A stretch of 64,000 nt of DNA from Georgenia subflava (GTDB lineage: Bacteria > Actinomycetota > Actinomycetes > Actinomycetales > Actinomycetaceae). Positions 1 through 64,000 of the stretch are shown here, one piece after another. The DNA is taken from NCBI RefSeq assembly GCF_009193155.1, contig NZ_VUKD01000005.1:248001-312000 (forward strand), given 5' to 3'. Under the pieces are notes generated by a model. It made no database searches and had not been told where the DNA came from. It saw nothing but the letters and a program-made list of their open reading frames with translations. The position numbers and the translations under genes were made by a program. Positions within the stretch are counted from its first letter, which is position 1, and the number at the start of each line of letters is the position of its first letter.

Positions 1-892
1 ACATCCGTTCCATCCAGTCGGCCGCCTCGGGTGTGGCCCACCGGCGCAGCCCGATGCCGTCACCCGCGGCCACCGCCGCCACCGCCCGCTCGGCGACCGG
101 CCGCGCCACCTCGCTGCGTCGCACGCCGATCGTGGTGACTCCTCCGCCGTCCCAGTCCCCCGCCATCGCGCCGTCGGTGGGCCGTCCGTAGATCAGGCGA
201 ACGTCGGCGTCCCCCGAGCCCAGCTCGTGCTTGAGGAAGTACTCGCGTCCTCGACGCACGGCGAGGGAGTCGTCCCCGTCACCGTCCCAGTCGCCCACCA
301 GCACCTCGTCCAGCTCGCGACCGTAACCGAGCGAGAACTCGGCAGCACCGGGGGTGAGCGAGTTCCGGAAGTAGTAGAGAGCGCCGCGGCGCACGGCGAG
401 GGAGTCGGCGCCGTCACCGTCCCAGTCGCCGACCAGCACGTCGTCCGAGTCGTTGCCGTACGCGAACACCGTCTGCGCCGGCCCCGACGTCAGGGAGTTG
501 CTGATGTGGTAGACGGCGCCCCGGCGCACGGCCAGGGTGTCGACGCCGTCGCCGTCCCAGTCCCCCACCAGCACCTCGTCCCCGGCACGCCCGTAGGTGA
601 GTGTCACGTGGGCCGGCCCGTCGGTCGCGGCGTTCCTGAGATGGAAGGTGGCGCCACGGCGCACCCCGACGGTGTCCGTGCCGTCGCCGTCCCAGTCACC
701 GACGAAGGCCTCGTCCGCGTCCCGGCCGTAGGCGAAGGCGATGCCCGACGTCGCGTCCAGGGAGAGGTGGTAGCGCGCACCGATCCCGTCGACCTCGCTG
801 CCCTTCGCCGACGCGGCGGGGGCCAGCAGCACGGTGGCGGCCAAGAGGGTGGTGGCCAGCACGGAGGCATCGACCGCGCGGATCTTCTTCAT
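1..892 (-). CDS. Secreted protein with five GDWDGDG repeats (C-terminus cut by window edge)
   Basis: The reading frame stays open to base 1, so the C-terminal part is missing (297 codons visible). The ATG (890-892) follows GGGGAGG with 5 bases between. The N-terminus is a signal peptide (MKKIRAVDAS, a hydrophobic stretch, cleavage probably after APAASA). Five units of about 45 residues follow, each with a YGR..D...VGDWDGDG...VRRG pattern; the fifth is degenerate (GDWDGGG, VRRS). D-x-D-x-D-G resembles the Ca loop of FG-GAP/VCBS blades (family knowledge). After the fifth unit comes an Ala-rich stretch, about residues 248-297, which I cannot assign; the homologues in this window carry an enzyme-like partner there or at the N-terminus. 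Predicted extracellular; function unknown. Confidence 0.85.
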   Translation of the reverse strand, partial: MKKIRAVDASVLATTLLAATVLLAPAASAKGSEVDGIGARYHLSLDATSGIAFAYGRDADEAFVGDWDGDGTDTVGVRRGATFHLRNAATDGPAHVTLTYGRAGDEVLVGDWDGDGVDTLAVRRGAVYHISNSLTSGPAQTVFAYGNDSDDVLVGDWDGDGADSLAVRRGALYYFRNSLTPGAAEFSLGYGRELDEVLVGDWDGDGDDSLAVRRGREYFLKHELGSGDADVRLIYGRPTDGAMAGDWDGGGVTTIGVRRSEVARPVAERAVAAVAAGDGIGLRRWATPEAADWMERM

Positions 893-927
893 GGCGACCT
901 CCCCGTCGAGGTGCTGTGCCTGGCGCA

Positions 928-956
928 AGCATAGGACTGCCAAAACCGGCGCGGAA
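928..956 (-). promoter_or_regulatory. Predicted promoter of the repeat protein at 1-892
   Basis: On the minus strand TTCCGC (956-951), a 17-base spacer and TATGCT (933-928) make a good -35/-10 pair. About 30 bases of leader remain before the ribosome site and ATG at 892. Confidence 0.5.
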
Positions 957-1049
957 CGGAATGGCGACGCTTCCGAGGGCGCTTCCAAGGGCGGCGTCCA
1001 AGGGCCGCTTTCAAGGGGCAGCGCCGCGTGGGTCGGTCGGCCCGCTCGG

Positions 1050-1111
1050 CACCGCCGGACGGGTCAGTCGACCCGCTCGTCACCGCCGGACAGGTCAGTC
1101 GACCCGCTCTG
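1050..1111. repeat. Two direct 31-bp repeats over the end of the membrane-protein gene
   Basis: The units at 1050-1080 and 1081-1111 begin CACCGCCGGAC and end GTCGACCCGCTC; I see one internal mismatch (G/A) and a difference at the last base. A weaker third copy lies at 1030-1049. The stop codon of the gene at 1095-1793 lies inside the second unit, so the repeat covers the 3' end and the spacer. Confidence 0.7.
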
Positions 1112-1793
1112 CAGCGCCGGTCGCCTCGACCGCGCGACGGTCTGGCCGGTTCTCGGCCAGGCCGAGCAGGTACGCGATGACCACCGACAGCACGAGCAGC
1201 TCCCCGCCGTCCTCGACGACCACGAGGATCTGGTCGACCGTACCGCCGTCGTCGAAGGCCAGGGCGAGGCCGTCGACGATGACGCCGAAGAAGATCAGGA
1301 GGCCGAAGAGCACGACGAGCCGCCAGGAGACGGCGCGCTCGGCCGCCGCGCTGCGGCGGTGCGTGAGCAGGACGGTCAGGGCCAGCAGGGCTCCGACCCC
1401 GGCCATCCACAGCACCTCGACGAGCTGGGTCCGCTGGTCGCCGAAGCCGGGGGCGAAGAGGTAGTTGTTGATCACCCACCGCCCGACCCCCTCGTGGATC
1501 CCGCCGGCGTCGTCGGCCAGGAAGTAGGCCGTGACCAGGGCCCAGGCCACGATGACGGGGCTGCGCGACGTCCACCAGGCCGCCGCGAGCAGGATCACCG
1601 ACCACAGCTGCTTGAGGTACTGGAAGGCCTCGCCCCAGCCGCGCTCGGCACTGAGGTCGAAGTACCAGCTCGACGTGCCGTTCACCCTGAAGCCGACGTG
1701 CAGGACGATCAGCACCACGTCCGCGACCAGCAGCAGCACCAGCAGCAGGCGGGCGAGGGACCGGCGGGGCGGCAGGACGTCGAGCGGCGGCAT
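1095..1793 (-). CDS. Multi-pass membrane protein of unknown function
   Basis: About 232 residues with some six or seven hydrophobic segments, starting with a helix soon after MPPLDVLPPRR. Conserved-looking charged spots include DDAGGIHEG near the middle and DGLALAFDDG near the C-terminus, in predicted loops. I recognise no family. The start is uncertain: ATG 1793-1791 and ATG 1817-1815 are both in frame, and each is preceded six bases upstream by CATCCT, a poor match to a -10 box; neither has a clear ribosome site. It lies 195 bases downstream of the GT/flippase operon and may be read through from it. A role in the surface-polymer locus is only inferred from position. Confidence 0.6.
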   Translation of the reverse strand: MPPLDVLPPRRSLARLLLVLLLVADVVLIVLHVGFRVNGTSSWYFDLSAERGWGEAFQYLKQLWSVILLAAAWWTSRSPVIVAWALVTAYFLADDAGGIHEGVGRWVINNYLFAPGFGDQRTQLVEVLWMAGVGALLALTVLLTHRRSAAAERAVSWRLVVLFGLLIFFGVIVDGLALAFDDGGTVDQILVVVEDGGELLVLSVVIAYLLGLAENRPDRRAVEATGAAERVD

Positions 1794-1988
1794 CTGACCA
1801 GGATGCCGGAGCGCCATGAGAACAGGATGAGAGACCCGCCGGACGACGACGCGTCTGCCGCCTAGGAGGCCCGGCGCCTCTGCGGACCGGTCGGCCCGAC
1901 GGCTCCGCGAGCTGGTTCGGCTGGACCTCTCCGCCAAATGCTCGGATCCGTCTGCCGGACCACTTCGCCGAACCCTCGGACGGAGGAG

Positions 1989-2951
1989 TCAGCTGCCCAC
2001 CTGGTCGCTGCGGGGTCGCTCGCGGAGGCGGCGCGCCGAGGTGCGAGCCAGCAGCAGGCCGCCCGAGCCGAGCCCGACGTCGGCGACGGTCAGCAGCACC
2101 CGGCTCAGCAGCACCACCACGACGACACCGCCGGCGTCGAGCTGGCCGGCGAGCACCACGGCGAGGACCGCCTCGCGGGCCCCGACGCCGGCCGGGACGA
2201 CGACGACCAGGAAGCCCACCGTCCAGGCCAGCGCGTAGCCGCCGACGGCGAGCGCGAACGAGGCGAAGGTCTCGTCCATCCCGACGGCGGTGGCCAGCAG
2301 CCATACCTGGGCGCCGGCCACCAACCAGGCCAGCAGGGCCCAGACGGCAGCCGTCGCGATGCCGCGGGCGGTCATCGGCTCCTCGAGCGCGGGCCGCCGG
2401 GTCACCCGGAGCGCGACGCCGAGCAGCCGGTTGAGCACCGGCGGGAGCAGCACCACGAGGACCACGGGCAGCGCCCAGGCCACCCACCCGTACCGGTCCG
2501 CGACCGCGCCGGGCGCGAGGGCGACGGCCAGCACCGCCAGGGCGAGCCCGGTGACGATGGAGACGAGGATCGAGACCACCATGACGGAGACCGAACGCCG
2601 TCGCGGGATCTGGTGGTCGGCCCCCATCTCGGCGGCGGCGAGCACGTTCCAGATCCCGCCCGGCAGGTACTTACCGACCTGCGAGACGAAGAAGACGGAC
2701 GACGCCGTGCGCAGCGGCAGCCGCGAGCCGAGGTCGGCGAGGACCGCTCGCCAGCTGAGCATGGTCAGCGACACGTAGACGAGGCTGAGCCCGGTCGCGC
2801 CGAGCAGCGTGCCGCCCGGGATGGTGGAGACGGCGTCCGTGACGTCGTCCCACTGGCTGACCAGCGCCCACACGCAGGCGCCGAGAGCGAGCACGACGAA
2901 CCCGGCACGTACCGCGGGAGCGCGCAGGACGGCCAGCAACCGACCGATCAC
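1989..2951 (-). CDS. LPG-synthase-TM (UPF0104) family membrane protein
   Basis: Polytopic protein of 320 residues with about eight hydrophobic helices. Features typical of the AglD/MprF-type flippase-like domain (PF03706) are VGKYLPGGIWN near residue 90, where a conserved K-Y-x-P-G-x-x-W pattern sits, and VVVVPAGVGAREAVLAVVLAG near the C-terminus. Family members move or modify lipid-linked substrates; no lysyltransferase domain is present, so a lipid-linked glycan role is inferred. The GTG start (2951-2949) overlaps the TGA of the upstream glycosyltransferase by GTGA, so the two are translationally coupled. Last gene of the minus-strand operon that begins at 7396. Confidence 0.85.
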   Translation of the reverse strand: MIGRLLAVLRAPAVRAGFVVLALGACVWALVSQWDDVTDAVSTIPGGTLLGATGLSLVYVSLTMLSWRAVLADLGSRLPLRTASSVFFVSQVGKYLPGGIWNVLAAAEMGADHQIPRRRSVSVMVVSILVSIVTGLALAVLAVALAPGAVADRYGWVAWALPVVLVVLLPPVLNRLLGVALRVTRRPALEEPMTARGIATAAVWALLAWLVAGAQVWLLATAVGMDETFASFALAVGGYALAWTVGFLVVVVPAGVGAREAVLAVVLAGQLDAGGVVVVVLLSRVLLTVADVGLGSGGLLLARTSARRLRERPRSDQVGS

Positions 2952-4120
2952 GGCGTCCTCAGCCGCGCCAGGATCGGCCGGACCACCGACGCGGGGGTGA
3001 AGGCCGCGTCGGCGAGGTCGGCCGTGAGCGCGCGGTGGTGCCGCAGCCGACCGCCGTCGTCGGCGAGCCGCTCCAGGGCGTCGGCGAGGGCCACCGGGTC
3101 ACCGGGCGGGACGAGGATCGCCGCCTCGTGGAGGACCCGGCGCTGGGGCGCGGTGTCGCTCGTGACCACCGCGGTCCCGGCGGCCGCGCCCTGGTACACC
3201 TTGTTCGGGATCACCCGCAGCGCCTTCGGGGTGGTGGCGAAGATCCCCAGGCTGACGTCGTGCTCGGCGACCAGCGCCGGCAGCTCCGCGCCGCGCACCC
3301 AGTCCGTCCAGCTCACGGTGTCGAGGCCGTCCACCAGCTCGTGCACCGTCTCGGCGTCCTGGCCGCTGCCCACGAGCGTGAAGCGGACCGGGGCACCGCG
3401 GCGGTGCAGGATCCGGATCGCCTCGCCGATCACCGGCGTGCCCTGCAGCGGGGTGAACAGGCCGAAGAAGATCACCGACAACGGCGCGTCGGCCGTGCGC
3501 GCGGTCGCATCCGTCCGGCGCGCCGCGTCCGCCGGGCGCGCCGCCGCGTCCGCCGGGCGGGCCGCCAAGTCCGCCGGGCGGGCCGCGAACCAGGTCCGCG
3601 GGGCGCCGACGGGCACCACGACGGCCGCGTCCCGCCTGTCCTCCGGCACGAGGGAGCGGTGCTCCTCGGTGTCGACGATGACCACGTCGGCCGCACGCAC
3701 GGCCGCCTGGTCCAGCTGTCGCAGCACCACGGACCGCAGGCCGCCGTCGACGCCGCGGTCGGCCGCCGTCGTCGCGCCGGAGATGAGGTGGTCGAGGAAG
3801 ATCGGCACGCGCGGGAAGAGCAGCCGCGCGAGGAGCACGTCGAAGTGGCCCATGTAGCCGACCAGGACGGCGTCCGGGCGGTGCCGGCCACGGTAGCGCC
3901 GCGCGTCGCGCGTCAGCCGCACCCAGCGCGAGACGATCCGAGCCATCATCGCCGGCACCAGCCAGGGCTTCTTGAGCGTGTCGACCCGTCGCGCCGTCGA
4001 CAGGCCCAGCGGCGCGTTGCACTCCACGACGTGGACGCCGTTGGTCCGCAGCCCCTCGATCAGCACGCGGATCCGGGGGTGCACCTCGGCGTCGTAGGTC
4101 CCGAACGAGAGCACCCTCAT
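2948..4120 (-). CDS. Glycosyltransferase, GT4-like, with variable repeat linker
   Basis: 390 residues. The N-terminal half is Rossmann-like (MRVLSFGTYD at the start, then a VGYMGHFDVLL strand). The C-terminal half holds the donor-binding GT-B fold (LSVIFFGLFTPLQGTP; IPNKVYQGAAAGTAVVTSDT; VPPGDPVALADAL). Between the halves, about residues 180-213, is a low-complexity linker of R-P/T-A/D-A units encoded by 21-bp repeats. The ATG at 4120-4118 overlaps the upstream stop by ATGA. Expected to transfer a nucleotide sugar to a lipid-linked glycan at the cytoplasmic membrane face; the sugar cannot be told from sequence. Confidence 0.87.
   Translation of the reverse strand: MRVLSFGTYDAEVHPRIRVLIEGLRTNGVHVVECNAPLGLSTARRVDTLKKPWLVPAMMARIVSRWVRLTRDARRYRGRHRPDAVLVGYMGHFDVLLARLLFPRVPIFLDHLISGATTAADRGVDGGLRSVVLRQLDQAAVRAADVVIVDTEEHRSLVPEDRRDAAVVVPVGAPRTWFAARPADLAARPADAAARPADAARRTDATARTADAPLSVIFFGLFTPLQGTPVIGEAIRILHRRGAPVRFTLVGSGQDAETVHELVDGLDTVSWTDWVRGAELPALVAEHDVSLGIFATTPKALRVIPNKVYQGAAAGTAVVTSDTAPQRRVLHEAAILVPPGDPVALADALERLADDGGRLRHHRALTADLADAAFTPASVVRPILARLRTP
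3520..3582. repeat. Three tandem 21-bp units inside a glycosyltransferase gene
   Basis: Units at 3520-3540, 3541-3561 and 3562-3582 share the core GTCCGCCGGGCG and encode ARPADAA-type heptads. Two further degenerate units (RRTDAT, ARTADA) follow toward 3483. The unit length is a multiple of three, so copy changes would lengthen the linker without breaking the frame. Confidence 0.8.
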
Positions 4121-5100
4121 GGTTCCACCACCGTAGCCGCGCCGCTCCGCCCGCCGACGGCGGAGGGCAGGAACGGGACGAGCGCCAGGAGCCCGACCTC
4201 CGCGGCGATGATGAGGAAGCGGGAGAGGACGGCGACCGCGAGCGCCGGCCCGCTCCCGATGCTGCCCGCGAGCAGCCCGACGAGCACCGCCTCGCGCACC
4301 CCCACGCCCGCCGGGACGAGGACGGCGAGGAACCCGCAGACCCAGGCGATGGCGAACCCGCCGACGGCGAGCCGCAGGCCGTCCGCCCCGGTCAGCCCGG
4401 TCGGCGCCGCCAGCAGCCACAGGTGCACGCCGTACGCGCCCCAGGCGGCGGCGGACCAGCCGATCGCCGGCCGCAGCGACCCGGCGGCCGGGAACACCTC
4501 CCCGAGCCGGGACGCCAGGGCGGGTACCCGCCGCGTCACGGCGCCGACGACGCCGGGCCGCACCGCGAGCACCAGCACGGCCGCCGCGGCCAGGACCACG
4601 ACGGCGACCTGGGCTGCCACCGGCAGCCACGAGAGCGACGGCGCACCGAGGACGAGGAGACCCGCCACGAGCGCGAGGAGCACCGTCAGCCCGGCGCCGA
4701 GCAGGATGGCCAGGACCGACGACGCCCGGTCGATGCCCTTCTTCCGGCCGAGCTCCATCTGCGCGACGTAGGCCCACGCGGTCCCCGGGACGTACTTGCC
4801 GAGCTGCGCGAGGTAGAACACCCGCATCCACGGCCGCAGCGGCAGCCGGTGCCCCAGCGCGGCCAGGATGCTGCGCTGCTGCTGGCCGGAGATCGACACC
4901 GCCAGGGCCGCGGCCACCACCGAGGCGACCGCCGCGCCGAGCGGGATCTCGGCGAGCGCGTCCGAGACAGCCGGCCACTGGAGGTACAGCGCCCGGCCGA
5001 GGAAGAAGACGGCGACGGCGATCAACAGCCACCGCACGGCGACCTTGACCGCGGCGCCGCGGGTGCGCACGGCCCCCTGCTCGCCCGTGTCCGCGCTCAT
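4117..5100 (-). CDS. LPG-synthase-TM (UPF0104) family membrane protein, second copy
   Basis: 327 residues, a paralogue-like partner of the protein at 1989-2951. It shows the same landmarks: LGKYVPGTAWAYVAQ near residues 105-120 and VLVPAGVGVREAVLVGLLAG near the C-terminus, in about eight membrane helices. Start ATG 5100-5098 overlaps the upstream TGA (ATGA), and its own stop overlaps the next ATG, so it is embedded in a run of 4-base overlaps between two glycosyltransferases. Probably translocates or handles a lipid-linked sugar (family knowledge plus context); no soluble catalytic domain is present. Confidence 0.85.
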   Translation of the reverse strand: MSADTGEQGAVRTRGAAVKVAVRWLLIAVAVFFLGRALYLQWPAVSDALAEIPLGAAVASVVAAALAVSISGQQQRSILAALGHRLPLRPWMRVFYLAQLGKYVPGTAWAYVAQMELGRKKGIDRASSVLAILLGAGLTVLLALVAGLLVLGAPSLSWLPVAAQVAVVVLAAAAVLVLAVRPGVVGAVTRRVPALASRLGEVFPAAGSLRPAIGWSAAAWGAYGVHLWLLAAPTGLTGADGLRLAVGGFAIAWVCGFLAVLVPAGVGVREAVLVGLLAGSIGSGPALAVAVLSRFLIIAAEVGLLALVPFLPSAVGGRSGAATVVEP

Positions 5101-6212
5101 CGCGCCCGGTCCCCGTCCAGCATCGAGCCGATGACCCGGACGTACTCGGACCACTCCCGCAGGTAGTCCCCGCGCGGGTAGCTCCCGATCGCCTCGGCCA
5201 TCGAGTTGTACACGTCCGGCTCGCACGCCTGCCGCAGCGCCGCCACGATCTCGGGGACGGCGGGGCGCTCGGCCACCACGCCGTAGCGGCCGCGGATCTC
5301 CTCCGCCAGCGCGCCGACCTGGGTGGCGATCACGGGCCGGCCCAGCTCGAACGCGAGCTTGATGTTGCCCGAGCCGGTCACCGAGCGGTAGGTCAGGGCC
5401 ACGATGTCCGACTCCGCGAACAGCTCGTGCAGCTCGCCCGTCGGCACGTAGCCGTTCCGGACGGTCAGGCGGTCCGCGGCGCCGGCGCGCCGGGCGACGT
5501 CCCAGAGATCGGCCTCCGGCGACCAGAACTCGCCGGCGACGGTGAGGTGGACCTGGGGGACCTGGCCCGCGGCCTCCACCAGCAGGTCGACGCCCTTGTA
5601 CGGGCGGACCAGCCCGAAGGACAGCACCCGCAGCGGCTCGTCGAGCGACCGCCGTGGCCGCGGTGCCGCCGCCTCCAGGTCCCCCAGGTTCGAGGGCAGG
5701 ACGGCGGTGGTCAGCGGTGTGTCGGTGAGCCGGCGGGCGAGGTCGTGCTGCTCGGGCGAGTGCACCAGGACGTCGTCGACCGCGCCGAGCAACGCCGAGA
5801 CGAGCGTGCGGTCGCCCAGCCGGCCCTCGTGGGGCAGCACGTTGTGCATGAGCGCGACGGTGCGGACCCGGCCGCGCAGCATCCCCACGACGGGCAGGTA
5901 CGGCAGGATCTGCACGGTGCTCGCGACCACGAGGATGACGACGTCGGCGCGGCGCAGGCGGCGCCCGGCCTCCCACCAGGTCCACGGCCGGTTCCACGAG
6001 AGGCGCCGCAGCACCCGGGGGAAGACGGGGATCTCCGGCTCGTCGTCGGGCACCGTGAGCTCGCCGGGGTACAGCAGCGCGGGGTACTGGCGCCGCCAGG
6101 ACTCGACGTAGACGTCGTGGCCCTCCCGGCTGAGCTCGTGCGCCAACCGGGTGGTGTGCTGAGCGATGCCGCCCTTGTACGGGTGGGTGGGGCCGACGAC
6201 GGCGATCCTCAC
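5097..6212 (-). CDS. Glycosyltransferase family 4
   Basis: 371 residues with a complete GT-B fold. The N-terminus, MRIAVVGPTHPYKGGIAQHT, has the Gly-rich acceptor-side loop of GT4 enzymes. In the C-terminal half LSFGLVRPYKGVDLLVEA and GSGNIKLAFELGRPVIATQVG mark the donor-binding region with the E-x7-E-type helix. The start is GTG (6212-6210), which overlaps the upstream TGA by GTGA. Cytoplasmic, membrane-associated sugar transfer in the operon at 1989-7396; acceptor and sugar unknown. Confidence 0.9.
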   Translation of the reverse strand: MRIAVVGPTHPYKGGIAQHTTRLAHELSREGHDVYVESWRRQYPALLYPGELTVPDDEPEIPVFPRVLRRLSWNRPWTWWEAGRRLRRADVVILVVASTVQILPYLPVVGMLRGRVRTVALMHNVLPHEGRLGDRTLVSALLGAVDDVLVHSPEQHDLARRLTDTPLTTAVLPSNLGDLEAAAPRPRRSLDEPLRVLSFGLVRPYKGVDLLVEAAGQVPQVHLTVAGEFWSPEADLWDVARRAGAADRLTVRNGYVPTGELHELFAESDIVALTYRSVTGSGNIKLAFELGRPVIATQVGALAEEIRGRYGVVAERPAVPEIVAALRQACEPDVYNSMAEAIGSYPRGDYLREWSEYVRVIGSMLDGDRAR

Positions 6213-7396
6213 GACTTGCTGAGTCTCACGTCATCGACGGGCTCGGGCTCGACCGAGCCGACCCACTCCACCTCGTCCGGGTCGTCGGTGCGAAGTCCGT
6301 CCCCCACCGGGTCGTCGGTGCGCCGGTTCGCCCGCACCGCGTCCTCGGTGCGCAGGCTCGCCCGCAGCGGGTCAGCCCCGGACGCGAACGCGCCGTCGCC
6401 GTCGTGCTCGAGCAGCTCGGGCAGGGCGGGGCGGTCGATCGAGGCCGCCGGCCCCGCCGGGTCGTACTGGAGCGTCTTCATCCGCTCCAGCGTCTCCTCG
6501 AGCAGGACGCGGTTGGTGCGCTGAAGATCGGCGATGATGAGCAGCGCGAAGCACACGAGCGCACCGACGAGCATCGCGGTGCCGAAGATCAGCGACTGGA
6601 CGTGACCGGCGGAGTCGCCCATCAGCCAGAACACGAGGAACCGCACGAACGGGATCAGCGCGGCCACGAGCATGACGCCGCCGATGGCGCCGAGCAGCAC
6701 GTGCGGCTTGAACATCAGGTACGAGCGGGTGATCGCGCTGCCCGACTTGAACATGTGGTGCCAGATGTTCTTGAAGAGCCGCGACTCGCGCGTCTTGGGG
6801 TTGGTCGTGATCGGCAGGGACGCGATCCTCAGCCGCTTGTTGCCGGCCTGGATGATCGTCTCCATGCAGTAGGAGAACTGCGTGACGACGTTGAGGCGGA
6901 TGAGCGCGGCCTTGGAGTAGGCGCGGAAGCCGCTGGCCGCGTCGGGCAGGTCCGTGCCGGCAGCCCTGTTGACGACCTCCGAGCCGACCTTCTGCATCGC
7001 CTTCTTGAACGGGGAGAAGTGCTCGATCGTCGCGGTCTGGCGGTCGGCGATCACGACGTCGGCCTCGCCGCGGACCAGCGGCTGGACGAGGTCGCCGATG
7101 CGGTCCTGCGGGTACTGGTTGTCGCCGTCGGTGTTGACGACGATGTCTGCCCCGTGCGCGAGGGCGTAGTCGACGCCGTCCCGGAAGGACCTGGCCAGCC
7201 CCATGTTGCGGGCGTGCCGCACGAAGTGGCGCACGCCGTGCTCGCGGGCGACCTCGACCGTCCGGTCGGTGGAGCCGTCGTCGACGACGAGGATGGTGAT
7301 CTCGTCGATGCCCGGGATCTCCCGCGGGATGCTCGCCAGCACGAGCGGGAGCGTCTCCTCCTCGTTGAGGCAGGGAACCTGGACGAACAACTTCAT
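6209..7396 (-). CDS. DPM1-like GT2 glycosyltransferase with two C-terminal membrane helices
   Basis: 395 residues. The GT2 domain (1-230) has FVQVPCLNEEETL at the start, the VVDDGSTDRT strand, an N-T-D-G-D metal site (VVNTDGDNQYP) and a QxxRW-like C-terminal region. This is the pattern of polyprenyl-phosphate mannose/glucose synthases. Two hydrophobic segments follow (VLLGAIGGVMLVAALIPFV and LIFGTAMLVGALVCFALLI). The tail, about residues 320-395, is acidic and repetitive, with RTDDP-type decads. Start ATG 7396-7394 has GAGGAAA six bases upstream. First gene of the operon; it may make a polyprenyl-P-sugar for the GT-C-like enzymes nearby (inference). Confidence 0.88.
   Translation of the reverse strand: MKLFVQVPCLNEEETLPLVLASIPREIPGIDEITILVVDDGSTDRTVEVAREHGVRHFVRHARNMGLARSFRDGVDYALAHGADIVVNTDGDNQYPQDRIGDLVQPLVRGEADVVIADRQTATIEHFSPFKKAMQKVGSEVVNRAAGTDLPDAASGFRAYSKAALIRLNVVTQFSYCMETIIQAGNKRLRIASLPITTNPKTRESRLFKNIWHHMFKSGSAITRSYLMFKPHVLLGAIGGVMLVAALIPFVRFLVFWLMGDSAGHVQSLIFGTAMLVGALVCFALLIIADLQRTNRVLLEETLERMKTLQYDPAGPAASIDRPALPELLEHDGDGAFASGADPLRASLRTEDAVRANRRTDDPVGDGLRTDDPDEVEWVGSVEPEPVDDVRLSKS
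6281..6352. repeat. Three 30-bp-spaced repeats in the tail of the DPM1-like gene
   Basis: GTCGTCGGTGCG occurs at 6281-6292 and 6311-6322, and GTCCTCGGTGCG at 6341-6352. Together they encode a 10-residue period with R-T-D/E-D-P/A in the C-terminal tail. Confidence 0.65.
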
Positions 7397-7639
7397 GATT
7401 TCCTCGGTCGGCGTGAGGGCGGGCGTGTCGCTGCGACCGTCGGCATGGCCCGCAGCACTCAGCGCAATGGACGCACGCGCTGACAATGTAGCGTAGCCGA
7501 GTGCCCCGTCCGGGGCTGGTGGCATCACTCACACCCGCACGGTGCCGCGGCTGCCGCACCTCGCCGGCTCGGCCTCGGCACCGGCGTGCGCGTCGGCCTC
7601 GCAGCGGCGTGCGCGCCCGCGTCGCACACGAGGAGAGAC

Positions 7640-9007
7640 ATGACAGAGGTCGCTGACCCGGCGCCGCCCACCCGGCGCGCGCCGGACCGCGCCGGCCGCC
7701 GCGCGGACGTGCTGTGGTGCCTGCTGCTGGCGGTCCTCGGCATGGGCCTGGCGACGCTGGGGGTGGTGAACGGGCCCGGCCTGTCCGCCCTGGACGAGCA
7801 CACGCACCTGGACTACGCGTGGAAGGTCGCGCAGGGTGAGCTGCCCCGCGCCGGCTCGGAGCTGTCCGACCTCACCCTGGAGGAGTGGTCCTGCCGCGGG
7901 CAGGAGAACATCCCCGACGCGCTGCCGGAGTGCGCGCAGGCGGACGACGCCGACGCCGCCGACTACCCGGCGGAGGGCGAGAACTACAACTACTGGCACC
8001 CGCCGGGCTACTACGCGGTGACGGCGGTCCTCGCCGAGCTCGCCACCGCGCTCCCCCTCGGCCTGACCTTCACCACCGCCGCGCGGCTCACCGGTGGGCT
8101 GTGGCTCGTGGCGGCGCTGGTGGGGATGTACGCGGTGGTGCGGATGTGGCGGCTGCCGCGCTGGCTGTCCGCGGCGGCCGCGGCGACGATGCTCGGCGTC
8201 CCGTCGCTGGCCCATGCCTCCTCCACGGTGACGAACGACGCGCCGGCCGCCCTGATCGGCGTCGGGGCGCTGTGGCTCCTGACCCGTGTCTTCCTCCAGG
8301 GCCGCCTCGGGCTCGTCGCCCCCACGGTGGTGGCGCTGCTCGCGGCGTCGACGAAGCTCATGAGCACCGTGGCCGTGCTGACCGTGCTCGGCCTGGTGGC
8401 GCTGTCGGCGGTGGGTGCGTGGCGGCGCGGCGACCGGCGCGAGGTGCTGCGCCGCCTCGGGGTGGCGGTGGTGCCGGTCGTGGCGATCGGGGCGAGCGCC
8501 GTCGCCTGGTCGCTCTTCCAGGCCGGCCGTGCGGAGCCCGGCTGGAGCAGCCCGATCACCGGTGTGAACACCGTGCCGATCATCGGGGCGCCGTTCGACG
8601 AGTGGGCCCCGACGCTGGCCACCGTGTTCGGGCTGGTCGAGGACTACTTCCTCCAGGGCACGCTGACCAGCACGGCCGTCGTCGGCTGGATCGGCATCCT
8701 CGGGGTGCTGTTCACGGCCGCGCCGTTCATGGCGCTCGTGGCCTTCGACCGGCTGCGGCCCGAGCGCTGGGTCGGCTGGGCGGCGCTGGTCGGTGCGGCG
8801 GCCGTCCCGCTGCTCGTCCAGGGCAACGAGCTGCTCGGCGGCGGCTACTTCCCGCACGTCTCCAGCCGGTACGGCGTCACCCTGGTCCCCCTCACGATCG
8901 CCGCGCTCGTGCTGGTCGCCCACGAGAAGGGGTTCCGCGTGGCGGCGGCGGCCGTCGCCGTGGTCGGGTACCTCGCGATGGCGCTCAGCTTCGCGGGGAT
9001 CTTCTGA
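7640..9007 (+). CDS. GT-C-like polytopic membrane protein (DUF2142/ArnT-like)
   Basis: 455 residues from ATG 7640, which follows AGGAGAG (7631-7637). One N-terminal helix is followed by a first outer loop with an acidic-His motif (LSALDEHTHLDYAWKVAQGE). This resembles the D-E/H metal/catalytic loop of GT-C transferases such as DUF2142 proteins; a WHPPGYY motif comes next. About nine more hydrophobic helices follow. Such enzymes use polyprenyl-phosphate sugars outside the membrane (family knowledge); the assignment here is by motif only. It is divergent from the operon starting at 7396, and its last 23 bases overlap the 3' end of the convergent YfhO-like gene. Confidence 0.75.
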   Translation: MTEVADPAPPTRRAPDRAGRRADVLWCLLLAVLGMGLATLGVVNGPGLSALDEHTHLDYAWKVAQGELPRAGSELSDLTLEEWSCRGQENIPDALPECAQADDADAADYPAEGENYNYWHPPGYYAVTAVLAELATALPLGLTFTTAARLTGGLWLVAALVGMYAVVRMWRLPRWLSAAAAATMLGVPSLAHASSTVTNDAPAALIGVGALWLLTRVFLQGRLGLVAPTVVALLAASTKLMSTVAVLTVLGLVALSAVGAWRRGDRREVLRRLGVAVVPVVAIGASAVAWSLFQAGRAEPGWSSPITGVNTVPIIGAPFDEWAPTLATVFGLVEDYFLQGTLTSTAVVGWIGILGVLFTAAPFMALVAFDRLRPERWVGWAALVGAAAVPLLVQGNELLGGGYFPHVSSRYGVTLVPLTIAALVLVAHEKGFRVAAAAVAVVGYLAMALSFAGIF

Positions 9008-11789
9008 GCGGTCCGCGCTCCCGCCGGGCCAGGACCGCCCAGGTGCCGGCCAGGGCGAGCACGGTCGTCAGGGACACCCACGGGAGCACGCCCCAGCCGA
9101 CCGGCCGGTAGGCGAGCTCGACGACGTGCTCGCCGGCGGGCACCTCGACGCCGCGCATCGCGTGGTCGGCCCGCAGGAGCGGGACCGTCTCGCCGTCCAC
9201 GGTCGCCTCCCAGTCGTCGTGGAAGCCGTCGGCCACCACCAGGACGCCGGGGGCCTCCGCGTCCACTCGCACCCGCTGGAGGTCCCCGGTGTCCACCTCG
9301 ACGTCGACCTCTGCCGCGCCGGGTTCGAGCCGCACGCGGGCGTGGTCCTCCGGCGTCAGCAGGACGGTCGAGCCGTCCACCTCTCCCATGAGGTCCGCGC
9401 ACGAGGCCGCCGACGTGCAGGCCGCGGCATCGTCCGCCCACCGGAAGCGCGGCAGCGCGCCCGGGCGCTCGTAGACCTGCGCCTCGGCGGTCTCGACCAG
9501 GTCCAGCCCGTCGTCCTCGGCCGTCATCACCCCGACCCACGCCCCGTCCTGGCCGGTCGCCGGCAGCACGGAGACCGGCTCGCCGCCCTCGGCGCGCACC
9601 TCCACCGTGTACGGCCCCGCGTCGGCGAGGTGCTCGCCGGCGACCGGAACGGTGAAGGTTCCCTCGGCGCGGTCCCGCACGCGGCGGGCCCCGCTCGCGA
9701 GGACCTCGCCGTCCGCCCCGACGGCCTCGACGACCACGTGCGCGGGGTCGTCGGCCTCGCGGACGTCGCCGACCGGCCTCGCCAGCTCGACGACCGCGCC
9801 GCGCAGCGCCGTGCCGGCCGGCACCGCCCGGCTCCCGGGGGCCTGCTGCAGGACGACGTCGCGGGTGCGGTCCTGCCCGCCGTCGCCGTGGAACGAGCCC
9901 AGCGGGACCACGTCGGTGTCCGCGACCCCGTACCGCACGCCGAACCGGTCGAGCACCGGGCTGCTGAGCGGCCCCAGGCTGCTCAGCGTGTGGTAGGTGT
10001 CCGTGACGAACATGTCCGCGTCGGCCTGGAGCAGCAGGTCGCGCCACTCCGGCGGCACGAAGACGTGCCCGGACAGCGACCTGATGCCCGCCACCTTGTT
10101 GGCGCCGGTCCAGTACGCGCCCTGGACGCCGACGATCCGCTCGTGGCCCAGCCGGGCCTGCAGGTACGCGTCGGTGCTCGTGGGCCGGTACAGCTGGTCG
10201 GGGTCCGTGCGCGGCCAGAACGCGTGAGTGAAGGCCAGGCCCTCGACGAGCAGGACGAGCGGCAGCAGCGCGACGAGGGTGCGCCGGGCACCGAGACCGG
10301 CCAGGGCGGCCGCCCACACCGCAGCGACGAGGAGCCCGCACACCAGGCCGAGCAGCACCGAGCCCCGCACCTGCGCCCAGGCGGCCGCGTCCGGGGCGAC
10401 GAACCACACGGCCACCGCGGCCAGCACGAGCAGCACCGGCGCGGCGACGACGCCAGCCCACGCCACCCGGCGCGGCGCGCCCCGCTCACGGGCCGTGCGC
10501 CGCAGCGCCTCGAACCCGACGGCGGCCAGCATGGCCAGCAGCAGCGACCCGACCCCGCGCATCCGGTACAGGCTCGAGTTGTCCATCAGCGGCAGCAGGT
10601 GGAGCACGTAGCTGACCGGCCCGCCCAGGAAGGTCGCGGCGAGCACGACGCCGCTGCCGACGACGAGGAACGCCCGCACACCGCCGAGCCGGGGGCCGTG
10701 GCTGCTCACCAGCGCCGCGAGGCACAGCACGAGGGCCCCCGCACCGACGAACGAGACGCCCTCGATCGGGATCATGCTCCCCCAGCGCGCGTCGCCGGAC
10801 TGGCACGTGCCCAGGGCCTGCGGGTAGGCCATGGTGAGCGCCTCGCGCAGCCCCACCGTGTCGGCCCAGATGTCGTCGCGGTAGCTCAGGTCGGTGCCCC
10901 GCAGCTGGTCCAGCCACGGCAGCAGCTGGAAGGCCAGGAGCAGCACCGTCACCGCCCCGGCCCCGACGGCGAGCACCGGCGCGCGGCCCCACCGCCGCCA
11001 GCGGCCGGCCCGCCCGCCCGCGACGGCCCCGTCGGCCGGGCGCCGGTTGAGCACGACCAGGCGCACCACCGCGTAGGCCGCGGCGAAGTAGAGGGTGTGC
11101 ACCGCGATCGCCGGGAACCCGCCCAGGATCATGGCGGCGACGACGAGCGGCAGCGGGAGCGCGGAGCGGACGGTGCGGTCCTGGACGAGCCGCTCCACGG
11201 CCCAGAAGACCAGGGGGAAGAAGGCGGCGGTGCGGGTCTGCGGCCAGTTGGTCCACAGCACCATGAACGAGCCGGTGACGTAGAGCAGCCCGCCTACCAG
11301 CCCGGCCGGCGTGGACAGCCCGAGCCTTCGGGCCCACAGCACGGTGCCCGCGACGGCGACGCCGATCTCGAAGAGCTTGATCCACGCCGGGAACGCGACG
11401 TCGCCGAACGGCAGGGAGGCGATGAAGATCGGTGAGTTCACGCCGCCGGGCGGGGCGGACGCGAGCATCACGCCGGCGGCGGCGGTGTTGTCCCACAGGG
11501 CCGGCACGTCCCCGGCCGCGATCCGGTCGCGGTACACCAGCGCGGTCGGCAGCGCACCGTCCACGGTGTCCGAGACGCACGTGTTCGTCACGTGCTCGGC
11601 CGTGGAGGACTCCTCCCACGGCCCCTGGTAGTCGATCAGGTTCCCCGCGGCGAAGAGCCTGGCCCCGAGCAGCGACGGACCGAGCATGACCAGCACGAGG
11701 AGTACCGGGGCGAGCCAGGCCACGACCTGGCCGAGGGCCGGCCGGCGCCGGCCGACGGCGTGCCTGGCCCGGGCGGGGGGCCGGCTCAT
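8985..11789 (-). CDS. YfhO-like large membrane glycosyltransferase-like protein
   Basis: 934 residues. The N-terminal ~500 residues hold about 12 membrane helices. The first outer loop contains IDYQGPWEESS and later NSPIFIASLP, as in YfhO-type (PF09586) GT-C-like proteins that help decorate wall polymers. A large extracytoplasmic beta-rich domain (about 540-900) follows, with a closing helix and a short basic tail (RREPLRR-type). The start ATG 11789-11787 overlaps the upstream GT stop by ATGA. The far N-terminal cytoplasmic stretch is Arg-rich. Its 3' end overlaps the convergent gene by 23 bases. The substrate is unknown. Confidence 0.82.
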   Translation of the reverse strand: MSRPPARARHAVGRRRPALGQVVAWLAPVLLVLVMLGPSLLGARLFAAGNLIDYQGPWEESSTAEHVTNTCVSDTVDGALPTALVYRDRIAAGDVPALWDNTAAAGVMLASAPPGGVNSPIFIASLPFGDVAFPAWIKLFEIGVAVAGTVLWARRLGLSTPAGLVGGLLYVTGSFMVLWTNWPQTRTAAFFPLVFWAVERLVQDRTVRSALPLPLVVAAMILGGFPAIAVHTLYFAAAYAVVRLVVLNRRPADGAVAGGRAGRWRRWGRAPVLAVGAGAVTVLLLAFQLLPWLDQLRGTDLSYRDDIWADTVGLREALTMAYPQALGTCQSGDARWGSMIPIEGVSFVGAGALVLCLAALVSSHGPRLGGVRAFLVVGSGVVLAATFLGGPVSYVLHLLPLMDNSSLYRMRGVGSLLLAMLAAVGFEALRRTARERGAPRRVAWAGVVAAPVLLVLAAVAVWFVAPDAAAWAQVRGSVLLGLVCGLLVAAVWAAALAGLGARRTLVALLPLVLLVEGLAFTHAFWPRTDPDQLYRPTSTDAYLQARLGHERIVGVQGAYWTGANKVAGIRSLSGHVFVPPEWRDLLLQADADMFVTDTYHTLSSLGPLSSPVLDRFGVRYGVADTDVVPLGSFHGDGGQDRTRDVVLQQAPGSRAVPAGTALRGAVVELARPVGDVREADDPAHVVVEAVGADGEVLASGARRVRDRAEGTFTVPVAGEHLADAGPYTVEVRAEGGEPVSVLPATGQDGAWVGVMTAEDDGLDLVETAEAQVYERPGALPRFRWADDAAACTSAASCADLMGEVDGSTVLLTPEDHARVRLEPGAAEVDVEVDTGDLQRVRVDAEAPGVLVVADGFHDDWEATVDGETVPLLRADHAMRGVEVPAGEHVVELAYRPVGWGVLPWVSLTTVLALAGTWAVLARRERGPLRRSPRS

Positions 11790-14353
11790 CGGGCGGACCG
11801 CTCCCCCGCCTTGCGGACCAGCCGTGCCGCCACGCCGCGGGCGCCGTCGGACCGGAAGACCCGGCGGGCGGCCGCGAGCTTGGTGCCGATGCGCCCGTGC
11901 CGCAGCGCCGCCGGCAGCTGCCGGGCGCCGGGCGCCGGCACCGCGTAGTCCTCGACGTACGCCTCGGCGCCCGAGAGGGGCTCGTCGTCGAGCACGGGCG
12001 ACCAGTCCGTGGGGCGGCGCGGCCCGTGGGACCTGACGTGCGCGGCGGCGGCGAGCAGGTTGTCCAGGTAGACCCGGCCCTGGAGGTGCGGCGACCAGCG
12101 CAGGAGGGCCTCCCGGCGCGCCTGCGAGCCGACCCGGCGGCGCAGGGCCGCGTCCTCGATCAGCGCGGTGACGGCCGCCGACCACTCCTGGGGCGTCGTG
12201 GCGAGGAACCCGGTGCGTCCCTCGTCGACCGCCTCGCGGAAGGGCTGGGTCGAGGAGGCGACCACCGGTGTCTCGACCAGGGCGGCCTCCAGCCACTTGA
12301 TGGCGGACTTGGCCTCGTTGAACTGGCTGGCCTCCGTCAGCGGGGCGAGGCAGACGTCGACGTCCCGGAGCGTGCCCGGGAGCTCGTACCACGGCACGAA
12401 GGGCAGGCGGCGGACCCGGTGCGCGAGCCCGTCGAGCGCCGGGGTGGTGCGCAGGTGGCCACCGAGCCAGAGCTCGACGTCGGGATGCGTGTGCATGATC
12501 TCGACGACGGCCGGCTCGACGTAGGCCCAGTCGGCGTCGTGCGTCGTCGTGCCGGAGAAGTAGCCGATCCGCAGCGGCCCGTCCGCGCGGGGCCGCACGA
12601 GCGCCCGGTCGCTCGCCCGCGCCAGGAGCGTGCCGACGCCGTTGGCGAAGCGCCGGGCGGGCAGCCCGGTGACCGCGGCCGCGTGGCGGCACAGCTCCTC
12701 GGTGCTGCCGATGTACATGTCGGCCATCTCCATGGTGGTGCGGTACCTCGCGATGCCGCGCCACCACAGCGCCACCTCCTCCTCCGAGAGGGCGGCGAGC
12801 CCGTGGACCTGGTCCTTGAGGTCAGGGTCGAAGATGAGGTCGTCGACGTCGAAGAGGACCGGCACGGGGCGCGTGCGCGCCCGCACGGCGTCGACGAGGT
12901 CGCGGACCTGGACGGTGGCCGGGACCCGGTACAGCACGACGGCGTCGACCTCGCGCACCAGCCGGGGCAGGTCCGGGCTGCGGTAGTGCCGTACGACGGT
13001 CTCGACGCCGACGAGGCCCAGCGCCTCCGCGGGCAGGTGCGCCCGGTACCGCAGCGGGGCGCCCTGAATGCCGACGACGAACAGCACCCGCCGCATGAGC
13101 TGCTCCTCGGCGCCGCGCACCAGGGAGCCGTCGTCCTCCGGCCGGTCGGCCGCGCGAAGGTCGCCGTAGCGCTCGACGAGGCCGCGCACCTGGTCGTCGA
13201 AGGAGCGGATCGGCGAGGCCGAGCCCTGCCCGAGGAGGCCGCGGGCCAGGTCCGGGTCCTCGATGAGGGAGCGCAGCGCCGCCGTGAGGGAGGCGGCGTC
13301 GGACGCCGGCACCACCAGGCCGTTCTCGCCGTGGGCGACCGCCTCCTCCGGGCCGAGGGTGTCGGTGCAGACGACGGCCAGCCCGGCGGCGAGCGCCTCG
13401 CGGGTGAGGATCGAGTGGGACTCGCGCACGACGGAGGGCAGCACGAGGACGTCGTGCTCGGCCAGCACCCGCGTGAGGTCCTGGGGCGGGAACGCCGGCC
13501 TGGGGCGGGCGGCGCGGGGCAGGTCGTCGCGGGCCCTGCCCTCGGCGCCGTACAGGTCGACGGACCAGCCGGGCAGGTCCGGCAGGGCGGCCAGCGCGTC
13601 CTGGAGGACGTCGAAGCCCTTCATGGGGTCCGGCCCGCCGGCGTACATGAACCGCAGGAGCGCGCGGCCGTCCGCCGTGCGGGCCGCGGCCACCTGCCGG
13701 GCGTCGGCGAGGGTGTCCGCGGGCAGCCCGTTCTCGTCCACCTCCACCTTCTCCGGCGGCACGCCGTTGGCGACGAGCACCCGCGCGGCGCTCGCCGACG
13801 GCGCAAGCACGAGGTCTGCGTCCGCAAGGAAGGGGGCGATGCGGGCGTTGCGCTCCTCCAGCCAGGAATGGTCCACCTGGCAGGGGCACTCCCCACAGCT
13901 GACGACGACCGAGCACGGACGCAGCTGCGTCGAGGAGAGGAACTGCCGCGCGCAGAACCACCAGAAGTCGTGCATCGTCACCACGACGCGTGCCCCCGAC
14001 TCCTTGGCCGCACGCACCAGCGAGGCGCCGAGCGTCTGCAGCGAGTGGATGTGGACGACGTCCGGGCGGGCCTCGGCGAGCCACTGCCGGAAGTCGGCCT
14101 CGACGTCGGGGTTGAGGGTGTTCCTCGGGTCGTCCCACGCGGTCCAGGGGGTGATCACGACCCACCGCACGGTGACGTCGCCGTCGGCGTCGGTCCATGT
14201 CTCGAGCGGCGTCCGTGCCTCGTCGAGGTAGCCGGCGTAGACCAGGCTCTCGTGGCCGGCCGCCGCGACGGCCTGCGCGATCCGCTGCGGGACGAGCGTG
14301 CCGCCGCTGACGAAGTTCGGGGGGAAGTGTGCCGAGACCTGGGCGACGCGCAT
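11786..14353 (-). CDS. Bifunctional double GT4 glycosyltransferase
   Basis: 855 residues holding two GT-B enzymes in tandem. Unit 1 (1-420) has MRVAQVSAHFPPNFVSGGT, a VVHIHSLQTLG strand and LPSVVRESHSILTREALAAG. Unit 2 (about 430-750) starts RRVLFVVGIQGAPLRYR and has GYFSGTTTHDADW plus FNEAKSAIKWLEAAL. A Cys cluster (CGECPC, near 150) lies in unit 1. The start ATG 14353 is preceded exactly six bases upstream by TAGCAT, suggesting a leaderless mRNA. It is coupled to the YfhO-like gene downstream. Two successive sugar transfers are likely (inference). Confidence 0.85.
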   Translation of the reverse strand: MRVAQVSAHFPPNFVSGGTLVPQRIAQAVAAAGHESLVYAGYLDEARTPLETWTDADGDVTVRWVVITPWTAWDDPRNTLNPDVEADFRQWLAEARPDVVHIHSLQTLGASLVRAAKESGARVVVTMHDFWWFCARQFLSSTQLRPCSVVVSCGECPCQVDHSWLEERNARIAPFLADADLVLAPSASAARVLVANGVPPEKVEVDENGLPADTLADARQVAAARTADGRALLRFMYAGGPDPMKGFDVLQDALAALPDLPGWSVDLYGAEGRARDDLPRAARPRPAFPPQDLTRVLAEHDVLVLPSVVRESHSILTREALAAGLAVVCTDTLGPEEAVAHGENGLVVPASDAASLTAALRSLIEDPDLARGLLGQGSASPIRSFDDQVRGLVERYGDLRAADRPEDDGSLVRGAEEQLMRRVLFVVGIQGAPLRYRAHLPAEALGLVGVETVVRHYRSPDLPRLVREVDAVVLYRVPATVQVRDLVDAVRARTRPVPVLFDVDDLIFDPDLKDQVHGLAALSEEEVALWWRGIARYRTTMEMADMYIGSTEELCRHAAAVTGLPARRFANGVGTLLARASDRALVRPRADGPLRIGYFSGTTTHDADWAYVEPAVVEIMHTHPDVELWLGGHLRTTPALDGLAHRVRRLPFVPWYELPGTLRDVDVCLAPLTEASQFNEAKSAIKWLEAALVETPVVASSTQPFREAVDEGRTGFLATTPQEWSAAVTALIEDAALRRRVGSQARREALLRWSPHLQGRVYLDNLLAAAAHVRSHGPRRPTDWSPVLDDEPLSGAEAYVEDYAVPAPGARQLPAALRHGRIGTKLAAARRVFRSDGARGVAARLVRKAGERSAR

Positions 14354-14359
14354 CCCAGC

Positions 14360-14365
14360 ATGCTA
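14360..14365 (-). promoter_or_regulatory. -10 box for a leaderless start at 14353
   Basis: TAGCAT followed by six bases and then ATG on the minus strand; there is no ribosome site. It faces away from the box at 14401-14406. Confidence 0.55.
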
Positions 14366-14400
14366 GTTGGCCGCCGAGGACCGCCGCGTCCGGTGTCCCC

Positions 14401-14406
14401 TACGGT
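14401..14406 (+). promoter_or_regulatory. -10 box for a leaderless start at 14413
   Basis: TACGGT, six bases (ATGGCC), then ATG. The spacing favours the second ATG (14413) over the first (14407), which would directly abut the box. Confidence 0.55.
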
Positions 14407-14412
14407 ATGGCC

Positions 14413-14775
14413 ATGACTCCTGACCCGACGACGGTCTCCGACTTCGACGCCTACTGGCGCGCGCTGGCCACCGAGGACCGCCGTGCGCACGCGGCGGAGT
14501 CCGACCGTGCGCTGCTGCTGGAGGTCGAGGGGCTGCGGGCCCGCTGCGCGGACCTGGCGGCGGCCCTGACGCAGGCCCGGGCGGCGATCGACGTCCGCCA
14601 AGACCTGCTGACCGCGCAGTCGGCGGCGCTCGAGGAACGTGACCAGGCTCTCGCCGAGGCCCAGGCGGACTACCTGCGCGTCGTCCGGTCGAAGCGGTGG
14701 CGCGCGTTCGACCTGCTCGGGCGCGCCGGACGCCGCGGCCGCTCCGCCGTCCCCGGGCTCCGTAGGCCCGCATGA
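14413..14775 (+). CDS. Small coiled-coil protein paired with a GT2
   Basis: 120 residues from ATG 14413 (an ATG at 14407 is also in frame). The middle (about 20-90) is rich in Leu/Ala/Glu/Arg heptads such as LLLEVEGLRARCADLAAAL, typical of a coiled coil. The tail contains RSKRWRAFDLLGRAGRRGR, a basic motif resembling the linker ends of large GT2 proteins. The stop overlaps the ATG of the next gene (ATGA), so the two are made together. It may be a scaffold or chain-length ruler for the glycosyltransferase (inference). No family recognised. Confidence 0.7.
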   Translation: MTPDPTTVSDFDAYWRALATEDRRAHAAESDRALLLEVEGLRARCADLAAALTQARAAIDVRQDLLTAQSAALEERDQALAEAQADYLRVVRSKRWRAFDLLGRAGRRGRSAVPGLRRPA

Positions 14776-16253
14776 CGGTCCTCCTGACGCTCGTCGTGGC
14801 CAGGTCCGTGCAGGCGGTGGACGACGACGCCGCCGGGGCCACCGAGGAGTCCTTCCGCGCGCAGGGCGAGGGTCCCTGGGAGCTGCTCACCACCACCGGC
14901 GCGGGGCCGGTCTCGGACCGGCTCAATGCCGCCCTGCGCCGCGCGCGGGGCCGGTTCGCGGCGGTCGTCGAGGCCGGCGACCGGCTCGAGCCCGGTGCCC
15001 TCGCCGCGGTCCGGGGGGTGCTCGACGACCTGGCCGGGCGCGGCGCGGAGCCGGACGTGCTCTACACCGACGAGCAGTGGCCGGCCGACGGCGCCGCCGG
15101 GATCTTCGCCAAGCCCCGCTGGGTGCCGCGCTACCTCGAGGGCTACCCGTACCTGGGACGGATGTGCTTCGTCCGGCCCGAGCTGGTCGAGCGGGCCGGC
15201 GGGTTCCGGGAGGACTTCGCCCCGGCCCGGGAGTGGGACCTCGCGCTGCGGGTCACCGAGCTCGACGTGGCGGTCGCCCACGTGCCGGTCCTCGGCGTGG
15301 CACGCACCCATGCGCCGGCCGCCGACCCGGTCGCGGCGGAGGCCGGTCGGCGTGCGGTCGCCGCCCGGTACGAGCGCCTCGGCATCCCGGCGGTCGTCGA
15401 GCTCACCGGCGACGACGACGGGCAGGCCCCCGGCTTCGTCCGCGTCTGGCGCCAGGTCGAGGACCCTCCGCTGGTCTCGGTGGTCGTCCCCACCGCGGGC
15501 GGCAGCCGTGCGGTGCGCGGCACGGAGACGGTGCTGGTGACCAACGCGCTGCGCTCGCTGGCCGCACGGACGACGTACCCCGCCTGGGAGGTGGTGCTCG
15601 TGCCGAGCGAGCACACCGCGGCCGAGGTCCTGGCGGAGTGCGCGGAGATCCTCGGAGACCGCCTCCGGCTCGCGCCCGTGGCCGGCCCGTTCAACTTCTC
15701 CCGCTCGGTCAACACCGGCGTCGGGGCCGCCCGCGGCGAGCTGGTCCTCCTGCTGAACGACGACACCGAGGTGATCGAGCCCCGGTGGCTCGAGCGCATG
15801 GTCGCCGTCGCCTCGGAGGACGGCGTCGGCGTCGTGGGCGCGAAGCTGCTCTTCGACGACGAGCGGATCCAGCACACCGGGATCACCTTCGACCACGACG
15901 GCGAGGCGACCCACGTGCACATCTTCGAGGAGGACGGGCCCGGCCACTTCGGCTCCACCGTCGTCGACCTGGACTTCCTCGCGATCACCGGGGCGTGCCT
16001 GCTCGTGCCGCGGGCGGTCTTCACCGAGGTCGGCGGCTTCACCGAGTCACTCCCGCTGAACTACAACGACGTCGACTTCTGCCTCAAGGTCGGCGCGACG
16101 GGGCGGACGGTGGTGTGCACCCCGTTCGCGCGGCTGCACCACTTCGAGTCCAGCAGCCGGGTGGCGCGGATCGAGGACGACGAGCGGGCGGCGCTGGCGT
16201 GGTGGGACCACCGCAAGCACCTGGACCCGTACGTCAACGTCCGCGGCGTCTGA
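14772..16253 (+). CDS. Glycosyltransferase family 2, two-domain
   Basis: 493 residues. The N-terminal part (1-215) looks like a degraded GT2 domain: it keeps DVLYTDEQWP and a REEFAP-type acceptor loop but lacks the usual first beta strand. The C-terminal part (about 230-480) is a full GT2 with LVSVVVPTAGG, the N-D-D-T-E metal site (LLLNDDTEVIEPRW), GAKLLFDDERIQHTG and an NYNDVDFCLK acceptor motif. This is typical of rhamnosyl/O-antigen extension enzymes. It starts inside the previous stop (ATGA). A hairpin terminator follows at 16255. Confidence 0.87.
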   Translation: MTVLLTLVVARSVQAVDDDAAGATEESFRAQGEGPWELLTTTGAGPVSDRLNAALRRARGRFAAVVEAGDRLEPGALAAVRGVLDDLAGRGAEPDVLYTDEQWPADGAAGIFAKPRWVPRYLEGYPYLGRMCFVRPELVERAGGFREDFAPAREWDLALRVTELDVAVAHVPVLGVARTHAPAADPVAAEAGRRAVAARYERLGIPAVVELTGDDDGQAPGFVRVWRQVEDPPLVSVVVPTAGGSRAVRGTETVLVTNALRSLAARTTYPAWEVVLVPSEHTAAEVLAECAEILGDRLRLAPVAGPFNFSRSVNTGVGAARGELVLLLNDDTEVIEPRWLERMVAVASEDGVGVVGAKLLFDDERIQHTGITFDHDGEATHVHIFEEDGPGHFGSTVVDLDFLAITGACLLVPRAVFTEVGGFTESLPLNYNDVDFCLKVGATGRTVVCTPFARLHHFESSSRVARIEDDERAALAWWDHRKHLDPYVNVRGV

Positions 16254-16254
16254 T

Positions 16255-16278
16255 CCCGCCGCCGGCTCCCTCGGCGGG
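16255..16278. terminator. Bidirectional hairpin between convergent genes
   Basis: CCCGCCG (16255-16261), a 10-base loop and CGGCGGG (16272-16278) lie in the 30-base gap between the GT2 stop and the repeat-protein stop. There is no T run, which is common in high-GC hosts. Confidence 0.5.
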
Positions 16279-16283
16279 GACGG

Positions 16284-17687
16284 CTACGGGTGCGGCCACC
16301 CGTTGGGCCGGCAGCCGCCCATGCTCAGGGTCTGCTGCTGCATGACCGGGGCGAGCCGACCGGCGCCCGGGCAGCCCACGTGGCCGTGCCCGAGGAAGTG
16401 GCCCGTCTCGTGGTTGACCACGTACTGCCGGTAGGCGGCGATGTCGCCGCCGGCGGCGTTGAAGGCGGTGGCCCCGCCGGCCCAGCGTGCGGCGTTGATG
16501 ATCACCTGCGAGCCCGTGCGGCAGGAGGTGTAGCCGTTGGTCCGCAGCGGGGCGCAGAGCCGGTCGACCGTGGCCGGTGAGGCCAGGACGAGCGTCATCT
16601 GCCCGGTGGTGCCGCGGGCGAAGCTAACCGAGCCGTCCGCTCCCCAACCGCGCCGGTCGTTGAGCGTGTCCATGGCGACGTCGGCGAAGGTGGCGCCGTC
16701 GACCGGGAGCCCGGCCTCGACCTGGACGCGCACCGTCACCTCGCGCGCGGCGCTCCGCGGCGCCGGGACCGCGCCGGCGACGGTCGTGAGCCGCCCGCTC
16801 GCGGCGGTCGGGATCTCGGTGCTGGTCAGCCCGCCGCTCCCCCGGAGCCCCTCGACGGCGAGCGGCACCGGGTCGCGCCGCACACCGAGCGTGTCCACGC
16901 CGTCGCCGTCCCAGTCGCCCACCAGCGTGGTGTCGCCCGCCCGGCCGTAGACCACCACCCGGTCCGCCGGCCCCGGCGCGATCACGTCCTTGAGGTGGTA
17001 CTGCGCACCGCGCCGCACCCCCAGGGTGTCGCGCCCGTCGCCGTCCCAGTCGCCCACCAGCGTGGCGTCGGCCGCCCGGCCGTAGACCACCACCCGGTCC
17101 GCGGGCCCCGGCGCGATCACGTCCTTGAGGTGGTACTGCGCGCCGCGCCGCACACCCAGGGTGTCGCGCCCGTCGCCGTCCCAGTCCCCGACCACGACGA
17201 CGTCCCCGGCCTGGCCGTAGACGACGACGGCGTCCGCCGGGCCGCCGGACAGGGAGTTCTTGACGTGGTACTGCGCGCCCCTGCGCACGGCGAAGGTGTC
17301 CCGGCCGTCACCGTCCCAGTCCCCCACGACGACGACGTCGCCCGGGCGGCCGTAGGTCTGGACGTGGTCGGCGGCGCCGCCCGCGTTGGCGTTGCGCAGG
17401 TAGAACGTGGCACCGCGGCGCACGGCGAGGGTCTCGGTGCCGTCACCGTCCCAGTCGCCGACGTAGATCTGGTCCGTGCGGCGGCCGTACACGAACGAGG
17501 TGGACGCCTCGGTGGAGAAGGTGTCGGACAGCAGGTACGCCGTCCCGGTGCCGCCCACCTCGCCGCCGCGGGCGGCGGCCGGGCCGGCGAGCGTCAGGAC
17601 GGTGACGAGCGCGGCCGCGAGAGCCGTCAGCGCCCACCGCAGCGAGGCGCTGCGACGGCGTGGCAGGTCAGGGGAGGCGGAGGGCAC
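16284..17687 (-). CDS. Secreted five-repeat protein with C-terminal DUF3152 metalloprotease-like domain
   Basis: 467 residues. Signal peptide at 1-40 (hydrophobic ALTALAAALVTVLTL, cleavage near GPAAARG). Five GDWDGDG units span about 45-290; the fifth breaks off at VRRDPVPL. The C-terminal domain (about 310-467) contains VVNHETGHFLGHGHVGC: H426, E427 and H430 form an HExxH site, and a third His lies in GHGH. This matches DUF3152, a zinc-protease-like domain of actinobacteria (family knowledge); its substrate is unknown. The GTG start is exactly six bases after TAGGAT, implying leaderless translation. Probably works outside the cell, tethered by the repeats (inference). Confidence 0.85.
   Translation of the reverse strand: MPSASPDLPRRRSASLRWALTALAAALVTVLTLAGPAAARGGEVGGTGTAYLLSDTFSTEASTSFVYGRRTDQIYVGDWDGDGTETLAVRRGATFYLRNANAGGAADHVQTYGRPGDVVVVGDWDGDGRDTFAVRRGAQYHVKNSLSGGPADAVVVYGQAGDVVVVGDWDGDGRDTLGVRRGAQYHLKDVIAPGPADRVVVYGRAADATLVGDWDGDGRDTLGVRRGAQYHLKDVIAPGPADRVVVYGRAGDTTLVGDWDGDGVDTLGVRRDPVPLAVEGLRGSGGLTSTEIPTAASGRLTTVAGAVPAPRSAAREVTVRVQVEAGLPVDGATFADVAMDTLNDRRGWGADGSVSFARGTTGQMTLVLASPATVDRLCAPLRTNGYTSCRTGSQVIINAARWAGGATAFNAAGGDIAAYRQYVVNHETGHFLGHGHVGCPGAGRLAPVMQQQTLSMGGCRPNGWPHP
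16918..17187. repeat. Two nearly identical 135-bp units in the repeat-protein gene
   Basis: 16918-17052 and 17053-17187 differ at only a few bases. They encode two successive copies of the APGPADRVVVYGRA unit, a recent in-frame tandem duplication. Confidence 0.8.
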
Positions 17688-17693
17688 CGCGAC

Positions 17694-17699
17694 ATCCTA
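17694..17699 (-). promoter_or_regulatory. -10 box for a leaderless start at 17687
   Basis: TAGGAT, six bases, then GTG on the minus strand; no ribosome site is visible. Confidence 0.55.
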
Positions 17700-17739
17700 C
17701 GGACCTCGGGCGACCGGAACGGCCGGGCGCAGATACGGG

Positions 17740-19092
17740 TCAGCCGCGGCGGCGCCGCCGGGCCAGCCGCCACCGCACCTTGTCGACGACCGGCCGGGGA
17801 CCGGAGGTCCGCACGAGGCGCCAGGCGGCCGTGACGTCGAGCCGGACCCGCGTCGCCAGCGGCAGCCCGGCGAACTCCGTGCCGATCCGGCGCGCGTCGG
17901 CCGCCCGGCTGGGCCGGCGGCAGAACTCCAGGAGCGGGGCCAGGGCCACCGGCCAGGTGTATCGCTCGGCCACCCGGGCCACGTTCGCCCGGACGCGGTC
18001 CCGCTCCGCCTCGTCGGTGAGCAGCCGGGTCAGGGCCTGCGCCATCGCGTCGACGTCCTCGGTGGGGACGGCGGCGCCGAGGTCCTCCGCGGCGACCAGG
18101 TCGCCGAACGTGTCGCCGGCGCTGGTCACGATCGGCAGGTCGGCCCAGAGGTAGTCCAGGATCCGCGTGCGGAAGCTGAACGCGGTCTCGATGTGGTCGA
18201 AGTGGGCGCTCACCCCGACGTCGGCGTCCAGCAGGTAGTCCGCCCGCCGGGCGTAGGGCACCCAGTCCTCGTTGAAGAAGACGTGCGTGCCGGTCAGGCC
18301 GAGCTCGTCGGAGAGCTCACGGGTCCGGGTCGCCATCGCCATCTCGGGGACGTCCGGGTTGGGGTGCTTCATGCCGAGGAAGTACAGCCGGACCTCGGGG
18401 ACGTCCTGGCGCACCCGGTCCACGGCACGCACCACCGTGACGGGGTCGAACCAGTTGTAGACGCCGCCGCCCCACAGCACGACCTTGTCCTGCTCGCCGA
18501 TGCCGGGCACCACGCCCTTGATGGCCGGGGCGGTCCGGGCCGGCGGGGTCGGCGAGGTCCCGAAGGGCACCACGGTGAGCAGGTTGCGCAGCGAGGGGTC
18601 GGCGTCGTAGGTCTCGGGGTTGACCCGGCCGGCGGCGGCCAGCTGCCCCAGCCACAGGTCACGCTGCTTCTCCGAGGCGCACAGGAACAGGTCGCCGCGG
18701 GCGGACTGCGCGCCGAGCTCGCGCAGCGCGTTGGCGAGGGCGGCGTGGCGCTCGTCGGTCGGCTTGTACTTCTCCACCTCGAGCGACTCGAGATGGAACG
18801 GGTCGTACAGGTCGAGCACGATGACCGGCTCGGCCGTCTGCAGCCACGGGAACGTCTGCAGCACGAAGCCCTGAATGATGACGACGTCGGCGCCGTCGAC
18901 CTCCTCGCGGAAGTCGGCCACCGTGATGTGCCGGGTGGTGAAGCCCTGGCCCGGGCGGTCGCAGGAGCCGAACGTCACCAGGCGCACCTGGTGCTCGACG
19001 GCGAGCGCCGAGGCGATCTCCCAGGCCCGGATCGCCGGGCCCGCCATCCGCTCGGCCAGCGTGTCGAGCGTGACGACGAGGATCCGCGCCAT
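17740..19092 (-). CDS. Glycosyltransferase of the ABC-exporter operon
   Basis: 450 residues with a GT-B layout. The start MARILVVTLDTLAERMAGPA has the usual first strand and Gly/Ala loop; VVLWGGGVYNWFDPVTVVRA and TRILDYLWADLPIVTSAGDTF mark the donor half. The tail is Arg-rich (RWRLARRRRRG), likely membrane-associating. The ATG at 19092-19090 shares one base with the TGA of wzt (TGATG), so it is coupled to the exporter and probably builds the polymer that Wzm/Wzt export. The sugar is unknown. Confidence 0.82.
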   Translation of the reverse strand: MARILVVTLDTLAERMAGPAIRAWEIASALAVEHQVRLVTFGSCDRPGQGFTTRHITVADFREEVDGADVVIIQGFVLQTFPWLQTAEPVIVLDLYDPFHLESLEVEKYKPTDERHAALANALRELGAQSARGDLFLCASEKQRDLWLGQLAAAGRVNPETYDADPSLRNLLTVVPFGTSPTPPARTAPAIKGVVPGIGEQDKVVLWGGGVYNWFDPVTVVRAVDRVRQDVPEVRLYFLGMKHPNPDVPEMAMATRTRELSDELGLTGTHVFFNEDWVPYARRADYLLDADVGVSAHFDHIETAFSFRTRILDYLWADLPIVTSAGDTFGDLVAAEDLGAAVPTEDVDAMAQALTRLLTDEAERDRVRANVARVAERYTWPVALAPLLEFCRRPSRAADARRIGTEFAGLPLATRVRLDVTAAWRLVRTSGPRPVVDKVRWRLARRRRRG

Positions 19093-20297
19093 CAGGCGTC
19101 CTGCCCGTGGCCGGCGGGCGCCTGCCAGCCGGACTCGGTGTGGATGTAGCCGCCCCACCAGCGCTGGTCGCCGCTGTCGACGCTGAACCGGGCGCTGTCG
19201 CGCACCTGGTCGTACACGTGCTGGGTGGTCGAGTCGGTGAGCGAGGTGATGACGACGTACCCGCCAGGGGCGAAGGCCACCGCGGGTGCGTGGCAGTCGA
19301 CGTAGCCGGAGCCGCGCACGGTGCCGAGGCGCGGCCCGTCGTCGAAGGTGTTCGACGCCCACAGGTAGGTGCCGTCGGTGCTCTCGATCCCCACGCCGAT
19401 GACCGGGTCGGTGACCGGCTCCTCGGCGCGGTAGTGGACGCGGATGGTCACGTCGTCGCCGGTGCGGATCGTCCCGTCGCCGCCCGGGCCCAGGACCTCG
19501 ACGTCACCGACCACCATCTCGCCGGTGCCCCAGTGCGAGCGTCCGCTCTCGTCCACCCGGGTGCTGTCACGGGTGGAGTCGAGGTAGCGCTCGAGCACGC
19601 CGTTGGCCGGCCCGACCTCCTGCAGGACGCCGTGCTGGAGCCAGGCGGCCTGGTCCGCCATCGCCCGCAGCTGCGGCATCGAGTGCGAGACCAGCACCAC
19701 CGTGCGGCCCTCGCGGCGGAACTGGGCGAACTTCTCCGCGCACTTCTCCTGGAACGCGGAGTCGCCGACGGCGAGCACCTCGTCGACCAGCAGGATCTCC
19801 GGGTCCACGTTGATCGCCACGGAGAAGCCCAGGCGCACGTACATGCCGGAGGAGTAGTTCTTCACCGGCTGGTCGATGAACTCCTCGACACCGGAGAAGT
19901 CGACGATCTCGTCGAACTTGCGGTCGATCTCGGGGCGGCTCATGCCGAGGATCGAGCCGTTGAGGTAGACGTTCTCGCGCCCGGAGAGCTCGGGGTGGAA
20001 GCCGGAGCCCACCTCGAGCAGCGCCGCCAGCTTGCCGTGCGCGGTGATCGTGCCCGAGTTCGGGTAGAGGATCTGCGCCATGCACTTGAGCAGCGTCGAC
20101 TTGCCCGAGCCGTTGTCCCCGACCAGGGCGAAGGTGGAGGCCTCCGGGATCTCGAACGAGACGTCCTTGAGCGCCCAGAAGTCCTCGTACACCGACCGGC
20201 GACGGCGCATGATCGCGCTCTTCAGGGTCTGGTTGCGCTCGTGGTAGACGCGGAACTTCTTGGAGACGTCCGCCACCTCGACGGCCACGTTGCTCAC
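19092..20297 (-). CDS. wzt: Polysaccharide ABC transporter ATP-binding protein with Wzt_C domain
   Basis: 401 residues. The ATPase domain (1-240) has Walker A GDNGSGKST (60-68), signature YSSGM (148-152), Walker B EILLVDEVL (167-175) and H-loop His205, all intact. A C-terminal domain (about 260-400; HWGTGEMVVGDVEVLGPGG at its start) matches the Wzt_C carbohydrate-recognition module that reads the polymer end in ABC-type O-antigen export (family knowledge). The GTG start overlaps the permease stop (GTGA). It powers export of an undecaprenyl-linked glycan across the membrane. Confidence 0.93.
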   Translation of the reverse strand: MSNVAVEVADVSKKFRVYHERNQTLKSAIMRRRRSVYEDFWALKDVSFEIPEASTFALVGDNGSGKSTLLKCMAQILYPNSGTITAHGKLAALLEVGSGFHPELSGRENVYLNGSILGMSRPEIDRKFDEIVDFSGVEEFIDQPVKNYSSGMYVRLGFSVAINVDPEILLVDEVLAVGDSAFQEKCAEKFAQFRREGRTVVLVSHSMPQLRAMADQAAWLQHGVLQEVGPANGVLERYLDSTRDSTRVDESGRSHWGTGEMVVGDVEVLGPGGDGTIRTGDDVTIRVHYRAEEPVTDPVIGVGIESTDGTYLWASNTFDDGPRLGTVRGSGYVDCHAPAVAFAPGGYVVITSLTDSTTQHVYDQVRDSARFSVDSGDQRWWGGYIHTESGWQAPAGHGQDA

Positions 20298-21175
20298 AGT
20301 GCCTCAGCCAGCCCCTTCTCGTGACGCTTGAAGATCCAGTAGCCGAGGAAGAAGGCCGCCAGGCTCCAGGCCGCGCAGGTCAGCGACGTGGCCAGGTCGG
20401 GCCACCGGTTGTCGTACAGCAGGTTGCGGAACGCCTCGGCGAACTCCCCGATGGGGTTGAGCAGGTACAGGTCGAGCACGGTGACGGAGCCGAACAGCGG
20501 CCCGATGTCCTCGGAGACGCCGGCGACCATCGAGACCGGGTACAGGATCGGGGTGAGGTAGAACCACACCTGGAAGAAGATGCCCACGAAGTGCTGCGTG
20601 TCGCGGAAGTAGACGTTGGCCACCGAGAGCATCAGCGCGACGCCGGTGGCGAGCAGGGACATCAGCGCCATGAAGACGAGCACCAGCGGCACCCAGGGCA
20701 GCGCGTTCGCGCCGACGATCACCAGCGCGACGAGCAGGACCACCATCTCGATGGACCAGCTGAACATCCAGGAGAAGGAGTTCGCGACGAGCAGGGCGAT
20801 CCGGGGGAAGTGCACCTTCTTGATGAGGTTCTCGTTCCCCACCAGGGCGCCCATGCCGCCGTTGACGACGTTGGTGAAGAAGCTCCACGGGAGCAGCGCG
20901 CACAGCAGCCACAGGGCGAAGATGTCGAGCCCGCTCGGGTCACCCGGCTCCGGCTGGACGCGGATGATGAAGGCGAAGACGACCGTGTAGATGGCCATCG
21001 CGGCGAGCGGGTTCGCCAGGGACCACAGCTGACCGAGCGCGGTCCGCTTGTACTTGCCCTTGATCTCACGGCGTGTGAGGTTGAGCAGGAGCTCGCGCGA
21101 GCCCCTCAGGTCCTGCACGATCGACAAGATCTGGGCCTTCCTCGTTCCTCTGGCGTCCGGGACAGTCGTGCCCAC
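20294..21175 (-). CDS. wzm: Polysaccharide ABC transporter permease
   Basis: About 293 residues with six membrane helices, an ABC-2 type permease. Landmarks are LTRREIKGKYKRTALGQLW before helix 1 and the helix 5 region FFQVWFYLTPILYP. I chose GTG 21175-21173 because it gives the usual short N-terminal lead; TTG at about 21127, with GAGGAAGG upstream, is an alternative. TAACCT at 21186-21191 could be its -10 box. Forms the channel for Wzt; followed by wzt and a glycosyltransferase in overlapping order. The substrate is a lipid-linked glycan (family knowledge). Confidence 0.9.
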   Translation of the reverse strand: MGTTVPDARGTRKAQILSIVQDLRGSRELLLNLTRREIKGKYKRTALGQLWSLANPLAAMAIYTVVFAFIIRVQPEPGDPSGLDIFALWLLCALLPWSFFTNVVNGGMGALVGNENLIKKVHFPRIALLVANSFSWMFSWSIEMVVLLVALVIVGANALPWVPLVLVFMALMSLLATGVALMLSVANVYFRDTQHFVGIFFQVWFYLTPILYPVSMVAGVSEDIGPLFGSVTVLDLYLLNPIGEFAEAFRNLLYDNRWPDLATSLTCAAWSLAAFFLGYWIFKRHEKGLAEAL

Positions 21176-21319
21176 CGCTCGGGACAGGTTACGGCACCCT
21201 GGTGCGGGTCTCCCTGCCGCGAGAGCGCCCACGCCTGTGGAACGGCGCACACGGCCGGGGCCGTGGCGCACCGCGAGCCGCGCGGCACCGGCGGACCGGA
21301 CCGCGCCGCCGGCGGTGGC

Positions 21320-23464
21320 CTACGGGCGGCGCACGCCCAGGGTGTCCTTGTCGTCCCCGTTCCAGTCGCCGACGACGACGAGGTCGGCGGGACGGCCGTA
21401 GACGACCTGGATGTCGGCCCTGCCCGGGGCGATCGAGTTCTTGATGTGGTACTCGGCGCCGCGGCGCACGGCCAGGGTGTCGAGCCCGTTGCCGTTCCAG
21501 TCGCCGACCATGACCGTGTCGCCCGACTTCCCGTAGACCACCGTCTGGTCGGCCTCGCCCGGGGCGATCGAGTTCTTGACGAAGTACTGCGCGCCGCGCC
21601 GGACGGCGAACGTGTCCTGCCCCTCGCCGTCCCAGTCACCGACGAGGACCTGGTCCTCCGGTTTGCCGTAGGCGACGATCTTGTCGGCCGGGCCGGAGGT
21701 CACCGAGTTGCGGACGTGGTACTCACGGCCGCGCCGCACGGCGAGCGTGTCCTTGCCGTCGCCGTCCCAGTCACCGACGAGGATGACGTCGCCGGGCTTG
21801 CCGTAGGCGAAGACCACGTCGGCGGTGTCGGTGAAGGCGTTGGAGTTATTGACCGAGAACACCGTGCCGCTGCGCACGGCGATCGTGTCGATGCCGTCGC
21901 CGTCCCAGTCGCCCACGAACACCTCGGTGCCCTTCGGGCCGTAGCGGAACGAGACGTCGGCGGTCGGGCTGAACGAGTTGTTGAGGTAGAACAGCTGCGG
22001 CAGCTTCGCGTCCACCGTGGCGCTCAGGGCGGACAGGTCTCCCTGGAACAGGCCGGGGCACGACGTCGCGGAGACCTCCTTGTGGCCGAAGATGCGCGGC
22101 AGGTTCTGCCCGGCGGGCCGTGTGGGGGTGCCGTTCGAGATCAGCCCGCTCGGGGAGTCCATGTCGATCCCGGCGCGGCTGTACTGCCAGGCGATGACCT
22201 CCGACATCGCGTACAGCGGCGCCTGCCTCGCCGGGGGGACGTTGCCGTTGCCGGGGGCGAAGTTGCCCATGACGGACACGCCCATGGTCGAGGTGTTGAA
22301 CGGCCGCGCGTGGCCCGCGACGACCATCTGTCCCGCCGGGGCGGCCAGCGAGCCGGACCGGCCCTCGAAGATGTTGCCCCACTTGTCGATGAGGAAGTTG
22401 TAGCCGATGTCGCCCCACTGCCGGCTGACCGTGTGGTAGCGGTAGATCCCGCGCACGATCGACGCCGACTCCGCCGGGCCGTAGTTGTTGGTCCCGGCCG
22501 TGTGGTGCACGACCGTCGCCTTCAGCGGGGCGTTCTGGCGCGGCCAGGTCATGATCGACTCGTCGGCGCCCCACCCGCTCCGGCTGGTGATGGCGGGGCG
22601 GCGGGCGAGCGAGGTGGGTGCCAGCGCGAGCGTGTTCGCCGTCGCGACCGTGTTCGCCTTGGTCGCTACCGTGGTCGCCGTCGGGACCGTGCTCGCGGTG
22701 GTGTAGCCCACGGTGACGACCTGCCGGCTCGAGGTCCCGAGCGAGGTGAAGGCGGCGGGCTCGGTGGTGGCGGTGGCCTCGCTCTCGGGCAGCTCGCGCG
22801 GCTGGCTCGGCGAGTCGACGACCCGCTCCGAGACGTCCGGGTTCGCCGGGATCAGGCTGACCTCCAGGCTCGCAGGCAGCTCCGCAGCGTCGCCGGTCAC
22901 CTGGATCTGCACGGCCTCGGCCCCGCCGGTCACGAAGGGGTCGGTGCCCACGCGGGCCGCGTCTCCTCCGACCTCGGCGTCGGCGCCGGCCTCTGTCTCG
23001 GTCTCGAGCCAGTCGGACCAGCCCCCGTCCTCGAGCACCCGCAGGAAGACCCGCGAGCCCATCGGCAGGTGCTCGCCGTTCTCCCAGGTCAGCCCGGCGA
23101 CCATGAACTCCGCGGTGGCGATCGGTTCGGTCAGGACGGCGATCTTGTCCAGGTCGGCCGCCTGCGCGCCCGTCGCCGGCATCATGCCGCGCACCGTGGC
23201 GATGCCGGCGCCGCCACCGATCACGCGGAGGCCGGCCGCCTCGACCGACCCGTCAGCGGTGTGCGTCGCTGCGTCGCCCAGGCGGTCGATGCCCTCGACC
23301 GCGACCTCGGTGCGCGTGCCGGCGCCGTCCGTGAGCGGGATGACGGTGACGGGCTCGGGCGGCGCCTCGGACGCGCCCGTCTCGGCCTGCGCGGGCAGCG
23401 CTGCCACGGTGGCGAGGATGAGGCCTGTCACGGCTGCTGTGGCGGTCGTGCGTCGGACCAGCAT
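21320..23464 (-). CDS. Secreted PGRP-type N-acetylmuramoyl-L-alanine amidase with five repeats
   Basis: 714 residues. Signal peptide at 1-27 (TAAVTGLILATVAALPAQA). A low-similarity region (40-210) precedes a Ala/Thr-rich linker (about 240-295). The PGRP/Amidase_2 domain (about 300-465) starts ITSRSGWGADESI and has the zinc His pair region VVHHTAG (H320/H321), IGYNFLIDKWGNIFEGR and GHKEVSATSCPG with the second His and Cys. It is expected to cleave the amide between MurNAc and L-Ala. Five GDWDGDG units end the protein; units 4 and 5 use GDWNGNG/GDWNGDD. Start ATG 23464 has GAGG upstream. Divergent from ugd. Confidence 0.92.
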   Translation of the reverse strand: MLVRRTTATAAVTGLILATVAALPAQAETGASEAPPEPVTVIPLTDGAGTRTEVAVEGIDRLGDAATHTADGSVEAAGLRVIGGGAGIATVRGMMPATGAQAADLDKIAVLTEPIATAEFMVAGLTWENGEHLPMGSRVFLRVLEDGGWSDWLETETEAGADAEVGGDAARVGTDPFVTGGAEAVQIQVTGDAAELPASLEVSLIPANPDVSERVVDSPSQPRELPESEATATTEPAAFTSLGTSSRQVVTVGYTTASTVPTATTVATKANTVATANTLALAPTSLARRPAITSRSGWGADESIMTWPRQNAPLKATVVHHTAGTNNYGPAESASIVRGIYRYHTVSRQWGDIGYNFLIDKWGNIFEGRSGSLAAPAGQMVVAGHARPFNTSTMGVSVMGNFAPGNGNVPPARQAPLYAMSEVIAWQYSRAGIDMDSPSGLISNGTPTRPAGQNLPRIFGHKEVSATSCPGLFQGDLSALSATVDAKLPQLFYLNNSFSPTADVSFRYGPKGTEVFVGDWDGDGIDTIAVRSGTVFSVNNSNAFTDTADVVFAYGKPGDVILVGDWDGDGKDTLAVRRGREYHVRNSVTSGPADKIVAYGKPEDQVLVGDWDGEGQDTFAVRRGAQYFVKNSIAPGEADQTVVYGKSGDTVMVGDWNGNGLDTLAVRRGAEYHIKNSIAPGRADIQVVYGRPADLVVVGDWNGDDKDTLGVRRP

Positions 23465-23539
23465 GGAAACCTCGAGACTCAGACTGTGGGAAGAAGCACG
23501 TGTGACCGGAAGGCCCAGCACGTGCCAGCTCCTCGACGG

Positions 23540-23545
23540 TACCGT
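23540..23545 (+). promoter_or_regulatory. -10 box for a leaderless ugd
   Basis: TACCGT, six bases, then ATG 23552. It lies in the 87-base divergent gap shared with the amidase gene. Confidence 0.55.
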
Positions 23546-23551
23546 GCGCAC

Positions 23552-24877
23552 ATGCGAATCTCTGTTATTGGTTGCGGGTATTTGGGCGCCGTTCACGCGG
23601 CGTGCATGGCCGAGCTCGGCCACGACGTGGTCGGCATCGACATCGACGCCGGGAAGGTGGCCTCGCTCTCGCGCGGCGTGGCGCCGTTCCACGAGCCGGG
23701 CTTCGACGAGGTGCTCGAGCGGAACGTGGACGCCGGCCGGCTGCGGTTCTCGACCGACTTCGCCGACCTCGCCGACGCCCAGGTGCACTTCATCGGCGTC
23801 GGCACCCCGCAGGTCGAGAACGGCTACGCCGCGGACCTGACCTACGTCGACGCCGCCATCGACTCCCTCGTGCCGCACCTGGGCCCTCACCCGGACGGAC
23901 CCGTGCTGGTGGTGGGCAAGTCCACCGTGCCGGTCGGCACCGCCGCCAGGCTCGCCGAGAAGGTCACCCCGACCGGTGCGCACCTGGTCTGGAACCCCGA
24001 GTTCCTGCGCGAGGGCTTCGCCGTGCAGGACACCGTCTCCCCCGACCGGATCGTCTACGGCCTGCCCGGGGACCCCGCCGCGGCCGAGGAGTCGCGCACG
24101 GTCCTGGACGAGGTGTACACGCACCTGATCCACGAGCAGTCGATCCCCCGGCTGACCACGGACTACGCCACCGCAGAGCTGGTGAAGGTCGCGGCGAACT
24201 CGTTCCTGGCCACCAAGATCTCCTTCATCAACGCCATGGCCGAGCTGTGCGAGGCGACCGGCGCCGACGTCACCCAGCTCGCCGAGGCCATCGGCCACGA
24301 CGACCGCATCGGAAGCAAGTTCCTGCGCGCCGGCATCGGGTTCGGCGGCGGGTGCCTGCCCAAGGACATCCGCGCCTTCATGGCCCGCGCCGGCGAGCTC
24401 GGCGTCGACCAGGCCCTGACGTTCCTGCGCGAGGTCGACTCCATCAACGACCGCCGCCGCGAACACACCGTGCACCTCGCGCGGACCGCCGTCGGGGGCA
24501 ACCTCACCGGCAAGCGCGTCGCCGTTCTCGGTGCGGCGTTCAAGCCGGACAGCGACGACATGCGCAACTCCCCCGCCCTGGACATCGCCAACACGATCGC
24601 CGGTGCCGGCGCCGAGGTCACCATCACCGACCCCGCCGCGGGCCGGATCCTCGCCCGACAGCGTCCCGACATGACGATCGCCGAGGACGCCTACGCCGCC
24701 TCGGCGGACGCCGACGTCGTGCTGCTGCTCACCGAGTGGAAGCAGTTCAAGGAGCTCGACCCGGCCCGGCTCAAGGACGCCGTCGCCAACGCCTGGATCA
24801 TCGACGGCCGCAACGCGCTCGACCCCGCCACCTGGCGCGAGGCCGGCTGGACCTACACGGGCATCGGCCGGCCCTGA
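23552..24877 (+). CDS. ugd: UDP-glucose 6-dehydrogenase
   Basis: 441 residues, normal for the family. It makes UDP-glucuronate from UDP-glucose with two NAD+. The NAD-binding loop is GCGYLG (8-13); GKSTVPVGT and WNPEFLREG are family signatures. Catalytic Cys268 sits in GFGGGCLPKD, and AAFKPDSDDMRNSPA marks the C-terminal UDP-binding domain. There is no ribosome site, and TACCGT lies six bases before ATG, so translation is probably leaderless. With rmlB just downstream it supplies precursors for the surface polymer (context). Confidence 0.95.
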   Translation: MRISVIGCGYLGAVHAACMAELGHDVVGIDIDAGKVASLSRGVAPFHEPGFDEVLERNVDAGRLRFSTDFADLADAQVHFIGVGTPQVENGYAADLTYVDAAIDSLVPHLGPHPDGPVLVVGKSTVPVGTAARLAEKVTPTGAHLVWNPEFLREGFAVQDTVSPDRIVYGLPGDPAAAEESRTVLDEVYTHLIHEQSIPRLTTDYATAELVKVAANSFLATKISFINAMAELCEATGADVTQLAEAIGHDDRIGSKFLRAGIGFGGGCLPKDIRAFMARAGELGVDQALTFLREVDSINDRRREHTVHLARTAVGGNLTGKRVAVLGAAFKPDSDDMRNSPALDIANTIAGAGAEVTITDPAAGRILARQRPDMTIAEDAYAASADADVVLLLTEWKQFKELDPARLKDAVANAWIIDGRNALDPATWREAGWTYTGIGRP

Positions 24878-24920
24878 TCCTCGGGTCCGGCGCCCGATCC
24901 CCCATACTGGCTGCTGCTGA

Positions 24921-25937
<1,017 letters not shown>

Positions 25938-25955
25938 CACCCTCTGGCGAGACGA

Positions 25956-25991
25956 GACGGCCGGCACGGTGACAGCACCGTGCCGGCCGTC
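25956..25991 (+). terminator. Strong hairpin terminator after rmlB
   Basis: Perfect 15-bp inverted repeat (25956-25970 and 25977-25991, ACCGTGCCGGCCGTC arm) around a six-base loop, followed by a short pyrimidine-rich stretch (GCTTCTCC). Confidence 0.85.
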
Positions 25992-26110
25992 GCTTCTCCG
26001 TGCACCCACCGCCTGAACGCCCGACGCGATGCTCCTCACAAACCATGGACGCGTGGCGTCCCGAATCACTATGGTCACTTCAGCCCCACCACCCTGAAGG
26101 AGACCCGGCC

Positions 26111-27502
26111 TTGCGCTCGTCCCAGACCGGCCAGGTGCGACCCGTCTGGAGACGACGTCCCCTGGCACTCATGCTCGGCATCCTCACCGCTACCGGCGTC
26201 GCCCTCACGGGCCCTGCCGCGAGCGCGGACACGGCCGACGCGACCGCGACCACGAGCGCCCGGGTGACCAGCTACCTCGGCGGCTGCAACGCCCCGGCGA
26301 ACGGCGCGCAGCGGATCGACGCGGACGGCCTGCGCCAGATCGAGGACGAAATCGCCACGCAGACGAACGCCCTGCGGGTGGAGCACGGTCGGGCCCCGCT
26401 CGCCCGCAACGCCGACATCGACGCGGTCGCCCGTGAGTGGAGCCGCACGCAGGCGGCCGTCAACGGCATGCACCACTCGCCGAAGCTCGGCGCCACGCGC
26501 ATGCCCGAGGGGTTCTCCTGGACCAGCGAGATCCTGGCCTACGCCTGGGGCGCCGACACCGAGGCCACCGAGTTCATGGACCTGTGGATCAAGTCCACGG
26601 TCCACCGCAACAACCTGCTCAACACGTCCTTCACCCACCACGGCGTGGGCGTGGCGATCAACGACCGCGGCTGTGTTTTCGCCACGCAGAACTTCGGCGT
26701 CTACCCGCGCGGGCTGACCGAGACCGGCGGCGAGTACCAGGAGCCGACGCCGAACCCCGTGCCGACCAAGCCCGTGCCCGTCGCACCGAGCCCCCCGCCG
26801 GTGCGCCCGAACCCCGGGGAGTCCTGGTTCTACCTCAACGACGGCTGGACGGTCACCGCGAACCGCACGTTCGAGTTCGGCCAGAAGGGCGACCAGATCT
26901 ACGCCGGCGACTGGGACGGCGACGGCGACGACACCCTCGCCGTGCGCCGCGGCAGCACCTTCTACTTCTCGAACACGCCCAACAGCAGCACGCCCGACCT
27001 GGTGGTCACCTACGGCAGGCCCGGCGACGTCGTGCTCGTGGGTGACTGGGACGGCAACGGCACCGACACCCTCGCCGTGCGGCGCGGGCAGGTGTACCAC
27101 CTGCGGGACACGATCAGCACCGGCCCGGCGGACCGGCTGCTGGCGTACGGCAAGCCGGACGACGTCGTCCTCGTGGGCAACTGGGACGGCCGCGGTGGCG
27201 ACAGCCTGGCTGTGCGCCGCGGCCAGTTCTACCTCATCGCGAACAGCCTGCGCTCCGGCCCGGCCGAGCTCACGGTGGCGTACGGCAAGCCGAACGACGT
27301 CGTCATCGTCGGCGACTGGGACGGCAACGGCACCGACACGTTCACGGTCCGCCGCGGCGCCCAGTACCTGCGCAAGAACGACATGACCACCGGCGTCGCG
27401 GACAAGACCCTCGTGTACGGCCGCCCGGACGACGACATCATCGTCGGCGACTGGGACGGCAACCGAGAGGACACCCTCGGCGTCCGACGCATCATCCGCT
27501 GA
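26111..27502 (+). CDS. Secreted CAP-domain (SCP/PR-1) protein with five repeats
   Basis: 463 residues from a TTG start (26111-26113), chosen because AGGAG (26098-26102) lies eight bases upstream and the signal peptide then begins at once (basic RRRPLALMLGILTATGVAL, cleavage near GPAASA). The CAP domain (about 60-210) contains QTNALRVEHGRAPL, HHSPKLG, SEILAY, DLWIKSTVHRNNLL and HHGVGVAI, with the usual His/Glu positions. A Pro-rich linker (PTPNPVPTKPVPVAPSPPP) leads to five GDWDGDG units ending at VRRIIR. CAP proteins have varied extracellular roles; catalysis is not established. TATGGT (26070-26075) may be the -10 box. Confidence 0.9.
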   Translation: MRSSQTGQVRPVWRRRPLALMLGILTATGVALTGPAASADTADATATTSARVTSYLGGCNAPANGAQRIDADGLRQIEDEIATQTNALRVEHGRAPLARNADIDAVAREWSRTQAAVNGMHHSPKLGATRMPEGFSWTSEILAYAWGADTEATEFMDLWIKSTVHRNNLLNTSFTHHGVGVAINDRGCVFATQNFGVYPRGLTETGGEYQEPTPNPVPTKPVPVAPSPPPVRPNPGESWFYLNDGWTVTANRTFEFGQKGDQIYAGDWDGDGDDTLAVRRGSTFYFSNTPNSSTPDLVVTYGRPGDVVLVGDWDGNGTDTLAVRRGQVYHLRDTISTGPADRLLAYGKPDDVVLVGNWDGRGGDSLAVRRGQFYLIANSLRSGPAELTVAYGKPNDVVIVGDWDGNGTDTFTVRRGAQYLRKNDMTTGVADKTLVYGRPDDDIIVGDWDGNREDTLGVRRIIR

Positions 27503-27509
27503 GCCAGGT

Positions 27510-27523
27510 CGGGGCTCGCCCCG
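27510..27523. terminator. Short hairpin between convergent genes
   Basis: CGGGG, loop CTCG, CCCCG in the 39-base gap after the CAP gene; weak, with no T run. Confidence 0.3.
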
Positions 27524-27541
27524 GCCCGGCCGGCTCGATCG

Positions 27542-28399
27542 TCAGCTGCGGCCGCGCGTCTCCCACGCCGCCCGTACGCGCAGCCCGAGGGAGATCGCCA
27601 GCCGCACCGGGGCGTGGTACCAGGCGCCGTAGCGCCGGTGCAGGTACTGCTCGGCGCTGCGGTGGTGGGCCCGGATCATCGGTGCGGGCCGCTCGCGCCA
27701 GCTGGCGCCCTGGTCGTGCACGACCTCGGCGGTCGGCACGTAGACGTTCGACCAGCCGGCCTTGCCCAGCCGCTCCCCCAGGTCGACGTCCTCGAAGAAC
27801 ATGAAGTACCGCTCGTCGAAGCCGCCGACGGTCTCGAGGGCCTGCCGGCGCAGCAGCAGGCAGGCCCCGGACAGCCACCCGACGGGGTGCTCGGTGAGCA
27901 GCGTCTGCTTCTGGCGCCGCTGGTACGCCCGCGTCCACGGGTTGCCGGGCCAGAACCGGACGAACAGCGCGTGGCCGGCGCCCTGGGTCAGCGACGGGAC
28001 GGCGCGTGCCGAGGGGTACACCGTGCCGTCGGTGTTGAGGATCTTGGGCCCGAGGACCCCCGCCGACCGGTTGCGCCGACCGGCGGCGAGCAGCTCGTCG
28101 AGCGACCCGGGCCGCCAGACGATGTCAGGGTTGGCGACGACGACCCACGGCTCGTCACCGGCCGTGGCACCGAGGTTGGCTGCTGCGCCGTAGCCGAGGT
28201 TCTTCCCCGGCCGCACCACCTCGGCGCCGTGCCGCCCGGCGACGTCGTCGACCACGGCACGGTCAGTCCCGTTGTCCACGACCACCAGCGTCACGTCCGC
28301 AGTGGTTGCGGTCTCCAGGCTCTGGGCGAAATGCTCGAGCTCATATCCGGGGTTGAACGCCACGGTCACGACCCGCACTCGCTGCACCGGGTCAGTCAT
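27542..28399 (-). CDS. WbbL-like GT2 (probable rhamnosyltransferase)
   Basis: 285 residues. The GT2 fold has VVTVAFNPGYELEHFAQSL, the VVVDNGT strand, KNLGYGAAANLG and an N-P-D metal site (VVVANPDIVW). GWLSGACLLLRRQALETVGG and FDERYFMFFEDVDLGERL follow. This is the pattern of WbbL/RfbF rhamnosyltransferases (family knowledge), fitting the nearby rmlB. ATG 28399 overlaps the upstream stop by 8 bases. Last gene of the 30.8-32.6 kb promoter's operon; probably adds the second sugar to the lipid-linked primer (inference). Confidence 0.85.
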   Translation of the reverse strand: MTDPVQRVRVVTVAFNPGYELEHFAQSLETATTADVTLVVVDNGTDRAVVDDVAGRHGAEVVRPGKNLGYGAAANLGATAGDEPWVVVANPDIVWRPGSLDELLAAGRRNRSAGVLGPKILNTDGTVYPSARAVPSLTQGAGHALFVRFWPGNPWTRAYQRRQKQTLLTEHPVGWLSGACLLLRRQALETVGGFDERYFMFFEDVDLGERLGKAGWSNVYVPTAEVVHDQGASWRERPAPMIRAHHRSAEQYLHRRYGAWYHAPVRLAISLGLRVRAAWETRGRS

Positions 28400-29069
28400 G
28401 TGACGTCCCGGGAGCAGCGTCGGCAGTCGGACGGGCGGGGACGCCCGTGACCGTCACTCCCGGTGCGACGTCGCGCGTGACCACTGCACCGGCACCGACG
28501 AAGGCATCGGCGCCGAGTCGTCGGCCCTGCAGCACTGTCGCATGCGCACCAACCGTGGAGCCCTCACCAAGGTGGCATTCGCCGGAGATCGCACTCAACG
28601 GGTAGGCCGACGAGAACGGCTCCAGCACCGTGTCGTGCCCAACCGTGGCGTTGACGTGGACGTGCGTGTGCCGCCCGATCGTGATGTTCGTCGTCAGCCG
28701 GGCACCTGCACAGACGACGGCACCGGGTCCGAGGGCAACCCTGGAACCTGTCGACGCTGCGGGATGGACGAGTGCGACTGGCTCGTGTCCGGCAGCGGTG
28801 AACTTCGTGTCGATGATCCTCCGCACCCGGGCGTTGGCGATACCGATGACGTAGCTCGCGGTCACACCCTTGGCAAGCCACTGGTCCACGGTGCCGAGAT
28901 AGGGCACGCCCCGGACGCTCAGCCGTTCGGCGTGCTGCTCCGCCGGGGCGTCGTCGAGCATTCCGAGAAGCTCGAACCGAGTAGCGCTGGCGTTCATCGC
29001 ATCGACCACGTCGATGACCTCACGGCCGAAGCCACCGATTCCCACGATCACTAGCGGCGTCGAGGTCAC
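28392..29069 (-). CDS. PglD-like sugar N-acetyltransferase
   Basis: 225 residues. The N-terminal Rossmann domain (LVIVGIGGFGREVIDVV) and the C-terminal left-handed beta-helix hexapeptide repeats (about 100-215; ALGPGAVVCAGARLTTNITIG) match the NeuD/PglD family. The active-site His is likely in NATVGHDTVLE. In PglD this enzyme acetylates the 4-amino group of UDP-4-amino sugar to give UDP-diNAc-bacillosamine (family knowledge). The GTG start overlaps the upstream TGA. It is flanked by PglC-, PglE- and PglF-like genes. Confidence 0.85.
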   Translation of the reverse strand: MTSTPLVIVGIGGFGREVIDVVDAMNASATRFELLGMLDDAPAEQHAERLSVRGVPYLGTVDQWLAKGVTASYVIGIANARVRRIIDTKFTAAGHEPVALVHPAASTGSRVALGPGAVVCAGARLTTNITIGRHTHVHVNATVGHDTVLEPFSSAYPLSAISGECHLGEGSTVGAHATVLQGRRLGADAFVGAGAVVTRDVAPGVTVTGVPARPTADAAPGTSHD

Positions 29070-29704
29070 CGGTCGTCCCTACCGGTCGTGTCCGCTGTGC
29101 CCGTGAAGGGAGCCATCGTCACGTGCCCGGCGGCCGAGATGCCTTCCCGGCGCAGGACGGTCCGGACCGTCGCGATTGCGATGCGCACGTCCATCACGAG
29201 CGAGCGGCGGTCGACGTACTCGACATCGAGTCGGAACCTCTCCTCCCAGGACAGTGAGTTGCGTCCCGAGGTCTGTGCATAGCCGGTGACCCCAGGTCGG
29301 ACCTCGTGACGGCGCGCCTGCTCCGAGGTGTAGAGAGGCAGGTACGCGGACAAGAGGGGCCGCGGTCCCACCAGACTCATATCCCCCTTCACCACGTTCC
29401 AGAGCGTTGGCAGCTCGTCGAGGCTGGTCCGGCGGAGCGCGGTTCCGAACGGGGTGAGACGGTCCGCGTCGGTGACGAGGCCGCTCGCCTGGTCGACGTC
29501 CCGCATCGTGCGGAACTTCACGAGGCCGAACAGCTTGCCGTCGAGCCCGGGACGCTGCTGGCGAAAGAGGACGGGCCGCCCGAGGTTGCGGGCGACCAGG
29601 GCCGCGATGACGCCTTGCACTGGTGCGGAGACGACCAGGGCCGCGCCGCCCACGACGACGTCGATCGCACGCTTGACTACGTCGTAGGGCGGCCGACGCC
29701 TCAT
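29066..29704 (-). CDS. PglC-like phosphoglycosyl transferase (bacterial sugar transferase)
   Basis: 212 residues, the short monotopic form. A re-entrant hydrophobic helix at 12-35 (VVVGGAALVVSAPVQGVIAA) is followed by PVLFRQQRPGLDGK, KFRTM, the catalytic D-E pair in SLDELPTLWNV, and KGDMSLVGPRPLL. It transfers a sugar-1-phosphate, likely the bacillosamine-type sugar of this operon, to undecaprenyl phosphate, starting glycan assembly on the inner membrane face. ATG 29704 overlaps the aminotransferase stop (ATGA). Confidence 0.92.
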   Translation of the reverse strand: MRRRPPYDVVKRAIDVVVGGAALVVSAPVQGVIAALVARNLGRPVLFRQQRPGLDGKLFGLVKFRTMRDVDQASGLVTDADRLTPFGTALRRTSLDELPTLWNVVKGDMSLVGPRPLLSAYLPLYTSEQARRHEVRPGVTGYAQTSGRNSLSWEERFRLDVEYVDRRSLVMDVRIAIATVRTVLRREGISAAGHVTMAPFTGTADTTGRDDR

Positions 29705-30852
29705 GCTCGGGCGCCCTCGACGTAGTCGGCGATTGTTCTGCAGATGACATCGAACTGGTCGTCGCGAAGTGCGGAACCGCTGGGCAGGGAGATGCCTTGG
29801 GCGAAGAACCGCTCGCTCGTCCCGTTGAGATAGCTCGTCGACTCGCGGAACACCGGCTGGAGGTGCATGGGCTTCCACAACGGCCGGGCCTCGATGTTCG
29901 CAGCCGCGAGGTGCTCGCGCAGTCCGGTCGCAGACCAGCCGGACACTGACTCGTCGACCAGCACGGAGGTCAGCCAGAAGTTGTCGTGGTCAACCCCGCC
30001 GTCAGCTCCGTCCGCGCCCCCGAAGATCGACGTGCCTTCGAACCGGCCGAAGAGCTCCCTGTACCGAAGGCGCCACCCACGGCGACGTTCGATCATGGCG
30101 GGCAGCCGGCGGAGCTGCGCGCGCCCCAACCCGGCCAACAGGTTGGAAAGTCGGTAGTTGTAGCCGATGTCCTCGTGCTCATAGTGCACGACGGGCTGGC
30201 GAGCCTGGGTGGCAAGGTAGCGGGCACGGTCGGCCGTGGCCGCATCGTCGGTCAGGAGCATCCCGCCGCCCGACGTCGTCATGATCTTGTTGCCGTTGAA
30301 GGAAACCGCGGAGGCGATGCCGGAAGCGCCCGCGGCCTGTCCGTCCCTGACCGCGCCGAGCGACTCGGCGGCGTCAGCGACCAGAGGGATCCCGGTCTTC
30401 GCGAGAACCTGTTCGATGCGGTTGTAATCCGCGATCTTGCCCAGCAGATCTACGGGAAGCACGGCGGCTACCTCAACACCCTTGCCCTGCAGGTCGCTGA
30501 CGGCGTGGGCGAGGAGGTCGGGGTCCATGTTCCCCGAATCGTCGGCGTCGATGAAGACCGGCTCAGCGCCGGTGTAGGTCACGCTGTTGGCGGTGGCGGC
30601 GAATGTCATCGTGGACGTCACGACGACCGTGCCCGGACGGGCGCCAACGCCGAGCAGCGCGAGATGCAGCGCGGCGCTACCGGACGACAGGGCTACGGCG
30701 TGCTTGCGACGGGTGTAGGAGGCGAGTTCCTGCTCGAAGGCGTCGACCTCGGGACCGAGAGGAGCAACCCATCCCGACCGGATCGCAGCGACGACACCGT
30801 CCTCCTCGGCCTGGGTGATGTCCGGCGAGGACAGGTAGATCCGTTCGCTCAT
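29701..30852 (-). CDS. PglE-like UDP-4-keto-sugar aminotransferase (DegT/DnrJ/EryC1)
   Basis: 383 residues, a PLP enzyme. SSGSAALHLALLG binds the PLP phosphate region, DAAESLGA contains the PLP-pyridine Asp, and the Schiff-base Lys lies in SFNGNKIMTTSGGGML, a signature close to PglE-type enzymes. It would convert UDP-4-keto-6-deoxy-GlcNAc, the product of the dehydratase upstream, to the 4-amino sugar. ATG 30852 overlaps the upstream stop by ATGA. Cytoplasmic. Confidence 0.9.
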   Translation of the reverse strand: MSERIYLSSPDITQAEEDGVVAAIRSGWVAPLGPEVDAFEQELASYTRRKHAVALSSGSAALHLALLGVGARPGTVVVTSTMTFAATANSVTYTGAEPVFIDADDSGNMDPDLLAHAVSDLQGKGVEVAAVLPVDLLGKIADYNRIEQVLAKTGIPLVADAAESLGAVRDGQAAGASGIASAVSFNGNKIMTTSGGGMLLTDDAATADRARYLATQARQPVVHYEHEDIGYNYRLSNLLAGLGRAQLRRLPAMIERRRGWRLRYRELFGRFEGTSIFGGADGADGGVDHDNFWLTSVLVDESVSGWSATGLREHLAAANIEARPLWKPMHLQPVFRESTSYLNGTSERFFAQGISLPSGSALRDDQFDVICRTIADYVEGARA

Positions 30853-32594
30853 CGCCCGGTCCTCGAGGTGTGCATTGCGTTGAGCTCCTCGGGAGCGAGT
30901 GCTGGGGCGGTCACGTGCGAGATCAGCGGGTGTGACGACCTCTTTCCCGACTCGGCCTCGCCGAACAGGTCCTCGTGCATCTTCTCGCCGTGGCGCAGGC
31001 CGGTAAACACGATCTCGATGTTCTTGCCGGACCGAGCGATGAGGCGCTGCGCCACATCCAGGATCTTGACCGGCGTGCCCATGTCGAGGACGAGCACCTC
31101 GCCTGGGCCGCCGATCGCCCCGGCCTGCATGACCAGCTCGCACGCCTCTGGGATCGTCATGAAGTACCGGGTGATGTCCGGGTGCGTCACAGTCACCGGT
31201 CCGCCGGCGTCGATCTGGGAATTGAACGTCTGCAGCATCGAGCCGCGCGAGCCAAGGACGTTGCCGAAACGGACGGACATGTACCGCCCGTTGGCGTGCT
31301 CCGCTTGCCATGCGGTGAGCTGCTCGGCCAGGCGCTTCGTGCGTCCGAGCACGCTCGTCGGGTCGGCCGCCTTGTCGGTGGAGACGTTGACGAAGACCTG
31401 GACGTCGAACTCGGCGGCAAGGGTGAGCACGTTGAGAGAGCCCAGGACGTTGGTCTTCCACCCCTCCTCGGGGTACATCTCCAGCATCGGCAGGTGCTTC
31501 AGCGCGGCGGCATGGAAGACTATCTCGGGCCTGTGCTGCTCGAAGATGCGACGGAGCGCATCGGCGTCGCGGATGTCCGACAGAGCCATGTCCGGGGTGT
31601 CCAGCAGACCCTTGCCGTAGATCGACAGCTGAACGGCGTGCAGCGCGGACTCGTCCCGGTCCAGAAGGATGAGCTCTTCCGGACCGAACCGGTGGACCTG
31701 GCGGGCAAGCTCGGAACCGATCGAGCCACCGGCACCGGTGATGAGCACCCGCTTGCCGCCCAGGTAGTCAGCGATCGCGCCGAGGTCGGTCTTGACCTGC
31801 CGACGGCCGAGGATGTCGGCGATGTCGACGGGCCGGATATCGCCGATCTTCACGCGCCCGCCGATCATCTCGGTCACCGGCGGAAGTGTTAGGAACTCCA
31901 GGCCCGCTCCCTCGATGACGTCCTGGACATCTCCGATGAAGTCGCCGTGTGCGGACGTGATCGCCAGCACCACCGTCTGGGCGCCGGCGTCGATGACGGC
32001 GTCCGGCAGGCTTGCGCGGTCGCCGATCACTCGAACCCCGAGGAGTCGCAGGTTGCGCTTGCCTGGGTTGTCGTCGATGAACCCGACCACGCGGTACTCA
32101 GACTTACGGTCGGTGGCGATCAGGCGGAGTAGTTGGTAACCGGCATCGCCGGCACCGTAGATCACAATGTTCTTCGTCGGAGTCTCACGGTCCCCGACAG
32201 CCCGCGTCCGCAGGAGCCGGTATAGCCACCGTCCGGCCGCGGAGCCGAGGACGGCGACAGGAGGCACCAGTAGCGCAATCCCGCGGGGCAGACCGGGGAT
32301 CAGCACGATGAAGATCACATATGCAATCACGCCGACGCCGGCGTACAGGGCACCGAGGGTAGCTGCCTCGTCGAAGGACCCGACGCGGTGACGCCCGCGG
32401 TAGAACTTCGTCAGGAACCCGGCCAGTACAAGGAGGGCAGCGCCGACCGTGACATAAGCGACTATCGAGTTCCACTGCACGTCGCTAAGACGGAAGTCAT
32501 ACCTTGCGCCAATAACAAAAATCGCCCCCACCACCCAGCACATCACGTCCCAGGCGGCCAGTCCGGCACGCCGGGCGGTGGGGCTGTAGATCAC
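30849..32594 (-). CDS. PglF/CapD-like membrane UDP-GlcNAc 4,6-dehydratase
   Basis: 581 residues. Four N-terminal membrane helices (about 12-115) precede a Rossmann CoA-binding-like domain (IVIYGAGDAGYQLLRL) and a second SDR domain (VLITGAGGSIGSELARQV, near 275). The active-site region is VNVSTDKAADPTSVLG with the T-D-K motif. I chose GTG 32594-32592 because GGAGG lies eight bases upstream; ATG 32678 would add a stretch with no helix signal. It would make the 4-keto-6-deoxy sugar for the aminotransferase. First gene of a five-gene operon, divergent from the LCP genes. Confidence 0.9.
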   Translation of the reverse strand: MIYSPTARRAGLAAWDVMCWVVGAIFVIGARYDFRLSDVQWNSIVAYVTVGAALLVLAGFLTKFYRGRHRVGSFDEAATLGALYAGVGVIAYVIFIVLIPGLPRGIALLVPPVAVLGSAAGRWLYRLLRTRAVGDRETPTKNIVIYGAGDAGYQLLRLIATDRKSEYRVVGFIDDNPGKRNLRLLGVRVIGDRASLPDAVIDAGAQTVVLAITSAHGDFIGDVQDVIEGAGLEFLTLPPVTEMIGGRVKIGDIRPVDIADILGRRQVKTDLGAIADYLGGKRVLITGAGGSIGSELARQVHRFGPEELILLDRDESALHAVQLSIYGKGLLDTPDMALSDIRDADALRRIFEQHRPEIVFHAAALKHLPMLEMYPEEGWKTNVLGSLNVLTLAAEFDVQVFVNVSTDKAADPTSVLGRTKRLAEQLTAWQAEHANGRYMSVRFGNVLGSRGSMLQTFNSQIDAGGPVTVTHPDITRYFMTIPEACELVMQAGAIGGPGEVLVLDMGTPVKILDVAQRLIARSGKNIEIVFTGLRHGEKMHEDLFGEAESGKRSSHPLISHVTAPALAPEELNAMHTSRTGR

Positions 32595-32782
32595 GCGGCT
32601 GTCCTCCACATGGGGTCGGATGAGGGAATGCGATCGATACCGGAACACCGTGCAGGGTATCGGAGCATCCGTGGTCATTGGACAAGCCGTGCCTAGGATC
32701 ACGCTGGCCTAAGACCTCACCACGGTACCGAGGCTTCCGAGCAGGCACACCGCACGACGCACGCCACGTAGGATCAGACATC

Positions 32783-34081
32783 GTGCCGCGACATGCCGCC
32801 CCCCGGGGCCGCTCAGCCGCGTCGGACAGACAAGTCTCGACGCCGCCTCGGCACGCCCTCTTCCGGAACGGCCATACGATCGTCCGCCGTCTGGGGATGG
32901 CAGCCCTAGCGCTCGTGATGTTCGTCGGCTCAGGCGCGGCCTTCGCCTATTCCGAGATTCAGGGCAACGTCACCCGCCACGACATCAACGACCTCCTCGG
33001 CTCGCGACCCGACGTAGGGGATGGGACCTCCCCCCCGCCCCCGATCGACTCCAAGTCCGGGCAGCCGATCAACATCCTCGTCATGGGTTCCGACGTGCGT
33101 GAGGGTGAGAGCGACGTCGACGGGGCGGGCGCGGCGGGCCTCGTCGCCGGCATGCGCTCGGACACAACGATGATCGCCCATATCTCGGCGAACCGGTCCA
33201 GGGTCGAGATCGTCTCGATCCCGCGCGACACGCTGGTCGACATCCCCTCCTGCCGGCTCCCGGACGGCAGGGAGACGGCCCCGCAGTACGACGCCATGTT
33301 CAACTCGGCCTTCCAGACGGGAGGTCAGACCGGTGACGTCGGTGCGGCGGCGGCGTGCACCATCCGTACCGTCGAGCAACTCACGGACGTCTACATCGAC
33401 GACTTCGTCGTCGTCGACTTCGCGGGCTTCACAAATATGGTCGACGCCCTCGGCGGAGTGCCGATGTATGTCCCAGAGGCCGTGAACGACTCGTTCGCCA
33501 ACCTTCACCTCGAACAGGGTTGTCAGGTGCTCGACGGTACCGACGCCCTGGGTTTCGCCCGTGCCCGTAAGTCCCTCGGGGACGGGTCCGACATCTCTCG
33601 CATCGGCCGGCAGCAGGAGTTGGTCGCTGCCATCGCCCGCGAGGCGTTGAGCAAGAACCTCCTCACAGACGCGCCAGCGCTGTACCAGTTCTTGGACGCC
33701 AGCACCTCGACGCTGACCACGGGTCCCTACATTGGCGGCCTCACCACCATGGCCGGCCTGGCGAACTCGCTGCGTGGCCTCGACGCCGAGAGCATCAGCT
33801 TCGTGACCATGCCGTTCGACTGGGCCGGACCCAGGGTCCGTCCGTCCCCCGATGCCGACGCGCTCTGGGCGGCATTGGGCGCGGATGAGCCGATCCAGGC
33901 AACCCTGACCGGCACCGGCGAGCCCCCCACCAACAAATCCACGACCGAACCCACCAGTACCGGCACACCGGATGCCGGCGAGGTCACCCCAACCGAACCG
34001 CCCGTCGTCGAGGACGATGCCCCAGACGACGGCGTCGTCTCAGCCTCACCCGAGCCCACGATCCCGGTGTGCACGAAGTAG
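32783..34081 (+). CDS. LCP-family (LytR-CpsA-Psr) glycopolymer ligase
   Basis: 432 residues from GTG 32783; TAGGAT lies at 32769-32774, so the leader is two or fewer bases. One membrane helix (about 38-60, LGMAALALVMFVGSGAAFAY) anchors an outer LCP domain (about 95-330). Conserved features are NILVMGSDVRE, R-S-D-T-T-M, SIPRDTLVDIPSC and GFARARKSLGDGSDISRIGRQ with the Arg/Asp residues that bind pyrophosphate. LCP enzymes attach lipid-linked glycans to peptidoglycan (family knowledge). The tail is Pro/Thr/Glu-rich (TTEPTSTGTPDAGE) and ends in CTK. Confidence 0.92.
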   Translation: MPRHAAPRGRSAASDRQVSTPPRHALFRNGHTIVRRLGMAALALVMFVGSGAAFAYSEIQGNVTRHDINDLLGSRPDVGDGTSPPPPIDSKSGQPINILVMGSDVREGESDVDGAGAAGLVAGMRSDTTMIAHISANRSRVEIVSIPRDTLVDIPSCRLPDGRETAPQYDAMFNSAFQTGGQTGDVGAAAACTIRTVEQLTDVYIDDFVVVDFAGFTNMVDALGGVPMYVPEAVNDSFANLHLEQGCQVLDGTDALGFARARKSLGDGSDISRIGRQQELVAAIAREALSKNLLTDAPALYQFLDASTSTLTTGPYIGGLTTMAGLANSLRGLDAESISFVTMPFDWAGPRVRPSPDADALWAALGADEPIQATLTGTGEPPTNKSTTEPTSTGTPDAGEVTPTEPPVVEDDAPDDGVVSASPEPTIPVCTK

Positions 34082-34178
34082 GGCGCGCCCTTCTCCGTGG
34101 CTCCGCCCCGTGGCCTACGCTGGCCAGCGCGTCGACCGTCGTAAGGTCAGTCGGGACCGCAGAGGAAAGGTGCGAGGG

Positions 34179-35483
34179 ATGAGCAACGACGAGCGCGAGC
34201 CGCTCCCTCCGACCTTTCGTCCCGGCGTGACCGGACGGCGCCCCGACGCGCGCGGCGCCCGGCCGGTCGGCCCGGATGCCAACCGCCCGGCCCGCCCTCG
34301 CCGTATGGCCCGTCCGGCTCAGGATGCGCTTGCCTCCGAGCAGGCCCGGCGAACGGCAGATCAGCCTGTGGTCCGCCGTACGATCCGGACCGACGGGGAC
34401 GACACCACACAACTACCGTCGTTCGCGCCTGCATCACGACGTAGCGTCGGCACACCGCCAGGGGCGCACGACTCGGGCAATCGCACCCCCGCTGACAGCA
34501 TCCGGCATCAAACGCGCCCCTCGCCTACCTCGACCCGACCGTCTCGACGACGGCGTCGTCGGCATCGCCCAGTCCTGTGGATCCTCGCCGTCCTCCTAGT
34601 ACTCGTCGTCGCCTGGCCCGTGGGGCTGACGATTTGGGCAAACGGCAAGATCCAGCACACCGAGGCGCTCTCCGGCGCGACCGGAACGCCCGGCACGACC
34701 TACCTGCTTGCCGGCTCCGACTCCCGCGCCGACGGGGCAGTCACAGATCCCACCGAAGGACAGCGGTCGGACACGATCATGGTCATGCACGTCCCCGAGT
34801 CCGGGCGGTCGGCACTGATCTCCCTTCCGCGCGACACCTTTGTCGAGATCCCTGGCCACGGTCCGAACAAGCTGAACGCTGCGTTCTCCGCTGGTGGAGC
34901 ACCGCTGCTGGTGGAGACCGTCGAGAACCTGACCGGCCTGACCGTCGACCACTATGTGCAGATCGGCATGGGCGGGGTGCAGGGCGTGGTCGACGCCGTG
35001 GGCGGAGTGGAGTTGTGCCTCGACCGCGACGTCAGCGACGATCTCAGCGGCCTGCAGTGGAAGGCGGGCTGCCACGAGGTTGACGGGCAGACCGCGCTAG
35101 CCTTCGCCCGGATGCGTTACGCGGACCCCACTGGTGACATCGGCCGGACGGATCGCCAGCGTCAGGTGGTCAGCGCCGTCGTGAGCGAAGTGGCCACGCC
35201 CGGAACCCTGCTCAATCCGGTAAACCACGCGCAGCTGGTGGAGGCGGCCACTGACGCCCTTGTGACGGACACCGAGACCGGGATGCTGGACCTGTCACGG
35301 ATGGCGCTGGCCTTCCGTAATGCCACCGGCCCGGAGGGAATCGTTGGCACCCCGCCGATCGCGGACTTCAACTACCGACCGGGCGGTGTCGGCTCCACCG
35401 TGCTCCTCGCCGACGACGCGCGCGACTTCTTTCAGCGGCTCGCTGAAGGCAATCTCACCCCGTCTGATCTCCAGAGCCCGTGA
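34179..35483 (+). CDS. Second LCP-family glycopolymer ligase
   Basis: 434 residues. A long basic, Pro-rich cytoplasmic N-terminus (1-125; RPSRRRRRRHRP just before the helix) is followed by a membrane helix (VLWILAVLLVLVVAWPVGL) and the LCP domain. That domain holds LAGSDSRADG, R-S-D-T-I-M, SLPRDTFVEIPGHGPNKLNAAF and AFARMRYADPTGDIGRTDRQ. ATG 34179 follows AGAGGAAAG; TACGCT at 34116-34121 may be its -10 box. Two LCP genes side by side fit a locus with more than one glycopolymer (inference). Confidence 0.92.
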   Translation: MSNDEREPLPPTFRPGVTGRRPDARGARPVGPDANRPARPRRMARPAQDALASEQARRTADQPVVRRTIRTDGDDTTQLPSFAPASRRSVGTPPGAHDSGNRTPADSIRHQTRPSPTSTRPSRRRRRRHRPVLWILAVLLVLVVAWPVGLTIWANGKIQHTEALSGATGTPGTTYLLAGSDSRADGAVTDPTEGQRSDTIMVMHVPESGRSALISLPRDTFVEIPGHGPNKLNAAFSAGGAPLLVETVENLTGLTVDHYVQIGMGGVQGVVDAVGGVELCLDRDVSDDLSGLQWKAGCHEVDGQTALAFARMRYADPTGDIGRTDRQRQVVSAVVSEVATPGTLLNPVNHAQLVEAATDALVTDTETGMLDLSRMALAFRNATGPEGIVGTPPIADFNYRPGGVGSTVLLADDARDFFQRLAEGNLTPSDLQSP

Positions 35484-35484
35484 A

Positions 35485-36918
35485 ATGCCGCTGACCAGCA
35501 CTTATTCCGTCACACGGCGAATGAAATCCGACAAGGTACGCCCGCCACGCCACGCCACGGGCAGCTGGCCGCGAACGCTGGTGTCGTTCTCGACTCCTCG
35601 TCATGCTCGACCCCCAAAAGCTATCGACGCGAGCCGTGGACGTAGACATGATCTGCCTGTCGGCAGATGGCGCGGTCTTCTTTGGTCGGGGCTCACCTGT
35701 TTCGCATTCGTAATCGTCTCAAACCCTTCGTCGTGGCTGCCGTCTATGACCACGACGCTCGGTTGGCTCATTCTTGCCGTTGCAGTGGTTGCCCTTGTGG
35801 ATATGCGAAGACTTCGACTTCCCTTAGTGCCATGGCCGCTAGCCGGTTTTCTACTGTTCTGCGCAGCCTCGTCGCTGTGGTCACAGAATCCCTCCATGAC
35901 CTGGAAGGCTGTCTCCTTCTACGGGATCATCAGCGCGGTCGCCTGCCTGGTCGTCAGCAACGGCACCACGCTCGCGCTCGCACGCGGAATCACGTGGGCT
36001 GGTCTACTCCTCGCCGCAACAACCCTGTGGATGCAGGTGCCGGTCTGGGCGACCGAGGGCTTGGGTGCAGCCTTTGAGGGCGTCCACGGCAACCGGAACA
36101 TCGTCTCGTACACTTTTACACTGACGCTGGCTGGAACCCTGGTCTACGCCATCTTCGCGCCCTTCCGCTTGCTGACGTGGTTGGGCGTGGGCTTGTTCAC
36201 AGCCATCATTCTCACTACCGGCTCGAGCACCGGGATTATCGCGCTAGCAGCGATCCTCATAACAGCGGCCTGGGTCGTCCTGCACCGTCGTCTCGGCACA
36301 TACGGCCGCGTGCGGCTGCACCGTGCCACGGCGCTGAGTGCTCTGACAATGGGTGCGCTCGTCCCGATAAAGTTCGACGACCTCCTCACCTGGTTGGGAC
36401 GGAACTCGACGTTGAGCGGCCGATTGCCGATCTGGGAGGCGACAATCGAGGCGAGCTCAACCGCACTCATAGGCGGTCACGGGTTCGGCACAGTGTGGTT
36501 CTATACGTGGCTACAAGCACCGCCCAACCCCGTCAAGGACGAGATCGAGACCATCTCAGGCAGTCCCCGTACCCACGGCCACAATTCCCTTGTCGACCTG
36601 CTCCCGCAAGTCGGCTTGATCGGGATCGTTCTCGCCCTGACAGCCGTCGCTTACGCCGTGTGGCGGACGAAGGGCCTCAAGTCCCGCGACTCGGTCGCGG
36701 CGGCCGTTCTGCTTCCGGGCCTGCTGGTTTGCTCTGTTACAGAACCGATGCTCGCTATCCCATCCGGCTGGTTCGTACTTTCGGCCGTCCTTGTGCTCGC
36801 AACTCGGCGCGATGGCGCCCATCAAGTTGTACAGCCTTTGCGGGGTTCTGGGCGTGACACGATTCTGCAGACAAGCCCTAATCGTGGGGCTGGCCGACCA
36901 TCAGTCAAAGTGGGCTGA
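35485..36918 (+). CDS. O-antigen ligase/polymerase-like membrane protein (WaaL-type)
   Basis: About 477 residues with some ten membrane helices after an Arg-rich N-terminus. The large outer loop contains GGHGFGTVWFY and RTHGHNSLVDLLPQVG, the H-x-H-N pattern of the Wzy_C/O-antigen ligase family. The start is uncertain: ATG 35485 is one base after the LCP stop and is used here; ATG 35521 is also in frame, and the first helix begins only near residue 60. It may polymerise or transfer a lipid-linked glycan outside the membrane. It sits at the left edge of the lower-GC stretch. Confidence 0.8.
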   Translation: MPLTSTYSVTRRMKSDKVRPPRHATGSWPRTLVSFSTPRHARPPKAIDASRGRRHDLPVGRWRGLLWSGLTCFAFVIVSNPSSWLPSMTTTLGWLILAVAVVALVDMRRLRLPLVPWPLAGFLLFCAASSLWSQNPSMTWKAVSFYGIISAVACLVVSNGTTLALARGITWAGLLLAATTLWMQVPVWATEGLGAAFEGVHGNRNIVSYTFTLTLAGTLVYAIFAPFRLLTWLGVGLFTAIILTTGSSTGIIALAAILITAAWVVLHRRLGTYGRVRLHRATALSALTMGALVPIKFDDLLTWLGRNSTLSGRLPIWEATIEASSTALIGGHGFGTVWFYTWLQAPPNPVKDEIETISGSPRTHGHNSLVDLLPQVGLIGIVLALTAVAYAVWRTKGLKSRDSVAAAVLLPGLLVCSVTEPMLAIPSGWFVLSAVLVLATRRDGAHQVVQPLRGSGRDTILQTSPNRGAGRPSVKVG

Positions 36919-37234
36919 TATAAGGGACAGAGAATCTCTCTGGGCCACTGAGCTGCTCGGATTCAACTCTCGTTCGAAACTGAGCTTATGGAAACTGTAG
37001 CGGATGGCTCGTCGGGACGGAAGAGCCTTCTGGAACCGGCTGCAATGGGATCCGCTGGCCCCGGGGCTGGGCACGCCCGCGCCATGCCGGCGTCGGCACC
37101 GAGCAGTGCGCTGCGGCGCATAAGGAGAAGCGCCATCCCGGCAAGTCTGGACGGCCATATACGACTGCGATGCGGTGTACGCCGTCTATGCCCGGCTGCG
37201 GACTATCACGCGCCTGGCCTCGACGCACGAGGCC
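36919..37234. other. Intergenic stretch, 316 bases, between two convergent polymerase genes
   Basis: No gene is recognised. On the plus strand one frame from ATG 37004 is open apart from a single stop at 37121-37123 and resembles nothing I know, so it could be a gene remnant. GC is higher than in the Wzy-like gene to its right. No clear hairpin was found. Confidence 0.4.
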
Positions 37235-38590
37235 TTAAGCGACCGGAATCTTCTGCTCGCGTCTGCGCGCGGGCCGACCCGCGGTAACTGCCATGAACCA
37301 TTTAGACGAGGTCCAATTCCGATCTGTTACCTCCTGAAACTCACTGTCTGAGTGCGCTCGACTTCCGCCCACCCCCTGGTCTTGGCGATGTACGAGAGCC
37401 GCGCCAGTAAGTACCATCAACAGGATAGGAAAGTTCCAACCGTTAAGAGTCTCAAACAGCAGGCCTAGACCGGCGGACATGACAACATACTGAACTCCTA
37501 CAGCCCGGAGACTCGCAATTGGGGAACGAAACAAGACAACAAGTATGGCACTGAATAGAACCAGGCTCGCAACTGCACCGAGCAGTCCAAAATTCGAAAT
37601 GGCATAAAGTAGATCGTTGTCTAAGACATCGGCCGAACCTGGACCGAACCCGAAGTACCAATGGAGGGGCCGCGCGTTCAGCCGCTCAATAGCACCACCC
37701 CAGTTCGCCACGCGGGCCGCGAACGAATTTACGCTCGTAAGGTCTCCGGTTTCAATAATGGTTAAGAGTTGATTCAAATACGGAAGCCGATGGCCGAAGA
37801 GCTTGATAATGGCCAGGAAGAAGAGTCCAGAACTCCCGATCAAGACTACAGATTTCCATAGCCGCCGGGATGTGACGGAACGACCAATTCTCACATCGAG
37901 CAGGAGTGTCGTCAAGGCCAGAGCAAAAGGAAAGGCGACCAGTACCGTCCTCGACCCGGCAAGAACGACGAGTACAACGCCTATCGCCAGCGCTGCAAAC
38001 TTAACAACTCTACGACGCTCAAACGCGAGTACAATCATTGAAACCTGCAAGACGACCCAGGCAAATAAGTTAGGATTGTACAGAGTGCCAGTAATCCGGA
38101 CCAGTTCTCCGAGCCCGCGAGTCTTCTCACCGGAATATACGGGCTCCAGTGAACCACCGAAGAGCTGCACCATCCCGTTAATTGCACTAACTGCTAGCGC
38201 GACATAAGCGAACAAGAGGAAAGCGCGATGAACTTCCTCAACTCGCAATCGCCTGGCCTCCAGATAGGCGGCACACAACACGAGCGCAAGCAGCACCGGC
38301 CTAAGGGCATGTAAAAGCGATGCGAATTCGATTCGCTCATAGTTAACCACGGCGGAAATCGCAATGGCGACCATGTACACAAATAGCAGCGCTACCACTT
38401 TCCACACTCCTCGACCAATCGGCTGACGAATGCGCATAGCGATAAGCAACGCACTAATTGCGCCGAGAGCGCCGTAGGTGAAGTAGTGTGCGCCTCCCAG
38501 ATCAGGCCGAGGCATGATAACGAAGAAGATCGGCAACACCGCCAACGTAATCCCGTTGCCGCGACTAAAGGTCTGGAGGGTCAAGGGCAT
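37235..38590 (-). CDS. Wzy-like O-antigen polymerase
   Basis: 451 residues from ATG 38590, with about eleven membrane helices and a long outer loop holding the GHRLPYLNQ and WYFGFGPGSADVLDNDLLY regions, typical of Wzy/O-antigen ligase folds. The C-terminal 50 residues are hydrophilic (RPARRREQKIPVA at the end). TACGGT at 38633-38638 may be the -10 box. Codon use is AT-richer than in flanking genes, pointing to acquisition. It would polymerise the repeat units flipped by the Wzx-like protein at 41164 (inference). Confidence 0.8.
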   Translation of the reverse strand: MPLTLQTFSRGNGITLAVLPIFFVIMPRPDLGGAHYFTYGALGAISALLIAMRIRQPIGRGVWKVVALLFVYMVAIAISAVVNYERIEFASLLHALRPVLLALVLCAAYLEARRLRVEEVHRAFLLFAYVALAVSAINGMVQLFGGSLEPVYSGEKTRGLGELVRITGTLYNPNLFAWVVLQVSMIVLAFERRRVVKFAALAIGVVLVVLAGSRTVLVAFPFALALTTLLLDVRIGRSVTSRRLWKSVVLIGSSGLFFLAIIKLFGHRLPYLNQLLTIIETGDLTSVNSFAARVANWGGAIERLNARPLHWYFGFGPGSADVLDNDLLYAISNFGLLGAVASLVLFSAILVVLFRSPIASLRAVGVQYVVMSAGLGLLFETLNGWNFPILLMVLTGAALVHRQDQGVGGSRAHSDSEFQEVTDRNWTSSKWFMAVTAGRPARRREQKIPVA

Positions 38591-38976
38591 CAAAAGTCCA
38601 TCCCAACTTTTGCCTTCCACTCTAGTGCGGTGACCGTAGTGGCCGTTGCACAGATTACATGGGGCGCAACACGCGCGAGGCGTGGCATCCGTCACTCACC
38701 TAGTTGCCGTCGTGACATGCATCACTCGAGAGGTGTGGGAACCGCGCCAGCAGTCCCGTAGCCTTGAAGCCTGCCGGTCTCATGCTCTCCACACTTCTCT
38801 AGACAACACAGCGCATCGTTTGAGCGGTAGACAGGTACCACGGCTGAGCGGCGGGCACGCACCCACATAGAACTAGACTCGCTGCGACATCAGGAACACA
38901 GCGTGGTGCGACCGCATTACTATCTGCACCAGAACGTCCGCAAACAATTCGCCGCTCCGAACCGTTACGGATTGAT
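38591..38976. other. Divergent intergenic region, 386 bases
   Basis: Lower-GC spacer holding the putative Wzy promoter (minus, TACGGT 38633-38638) and a possible -10-like TACGGA (38966-38971) five bases before the GT4 start at 38977. No coding or RNA feature was seen. Confidence 0.45.
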
Positions 38977-40149
38977 ATGAGAATTACCTACATTCACCAG
39001 CATTTCAAGAGCCCTACTGAAGCTGGTGGCACACGGTCATGGGAGTTCGCGCGGCGACTCGCCGACGACGGTCACGATGTCACAATGATCTGCGGCGGCC
39101 GAGGCAAAGCCAAATACACCGAAGCGGGCTTCACTGTCGTACAGGTGGCTTCCGAGTACAACAATGCGATGTCGGTCAGTGCACGCGTGCGGTCGTTCCT
39201 TTCGTTCGGCGCTAGGGCTACAGCACGGGCAGTAGCCACCCCGGCGGATCTCGTCCTGGCGACTAGCACGCCCCTAACTGTGGCTATCCCTGGCATCATT
39301 GCTTCGACGGTACGCCGAAAAGCGTTCGTGTTCGAGGTGCGAGACCTTTGGCCAGACGTACCGGTAGAGTTGGGTGTCCTACGTTCCGGCACAGTTATTC
39401 GCCTCGCGCGTGCTCTCGAAAAGGTTGCGTATACTCGAGCGAGTCGCATTATCGCACTCTCACCCAGTATGGCCGACGGTGTTCGCGCTCGGGCCCCCCA
39501 CAGTTGCGTAGTTACGATCCCCAATGGAAGCGACTTTGCGCTATTCGACAAGGCCAGCGAGGACAGAGACGAATTCCGGAAGAGCACAGCCACGTCGGAA
39601 CAGCGTATGCTCGTCTACGCTGGCTCCCTCGGAGCGACATATGACGTCGGTTGGCTCGTGGATCTTGCCGCTGAACTTCAGGCTAGTGACACAATCATAG
39701 TCATTATTGGAGAAGGCGCGATGAGCCCTAGGCTCAGGCAACGAATCGATGAACTTCGGCTGGACAATATCGTGCTTACCGGAGCGATCCCTAAGTCCGA
39801 CGTTGCAGACTACGTCGCGTCGGCGGACGCAGTCTTCTCCACATTGCAGGACCATCCCGCGTTGCTTGGCAATTCGCTGAACAAAGTCTTCGATGCGATG
39901 GCTGCGCGCCGCCCAATACTCTTCAACCATGAGGGCTGGCTCGCGGAACTCGCAAGCGAGCGGGGCGCCGGATGGATCTTGAATCGCGACGTTCGGGTTG
40001 CTGGACGACAGATCGTCGATATCCTAAACGACGGCGAGGCATTGGCGAGGGCTGGTGACGCATCCGGGACCACCGGCCAGGAGTTTTTCGATCGCGATAC
40101 GTTGTATGAGCACTTTCATGCAACACTGACCGCGGCCGTTGGAGGTTGA
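38977..40149 (+). CDS. GT4 glycosyltransferase (WcaI/WbuB-like)
   Basis: 390 residues. MRITYIHQHFKSPTEAGGTR is a near-signature start of WcaI-type GT4 enzymes. FEVRDLWPDVPVELG, LSPSMADGVRARAP and the donor site LVYAGSLGATYDVGWL follow, with NKVFDAMAARRPILFNHEGW carrying the C-terminal helix. Lower GC than its neighbours outside the island. It is probably leaderless or nearly so, since TACGGA lies five bases before the ATG. Adds one sugar to the lipid-linked unit; identity unknown. Confidence 0.88.
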   Translation: MRITYIHQHFKSPTEAGGTRSWEFARRLADDGHDVTMICGGRGKAKYTEAGFTVVQVASEYNNAMSVSARVRSFLSFGARATARAVATPADLVLATSTPLTVAIPGIIASTVRRKAFVFEVRDLWPDVPVELGVLRSGTVIRLARALEKVAYTRASRIIALSPSMADGVRARAPHSCVVTIPNGSDFALFDKASEDRDEFRKSTATSEQRMLVYAGSLGATYDVGWLVDLAAELQASDTIIVIIGEGAMSPRLRQRIDELRLDNIVLTGAIPKSDVADYVASADAVFSTLQDHPALLGNSLNKVFDAMAARRPILFNHEGWLAELASERGAGWILNRDVRVAGRQIVDILNDGEALARAGDASGTTGQEFFDRDTLYEHFHATLTAAVGG

Positions 40150-41096
40150 GGCATGAGCTCTCGCGTCACGCACGATCACAAAGCGCACATCAGTTGAGCT
40201 CAGATATTCGGTCAGTCATCGTTGCCGTCATCACCTACAGACGTCCGGAGAGCTTAGCGCGTCTTCTCGACTCCTTGCTCCGGCTAGAAACGCAACTTGT
40301 CGTCGAAGTGGTAGTTATCGATAACGATCCGTCCCGGAGCGCGAGGACGGTAGCGACGACACACGCCATCCAACCCGTCTATCACGTCGAGCCGAAGCCG
40401 GGCATCGCGGCGGCGAGAAACGCGTCAATCGAGGCAGCCGTCGGACGAGGCGACGCGATCATATTTGTGGACGACGACGAGGAAGTCCCCCCTGGTTGGG
40501 TCGACAAGTTGGTTGAAGCGGCGCTCAAGTACGATGCCGCAATGGTTGCCGGGCCGGTTATCTCGAGATTCCCGGAAGCGACGCCTAAGTGGGTTACGCG
40601 CGGCGGGTTCTTCCAGCGTCGGGTGCGGTCAACTGGAAGCAGTGACGGGTTGCCCGCAACGAATAATACGCTCGTGAGAACAGATCTGCTCCTTCGCCAC
40701 GCTCATATCCGTTTTAACGAGAGCTACTCGTTCACGGGCGGCAGTGACTCAGACTTTTTCTCCAGGCTCATTGCGACTTCTCAATGCCGCTGGATCTGGT
40801 GCTCTGACGCAGAAGTTTTCGAGCATGTGCAGGTCGATCGAGTGTCGGCGCGCTGGCTCGTACGCCGTGGGATACGGTCAGGCAACGTTCTCGGTCGCCT
40901 TGCGCTGCGGTCAACTCCCAAGACCATTGTAGTGATCAAGAGTCTTGGTTATCTTCTAGCCGGTCTACTCTCGTTGCCGATCTCTTTGACCATCGCACCA
41001 GGTTGGCGGGCCCGAACACTTATTGCATTTACCCGAGGAATCGGCATGTTGGGTGCTTGCCGAGGGAAGTTCGTAAATGAGTATGCACGCGATTAG
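40146..41096 (+). CDS. Glycosyltransferase family 2 (start uncertain)
   Basis: About 300-316 residues. The GT2 core has VIVAVITYRRPESLARLLDSL, VVVIDNDPS, GIAAARNASIEA and the D-D-D metal site (IIFVDDDEEVPPGW), then FTGGSDSDFFSRL and two weak C-terminal helices. Start choice is hard. TTG 40146 overlaps the previous stop but sits right on GGAGG. ATG 40153 is ideally placed after GGAGG, but its frame ends at 40195-40197. TTG 40194 overlaps that stop. A short coupling peptide or an indel is possible. Confidence 0.82.
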   Translation: MRHELSRHARSQSAHQLSSDIRSVIVAVITYRRPESLARLLDSLLRLETQLVVEVVVIDNDPSRSARTVATTHAIQPVYHVEPKPGIAAARNASIEAAVGRGDAIIFVDDDEEVPPGWVDKLVEAALKYDAAMVAGPVISRFPEATPKWVTRGGFFQRRVRSTGSSDGLPATNNTLVRTDLLLRHAHIRFNESYSFTGGSDSDFFSRLIATSQCRWIWCSDAEVFEHVQVDRVSARWLVRRGIRSGNVLGRLALRSTPKTIVVIKSLGYLLAGLLSLPISLTIAPGWRARTLIAFTRGIGMLGACRGKFVNEYARD

Positions 41097-41163
41097 GCAG
41101 CGGAGCACGCTTTGATGTCGTGCGAAGCCCAGATTGTGAACGCGCTCGCTTCGAGGACCCTCA

Positions 41164-42360
41164 ATGGCGAATAGACGGTATCTGATCGTCCTAGCGTCAC
41201 GAGTGGTTGCCGCCGTTCTTAGCGCGATAGGCTTTCTATTGGTGGCTAGGGAGACCTCACCCGCCGATTTCGGGTACTTCTCAGCATGGCTTGCCGGCGT
41301 CACGGTGGTTATAGCCCTGTCTGACGGAGGGCTTCAGACATACTCGCTACGCCGATACGCAAGTCGAGACCCTGACCGAACGCAAGGGCTGGTTGCAATG
41401 TCGCTGCAGAGACGCGCGACAGTGGCAGTTTCGGCGACGGTCGCGCTCGCAGCTTCTGCGGTGATCCTATGGGCCGACGGCCCTGGGTGGCTTCTGCTAA
41501 TGCCCGCTTGGCAATGGGCACAAAAAGAGACGACGGGCGTCCTCGGCATTGCACTCGCCGAAGACCGCAGTTTGGTGCAGCTTGTGGCCCTCACTGCCAC
41601 TAGAGCCGGCGCCTTGGGGGCATTTGCCTTCGCTCACTACTACTTCCACATCGAAGCCATCCTCAGTTTCGTTTTGGGCAATCTTATTGCTACCGGTATA
41701 GGACTGCTGGCGCTGTATGCGGTCAACCCCCGTTATCGTCGCGTACCCGAAAGGAGTTCTCTGCAATTCTGGAGGGCGGCGCGTCCTTACTGGGTCGCCT
41801 CGATTTCCGCCCAGGTGCGTTCGCTAGATACGGCATTGATTGCACTCGCTGCCTCGCCGTTCCAAGCCGGCCTGTTCAGTCTCCCGTCCCGTTTGACAGG
41901 ACCGATGCGTCTGGCTGCTACGACGCTATCCACAGTGGCGCTCCCTGTTGCGAGCCGGGGCGATAAGGATGAACTACGTCGACTTACTCAAACGCTGCGA
42001 TTGGTCACCATCATCGCAGCCGGCGGCCTCGGGACTCTAGCCCTTTTCGCTGAGCCTATAATCCGTTTGGTTGTAGGTGATGGCTACGTAGGTTCAGTGA
42101 CCCCTCTCCGCATCCTTATCATCGGTCTGTTCCTGAACATTCCCGGTAGCTTCATCAGCGGTGTTCTGCAAGGGACGGGAGCCGAGCGCAGCATCGCGCG
42201 ACTGGGTGTTATACTCGCACTCTGCACTATTATTGGCGTACCTTTGGCAGCCAGTATAGGCGGTGCGAATGGTGCAGCCTTATGCCTTTCCTTAATTTAC
42301 GTAATGCAGCTTGCAGCGGTGACGTACTTGGATCGAAAGCGACGGCAAGACAATGCATGA
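41164..42360 (+). CDS. Wzx-like polysaccharide flippase (MATE/MOP superfamily)
   Basis: 398 residues with about 12 membrane helices. The N-terminus (LIVLASRVVAAVLSAIGFLL) and RETSPADFGYFSAW match polysaccharide flippase proteins; GLFSLPSRLTGPMRLAATTL lies in the second half. ATG 41164 has GAGG about nine bases upstream. It would flip the undecaprenyl-linked repeat unit to the outer face for the Wzy-like polymerase (family knowledge plus context). It lies inside the lower-GC island. Confidence 0.85.
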   Translation: MANRRYLIVLASRVVAAVLSAIGFLLVARETSPADFGYFSAWLAGVTVVIALSDGGLQTYSLRRYASRDPDRTQGLVAMSLQRRATVAVSATVALAASAVILWADGPGWLLLMPAWQWAQKETTGVLGIALAEDRSLVQLVALTATRAGALGAFAFAHYYFHIEAILSFVLGNLIATGIGLLALYAVNPRYRRVPERSSLQFWRAARPYWVASISAQVRSLDTALIALAASPFQAGLFSLPSRLTGPMRLAATTLSTVALPVASRGDKDELRRLTQTLRLVTIIAAGGLGTLALFAEPIIRLVVGDGYVGSVTPLRILIIGLFLNIPGSFISGVLQGTGAERSIARLGVILALCTIIGVPLAASIGGANGAALCLSLIYVMQLAAVTYLDRKRRQDNA

Positions 42361-43255
42361 TACAACGCCGCGGGTACTAATTGGCATCCCGACCTACCGT
42401 CGACCAGCGGAGCTCGAATCGCTTCTTACTGGACTCGTCATCGAAGCTCGCATACACAATGCATCAATCGTGGTCGTTGATAACGATCCCGAGGAAAGTG
42501 CGCGCAAAGTCGTTGAGTCCGCACACCACAGTAACGACATTAGCTACTTGACTGAATCGCGGCCGGGAGTAGTTCACGTGCGCAACGCCATCCTGCGTGC
42601 TGCAAAATTGCACGATGTCTTGATCTTCGTCGACGACGACCAGGTCACCTTTCCGGGCTGGCTGGGAGAGTTCTTGAAGATGCGGGACCGCTACCCTGAG
42701 GCCCTCGTCTCGGGCGAAGTGCGCTATCAATTGCCTATTGGTGCCGATGGGTATGTTCGTGCGTGGTACTTGCGTAAGCTCAGCACTCGGAACGAACAAC
42801 CGCTCAAATCGACGGGTACCGGCAACCTGCTAATTCCTATGAGCGTTCTGGGGAAGCTTGGCAACGCCGAGTTCGACATCCGGTTCGGGACGATGGGCGG
42901 TGAGGACACGGATTTTGTCTATCGTCTGACCATGGCCGGAGTAGAGATCATCTATGCGAAGCATGCATATGTGCATGAAACTGTGCCGGCCACGCGTGCT
43001 ACGAGACGGGCGGTTCGCCAACGAATCATCCGGCAGGGCATGATCCGTGCCCGCTTGGGAATGAAGTTTCACGGGCGCCCAGCGGTCCTCGCTGGAGGTG
43101 TGGCCCGGATCATCGTGGGCGGAGTTGAGTACTTGTGGCACATGCTCCGGACGTTCAACCCATCCCCGTTGGTCGAGGGAAGACTACTCACGGGCGTGGG
43201 GTATGTGGTCGGCGGACTCGGTGTCAGTTCTGACGCATACGGAGGCAAAAGGTGA
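42353..43255 (+). CDS. Glycosyltransferase family 2
   Basis: 300 residues. Motifs: VLIGIPTYRRPAELESLLTG, VVVDNDPEE, SRPGVVHVRNAILRAA and a D-D-D metal site in LIFVDDDQVTFPGW, then GTGNLLIPMSVLG and GGEDTDFVYRL as acceptor-side motifs. It is related to the GT2 at 40146. Its ATG overlaps the flippase stop by 8 bases, and its own stop overlaps the GTG of the pyruvyltransferase. It adds a sugar to the same repeat unit (inference). Confidence 0.87.
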   Translation: MHDTTPRVLIGIPTYRRPAELESLLTGLVIEARIHNASIVVVDNDPEESARKVVESAHHSNDISYLTESRPGVVHVRNAILRAAKLHDVLIFVDDDQVTFPGWLGEFLKMRDRYPEALVSGEVRYQLPIGADGYVRAWYLRKLSTRNEQPLKSTGTGNLLIPMSVLGKLGNAEFDIRFGTMGGEDTDFVYRLTMAGVEIIYAKHAYVHETVPATRATRRAVRQRIIRQGMIRARLGMKFHGRPAVLAGGVARIIVGGVEYLWHMLRTFNPSPLVEGRLLTGVGYVVGGLGVSSDAYGGKR

Positions 43256-44355
43256 TGAGGAATTATCTCGCCGATGTCGGCGGATTGTCTGGTGCGGCGG
43301 GCACACTGTGGCGCGCCAGGGGGCAAGCTAAATGGCTTCTTCGTCCCCACGCGGATGCTGCATACCTTGGCTGGGTGGGACAGGGAAATATCGGCGACGA
43401 ACTGATGTTCAACGCGCACAGTCACGTGTTAGCACCTCGCGAATTACGTCCGGTCGGCCTGGACGGCCCCGGCCGCAGACTGATGAACGGAAGGCGTCCA
43501 AGTGCCGAGGTGCTTCTTCTCGGCGGCGGAACGGTTCTTAACCTAGATTCCTGGGGACGCCGGCTTGATAAAGTCACCCGGATCTTGGACTACGAGCGTC
43601 TGATCGTGTTTGGCCCTGGAGCCGAAGATACTGAATTTGGTATTCGCCGAGGTTTAGTCAGTGAGGAGGGACAGCGTACATGGAGGCGCTTAATGTCTGA
43701 GGCCGCGTTCATAGGTGTCCGTGGACCCAGGTCCCAACATACGCTAAGCAAACTGGGCATCTCAAGTGTTGTCGTAGGCGATCCCGGCCTTTGCGTGCCC
43801 CTCCGACGGATTTCGCCACATACTTCACTAGCAGGGCGACCTCAAATTGCTCTAAACCTTACGGGTGTCAGGAATGCACTGCCGAAGATGTATGAATGGC
43901 GCGCTGAAGTCGCGCGCGCCGCTGCTACATGGAAACGGCGTGGTTGTCTTGTCAACGTATTCGGCATGGATTCCGGCGACGTCATGGCAACGCTCGCTCT
44001 TCTCCAACAGTTCGGTGTACAGGCAGACAAGTGGATTGATCGCCCCTCCGTCTCGTCTCTGACTCAGTTCTTGGCCGGGACGCATCTGGTCGTATCCGAA
44101 CGCCTGCACGGGGCTATCGTTTCAGCGAACCTCGGCGTCCCATTCCTTCATCTGGGATACAAGCCCAAGTCGTTCGACTTTCTCGAGTCAATTGGCGCGA
44201 GCGAGCGAGCAATCGGGATCGGCACGCCAAATTTTGAAAGGGTTATCGAAGCCGGCGATGCAATTATGGGTGATTTCTTGGATGCGCAGATGCGAGAGAA
44301 TATCCTGCGCCTCCAAGAGGAGTTTCGCCGAAATTATGACCTTGCACTTTCATAA
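43252..44355 (+). CDS. Polysaccharide pyruvyl transferase family protein (CsaB-like)
   Basis: 367 residues (GTG 43252, or ATG 43255). The PS_pyruv_trans fold shows YLGWVGQGNIGDELMF, LLLGGGTVLNLD, GVRGPRSQHTLSKLG and the conserved VVSERLHGAIVSANLGVPF with His and Arg. Family members attach ketal-linked pyruvate to glycan sugars using phosphoenolpyruvate, making the polymer acidic; some bind surface-layer domains (family knowledge). Last gene of the plus-strand island. Confidence 0.9.
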   Translation: MMRNYLADVGGLSGAAGTLWRARGQAKWLLRPHADAAYLGWVGQGNIGDELMFNAHSHVLAPRELRPVGLDGPGRRLMNGRRPSAEVLLLGGGTVLNLDSWGRRLDKVTRILDYERLIVFGPGAEDTEFGIRRGLVSEEGQRTWRRLMSEAAFIGVRGPRSQHTLSKLGISSVVVGDPGLCVPLRRISPHTSLAGRPQIALNLTGVRNALPKMYEWRAEVARAAATWKRRGCLVNVFGMDSGDVMATLALLQQFGVQADKWIDRPSVSSLTQFLAGTHLVVSERLHGAIVSANLGVPFLHLGYKPKSFDFLESIGASERAIGIGTPNFERVIEAGDAIMGDFLDAQMRENILRLQEEFRRNYDLALS

Positions 44356-44494
44356 CGAAACCGGGCGGTCGCGGGGCGTTCTCGGTGGCGTCAGATTGAA
44401 ACTGGTTGCATGTTGTGCCGGCAGCGTGTTAGGTGCGCACATGAAATCGGGGTGAGCACATTGGCAACTTTTCTTCGATAGGAACACCATCATC

Positions 44495-47404
44495 ATGCAC
44501 CGCCGATCGCCTGCGTTCTTGCTGCTCGCCGCAGCGGCCTCCCTCGCCACTGTCCTCAGTCTCACCACCCCGGCAACGGCCGCTCCGGAGGATGAGGAGC
44601 CCGTCGGTCCGCTGAACACCTGGATGTTCAACAACGACGGCGAGGACGTCCTCGGCGGCGAGACGTCGGCGCGCTACCAGATCGGCCTCAACGCGTACGC
44701 CCAGGAGCACCAGAAGGGGCGCCTGTACGCGACACCGGTCGGGGTGCACGCCGTTTACGGCAACGTCTACTCTGCGTTCGTCCGGCAGGGCGGGCACGGG
44801 AAGATGGGCTTCCCGACGTCGAGCCAGTCCGTGACCGAGAGCGGGGCGCGGCTCCAGGAGTTCCAGCTCGGGGCGATGTTCGTCTCCCCGCACGGCTCCT
44901 TCCCGGTGCGCTTTCCGGTGTACGGAAGGTACGAGGCTCGCGGCGGCGCCAGGATCCTCGGTGTGCCGACCGGTCCGGAGCGGGTCGTGGGCAACCGGCT
45001 GGTCCAGGACTTCGAGCACACCACGATCTCGGTCCCCCGCGGCGAGGGTGCTGACTCCCTGGGCCTGCGGCGGGGCGCGACGTACTACCTCAAGAACGAG
45101 ATCTCGCCGGGCGAGGCGCACGACACGATCGTCTACGGCCGTTCGGGCGACGTCGTCCTGGTCGGCGACTGGGACGGGACCGGCACCGACACCCTCACGG
45201 TGCGCCGGGGCCGCGAGTACCACGTGAAGAACTCGATCTCCGCCGGCGTCGCCGACAAGGTCATCTACTACGGCCGCCCCGACGACACGGTCCTCGTCGG
45301 CGACTGGGACGGCGACGGCATCGACACCCTCGCCGTACGCCGCGGCCGCGAGTACCACGTCAAGAACTCCATCAGCACCGGCGTCGCCGACAAGGTCATC
45401 TACTACGGCCGCCCCGACGACACCGTCCTCGTCGGCGACTGGGACGGCGACGGCATCGACACCCTCGCCGTACGCCGCGGCCGCGAGTACCACGTCAAGA
45501 ACTCCATCAGCACCGGCATCGCGGACCACGTCGTCGCCTACGGGCGTCCCGACGACGCCGTGCTCGTCGGCGACTGGGACGGCGACGGCATCGACACCTT
45601 CACCGTCCGTCGGGGTAGCACGTACCACGTGAAGAACAGCATCGCCGCCGGCACCGCGGACCAGGTGGCCGTCTACGGCCGCGCGACCGACACGGTGCTC
45701 GTCGGCGACTGGGACGGCCGTCGCCGGAACTACAACCGGGCCGACATCAACCCCCCGGTCGAGGTCACGCCGACCGGCGCCTCCGAGCTCTCCCGCCTCT
45801 CGCCCGGCTGGGCGAACAACTCTGTCAACACCACGGCCTTCCGGAAGAGCTCGATCACGAGCATCGAGGCTCCGGACGGGCGGCTGATGCAGTACACGGC
45901 CTACTACGACCCGATGGGCACCCTCGTCCTCGCCCGCCGTGACCGCGGCGCCGGCGCCTGGGAGTACGAGTGGACCCAGTACACCGGCGACGTGACGGAC
46001 GCCCACAACTCCATCAGCATCGCCGTCGACGGCGCCGGGTACCTGCACGTCGCCTGGGGCCACCACGTCAGCCGGCTGAACTACGCACGCTCCGCCGCCC
46101 CGTGGTCCCTCGAGCTCGGGCGCAAGCAGTCGATGGTCGGCTCGGGCGAGGCCAGCGTGACCTACCCGGAGTTCTTCCGAAAGCCCGACGGCGACCTCTT
46201 CTTCCTCTACCGAGACGGCACCTCTGGGGACGGAAAGGTTGTCCTGAACAACTACGACACCGATCGTCGACGGTGGACCCGAGTGCACGACAATCTGATC
46301 GATGGCCGCGACGGCCGAACGACGCACTCGGCCTACTGGCAGGGCGTGGTCGACTCCTTGGGCAGACTTCACCTGAGCTGGACGTGGCGCGAGACGCCAA
46401 ACGTGGCGACCAACCACGACATCGCCTATGCCCGGTCGACCAGCGCTACTGGCCGCACCTGGGAGAGGTCCACCGGCGTGGACTACAAGAGGCTGCCGAT
46501 CACCAAGGCCACAGACGACGTCGTGGTCGAGGTCCCCAAATACCGCGAGCTGATGAACCAGACGTCGATGGCCGTCGATGACGACAACAACCCGTTCATC
46601 GCCTCGTACTGGACTCCCGACGGGTCGGACGTGCCCCAGTACCACGTCGTTCATCCGACGGTTGAGCCGGAGCCCGAACCAGAACCCACGGAGAAACCGA
46701 CCGAGGAACCTACGGCAGAGCCAACCCAGGAGCCGACGGCCGAGCCAACCGCGGAGCCGACCGAGGAGCCCACGGCCGAACCGACCGAGGAACCCACCGA
46801 CGAGCCCACGGCCGAGCCGACCGCGCAGCCCAGCGTGGATCCCACGGAGAACCTCACCGAGGAACCAGCGGACGAGGAAACAGACGCACCCACGGAGGCA
46901 CCGACGCTCGAAGATCCGACGGTCGATACCGCCGATGCGCCCGTCGTGGAGCGGGCGACCGTCACGACCGCCGCACACAGGGTCGCGACCGTCGCCGAGA
47001 CCGACGAGCCCTGGACGACGATCAATACAGGCATCCGTGAGACGCCGTTCACGCTGAGCGGCGCGGGGACGAAGGCGCTGCCGATCGCCCGTCCGCAGAT
47101 CCTGGTGAGCGGCTCCGGGGCAACCGCCACCGTGCATCTGATCATCCGGGATGTCGACTTTGGCGGAACTGCCGCCCTGGCCTCGTTGCACGGGCTGCAC
47201 TCAGGCGAGTGGGACGTCACGAGCCTCACCGTGGACTCCCTCGGCGAGTGGGAGCCGTCCTACGACCTCGACCTGTGGCGCGAGCACGGCCTTCTCGACG
47301 TCTTCGTCCAGAACGTCAAGCAGATCGACGGCGAGGGCCTGGCCGACTACCCCTCCCAGTTCGTCTACGTCATGCAGGTGGACCGCACCCTCGCCGGCTC
47401 GTGA
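44495..47404 (+). CDS. Secreted LGFP + five-repeat + BNR_4 protein with Pro/Glu/Thr insert
   Basis: 969 residues. Signal peptide at 1-30 (LLLAAAASLATVLSL, cleavage near PATAA). LGFP-type repeats (about 55-185; GKMGFPTSSQSVTESG, ARILGVPTGPERVVGN) are cell-wall modules in corynebacteria. The propeller units follow (about 186-408): an opening half-unit (DSLGLRRG) then five GDWDG motifs. A BNR_4-like domain (about 425-969) has WGHHVSRLNYARS and ends with W-E-P-S-Y-D-L-D-L-W. That domain is split at about residues 721-836 by an EPTEEPT-rich insert. BNR_4 proteins include sialidase- and polysaccharide-lyase-like folds; activity here is unproven. The ribosome site is weak (AGGAA). Confidence 0.87.
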   Translation: MHRRSPAFLLLAAAASLATVLSLTTPATAAPEDEEPVGPLNTWMFNNDGEDVLGGETSARYQIGLNAYAQEHQKGRLYATPVGVHAVYGNVYSAFVRQGGHGKMGFPTSSQSVTESGARLQEFQLGAMFVSPHGSFPVRFPVYGRYEARGGARILGVPTGPERVVGNRLVQDFEHTTISVPRGEGADSLGLRRGATYYLKNEISPGEAHDTIVYGRSGDVVLVGDWDGTGTDTLTVRRGREYHVKNSISAGVADKVIYYGRPDDTVLVGDWDGDGIDTLAVRRGREYHVKNSISTGVADKVIYYGRPDDTVLVGDWDGDGIDTLAVRRGREYHVKNSISTGIADHVVAYGRPDDAVLVGDWDGDGIDTFTVRRGSTYHVKNSIAAGTADQVAVYGRATDTVLVGDWDGRRRNYNRADINPPVEVTPTGASELSRLSPGWANNSVNTTAFRKSSITSIEAPDGRLMQYTAYYDPMGTLVLARRDRGAGAWEYEWTQYTGDVTDAHNSISIAVDGAGYLHVAWGHHVSRLNYARSAAPWSLELGRKQSMVGSGEASVTYPEFFRKPDGDLFFLYRDGTSGDGKVVLNNYDTDRRRWTRVHDNLIDGRDGRTTHSAYWQGVVDSLGRLHLSWTWRETPNVATNHDIAYARSTSATGRTWERSTGVDYKRLPITKATDDVVVEVPKYRELMNQTSMAVDDDNNPFIASYWTPDGSDVPQYHVVHPTVEPEPEPEPTEKPTEEPTAEPTQEPTAEPTAEPTEEPTAEPTEEPTDEPTAEPTAQPSVDPTENLTEEPADEETDAPTEAPTLEDPTVDTADAPVVERATVTTAAHRVATVAETDEPWTTINTGIRETPFTLSGAGTKALPIARPQILVSGSGATATVHLIIRDVDFGGTAALASLHGLHSGEWDVTSLTVDSLGEWEPSYDLDLWREHGLLDVFVQNVKQIDGEGLADYPSQFVYVMQVDRTLAGS
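45245..45514. repeat. Two nearly identical 135-bp tandem units
   Basis: 45245-45379 and 45380-45514 differ by one or two bases. They encode one repeat of the propeller each, a very recent in-frame duplication. Confidence 0.9.
46655..47002 (+). repeat. Pro/Glu/Thr tandem insert inside the BNR_4 domain
   Basis: In-frame low-complexity stretch with many E-P-T-A/E units (for example EEPTAEPTEEP), encoded by repeats of the GAGCCSACSG type, densest at 46665-46880. It lies between PQYHVV and W-x-x-I-N-T-G-I-R-E-T-P-F of the same domain. Confidence 0.8.
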
Positions 47405-47447
47405 CGTTGTCCACAGTGGGAGCGGAGCATGCCGTCGCGGCTCGTGA

Positions 47448-47453
47448 TTGGCT
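47448..47453 (+). promoter_or_regulatory. TTGGCT box six bases before a start codon
   Basis: Non-canonical -10-like TTGGCT, six bases, then ATG 47460. The same box and spacing occur before birA (60477-60482). Confidence 0.35.
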
Positions 47454-47459
47454 GGGCTC

Positions 47460-47879
47460 ATGACCCACGTCAACGACCCCACCGTCACCCGACGCCTTCT
47501 CACCACGCCCGGCCGCTGGGCCGTGGTGGGCCTGTCCGAGAACCCCGCCCGCACCGCGTACAACATCGCCCGGTACGTCCAGCGCGACCTCGGGATGGAG
47601 ATCGTCCCGGTGCACCCCAAGGCGGACACGGTCCACGGAGCCACCGGCTACGCGACGCTCGCCGAGGTCCCGGGGACGATCGACGTCGTCGACGTCTTCG
47701 TCCGCTCCGAGCTGGCCGGTGACGTCGTCGACCAGGCGATCGCGGTCGGTGCGAAGGCCGTGTGGCTCCAGCTCGGGGTGGTCGACGAGGCCGCCGCCGA
47801 GCGGGCCGCCGCCGCGGGCCTGGACGTGGTGATGGACACCTGCCCGGCGATCGAGGGGCCGCGGCTCGGGGTCGGCTGA
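47460..47879 (+). CDS. CoA-binding (YccU-type) domain protein
   Basis: 139 residues, a Rossmann-like CoA_binding_2 fold. WAVVGLSENPARTAYNIARY, VPVHPKADTVHG, DVVDVFVRSELAG, AKAVWLQLGVVDEAAAERA and VMDTCPAIE follow the usual order of this small cytoplasmic family (PF13380). No pathway is known. ATG 47460 is chosen over the in-frame TTG 47448. Its stop abuts the stop of the convergent acyltransferase (TGATCA), leaving no intergenic base. Confidence 0.88.
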   Translation: MTHVNDPTVTRRLLTTPGRWAVVGLSENPARTAYNIARYVQRDLGMEIVPVHPKADTVHGATGYATLAEVPGTIDVVDVFVRSELAGDVVDQAIAVGAKAVWLQLGVVDEAAAERAAAAGLDVVMDTCPAIEGPRLGVG

Positions 47880-49046
47880 TCAGGCGGTTTTCGTGGCCGC
47901 CTGACCCGATGGCGACGGCGCCCGGCCCCGGCCGCGCCGCAGGGTCCGCTCGAGCCACCGCCGCGCGCGCGGGGAGACGCGCTTCTCCACCTGCCAGATG
48001 CCCCAGGCCATGACCAGGGCGAGCGTGATGGCGGCGCCGAGCACGACCCAGCGGTTCGCGTGCCCGGAGAGCTGGTCGATCAGCCACCAGCCCCAGAACT
48101 CGTGGATGAGGTACAGCGGGTAGGTCAGGGCGCCCAGCGGCATCAGCCACGCCCACGGCAGCCGCTGCAGCCGCGTCATCGTCAGGACGGCGACGAGCAC
48201 GAAGCACCCCGCCGTCAGGACTCCCAGCACCACGGGGCTCGGCGTGAACACCGTGTTCGTGGTCACCGACTCCATCTGCCAGGGGATCGTGTTGCGCACC
48301 GCCAGCGCGACGTTCATCGCGACCAGCAGCCACGGCAGCCGGGCGTGCCCCTCGCGGTACATCAGGTACAGCAGCATCCCGCCGGCGAAGAAGGGGGCGT
48401 ACTGCTCGATCAGCATCACCCGCATGACCTCGGGCAGCGCGAGCTCCCGCGCCAGCTGGGCGACGACCGGCCAGACCGCGCAGAACCACAGCAGCCGCTT
48501 CCGCGTGATCCCCACGGCGACGAAGATCACCATGAGGGCGTAGAACCGCAGCTCGGTCCACAGCGTCCAGTAGACGCCGTCGACGTGCCGGACGTCGAAG
48601 GCCTCCTGCAGCATCGTGAGGTTCACCAGGGCCTCGCCGACGCTGATGTCCTTGCCGGCCGGCCAGATCCACAGCAGCAGCACCGAGGTGGCGATCACGG
48701 CGATCCAGTACGACGGGTAGAGCCGGGCCAGCCGGGAGGCGACGACGTGCGGGACGTCGCGCCCCCAGGCGGTCATAAGGATCGCGAAGCCGGAGACGAC
48801 GAAGAACAGCTCGGGCGCGAGCACGCCGTAGATGACGACCGGGCCGATCTCCGGGAAGACGACGCCGGGCTCGTCACCCCAGACCTGCGACCACCGGGCG
48901 GCGTAGTGGTAGACCACGACGGCGAGGGCGGCGACGAAGCGGAGCCCGTCGATCGCGTACAGGCGGGGAGGGCTGCTCGCCGGGACCGACAGGTCGGTGC
49001 CGACCCGTGCTGGTGCCTGCGTCTCGGGGCGCAGAGTCGTGGCCAT
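47880..49046 (-). CDS. Acyltransferase 3 family membrane protein (OafA/ExoZ-like)
   Basis: 388 residues with about ten membrane helices. The conserved N-terminal block is present: AIDGLRFVAALAVVVYHY contains the R and H of the family motif, and FFVVSGFAILMT follows. LARLYPSYWIAV marks the next helix. Members O-acetylate or O-succinylate surface glycans using acyl-CoA (family knowledge), so it may decorate the polymer. ATG 49046 is eight bases after TAGCGT (49060-49055), a probable -10 box. Confidence 0.9.
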   Translation of the reverse strand: MATTLRPETQAPARVGTDLSVPASSPPRLYAIDGLRFVAALAVVVYHYAARWSQVWGDEPGVVFPEIGPVVIYGVLAPELFFVVSGFAILMTAWGRDVPHVVASRLARLYPSYWIAVIATSVLLLWIWPAGKDISVGEALVNLTMLQEAFDVRHVDGVYWTLWTELRFYALMVIFVAVGITRKRLLWFCAVWPVVAQLARELALPEVMRVMLIEQYAPFFAGGMLLYLMYREGHARLPWLLVAMNVALAVRNTIPWQMESVTTNTVFTPSPVVLGVLTAGCFVLVAVLTMTRLQRLPWAWLMPLGALTYPLYLIHEFWGWWLIDQLSGHANRWVVLGAAITLALVMAWGIWQVEKRVSPRARRWLERTLRRGRGRAPSPSGQAATKTA

Positions 49047-49124
49047 GGTTGTTCACGCTAGGTCGGGCCCGACGGGGCCGCACTTCGAATGTCACGATTC
49101 GGTCACGATGTGACCCACCGCACA

Positions 49125-50090
49125 TCAGTCCCGACTCGCGCGCCGCGCCTCCCACGCGCTGCGCACCATCTGGTCGACCGTGTGGCGCATGGCCCAGTCC
49201 AGGTCCTGCGCTGCCAGGCCGCCGGACGCCACGATCCGGTCGGGATCGCCCGGCCGCCGCGCGCGCACCTCGGGCTGGAAGTCGATACCGGTCCCCCGGA
49301 CCATCGCGTCCATGATCTCGCGCACCGACAGCCCCGTGCCGCTGCCGAGGTTGTACACCGGCGCCAGCGGCTCGCCGGCCGCCAGCCGCCGGGCGGCGGC
49401 GACGTGGGAGACGGCCAGGTCGCTCACGTGGACGTAGTCGCGCACGCACGTGCCGTCCGGGGTGTCGTAGTCGTCGCCGTTGATGGTCGGCGTGCGTCCC
49501 TCGACCAGCGCCGAGATGACGAGCGGGAAGAGGTTGTGCGGGCTCGTGTCGCACAGCTCGGGCGTGCCGGAGCCGACGACGTTGAAGTACCGCAGGGCGG
49601 TGTACTGAAGGCCGGCGGCACGCTGCATGTCCCGGAGCAGCCACTCCCCGACGAGCTTCGACTCGCCGTAGGGCGACTCGGGGGCCACCGGGCTGTCCTC
49701 GGTGACGAGGTCGGTGCGCGGCGTGCCGTAGACCGCCGCGCTCGAGCTGAAGACGAGCTTGTCGACGTCGTTCGCCGCCATGGCGCGCAGGAGGCTGACG
49801 GTGGCGGTGACGTTCTGCTCGTACGTGTGCAGCGGGCGGCTGACGGACACGCCGGCGTACTTGAACCCGGCGACGTGGACGACGCCGGTGACCCCGTGCT
49901 CACGGATCGTCCCCTCGACGAGGCCGGTGTCGAGCAGGTCGCCGTGGACGAAGGGGACGGCCCCGGGGACGAACTCCCGGTGGCCGCTCGACAGGTCGTC
50001 GATCACGACGACGTCCAGGCCGACGTCTTCGAAGGCGCGGACGACGTGCGAGCCGATGTACCCGGCGCCTCCGGTGACGAGCCATGTCAT
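49125..50090 (-). CDS. galE: UDP-glucose 4-epimerase
   Basis: 321 residues. It interconverts UDP-glucose and UDP-galactose with bound NAD. TGGAGYIG starts the Rossmann fold, VHVAGFKYAGVSVSRP is a GalE signature, SSSAAVYG holds the active-site Ser and YGESK the Tyr-x3-Lys pair. ATG 50090 has AGGACTTCCC upstream and overlaps the stop of the membrane Nudix-like gene (ATGA). It supplies UDP-galactose for surface glycans (inference). Confidence 0.93.
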   Translation of the reverse strand: MTWLVTGGAGYIGSHVVRAFEDVGLDVVVIDDLSSGHREFVPGAVPFVHGDLLDTGLVEGTIREHGVTGVVHVAGFKYAGVSVSRPLHTYEQNVTATVSLLRAMAANDVDKLVFSSSAAVYGTPRTDLVTEDSPVAPESPYGESKLVGEWLLRDMQRAAGLQYTALRYFNVVGSGTPELCDTSPHNLFPLVISALVEGRTPTINGDDYDTPDGTCVRDYVHVSDLAVSHVAAARRLAAGEPLAPVYNLGSGTGLSVREIMDAMVRGTGIDFQPEVRARRPGDPDRIVASGGLAAQDLDWAMRHTVDQMVRSAWEARRASRD

Positions 50091-51373
50091 GTGGGAAGTC
50101 CTCTCGTCCGCGTAGCTCCGGCGCGCAAGTCTTCCAGCAGCTCGGGCCGGTCCTCCAGTGCCGTGACCAGGCACGCGAGCCCGAATGCCAGCGGGACGGA
50201 GGTGCTCCCCGCGAGGCGGGCGTCGCCGTCGACGAGGGCCTTGACGGCATCGCGGCGCGCCGCGTCGTCACCGTCGACCGATCCGGGCACGGCGCTCAGC
50301 GACAGCGGCAGCGTCTCCACCCGGGTCGTCCAGAGCTTCTCGTCCGAGGTCCGTGCCGGGCGGGCCACGACCTCGGCCGACGACAGGTCGAGCGCCGTCA
50401 GGCAGACGAACTCCGGCTTCGCGCCACGGTCCAGCCAGCGGCCGAAGCCGAGGACCGTGCTGGCCACGATGGAGGCGGGCCTGATGCCGCACTCCTCCAC
50501 GAGCTCGCGCTCGGCGCCCTTGGTCACCACCTCCTGCAGCGTCGTCGAGACATCGGCGACCACGTCGCGTGGTTCCAGCGAACCGGATCCCGACGGCGCC
50601 CAGAGCTCTGCGCTCGCCGACGACCGGCGCGACTGCAGGACGATCAGGAGGTGGTCGTCCGAGGTGATCGCGAGAGTCGAGACGCCCACGACGTTCGCCA
50701 GCTCGCTCTGGTCGAGCGGCCGCACGCCGCCGTGGGAGTCGAGCAGGAACTCCTCGCGGAATCGCCACGGCTTGTCCCAGCGGTCGATCGCCCACGCGGT
50801 CAGCTCGTTGGAGCACAGCGCGTCGAAGAAGCTCGCGGGCCGGAGGAAGACGTCGCCGTCGTCGCGGAGCAGGTCGGCGTCGATGTCGGTCTCGAGCCGC
50901 ACGCACGGCCCGTTGAAGGGCAGTCGGCTCGAGGTGGACCGGCGCAGCACGTACGGGGCGGCCTGCCGCAGGTCGCCCTCGAGCCGATACGGCTCCGCGC
51001 GCCAGACCACCTTCTGCACCGCGTGCCGCAGGTGCCGGTTGACGTCGTCGTCCGTCGCGACGACGCCGCGGTCGAGGACCATGGCGACCGGAAGTCCCGG
51101 GACCGGCGGCAGGTCGCTCCGCTCGAAGGCGGGTTCGCGACGGCGGAACTCCCAGCCGGACCACCGGCGGACGAGGTGCCGCGTGTCGGACACGAGGAGC
51201 AGGAGCCCGAGCACCACGCCGATCCCGGTGACCACCGCGCTCCCGAGGACCGACCAGCCGGGGATCAGGGGCAGCAGGCCGACGAGCGTGATGAACGCGG
51301 CCGCGACGTACGTGACTTCCGAGGTGATCACGAAGCGAAGGACGTCTCGGACGCTTCGCAGTCGTGTCAGCAT
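50087..51373 (-). CDS. Membrane protein with a Nudix-like C-terminal region
   Basis: 428 residues. Two N-terminal membrane helices (about 18-62; AAAFITLVGLLPLIPGW, VVTGIGVVLGLLLLV) precede a soluble part. Near 270-310, LWAPSGSGSLEPRD and GAERELVEECGI resemble the Nudix box (G-x5-E-x7-R-E-x2-E-E-x-G), but with an insertion between G and REL. It may therefore be an atypical or inactive Nudix protein. It is coupled to galE by a 4-base overlap. It is itself preceded by a 7-codon upstream reading frame (51367-51390). Function unknown. Confidence 0.65.
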   Translation of the reverse strand: MLTRLRSVRDVLRFVITSEVTYVAAAFITLVGLLPLIPGWSVLGSAVVTGIGVVLGLLLLVSDTRHLVRRWSGWEFRRREPAFERSDLPPVPGLPVAMVLDRGVVATDDDVNRHLRHAVQKVVWRAEPYRLEGDLRQAAPYVLRRSTSSRLPFNGPCVRLETDIDADLLRDDGDVFLRPASFFDALCSNELTAWAIDRWDKPWRFREEFLLDSHGGVRPLDQSELANVVGVSTLAITSDDHLLIVLQSRRSSASAELWAPSGSGSLEPRDVVADVSTTLQEVVTKGAERELVEECGIRPASIVASTVLGFGRWLDRGAKPEFVCLTALDLSSAEVVARPARTSDEKLWTTRVETLPLSLSAVPGSVDGDDAARRDAVKALVDGDARLAGSTSVPLAFGLACLVTALEDRPELLEDLRAGATRTRGLPT

Positions 51374-51390
51374 TCGCGCTCTCGGGCCAT
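51367..51390 (-). other. Seven-codon leaderless upstream frame (MAREREC)
   Basis: ATG 51390 follows TACGGT (51402-51397) with six bases between. The frame ends in TGC TGA, and the stop lies in the second codon of the membrane protein that starts at 51373. It may couple translation. Confidence 0.45.
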
Positions 51391-51396
51391 GGCCAC

Positions 51397-51402
51397 ACCG
51401 TA
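51397..51402 (-). promoter_or_regulatory. -10 box of the Nudix-like/galE unit
   Basis: TACGGT on the minus strand. The 15-base string TACGGT-GTGGCC-ATG differs by one base from that at 14401. Confidence 0.5.
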
Positions 51403-51506
51403 GCCGCCCGAGCCGCCGTCGGTGGCAGCCGTGCGGATCCCGGTGCGCGCAGCCGTGCCGTCCCGGCGTGCTCAGACAGCCGGTCCTGGACGCACGCCGG
51501 CCGAGG

Positions 51507-53453
51507 TCAGGTCCGGGCGCGCAGGACCGGGATCAGACCGCCCGCCACGACCATCTCCACCTGCCGCGCCGAGAGGCGGTGTCGCACCGGGTAGTCTTCG
51601 TCCCGGGTGACGTTGTGCACGGTCAGCTCGGGGCCGGCGGCGAGCGCGGTGGTGAGCCCCTCGACGGCGAGGACGTCGTCGGTCTCGACCCGGTCGTAGT
51701 CCGCGGGGTCGACCAGCTCGAGCGCGAGGATCCCGAAGTTGGCGAGGTTCTGCCAGTGGATGCGGGCGAAGGACTTCGCGACCACCGCGCGCAGCCCGAG
51801 GTACCGCGGGGCGATGGCCGCGTGCTCCCGGGAGGAGCCCTGCCCGTAGTTGTCGCCCGCCAGGACGAGGTGCGGGCCGCTCTGCGCCCGGGCTCGGGCG
51901 GTGTAGTCGGGGTCGATCTGGTCGAAGACGAACTCGGCGAGCGCGGGGATGTTGGAGCGGAACGGCAGCGCGCGGGCCCCGGCCGGGCTGATCTCGTCGG
52001 TGGAGACGTCGTCGCCGACCTTGATGAGCACCGGGCCCTCGAGCCTCTCGGGCAGCGGGTCGAACTCGGGCAGGGCCGTGATGTTCGGTCCCTTGACCAG
52101 CTCGACGTCGGCCGCCTCCGCGGCGTCGAGGGGCGGCTCGAGCATGGCGGTGTTGACGCTCGCCCGCTCCGGCAGGTCCAGCACCGGGTAGGTGACGTCC
52201 TCGGTGGCCGCCCACTCGCGCGGGTCGGTGATGACGCCGGCCAGGGCGGAGGCGGCGGCGGTCTCCGGGGAGCACAGCCACACCGAGTCCTCGCGGGCGC
52301 CGGAGCGGCCCGGGAAGTTGCGCGGCATGGTCCGCAGCGAGTTCGACCCGCTGGCCGGGGCCTGCCCCATGCCGATGCAGCCCATGCAGCCGGACTGGTG
52401 GATGCGCGCGCCGGCCGAGATGAGGTCGAAGGTGGCGCCCATCTTCGTCAGGTCCTGCAGGAGCTCGCGGGAGGTCGGGTTGACGTCGAAGCTGACCCCG
52501 GAGTGGGTCTGCCGGTCCTTGACCATGGCGGCGGCGACGGCGAAGTCGCGCAGGCCGGGGTTGGCCGAGGAGCCGATGACGACCTGGCCGATCGGTTCGC
52601 CCACGACCTCGCGCACCGGCACGACGTTCCCCGGTGAGCTCGGCCGGGCGATGAGCGGCTCGAGGGTCGAGAGGTCGATCTCCTCGTCGACGTCGTAGGT
52701 GGTCCCGGCGTCTGCGACGATCTCGGTGAAGGCGTCCTCGCGGTCCTGCGCGCGCAGGAAGGCGCGGACGGCGTCGTCGGCCGGGAAGACCGTGGTGGTG
52801 GCGCCGAGCTCGGCGCCCATGTTGGCGATGACGTGGCGGTCCATCGCCGTCAGTCCGGCCAGCCCCGGCCCGTGGTACTCGATGATGCGGCCCCGTCCGC
52901 CGCTGACGCCGTGGCGGCGCAGCATCTCCAGGATGACGTCCTTCGCACTGACCCAGTGCGGCAGCTCACCGGTCAGGCGCACGCCCCAGATCTCCGGCAT
53001 CACCAGGTGCAGCGGCTGCCCCGCGATCGCCATCGCCACCTCGAGGCCGCCCACGCCGATGGCGAGCATGCCGAGCGACCCGGCCGCGGGGGTGTGCGAG
53101 TCCGAGCCGACCATCGTGGTGCCCGGGACCCCGAACCGCTGCATGTGCGTGGGGTGCGAGACGCCGTTGCCGGCCTTGGAGTACCAGATCCCCCACCGGC
53201 GGCAGGCCGAGCGCAGGAAGCGGTGGTCGTCGGCGTTCTTCTCGTCCGTCTGCAGGAGGTTGTGGTCGACGTACTGCACGGACAGCTGGGTGCGGGCGCG
53301 GTCGAGCTCCATCGCCTCGAGCTCGAGCATGACCAGGGTGCCGGTGGCGTCCTGGGTGAGCGTCTGGTCGATGCGCAGCCCGATCTCCGCGCCGGGGACC
53401 ATCTCCCCCGAGACGAGGTGGGATTGGATGAGCTTGTGCGCGACGCCGGGCAT
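51507..53453 (-). CDS. Aconitate hydratase, Aquifex-type
   Basis: 648 residues, the size of the single-chain Aquifex-type aconitases rather than the ~900-residue AcnA. It interconverts citrate and isocitrate with a [4Fe-4S] cluster. YVDHNLLQ, GSDSHTPAAGSLGML and the cluster Cys pair in QSGCMGCIGMG are present, with a third Cys likely in VWLCSPE. LAGDNYGQGSSREHAA lies in the C-terminal swivel domain. I use ATG 53453 because GGAGG lies just upstream; an in-frame ATG at 53465 overlaps that site. TAGGGT (53489-53484) may be the -10 box. Confidence 0.9.
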   Translation of the reverse strand: MPGVAHKLIQSHLVSGEMVPGAEIGLRIDQTLTQDATGTLVMLELEAMELDRARTQLSVQYVDHNLLQTDEKNADDHRFLRSACRRWGIWYSKAGNGVSHPTHMQRFGVPGTTMVGSDSHTPAAGSLGMLAIGVGGLEVAMAIAGQPLHLVMPEIWGVRLTGELPHWVSAKDVILEMLRRHGVSGGRGRIIEYHGPGLAGLTAMDRHVIANMGAELGATTTVFPADDAVRAFLRAQDREDAFTEIVADAGTTYDVDEEIDLSTLEPLIARPSSPGNVVPVREVVGEPIGQVVIGSSANPGLRDFAVAAAMVKDRQTHSGVSFDVNPTSRELLQDLTKMGATFDLISAGARIHQSGCMGCIGMGQAPASGSNSLRTMPRNFPGRSGAREDSVWLCSPETAAASALAGVITDPREWAATEDVTYPVLDLPERASVNTAMLEPPLDAAEAADVELVKGPNITALPEFDPLPERLEGPVLIKVGDDVSTDEISPAGARALPFRSNIPALAEFVFDQIDPDYTARARAQSGPHLVLAGDNYGQGSSREHAAIAPRYLGLRAVVAKSFARIHWQNLANFGILALELVDPADYDRVETDDVLAVEGLTTALAAGPELTVHNVTRDEDYPVRHRLSARQVEMVVAGGLIPVLRART

Positions 53454-53611
53454 GACCGCCTCCATCGGCTAGGGGTCCCCTCGACCCTACCCACGACGAC
53501 GGCGCAGGTCGCGGCGTGCGCCCGATCCGGTACCTGGCGCGGCCGTGGGACCCGGGGCCGGTCAGCCGGCCGGCCCGGTCGCGTCCCTCGCGTCCGTCGC
53601 GGCCGACCCGG

Positions 53612-54139
53612 TCACGCGCCGAAGCCGACCTTGCCGCCGCGCTGCGACCGGAGCCGGGCGCCCTTCTCCTGGGCGGCCTGGCGCAGCCCCTCCTGGAACG
53701 TGACCATCTGCTCGCGCACCCGGGCGGCGCCGTCGTCCGTGCCGGCCGCGAGGATGCGGGCGGCCAGCAGGCCGGCGTTGCGGGCGCCGCCGATGGAGAC
53801 CGTGGCCACCGGGACGCCGGCCGGCATCTGCACGATGGAGAGCAGGGAGTCCATGCCGTCGAGGTGCTGCAGCGGCACGGGCACCCCGATCACGGGCAGC
53901 GGCGTGACGGCGGCGAGCATGCCGGGCAGGTGGGCCGCTCCCCCGGCCCCGGCGACGATGACCCGCAGGCCGCGCTCGGCGGCGGTGCGCCCGTAGTCGA
54001 TCATCTCGGCGGGCATGCGGTGGGCGGAGACGACGTCGACGTCGGTCTCGATGCCGAAGTCGGCGAGGACGTCGGCGGCGTCCTTCATCACCGGCCAGTC
54101 GGAGTCCGACCCCATGACGATCCCGACCGCTGCACCCAT
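53612..54139 (-). CDS. purE: 5-(carboxyamino)imidazole ribonucleotide mutase
   Basis: 175 residues. It converts N5-CAIR to CAIR in purine synthesis. [30 protein letters not shown] and [17 protein letters not shown] are the class I PurE signatures with the active-site Ser, Asp and His. ATG 54139 follows GAGGAGG. It lies 85 bases downstream of purK and is probably co-transcribed. The Ala/Lys/Arg-rich tail is extended, as in many actinobacteria. Confidence 0.95.
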
Positions 54140-54224
54140 CACTGCCTCCTCGAACCCACGACAGGCGCCGGAGCCGGTGCCTCGCGTCAGTCTGGCACCG
54201 CAGACGTGACGCGAGCCGCCCGGT

Positions 54225-55409
54225 TCACCGAGAGCGCACGACGTCGTCCCCGCGGAGCAGGGCCACGGCACCGCGCGCGACCCGGCGGGCCTCGTCGAGG
54301 TCGGGCCCGGTGACGGTGACGTGCCCGAGCTTGCGCCCCGGGCGCACCTCCTTGCCGTACAGGTGCACCTTGGCCTGCGGGTAGCGGGCCATCAGCTCGG
54401 GGTAGGCGTCGCGCGGGTCGGCCAGGGCCGAGCCCAGCAGGTTGACCATGACGCTGTGCTCGGCCGTCGCGGCGGTCTCCCCCAGCGGCAGGTCCAGGAC
54501 GGCGCGCAGGTGCTGCTCGAACTGGCTGGTGACGGAGCCGTCGATGGTCCAGTGGCCGGAGTTGTGCGGGCGCATGGCGAGCTCGTTGACGACGAGGCGC
54601 GAGCTGCCGTCGTCGTGGTGCACCTCGAACATCTCGACGGCGAGCACGCCGGTGACGCCGAGGCCGGTGGCGATGCGCTCGCCGATCTCCTTGGCCCGGG
54701 CCGCGGTCTCCGCCGAGAGGCCGGGCGCGGGCGCGACCGCCTCCGCGCACACGCCGTTCTCCTGGACGGTGCGCACGACCGGCCACATGCGCACCTCGCC
54801 GGCGCCGTCCGGGCCGCCGGATGGCCGCCGGGCCACGAGCACCGCGAGCTCCTGGGTGAAGGGCACCTTCTCCTCGGCCAGCAACGCCTCTCCGGGTGCG
54901 AGCCGCGTCAGCCAGTCGGCGGCCTCTGCGGCGGAACCCACCACGCGGACCCCCTTGCCGTCGTACCCGCCGCGGGCGGTCTTGACGACCACCGGCCAGC
55001 CAGTGGCGTCGCCGAACGCCGCCAGCTCGTCCTCGGTGGCGACGGCGGCCCAGGCCGGGCAGGGCACGCCGACCTCGGTGAGGCGGGTGCGCATGACGAT
55101 CTTGTCCTGCGCGTGGACCAGGGCGTCCGGCCCCGGCCGCACGGGCACGCCCTCGGCCTCCAGGGCGCGCAGCAGGTCGCCCGGGACGTGCTCGTGCTCG
55201 AAGGTGAGCACGGCGGCGCCGTCGACGAGCGCGCGGACCGCGTCGGCGTCGGCCGCGGCGCCGACCGGGGCGTCCGGCACCACCTGGGCCGTGGCCACGG
55301 TGGGCGACTCGACGAGCACGCGCAGCTGCACGCCTAGCGCGATCGCCTGCTGCTGCATCATCCGGGCCAGCTGGCCCCCGCCCACGACTGCCACCACCGG
55401 TGCATCCAC
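54225..55409 (-). CDS. purK: N5-carboxyaminoimidazole ribonucleotide synthase
   Basis: 394 residues, ATP-grasp fold. It makes N5-CAIR from AIR, bicarbonate and [22 protein letters not shown] starts the biotin-carboxylase-like N-domain, [13 protein letters not shown] is the ATP loop, and EMF followed by [17 protein letters not shown] marks the metal and substrate site. GTG 55409 is used; TACGCT (55423-55418) lies eight bases upstream. Divergent from gtrA. Confidence 0.95.
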
Positions 55410-55417
55410 GGTGGTCG

Positions 55418-55423
55418 AGCGTA
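55418..55423 (-). promoter_or_regulatory. -10 box of purK
   Basis: TACGCT on the minus strand, eight bases before GTG 55409. Confidence 0.45.
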
Positions 55424-55490
55424 GCCGCCGTGAGCCTGTGCCGGTCACCACGTCTCGCGTCCGGAAGGGTCCGCCGTACCGGGGCGCCGT

Positions 55491-55496
55491 TACGCT
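55491..55496 (+). promoter_or_regulatory. -10 box for a leaderless gtrA start
   Basis: TACGCT, six bases (GGGCGG), then GTG 55503. Confidence 0.5.
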
Positions 55497-55502
55497 GGGC
55501 GG

Positions 55503-56129
55503 GTGACCACGTCCCGCACCCAGGAGGCCGCCCCGCGCGGCATTCCTGGCGACGGCGCTGGGACGGCGGGAGCTCCGGTCGCCGGCGGTGCCGCCGGGGC
55601 CGCGGCCGCCACGGCTGCCACGGCCTCGACGGTCGTCGACGTCCCCGGTGCCGCGTCGACGCGGCTCGGCCGGACGGCGCAGCGGCTCCTGCGCGGGCAG
55701 TCGGTGCTGGCGTGGCTGCTGGAGCTGGTCAAGTTCTGCGCGGTGGGCGGCACCGCGTTCGTCGTCGACGTCGGCCTGTTCAACCTGCTGCGCTTCGGCC
55801 CGGGCGAGCTGCTCGGCGACAAGCCGCTGACGGCCAAGGTGATCTCGGTAGCCGTGTCGGTCGTCGTCGCCTGGCTGGGCAACCGGCACTGGACCTTCGC
55901 GGGCACCCGACGCTCCTCCGCGCGGCGGGAGCTGCTCATGTTCGTGCTGGTCAACCTCGGTGGGATGGCGATCGCCGTGTCCTGCCTCGCGGTGAGCCAC
56001 TACGTGCTCGGCCTCACCTCACCGGTGGCGGACAACATCGCCGCCAACGGCGTCGGGCTCGTGCTCGGGACCGCCTTCCGGTACCTGTGCTACCGCTACC
56101 TGGTCTTCACCGGGCCCGCGCGGCACTGA
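55503..56129 (+). CDS. GtrA family membrane protein
   Basis: 208 residues. An unusual Ala/Gly-rich N-terminus (1-50) precedes four membrane helices. KFCAVGGTAFVVDVGLFNLL, WLGNRHWTFAG and the final FRYLCYRYLVF match GtrA (PF04138), which helps flip polyprenyl-linked sugars. It is leaderless by its TACGCT box. The purK-gtrA pairing is common in actinobacteria (family knowledge). Confidence 0.9.
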   Translation: MTTSRTQEAAPRGIPGDGAGTAGAPVAGGAAGAAAATAATASTVVDVPGAASTRLGRTAQRLLRGQSVLAWLLELVKFCAVGGTAFVVDVGLFNLLRFGPGELLGDKPLTAKVISVAVSVVVAWLGNRHWTFAGTRRSSARRELLMFVLVNLGGMAIAVSCLAVSHYVLGLTSPVADNIAANGVGLVLGTAFRYLCYRYLVFTGPARH

Positions 56130-56314
56130 GCACCGGTCCTACCGACGGCTCCGCCCGGCGCGTCACGATCTCCGACTGGTCACCGATATCGGCGCCCGAT
56201 AGCTCAACCAGCCCCTCCGGGCGAGGACTGGGGGCGGCGCCGGCAGTCCCGAGCAGCAACCCCGCGGCGCCCGAAGGCTCTCGTAGCTGTCAGGGCCGAC
56301 GCCTCTCGTCGCCG

Positions 56315-57637
56315 TCAGCGCCGACGACGTCGGCGCCCCACCGAGACCAGCGCCCCCTGCGGGAGCACCACGTCCGGGTCGAGCGAGGCCGGTAGCGCGT
56401 TGAGGAAGATCGTGAAGACCGGGGGGCGGCGCTGGCTCAGCTCGAGCCGACCGCCGTCGGCCGCGATCAGGTCGCGGGCGAGCGCCAGCCCCAGGCCCGT
56501 ACCCGAGCCGCCGGACACGTGCTTGGTGAAGATCTCGGGGGCGAGCTCGTCGTCGACGCCCTCGCCCTCGTCGGAGACGTCGATGAATACCCCGTTGCCG
56601 GTGCCGGACTCCCGCGTGATCACCTTGGTGGTGCCGGCGCCGTACTTCAGGGCGTTCTCCAGCAGGGTCGCGAGCACCTGCGCGAGCGACCCGGGCGAGG
56701 CGAGGACCGCGATGCCGGCGGCGTCGTCGAGGATGAGCTCGCGCTTCGCCTTCCGGTAGCTCTTCGCCCACTCCTCCTCCTGCTGGGCGAACACCTCGCC
56801 CAGGTGGAGGGCCTCGGTGGTGCCGCCCCGCGAGGAGCGGGAGGTGCGCAGCAGGTCCTCGACCACGCCGGTGAGCCGCTCGACCTGCTCGAGCGAGACC
56901 CGGGCCTCCTCGCGGACCTCCTCCTTCTCGGCGACCGTGAGGATCTCCTCGAGCCGCATCGACAGCGCCGTGAGCGGCGTGCGCAGCTGGTGGGAGGCGT
57001 CGGCGGCGAACTGCCGCTCGGCGGCCAGGCGTCCGGCCATCCGGTCGGAGGTCCGCACCAGCTCGGCGGCGACGAGGTCGATCTCCTCCACCCCGGAGGG
57101 CTTCAGCCGCGGGCGCACCTGCCCGGAACCGATCTGCTCGGCGGAGGCGGCGAGGTAGATCAGCGGTGCCGAGAGCTTGCGGGCCTGGCGCCGCGCCACC
57201 ATGACACCGACGAGGAGCGCGGCGATCGCCCCGGCGATCACGAAGGCCACCACCTGGATGGCCTTCCACCGCACCTCGGCGGCGTCGACGTCCATCTGGA
57301 TGGTCCCCCCGGACGGCGTCAGCTGGGAGGAGCGCACCACCCGGTCGGTGAAGACGGGCCCGGCCCGGAACTCCTCGCCGCCCGGGGCGCGCACCAGGAT
57401 GGCCGCCTCCAGGTTGGTGCTGCCGCCCACCCACGGCTCGAGCATCGCGTTGTCGAGGTCCAGGCCGTCGGCGATGCGACGCTCGACGGAACGGCCGAGG
57501 TGGGAGGCGCGCACGTCCAGAGAGGACTGCTCGCCCTCCCAGACGAAGATCGCGCCGAACACGGCCATCGGCACCCCGAGGATGAGCACCGCCACCGTCA
57601 CGGCGGTGACGATCATCTGGATGGCGCGACGGCGCAC
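56315..57637 (-). CDS. Sensor histidine kinase
   Basis: 440 residues. Helix 1 (8-32), an outer domain, helix 2 (near 128-148), HAMP (RRQARKLSAPLIYLAASAEQ), the phospho-acceptor His in FAADASHQLRTPLTAL, N-box LLENALKYG and ATP-lid GSGTGLGLALARDL are all present, so it should be active. The C-terminus ends in six arginines encoded by an inverted repeat (56318-56336). GTG 57637 follows the response-regulator stop by a few bases. Signal unknown. Confidence 0.92.
   Translation of the reverse strand: MRRRAIQMIVTAVTVAVLILGVPMAVFGAIFVWEGEQSSLDVRASHLGRSVERRIADGLDLDNAMLEPWVGGSTNLEAAILVRAPGGEEFRAGPVFTDRVVRSSQLTPSGGTIQMDVDAAEVRWKAIQVVAFVIAGAIAALLVGVMVARRQARKLSAPLIYLAASAEQIGSGQVRPRLKPSGVEEIDLVAAELVRTSDRMAGRLAAERQFAADASHQLRTPLTALSMRLEEILTVAEKEEVREEARVSLEQVERLTGVVEDLLRTSRSSRGGTTEALHLGEVFAQQEEEWAKSYRKAKRELILDDAAGIAVLASPGSLAQVLATLLENALKYGAGTTKVITRESGTGNGVFIDVSDEGEGVDDELAPEIFTKHVSGGSGTGLGLALARDLIAADGGRLELSQRRPPVFTIFLNALPASLDPDVVLPQGALVSVGRRRRRR
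56318..56336. terminator. Hairpin at the 3' end of the kinase gene
   Basis: GCGCCGAC (56318-56325), loop GAC, GTCGGCGC (56329-56336), lying inside the last codons (Arg6 tail) of the kinase gene. Confidence 0.4.
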
Positions 57638-57643
57638 GGCGGA

Positions 57644-58330
57644 CTAGCTCCCGGAGGTCTCGAAGCGGAAGCCCATCCCGCGCACCGTGGTGATGTACCT
57701 CGGGTCGTTGGCGTCGTCACCGAGCTTGCGCCGCAGCCAGGACACGTGCATGTCCAGCGTCTTGGTCGAGCCGGTCGGGTCGGTCCCCCAGACCTCGCGC
57801 ATGAGGGTCTCGCGGCCGACGACGGAGCCCGCGTCGCGCACGAGGACGCGCAGCAGCTCGAACTCCTTGGCCGTCAGGTGCATCTCCCGGCTGCCCCGGA
57901 AGGCCCGGTGCGCGGCGACGTCCACCCGGACGTCCTGCGCGACGAGCTCGTCCTCCTCGGTGATGTCGCCGCCGGCGCGCCGCAGCAGCGCCCGCACGCG
58001 CGCCAGGAGCTCGGCCAGCCGGAACGGCTTGGTCACGTAGTCGTCCGCGCCGGCGTCCAGGCCAACCACCAGGTCGACCTCGTCGGCCCGGGCGGTGAGC
58101 ACGAGGATCGGCAGCGTGAGGCCCTGGTTGCGGATGTGGCGGGCGACGTCGAGGCCGTCCATGTCCGGCAGTCCGAGGTCCAGGACCACCAGGTCCACCC
58201 CGTTGGCGAGGTCGTCGATCGCGGCCTGTCCGGTCCCGTGCGGACGGACGTCGTAGCCCTCCCGACCGAGGGCGCGGGCCAGCGGTTCGGCGATGGCCGG
58301 GTCGTCCTCTACGAGCAGCACGTTAGTCAC
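57644..58330 (-). CDS. OmpR/PhoB-type response regulator
   Basis: 228 residues. The receiver has the acidic pair EDD, the phospho-acceptor Asp in VLDLGLPDMDG and the Lys of YVTKPF. A winged-helix DNA-binding domain (about 130-225) has MHLTAKEFELLRVLV and LDMHVSWLRRKLGDD. GTG 58330 is six bases after TACGAT, with TTGACC further up. It is transcribed before the kinase and forms a two-component system with it. Confidence 0.94.
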   Translation of the reverse strand: MTNVLLVEDDPAIAEPLARALGREGYDVRPHGTGQAAIDDLANGVDLVVLDLGLPDMDGLDVARHIRNQGLTLPILVLTARADEVDLVVGLDAGADDYVTKPFRLAELLARVRALLRRAGGDITEEDELVAQDVRVDVAAHRAFRGSREMHLTAKEFELLRVLVRDAGSVVGRETLMREVWGTDPTGSTKTLDMHVSWLRRKLGDDANDPRYITTVRGMGFRFETSGS

Positions 58331-58336
58331 GTCGTC

Positions 58337-58367
58337 ATCGTAGGGCAGAATCCCAAGAACGGGTCAA
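58337..58367 (-). promoter_or_regulatory. Promoter of the two-component system
   Basis: TTGACC (58367-58362), a 19-base spacer and TACGAT (58342-58337), then six bases to GTG 58330; likely leaderless. Confidence 0.6.
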
Positions 58368-58509
58368 ATGATCTTCACCGTCGGACGACTGTGCAGGTCA
58401 CGCGCTTGCCGACGGTGTCGTCGGCGTCGCTGCCGCAGCGGGTCGGAGCGGTGGACGGCGTCGTCGTCGGGCGGGCGGGCCCCTGCCGTCGCGGTCCGGG
58501 CAGTGCGGG

Positions 58510-59616
58510 TCAGACGGGCCGACGACGCAGCTCGATGGGGGCCACCTGCCCCAGTCCCTGCAGCTCGGCGACCTCGCGGCGCACCATCGTGTAGCGGCTG
58601 GCGGCGGGGCCGGCGGCCATCGCGTCCGCCGTCGCCTGGTCCATGAGGATGGCGCCTGGCGGGGCGACGTCGACCAGGCGGGAGGCGAGGTTGACGGTCG
58701 GGCCGAAGACGTCGCCGTTGCGGGAGATCACGCCGCCCCACACGAGCGAGGCGCGCACCGGGAGCATGTCCTTCTTGGCCTGCAGCTCGGCGACGAGCTC
58801 CGCGGCGACGTCGGCGGCTGTGGTGACGTCGTCGGCGATGTACAGCACGGCGTCGCCGATGGTCTTCACGACCCGGGCGCCGTGGCTGGTGATGACGTCG
58901 CGCGAGGTGTACTCGAAGGTCTGGACCAGCTCGGCGAGCGCGTGGGTGCCGAGCTCGGTGGAACGCCGGGTGTAGGCGACCATGTCCACGAAGCCCAGCG
59001 CCCGCCGCAGCGGCATGTGGAAGGGGTCGGTGTCCGGCCGGCGGCTGTCCGCGACCTCGGCCTCGGTGCGGACCATGAGCGCGGCGAGCTGGCGCCGCCA
59101 GGAGTAGTTGAGCTGCGACTGGAGCACGTCGACGATCCCGGGGAGCTTGTCGAGGACGACCAGGCGGGCGGAGACGTCGTCGAGCTCCAGGCTGCGGGCG
59201 GCGCCGTCGACGAGCGTCTCGGTCTGCCAGAGCACGAGCCGGTCGGTGGTGTGGGACTGGGCCCGCAGCAGCGAGATCGCCGTGGTGGTGTCGATGCGCC
59301 CGTCGTCGAGCAGCGCGCCCATCACGCGCAGCGCGTTGATGTCGATGTCGCCGAACATCGCCACGTGGTCCTGGACGTTAGGGAACCCCATGGCCTTCCA
59401 GAACGTGCGGGCGAAGTCGACGCTGACGCCGGCCTGCTCGGCCATCTCGACGATCGTGTAGCGCAGCGAGCCGCCGAGGAGCTGCTCGAGGTAGTCCTGG
59501 ACGGTCGAGGAGACGTGGGGCGGGCTCGAGGTCTCGCCGATGTCGTCCGCGCGCGGACCGTCGGGCAGCTCACCGTCGGAGGGCCTCGAGGGTGCCCCGT
59601 CCGTGTCTGCGCTCAC
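58510..59616 (-). CDS. Class III adenylate cyclase with Rv1264-type regulatory domain
   Basis: 368 residues. The N-terminal half (about 40-170) matches the Ad_Cy_reg pH-sensing domain of Rv1264 (FARTFWKAMGFPNV, FGDIDINALRVMGALLDDG). The cyclase domain (about 195-350) has FVDMVAYTRRSTELG with the metal Asp, VVKTIGDAVLYIAD and NGDVFGPTVNLASRL, the Asn/Arg transition-state pair. It should make cAMP from ATP. GTG 59616 is six bases after TACGCT. Expected to be cytoplasmic. Confidence 0.9.
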   Translation of the reverse strand: MSADTDGAPSRPSDGELPDGPRADDIGETSSPPHVSSTVQDYLEQLLGGSLRYTIVEMAEQAGVSVDFARTFWKAMGFPNVQDHVAMFGDIDINALRVMGALLDDGRIDTTTAISLLRAQSHTTDRLVLWQTETLVDGAARSLELDDVSARLVVLDKLPGIVDVLQSQLNYSWRRQLAALMVRTEAEVADSRRPDTDPFHMPLRRALGFVDMVAYTRRSTELGTHALAELVQTFEYTSRDVITSHGARVVKTIGDAVLYIADDVTTAADVAAELVAELQAKKDMLPVRASLVWGGVISRNGDVFGPTVNLASRLVDVAPPGAILMDQATADAMAAGPAASRYTMVRREVAELQGLGQVAPIELRRRPV

Positions 59617-59622
59617 ACCCCG

Positions 59623-59628
59623 AGCGTA
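59623..59628 (-). promoter_or_regulatory. -10 box for a leaderless adenylate cyclase
   Basis: TACGCT, six bases, then GTG 59616 on the minus strand. Confidence 0.5.
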
Positions 59629-59636
59629 TCGTCCGG

Positions 59637-60470
59637 TCAGCCGGGCACCCGCACGTGGAGGACGTCGCCGGCGGCGACGGTCACCGTGGCGCCCTCCGTG
59701 GTGGTCACGAGCAGGTGCCCGTCGGGCCCGAGATCGTCGGCCCGTCCCTGGATGATCTCGCCGCCAGGTAGCTCGACGCTGACCTGCCGGCCGAGGGTCG
59801 TGGAGGCCGCGCGGACGTCGTCGGCGAGCCCGGAGCTCTCGGCGTCGCCGTCGGCCTCCTCCCAGCGCCGCAGCACCGCCGCGAGCTCCCGGCCGAGCGC
59901 GTCCAGGGCGTCGGAGGGTGCGGCCGCGGAGCCGAGGATGCGCAGCGACGTCGCCCACGGCACGGGGAGCTGCGCACGGTCCTGGGCCACGTTCAGGCCC
60001 ACGCCCAGCACGACGGCGGCACCTGGCCGGCCGGGTGGTGGTGCGGGGGGCAGGGCCTCGGTCAGGATCCCGGCGAGCTTGCGGTCCCGGCCCCAACCGT
60101 CGAGCTCCTCGCCGACGCCCAGGGCAAGGAGGTCGTTGGGCCACTTGAGCCCGGTCGGGACACCGGGGGCAAGCGTGGCGCAGGCGCGGTGCAGGGCCAG
60201 CCCGGCGAGCAGGGTCACCCACGGCAGCCGCGCGGGCGGGACGCGCGGGCGAAGGAGCACCGACGCGGTGAGCGCCGTGCCCGCCGGCGTGACCCAGGCC
60301 CGTCCAGCCCGGCCTTTCCCAGCCTCCTGCGAGCGCGCGACCAGCACCGAGAGGTGCGGCCAGGCGCCGGGGTCGGCGGCGGCAGCCGCGCGCAGGTCCG
60401 TGTTCGTCGAGCCGGTGCGCTCGACGCGCTCCACCCGCGCGAAGGGGCTGGAGGGTGCGGCATCGTCCAT
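59637..60470 (-). CDS. birA: Biotin--[biotin carboxyl carrier protein] ligase, monofunctional
   Basis: 277 residues. The ATP/biotin loop is AGKGRAGRAW (usually GRGRxGR), with TNTDLRA, KWPNDLLALG and RKLAGILTEA. There is no N-terminal HTH, so it is a ligase only, not a repressor. It biotinylates carboxylase subunits. ATG 60470 is six bases after TTGGCT (60482-60477); TTG 60482 is an alternative. A carboxyltransferase gene lies 2 kb away. Confidence 0.92.
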   Translation of the reverse strand: MDDAAPSSPFARVERVERTGSTNTDLRAAAAADPGAWPHLSVLVARSQEAGKGRAGRAWVTPAGTALTASVLLRPRVPPARLPWVTLLAGLALHRACATLAPGVPTGLKWPNDLLALGVGEELDGWGRDRKLAGILTEALPPAPPPGRPGAAVVLGVGLNVAQDRAQLPVPWATSLRILGSAAAPSDALDALGRELAAVLRRWEEADGDAESSGLADDVRAASTTLGRQVSVELPGGEIIQGRADDLGPDGHLLVTTTEGATVTVAAGDVLHVRVPG

Positions 60471-60476
60471 GGCACC

Positions 60477-60482
60477 AGCCAA
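60477..60482 (-). promoter_or_regulatory. TTGGCT box before birA
   Basis: TTGGCT, six bases, then ATG 60470 (minus strand), as before 47460. Confidence 0.3.
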
Positions 60483-60541
60483 CCACTCCCGGGCCGTGGC
60501 AGGACTTCGGCGTCGCGCCGGAACCGCCGCACCAGGCGGTG

Positions 60542-61003
60542 TCAGCGGGCGCCCACGACCTCGGGCCGCCCGGCCAGCAGGTCGGCCACGTCGATGCCGT
60601 GCTCGGCGAGCGCCGGGAGCAGCACCTTCTCCTCCTTCTCCATGCGCAGCGCGAAGAGGAGGAGCAGCGAGCGGGCCGCCAGTGCGGCGGCGAGATCGGA
60701 CGGCGCGTTCTCCAGGGTCTCGACCAGTCGCAGGATCGCACGGTGGTCGAGCTCGAGAGAGGCGACCAGCGGCTGCAGTCCGGCACCCCGGGCGAGGTTG
60801 TACAGGACGAGCTGCTCGGTGCGCAGGTGGGCGATCACCTCGGCCCGGAGGTAGTCCAGCAGGGCGGCGCGCGCCGGGCCGGCGTCCTCACCGCGCGCGA
60901 CCGCGTCGATGAGGGCGTACGTGGCCTCGGTCAGCTCGGCCCAGAGCTCGGCGTGGTGCTCCTCGGCGGCCCGGACGGCGGGCTCGGCGGCGGTGGAACT
61001 CAT
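60542..61003 (-). CDS. Hemerythrin-like cation-binding protein
   Basis: 153 residues, all helical. Candidate metal ligands are in EEHHAELWAEL, AEVIAHLRTEQLVLY, LELDHRAILRL and RMEKEEKVLLPALAEHG, the HHE-cation-binding pattern. ATG 61003 follows GAGGGAGAG. It could sense or store iron/oxygen (inference). Divergent from the ferredoxin gene. Confidence 0.82.
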   Translation of the reverse strand: MSSTAAEPAVRAAEEHHAELWAELTEATYALIDAVARGEDAGPARAALLDYLRAEVIAHLRTEQLVLYNLARGAGLQPLVASLELDHRAILRLVETLENAPSDLAAALAARSLLLLFALRMEKEEKVLLPALAEHGIDVADLLAGRPEVVGAR

Positions 61004-61090
61004 CGTTCTCTCCCTCGGATCAGTTTGCACGAGTCGTACTTGTATTAACCGCCTTGGCGGCGAAGAATGCAAGGGTCGTAAGGAGATGAG

Positions 61091-61429
61091 ATGACCTACG
61101 TGATCGGCGCTCCGTGCATCGATGTCATGGACCGCGCCTGCGTTGACGAATGCCCGGTCGACTGCATCTACGAGGGCGAGCGCACGCTGTACATCCATCC
61201 GGACGAGTGCGTGGACTGTGGAGCGTGCGAGCCGGTCTGTCCCGTCGAGGCGATCACCTACGAGGACGATCTGCCCGACGGCCAGGAGGCCTTCCTGGCA
61301 GACAACGCGCGCTTCTTCGACCAGCCGCTGCCCGGACGGGCGACGGCGCTCGGCTCCCCGGGCGGCGCAGCCAAGCTCGGCGCGATCGGCGCCGACACCG
61401 AGCTGGTCGCCACGCATCCCCGAACCTGA
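61091..61429 (+). CDS. fdxA: Seven-iron type ferredoxin
   Basis: 112 residues. Two Cys clusters, CVDECPVDCIYEG and CVDCGACEPVCPVEAI, give a 3Fe-4S/4Fe-4S arrangement with the usual start MTYVIGAPCIDVMD. It is a small soluble electron carrier. ATG 61091 follows AAGGAG (61079-61084). CCGCCTTGGCGG lies in the 87-base divergent region and could be an operator. Confidence 0.94.
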   Translation: MTYVIGAPCIDVMDRACVDECPVDCIYEGERTLYIHPDECVDCGACEPVCPVEAITYEDDLPDGQEAFLADNARFFDQPLPGRATALGSPGGAAKLGAIGADTELVATHPRT

Positions 61430-61532
61430 CCTTCGGCTGCGAGCCCACCCGCTCCCCTGGTCTCGGTCGGGTTGCGTGTGTCGCTTGCACGCCTGTCGCA
61501 CGTGCGCCCGCCCCGAGTGCGTCCGTCGGTCC

Positions 61533-61550
61533 CGCTGCGTTCGTGCAGCG
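61533..61550. terminator. Hairpin between ferredoxin and regulator genes
   Basis: CGCTGC, loop GTTCGT, GCAGCG in the convergent gap; weak, without a T run. Confidence 0.35.
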
Positions 61551-61555
61551 GTACG

Positions 61556-62239
61556 TCAACTCCGCGACGCGTCCCGGTGCCGCAGCTCCGCGATGCATCC
61601 CTGCGGCGTCGCGAACGGAACAAGCCGCTCGACGAGCAGGGGTGCGTCGGTGCGCTCCAGCAGCCCGCGCATCAGGCCAAGGTGGACGGTGCAGACGACG
61701 TCGCGGTGCGCCTCGGCGACCTCGAGGAACGGGCAGTGCTGCTGCAGGACCTCGATCCGCTCCCCCACCGTGCGGGTGCCCGGGTCGAAGCCGACCTCCT
61801 CGAGCGCGTCGACCAGCAGGGTCAGCGCCGCCTCGGAGTCGGTGATACCGCCCGCATCCGGCCCGGCGAGCGACTGCCCCCACGCCCGTCCGGCCTGCTC
61901 GGTGAGCGCGCCGGACGGACCCAGATCGGCGACGAGCGCGGCCAGCACCTCGGCCAGGGAGCGGAAGTCGCGGGCGGCGTCGCGCGAGCTCGGCCGGGCG
62001 ACGGCGGTGAAGCGGAGCGCGGGACGCCCCGGCACGCCGCTCGGCGCGGTGGCGCGCTCGACCAGACCGTCGGAGACAAGGCGTCCGAGGTGGAACCGCA
62101 CGGAGTTCACGTGGAGCCCGACGAGACCGGCGATCTCGCGCGCTGCCAGTCCGTCCGGGGCACCGCGGAGGGCACGCAGCACCTGACTGCGTGAGCGCGG
62201 CCCGCGCGAGTCCCGGTCCTGCGTCGCCATGGGCCCCAT
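61556..62239 (-). CDS. HTH regulator with SufR-like Cys residues
   Basis: About 227 residues (ATG 62239, or ATG 62230). A winged HTH (about 13-80; SQVLRALRGAPDGLAAREIA, GLHVNSVRFHLGRLV) is followed by an effector half. In the latter HCPFLEVAEAHRDVVCTVHLG places Cys-x13-Cys next to His, and a third Cys lies in QGCIAEL near the end. This resembles SufR-type/COG2345 Fe-S or metal-sensing regulators (family knowledge); the cluster is inferred. It is convergent with fdxA and divergent from the carboxyltransferase. Confidence 0.78.
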   Translation of the reverse strand: MGPMATQDRDSRGPRSRSQVLRALRGAPDGLAAREIAGLVGLHVNSVRFHLGRLVSDGLVERATAPSGVPGRPALRFTAVARPSSRDAARDFRSLAEVLAALVADLGPSGALTEQAGRAWGQSLAGPDAGGITDSEAALTLLVDALEEVGFDPGTRTVGERIEVLQQHCPFLEVAEAHRDVVCTVHLGLMRGLLERTDAPLLVERLVPFATPQGCIAELRHRDASRS

Positions 62240-62336
62240 CGTGCCACCGGGGCCTGGGCGGACGGACGGCGCGGCGGAACTGTGACGCGCCACGGCACAG
62301 CCGCGGCACGGCGGCGCGGCGGCAGGCAACACGGCG

Positions 62337-62384
62337 GCTCCTGGAACATCCGTACGGTCATTCCCTTACGGATGTTCCAGGAGC
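62337..62384. repeat. Perfect 18-bp inverted repeat with 12-base loop
   Basis: 62337-62354 pairs base for base with 62367-62384 (left arm GCTCCTGGAACATCCGTA), with the loop at 62355-62366. It is between divergent genes, so it is not a simple terminator. It may be an operator, attenuator or mobile palindrome. Confidence 0.85.
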
Positions 62385-62506
62385 GAATGGTCGGAAACCG
62401 ATCCGCACCGGCGACCTGCGCCTCTCCGCGCGTTTTGTGGGACTCCGACAACCGAGCCGGGCCGGACACGCACGCTCCCCGCAGCGAGACGTGGGGAACC
62501 GACAAC

Positions 62507-62512
62507 TACGCT
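62507..62512 (+). promoter_or_regulatory. -10 box of the carboxyltransferase gene
   Basis: TACGCT followed by seven bases, then GTG 62520; no ribosome site. Confidence 0.5.
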
Positions 62513-62519
62513 GGCGGGC

Positions 62520-64000
62520 GTGACCGACCCGACCACCGCCAGCGCCCCGCCCTCCGAACAGCCGTCCGTGGCGTCCTCGCCGCTGCCGACCCCGGCGCCC
62601 ACCTCCACCACCGCGGAGAAGCTCGCCGACTTGGCCGACCGCCACGAGCGCGGGATCGCCGGACCGGCCGCCGTCGCCGAGGAGAAGCAGCACAAGCGCG
62701 GGAAGAAGTCCGCCCGCGAGCGCCTGGAGGCGCTGCTCGACCCGGGCTCGTTCACCGAGCTCGACGCGTTCGCCACGCACCACTCGACCAACTTCGGGCT
62801 CGAGAAGAAGCGGATCGCGGGCGACGGCGTCGTCACCGGCTACGGCACCGTGGACGGACGCCAGGTGTGCGTGTACTCCCAGGACTTCACCGTCTTCGGC
62901 GGGTCCCTCGGTGAGATGCACGGCCAGAAGATCACCAAGGTGATGGACATGGCGCTGCGCACCGGGGTGCCGCTGATCGGCATCTCCGACGGCGGCGGCG
63001 CACGGATCCAGGAGGGCGTGGCCGCGCTGACGCAGTTCGCCGAGATCTTCCGCCGCAACGTCGCCGCGTCCGGCGTCATCCCGCAGATCTCGCTCATCCT
63101 CGGGCCCAGCGCCGGCGGCGCGGTCTACTCCCCCGCCCTCACCGACTTCATCGTCATGGCCGAGGGCACCTCCAACATGTTCATCACCGGCCCGGACGTC
63201 ATCAAGGCGGTCACCGGCGAGGAGGTCGGGTTCGAGGAGCTCGGCGGCGCGGCCACGCACAACCAGCGCTCCGGCGTCGCGCACTACCAGGCCGCCGACG
63301 AGGACGACGCGATCGACTACGTCCGTGCCCTGCTGAGCTACCTGCCGTCCAACAACCTCTCCGATCCGCCGAGCTGGCCGGTCTCCGAGGCGGAGGCGGC
63401 CGCCGGCCTGGAGGTCTCGGAGGACGACCGGTCGCTCGACACGCTCGTCCCGGACTCCGACAACCAGCCCTACGACATGCGCACCGTCGTCGAGCAGGTC
63501 CTCGACGACGGCGAGATGCTCGAGGTCCAGCCCGGGTACGCGCCGAACATGATCACCGCGTTCGGGCACGTGGAGGGCCGCCCCGTCGGTGTGGTCGCGA
63601 ACCAGCCGCTGCAGATGGCCGGAACCCTGGACATCGGCGCCTCGGAGAAGGCCGCCCGCTTCGTGCGCACCTGCGACGCCTTCAACCTCCCCGTGCTGAC
63701 CTTCGTGGACGTGCCCGGGTTCCTGCCCGGCACCGACCAGGAGTGGAACGGCATCATCCGCCGCGGCGCCAAGCTCATCTACGCCTACGCCGAGGCGACG
63801 GTGCCGCTCGTCACGCTCATCACGCGCAAGGCCTACGGCGGCGCGTACATCGTCATGGGCTCGAAGAAGCTCGGCGCGGACGTCAACCTCGCCTGGCCCA
63901 CCGCGCAGATCGCCGTCATGGGCTCCGGCGGGGCGGTCAACATCCTCCAGCGCGGGGCGCTGAAGCAGGTGGCCGAGTCCGGCGGCGACGTCGAGGCCGA
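62520..64000 (+). CDS. Acyl-CoA carboxylase carboxyltransferase subunit (accD/pccB type, cut by window end)
   Basis: 493 codons visible from GTG 62520; the frame runs off the right edge. After a Pro/Ser-rich lead, [85 protein letters not shown] and [16 protein letters not shown] are the usual blocks of the biotin-dependent carboxyltransferase, including both oxyanion-hole Gly-rich motifs. It carboxylates acetyl- or propionyl-CoA; specificity cannot be told. birA nearby fits a shared pathway. -10 box TACGCT at 62507. Confidence 0.94.

Follow-up and report, generated by a model that had tools for sequence, protein, structure and literature searches.

SLH, CWB2 and choline-binding modules are repeat modules common to many surface proteins; polymer binding is ascribed to them in PMC5817068, a review that gives a pyruvylated polymer as the requirement of SLH modules and whose main text does not contain the words propeller, VCBS or FG-GAP. 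In Enterococcus faecalis, the GH25 enzyme EpaU is encoded in the EPA cluster and, as described in PMC13343894, its C-terminal domain of OB-like repeats binds the strain's own polymer. The umbrella toxins of Streptomyces contain UmbA4, a secreted lectin propeller that binds a teichuronic-acid-like wall glycopolymer. PMC13274773 counts 12 five-bladed propeller families in its list of UmbA domains and places the binding sites of UmbA4 between blades 5 and 6 and on blade 4, from which it follows that this propeller has more than five blades. Bacterial tachylectin-like propellers and VCBS actinolectins occur in secreted proteins, often together with catalytic domains (PMC8023676, PMC9218822). By the account of PMC8023676, VCBS actinolectins carry signal sequences, lack a known function, are exclusive to actinobacteria, and consist of a single propeller or of a TIM barrel together with one.

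Our window is a stretch of 64,000 nucleotides of Georgenia subflava DNA, in which a degenerate-DNA search for GDWDGDG gave 23 matches with at most two mismatches, against 0.05 expected in shuffled sequences. An earlier note had described five secreted-type proteins with a common repeat of about 45 residues. All five are present, with five units apiece at a spacing of 45 residues (a single interval measures 46); that the number of units is nearly fixed at five was absent from that note. The partner domains it had named, DUF3152, amidase, CAP and LGFP with BNR_4, were each recovered by Pfam at 1.5e-10 or better.

Module protein 1 (1-892, minus strand, gene start at 892) is cut by the start of the window and was completed from the neighbouring stretch (whole gene L029:11819-13063). 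It has a signal-like N-terminus, the array that we model below as a propeller at about 110-787, and some 100 residues after it; this C-terminal part is without a known domain, and Pfam gives no match for the full-length protein at E ≤ 1e-4. Module protein 2 (16284-17687, minus) joins a signal-like N-terminus and a propeller at 16869-17546 to a DUF3152 domain (3.5e-36). Module protein 3 (21320-23464, minus, gene start at 23464) is an Amidase_2 protein (1.5e-10) with a C-terminal propeller at 21323-22000. Module protein 4 (26045-27502, plus) combines a CAP domain (2.1e-12) with a C-terminal propeller at 26819-27496; its start is uncertain, the candidates being 26045, 26111 (the choice of the earlier note) and 26171. 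Module protein 5 (44495-47404, plus) carries LGFP repeats (2.1e-12), a circularly permuted propeller at 45038-45733, a BNR_4 domain (1.1e-81, about 45890-46651) and a PT-rich stretch.

These genes lie among those of a glycopolymer locus. Wzm, an ABC-2 membrane protein (20294-21271), and Wzt, an ABC ATPase with a Wzt_C domain (19092-20297), are encoded on the minus strand with a GT4 glycosyltransferase (ORF listed as 17740-19362, its start probably near 19092); the gene of module protein 2 lies 52 bp downstream of this GT4 gene and that of module protein 3 is 48 bp upstream of wzm. Further glycosyltransferases occupy 5097-7528 (GT4-type and GT2, minus) and 11786-16253 (a double GT4-type on the minus strand, a GT2 on the plus strand). 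Homologues of the GT2 gene at 6209-7528 stand directly downstream of LGFP-propeller-type genes in two other loci, L097 and L105. A GT2, a PglD-type protein, a bacterial sugar transferase and a Polysacc_synt_2 (CapD-type) protein follow at 27542-32702 (minus), then two LCP (LytR-CpsA-Psr) proteins at 32678-34081 and 33972-35483 (both plus). The part at 35320-43255 encodes a Wzy_C protein, GT4-type and GT2 glycosyltransferases and a Polysacc_synt_3 flippase-type protein, and is low in GC. A polysaccharide pyruvyl transferase (43252-44355, plus) ends 139 bp upstream of module protein 5, and an Acyltransferase 3 family protein and an NAD-dependent epimerase are encoded at 47880-50174 (minus).

AlphaFold2 models the module as a five-bladed beta-propeller of 20 strands (pLDDT 95.6); the model of the permuted copy of module protein 5 has 20 strands too (pLDDT 90.7). 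According to these models the five-unit array is a single closed domain, a predicted VCBS/FG-GAP-class beta-propeller of four-stranded blades, whose closure would join a half unit at the start of the array to a half unit at its end. All 24 modules of this genome have five units (two unit counts combined), as do 87 of 106 arrays in relatives by script, or 98 after the 19 exceptions were read by eye; four units occur in five relatives. With almost every array counted, own or related, at five units and none above that, we rule out a variable-length open solenoid. Across 411 units, the DxDxDG-type loop, for which metal binding is predicted, has Asp or Asn at its Asp positions in 98-99%, 99% and 95% of cases, with Thr or Ser as the ninth loop residue, and each unit has an almost invariant Arg-Arg pair.

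The FG-GAP_3 profile (PF13517) matches weakly, in 12 of 21 modules at E ≤ 0.1. All five window proteins fall below its gathering cut-off of 26.9 bits (best 21.8); the module of protein 2 taken alone reaches 26.7, and one further module of this genome has a better E-value than that one. Foldseek retrieved propellers, with PVL-type lectins at E 3.5e-4 to 1e-3 and modest TM-scores of about 0.4-0.5, and a sequence search against solved structures returned nothing meaningful. The lectins among these matches have more blades than the module, going by the blade number in PMC8023676. Profile, model and structural matches together overturn the view that the repeat is unlike anything known and place it in the VCBS/FG-GAP class. 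With VCBS/FG-GAP propellers, including PVL-type fungal lectins and alpha-integrins, it shares four-stranded blades, the DxDxDG-type loop and the predicted fold; it departs from them in having five 45-residue blades instead of seven, and in its Arg-Arg pairs.

The best Foldseek matches include the propellers of KICSTOR, the BBSome and integrins, all of which bind proteins. The module could thus, like the integrin propeller, bind proteins or self-assemble, and so build up a layer or a complex at the surface. We regard this as very unlikely, as it does not predict the linkage to glycosyltransferase genes seen in ten distant genomes.

That linkage was quantified at several scales. The genome encodes 24 module proteins, ten of them in one 59-kb stretch with glycopolymer genes and 14 elsewhere. 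A position inside or bordering a glycopolymer locus, which the earlier note gave for its repeat proteins, therefore holds for the five of the window but genome-wide for only those ten, and confinement of the repeat to this locus is ruled out. Nine genomes of the genus contain 81 module genes, of which 46 have a GT2 or LCP gene within 10 kb, against 4.5 expected; these genomes share ancestry, and with clusters collapsed the figure becomes 15 of 41 against 2.3. A control with genes of substrate-binding proteins (SBP_bac_1, the best 150 of 209 matches; the GT2 set comprised 150 of 152) stayed at chance level, with 7 of 150 near GT2 or LCP genes and 8.2 expected, which speaks against secreted genes in general gathering near glycan genes. 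All ten distant genomes, drawn from two phyla and including two of Enterococcus, have a module gene near GT2 (1.5 expected), and 19 of their 53 module genes are so placed (2.6 expected). Actinomyces glycerinitolerans and Enterococcus asini each have a single detected module gene, within 10 kb of GT2 genes; Flaviflexus has only 1 of 16 near the marker genes. The positional tie between a shared secreted-type module and glycopolymer genes, as first suggested from the window, is thereby borne out in both the genus and the distant genomes.

The earlier note had held that a repeat common far from glycan loci would refute its proposal. This was found in part: 35 of the genus's 81 module genes and 34 of the 53 from distant genomes lie more than 10 kb from marker genes, and the remainder near them. 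Such far-off copies are no refutation by themselves, because anchoring in trans is possible. Among 59 genomes from the genus, the family and the order, 36 yielded no match to the module; it is therefore not a general need of polymer-bearing cells. It also occurs in Firmicutes (Enterococcus, Faecalicatena, Scatomonas and Clostridiales MAGs). A search with the module of protein 2 gave no match among 50,697 phage and 72,556 plasmid records, and the phage result disfavours phage lysins using the module as a wall binder; three relatives were found in viral contigs, and one of these is of M23 type, its tachylectin-like propeller being more distant.

The partner domains vary widely. Among the 25 of 46 families listed for 69 scanned relatives, 17 matches are to peptidoglycan-hydrolase families (Amidase_2 7, GH25 4, Amidase_3 2, NlpC/P60 2, glucosaminidase 2), with one to GH3 and three to BNR_4. 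Some partners, of glucose/sorbosone dehydrogenase and GmrSD_C type, have no evident wall role. None of the 129 module proteins has an LPxTG-like motif or a C-terminal membrane segment. We compared 109 modules (22 of the 24 own and 87 from relatives with five script-counted units). Identity averages 64.1% within a genome between different partners, 62.4% between genomes with the same partner and 53.6% when neither is shared; the nearest neighbour is from the same genome with another partner in 36 cases, from another genome with the same partner in 25, shares both in five and neither in 43. Domain shuffling among module proteins is likely on these sequence comparisons. The case for concerted evolution inside genomes is weak, with no clear genome-wise homogenisation.

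In four lineages a hydrolase-propeller gene stands directly upstream of wzm: Amidase_2 in the window and in L050, NlpC/P60 in L089 and Amidase_3 in L105, with gaps of about 48, 75, 253 and 82 bp, respectively, two of them measured to a tblastn start. Besides the 17 matches above, most partners of the module at the Enterococcus, Faecalicatena and Scatomonas loci are peptidoglycan hydrolases, and the propeller could bind peptidoglycan or another constant wall component, its linkage reflecting only the tendency of wall hydrolases to sit in wall-polymer loci. We find this rather unlikely: at the wzm site the hydrolase changes and the propeller is constant, and partners within 10 kb of GT2 or LCP genes also include an esterase, GH3, a 5'-nucleotidase and BNR_4. 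The glycoside hydrolases among these (GH3, BNR_4), and the umbrella-toxin lectins that read walls of other species (PMC13274773), would instead fit a module for foreign or environmental glycans, in feeding, host attachment or antagonism. This seems very improbable, given that linkage is to biosynthesis genes (GT2, LCP, Wzm/Wzt) and that peptidoglycan hydrolases outnumber GH3 and BNR_4 by 17 to one and three in the families listed.

Of the described systems, EpaU offers a close parallel: a wall hydrolase encoded inside a polysaccharide cluster, with a C-terminal domain that in its case binds the polysaccharide of that cluster (PMC13343894). GH25-propeller enzymes lie among polysaccharide genes, whose products are putatively wall-attached, in two enterococci (L106, L114) and in L085; in both enterococci the enzyme is near GT2 genes and its C-terminus is the module propeller, in place of the OB-like repeats of EpaU. 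UmbA4 is likewise a secreted actinobacterial propeller; unlike the module in our model, it recognises a polymer belonging to other species, which serves as the receptor of the toxin (PMC13274773). UmbA lectins are marked by a trypsin-like domain and by UmbB/UmbC partners, and the 23 of 24 own-genome module proteins scanned have no trypsin-like domain. Tachylectin-2 is also a small propeller of five blades (PMC8023676, PMC9218822); tachylectin-like propellers lack an Asp-rich loop according to PMC8023676, and the module has one of GDWDGDG type. It is set apart from VCBS actinolectins, as that source describes them, by its presence in Firmicutes and its many partners. Its likeness to SLH, CWB2 and choline-binding modules is one of organisation, and polymer binding by the propeller would be analogous; the pyruvyl transferase gene adjoining module protein 5 recalls the SLH case. 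No SLH, CWB2 or choline-binding Pfam match was found in the window proteins, the own-genome proteins scanned, the distant loci or the 25 of 46 relative families listed. The string GDWDGDG does not occur in open-licence PMC literature, and the module may be described elsewhere; judged by title and abstract, the papers there that combine FG-GAP with amidase and cell wall, or tachylectin with actinobacteria and peptidoglycan, are unrelated.

Module genes stand beside sugar-polymer genes far above chance, and the module therefore probably serves to hook enzymes onto the cell surface through a grip on the polymer. A domain of nearly fixed size and predicted fold, spread over unrelated secreted-type enzymes that lack LPxTG and C-terminal membrane anchors, and linked to polymer genes in two phyla, would in our favoured and reasonably confident reading be a non-covalent surface anchor that grips an exported glycopolymer. 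Binding of carbohydrate is suggested by analogy with EpaU and UmbA4; the carbohydrate would be the polymer of the linked locus, which each of these species presumably attaches to its wall, and acidic groups may be read by the Arg-Arg pair conserved in every blade. A secreted enzyme with the propeller would leave the cell and then be retained by blades gripping, at several sites at once, the glycopolymer exported and tied to the wall by the Wzm/Wzt and LCP machinery. Hydrolases encoded beside wzm would thereby be placed where new polymer emerges, and enzymes encoded elsewhere would use the same hook.

We give an even chance to a broader proposal, that of a general, unnamed class of Gram-positive anchors: a five-bladed reader travelling with polymer loci across Actinomycetota and Bacillota, a wzm-adjacent polymer-guided hydrolase whose catalytic domain is freely exchanged, dozens of unrelated enzymes held at the surface in some genomes, and acidic groups, uronic or pyruvylated, received in as many as five equivalent pockets formed by the Arg-Arg pairs. 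If the anchor reading is true, it would explain how many secreted enzymes without a sortase motif are retained at the surface of these bacteria. It would also provide a sequence handle for predicting surface proteins together with their matching polymer, and a ready-made targeting domain. Ordinary wall biology would gain a propeller family so far familiar chiefly from lectins, integrins and toxins, and the guidance of hydrolases by exported wall polymers would become a directly testable question.

The earlier note described five proteins in the window sharing a GDWDGDG repeat of about 45 residues; all five are present, at 1-892, 16284-17687, 21320-23464, 26111-27502 and 44495-47404. A degenerate pattern of the repeat matches the window 23 times (0.05 expected). 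In each protein the unit occurs five times, every 45 residues except for one interval of 46. Pfam recovers the partner domains that the note had read: DUF3152, Amidase_2, CAP and LGFP with BNR_4 in the second to fifth proteins, respectively. The first, cut by the window, is completed in a neighbouring stretch; the whole protein has no Pfam family at E<=1e-4.

The window's genome encodes 24 such proteins (25 matches, two within one frame). With a position-weight scan, 21/24 show five units and three show four, their fifth being at the extreme end or in the permuted copy; a spacing scan finds five in 23/24, the exception being scored as five by the first scan. The array typically starts with a second half-unit (FFLNDSW...F.YG) and ends with a first half-unit (VGDWNGDG.DTLGVRR), an arrangement matching the usual 'velcro' closure of a propeller. 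In the LGFP/BNR_4 protein the units are circularly permuted and their number is still five. From an alignment of 21 modules AlphaFold2 predicts 20 strands (mean pLDDT 95.6, pTM 0.90), and for the permuted copy likewise 20 (pLDDT 90.7, pTM 0.84, the five models of that job ranging from 90.7 down to 58.3). By sequence and model, the array is thus predicted to be one closed domain and not a loose repeat.

A search of genome contigs returned at least 365 relatives of the module, of which we kept 76 loci. By script, 87 of their 106 distinct module ORFs contain five units, 11 contain four and 8 contain three; none exceeds five. Read by eye, the 19 exceptions comprise 11 with a degenerate fifth unit, five with truly four and three truncated at a contig end or gap; some of the truly four-unit cases are between near-identical units, so that assembly collapse is possible. 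The range extends beyond actinobacteria: the loci listed include Georgenia, Oceanitalea, Occultella, Actinomyces, Actinotignum, Bifidobacterium, Flaviflexus, Geodermatophilaceae, Demequina, Cellulomonas and Acidimicrobiia, as well as Enterococcus, Faecalicatena, Scatomonas and Clostridiales MAGs, with further taxa besides. The module matches at E<=0.001 in 23 of 59 genomes searched, own included; it is present in 9/9 genomes of the genus and patchy in the family. Another genome of the family (3.9 Mb) has 31 matches vs 25 here, some of them maybe pieces of single genes.

FG-GAP_3 matches the module below or near the Pfam cut-off. Among solved structures, Foldseek ranks chains of KICSTOR first (7e-6), presumably its FG-GAP subunit. 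PVL-type fungal lectins follow at 3.5e-4 to 1e-3, and chains of the BBSome, of Tc toxins and of integrins rank lower still; normalised to query length, the TM-scores run from 0.4 to 0.5. Among 411 units of relatives, selected with a pattern in which the Gly-Asp-Trp core is already set, conservation outside the loop is high for an Asp seven residues before Trp (97%), an Arg-Arg pair (93% and 96%), an Asn (85%) and an Ala (86%); at a guess, the pair in each blade might read acidic groups. Pereira and Lupas (PMC8023676) assign the propellers of VCBS, integrin and tachylectin type to a single supercluster and describe uncharacterised 'actinolectins' and bacterial tachylectin-like propellers; VCBS-like propellers are typically carbohydrate-recognising, according to a later paper (PMC9218822). 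Like tachylectin-2, the module has five blades; unlike tachylectins, which lack it according to PMC8023676, it keeps an Asp-rich loop.

We took GT2 and LCP genes as markers of glycopolymer loci. Across nine genus genomes, which share ancestry, 46 of 81 module genes have a marker no more than 10 kb away vs 4.5 expected, or 15/41 vs 2.3 (P 3e-9) after merging modules <20 kb apart and taking the first of each; expected counts and P-values, here and below, assume uniform gene placement. SBP_bac_1 control genes (best 150 of 209 matches; 150 of 152 for GT2) are near markers in 7/150 cases vs 8.2 expected. Because of the shared ancestry, ten distant genomes were tested as well, picked from the match list for taxonomic spread before their glycan genes were examined; the marker in this set is GT2 alone. 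Here 19 of 53 module genes have a GT2 gene within 10 kb vs 2.6 expected, and 10/10 genomes have at least one such gene vs 1.5 expected; the GT2 list keeps one match below the family cut-off. Most copies in Actinotignum (9/12) and Flaviflexus (15/16) are away from GT2 genes; in Actinomyces glycerinitolerans and Enterococcus asini the one module gene found is close to them.

The window encodes GT2 and GT4-type enzymes, a bacterial sugar transferase, a CapD-type protein, a pyruvyl transferase and an acyltransferase, together with Wzm, Wzt with a Wzt_C domain, two LCP proteins, a Wzy_C protein and a flippase-type protein. Module genes flank the exporter group: the minus strand reads amidase-propeller, 48 bp, wzm, wzt, GT4, 52 bp, DUF3152-propeller. 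At 36001-44000 (the Wzy, GT, flippase and pyruvyl transferase part) GC falls to 0.58, compared with 0.70-0.76 in the first 28 kb, which makes acquisition or exchange of this segment of the locus seem likely; the fifth module protein, beside it, has a third-position GC of 0.91. Next to an epimerase gene, long ORFs without Pfam match overlap on opposite strands (49089-52637 and 50087-51373), codon GC favouring the minus strand.

With tblastn, 17 window polymer proteins match 35 of the 76 loci, several only through generic ABC-ATPase likeness to Wzt. A hydrolase-propeller gene lies directly upstream of wzm in the window (Amidase_2), in Actinomyces L050 (Amidase_2), in L089 of JB111 (NlpC/P60, preceded by an Amidase_2-propeller gene) and in Scatomonas L105 (Amidase_3; the locus ends inside wzm). 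At this site the catalytic part varies and the propeller is constant. LGFP-propeller-BNR_4-type proteins also occur in L085 and L105, where Pfam identifies BNR_4 and the N-termini look LGFP-like by eye, and, by sequence likeness, in L042. Next after such a gene, in L105 and also in L097 (where alone the protein stops after the propeller), comes a homologue of the GT2 at window 6209-7528. The presence of UDP-sugar dehydrogenases in L085 and L105, of a pyruvyl transferase in L105 and of LicD in L085 suggests that the polymers are acidic or decorated. Since clostridia and this actinobacterium share a protein joining LGFP-like, permuted propeller and BNR_4 parts (L105:9539-12040, L085:5505-8225, window 44495-47404), it is suggested that such loci have in part been passed from one phylum to another. 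The window's BNR_4 protein scores 486 bits against the BT3686-type NCBIfam model, below the cut-off of 700; the BT3686 enzyme gives only a hint that this domain may act on a rhamnose-uronate linkage.

Partners in 23 of the 24 own proteins (a second PKD/LamG-like protein of stretch L035 excluded) include GH3 three times and Amidase_2, CAP and 5'-nucleotidase twice each. Single cases are DUF3152, LGFP+BNR_4, SpoIID, Abhydrolase_10, M23 with SH3, excalibur, GmrSD_C, PKD/LamG, AMIN-like, M15_4, glucose/sorbosone dehydrogenase and beta-helix; two of the 23 have no Pfam match. The secreted-looking, nuclease-type GmrSD_C protein (L033:9140-10600) adjoins the excalibur one. Adjoining module genes carry 5'-nucleotidase, GH3 and GH3 (L031:5887-15955, contig C4) and esterase, GH3 and 5'-nucleotidase (L029:1854-10429, contig C7); their propellers, very similar by eye, sit on different enzymes, which makes recent copying of the module likely. 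In relatives, 69 of 106 ORFs were scanned (excluding Georgenia loci, one short ORF, seven large or near-duplicate proteins and one with a gap), and the 25 of 46 families listed include Amidase_2 (7), subtilase (4), GH25 (4), BNR_4 (3), CAP (3), Amidase_3, NlpC/P60, glucosaminidase and 5'-nucleotidase (2 each) and alkaline phosphatase (1), among others. On a contig of a viral collection (L119:5464-6735), an M23-like peptidase, by eye, precedes a tachylectin-like repeat that is more distant from the module; this may be a wall enzyme of a phage or prophage that carries a related propeller.

By simple hydropathy tests, 22/24 own proteins are hydrophobic over a segment close to the N-terminus, and the other two, whose ORF starts are set too early, have signal-like stretches further in; neither an LPxTG-like motif nor a C-terminal membrane segment is seen in any of 129 module proteins whose ORF runs to a stop codon.

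There are precedents for domains that read a polymer. PMC13343894 describes EpaU of E. faecalis as a GH25 enzyme encoded within the EPA cluster; through its C-terminal domain EpaU attaches to the teichoic-acid-like decorations of its own strain, and an epaR mutant without them resists EpaU. GH25 enzymes of E. asini and Enterococcus HY326 are encoded near GT2 genes, and their C-terminus is the module propeller. A cryo-EM structure of the UmbA4 propeller bound to teichuronic acid is reported in PMC13274773. By analogy with these precedents, the propeller probably reads the glycopolymer made by the linked locus and retains its carrier proteins on the wall.
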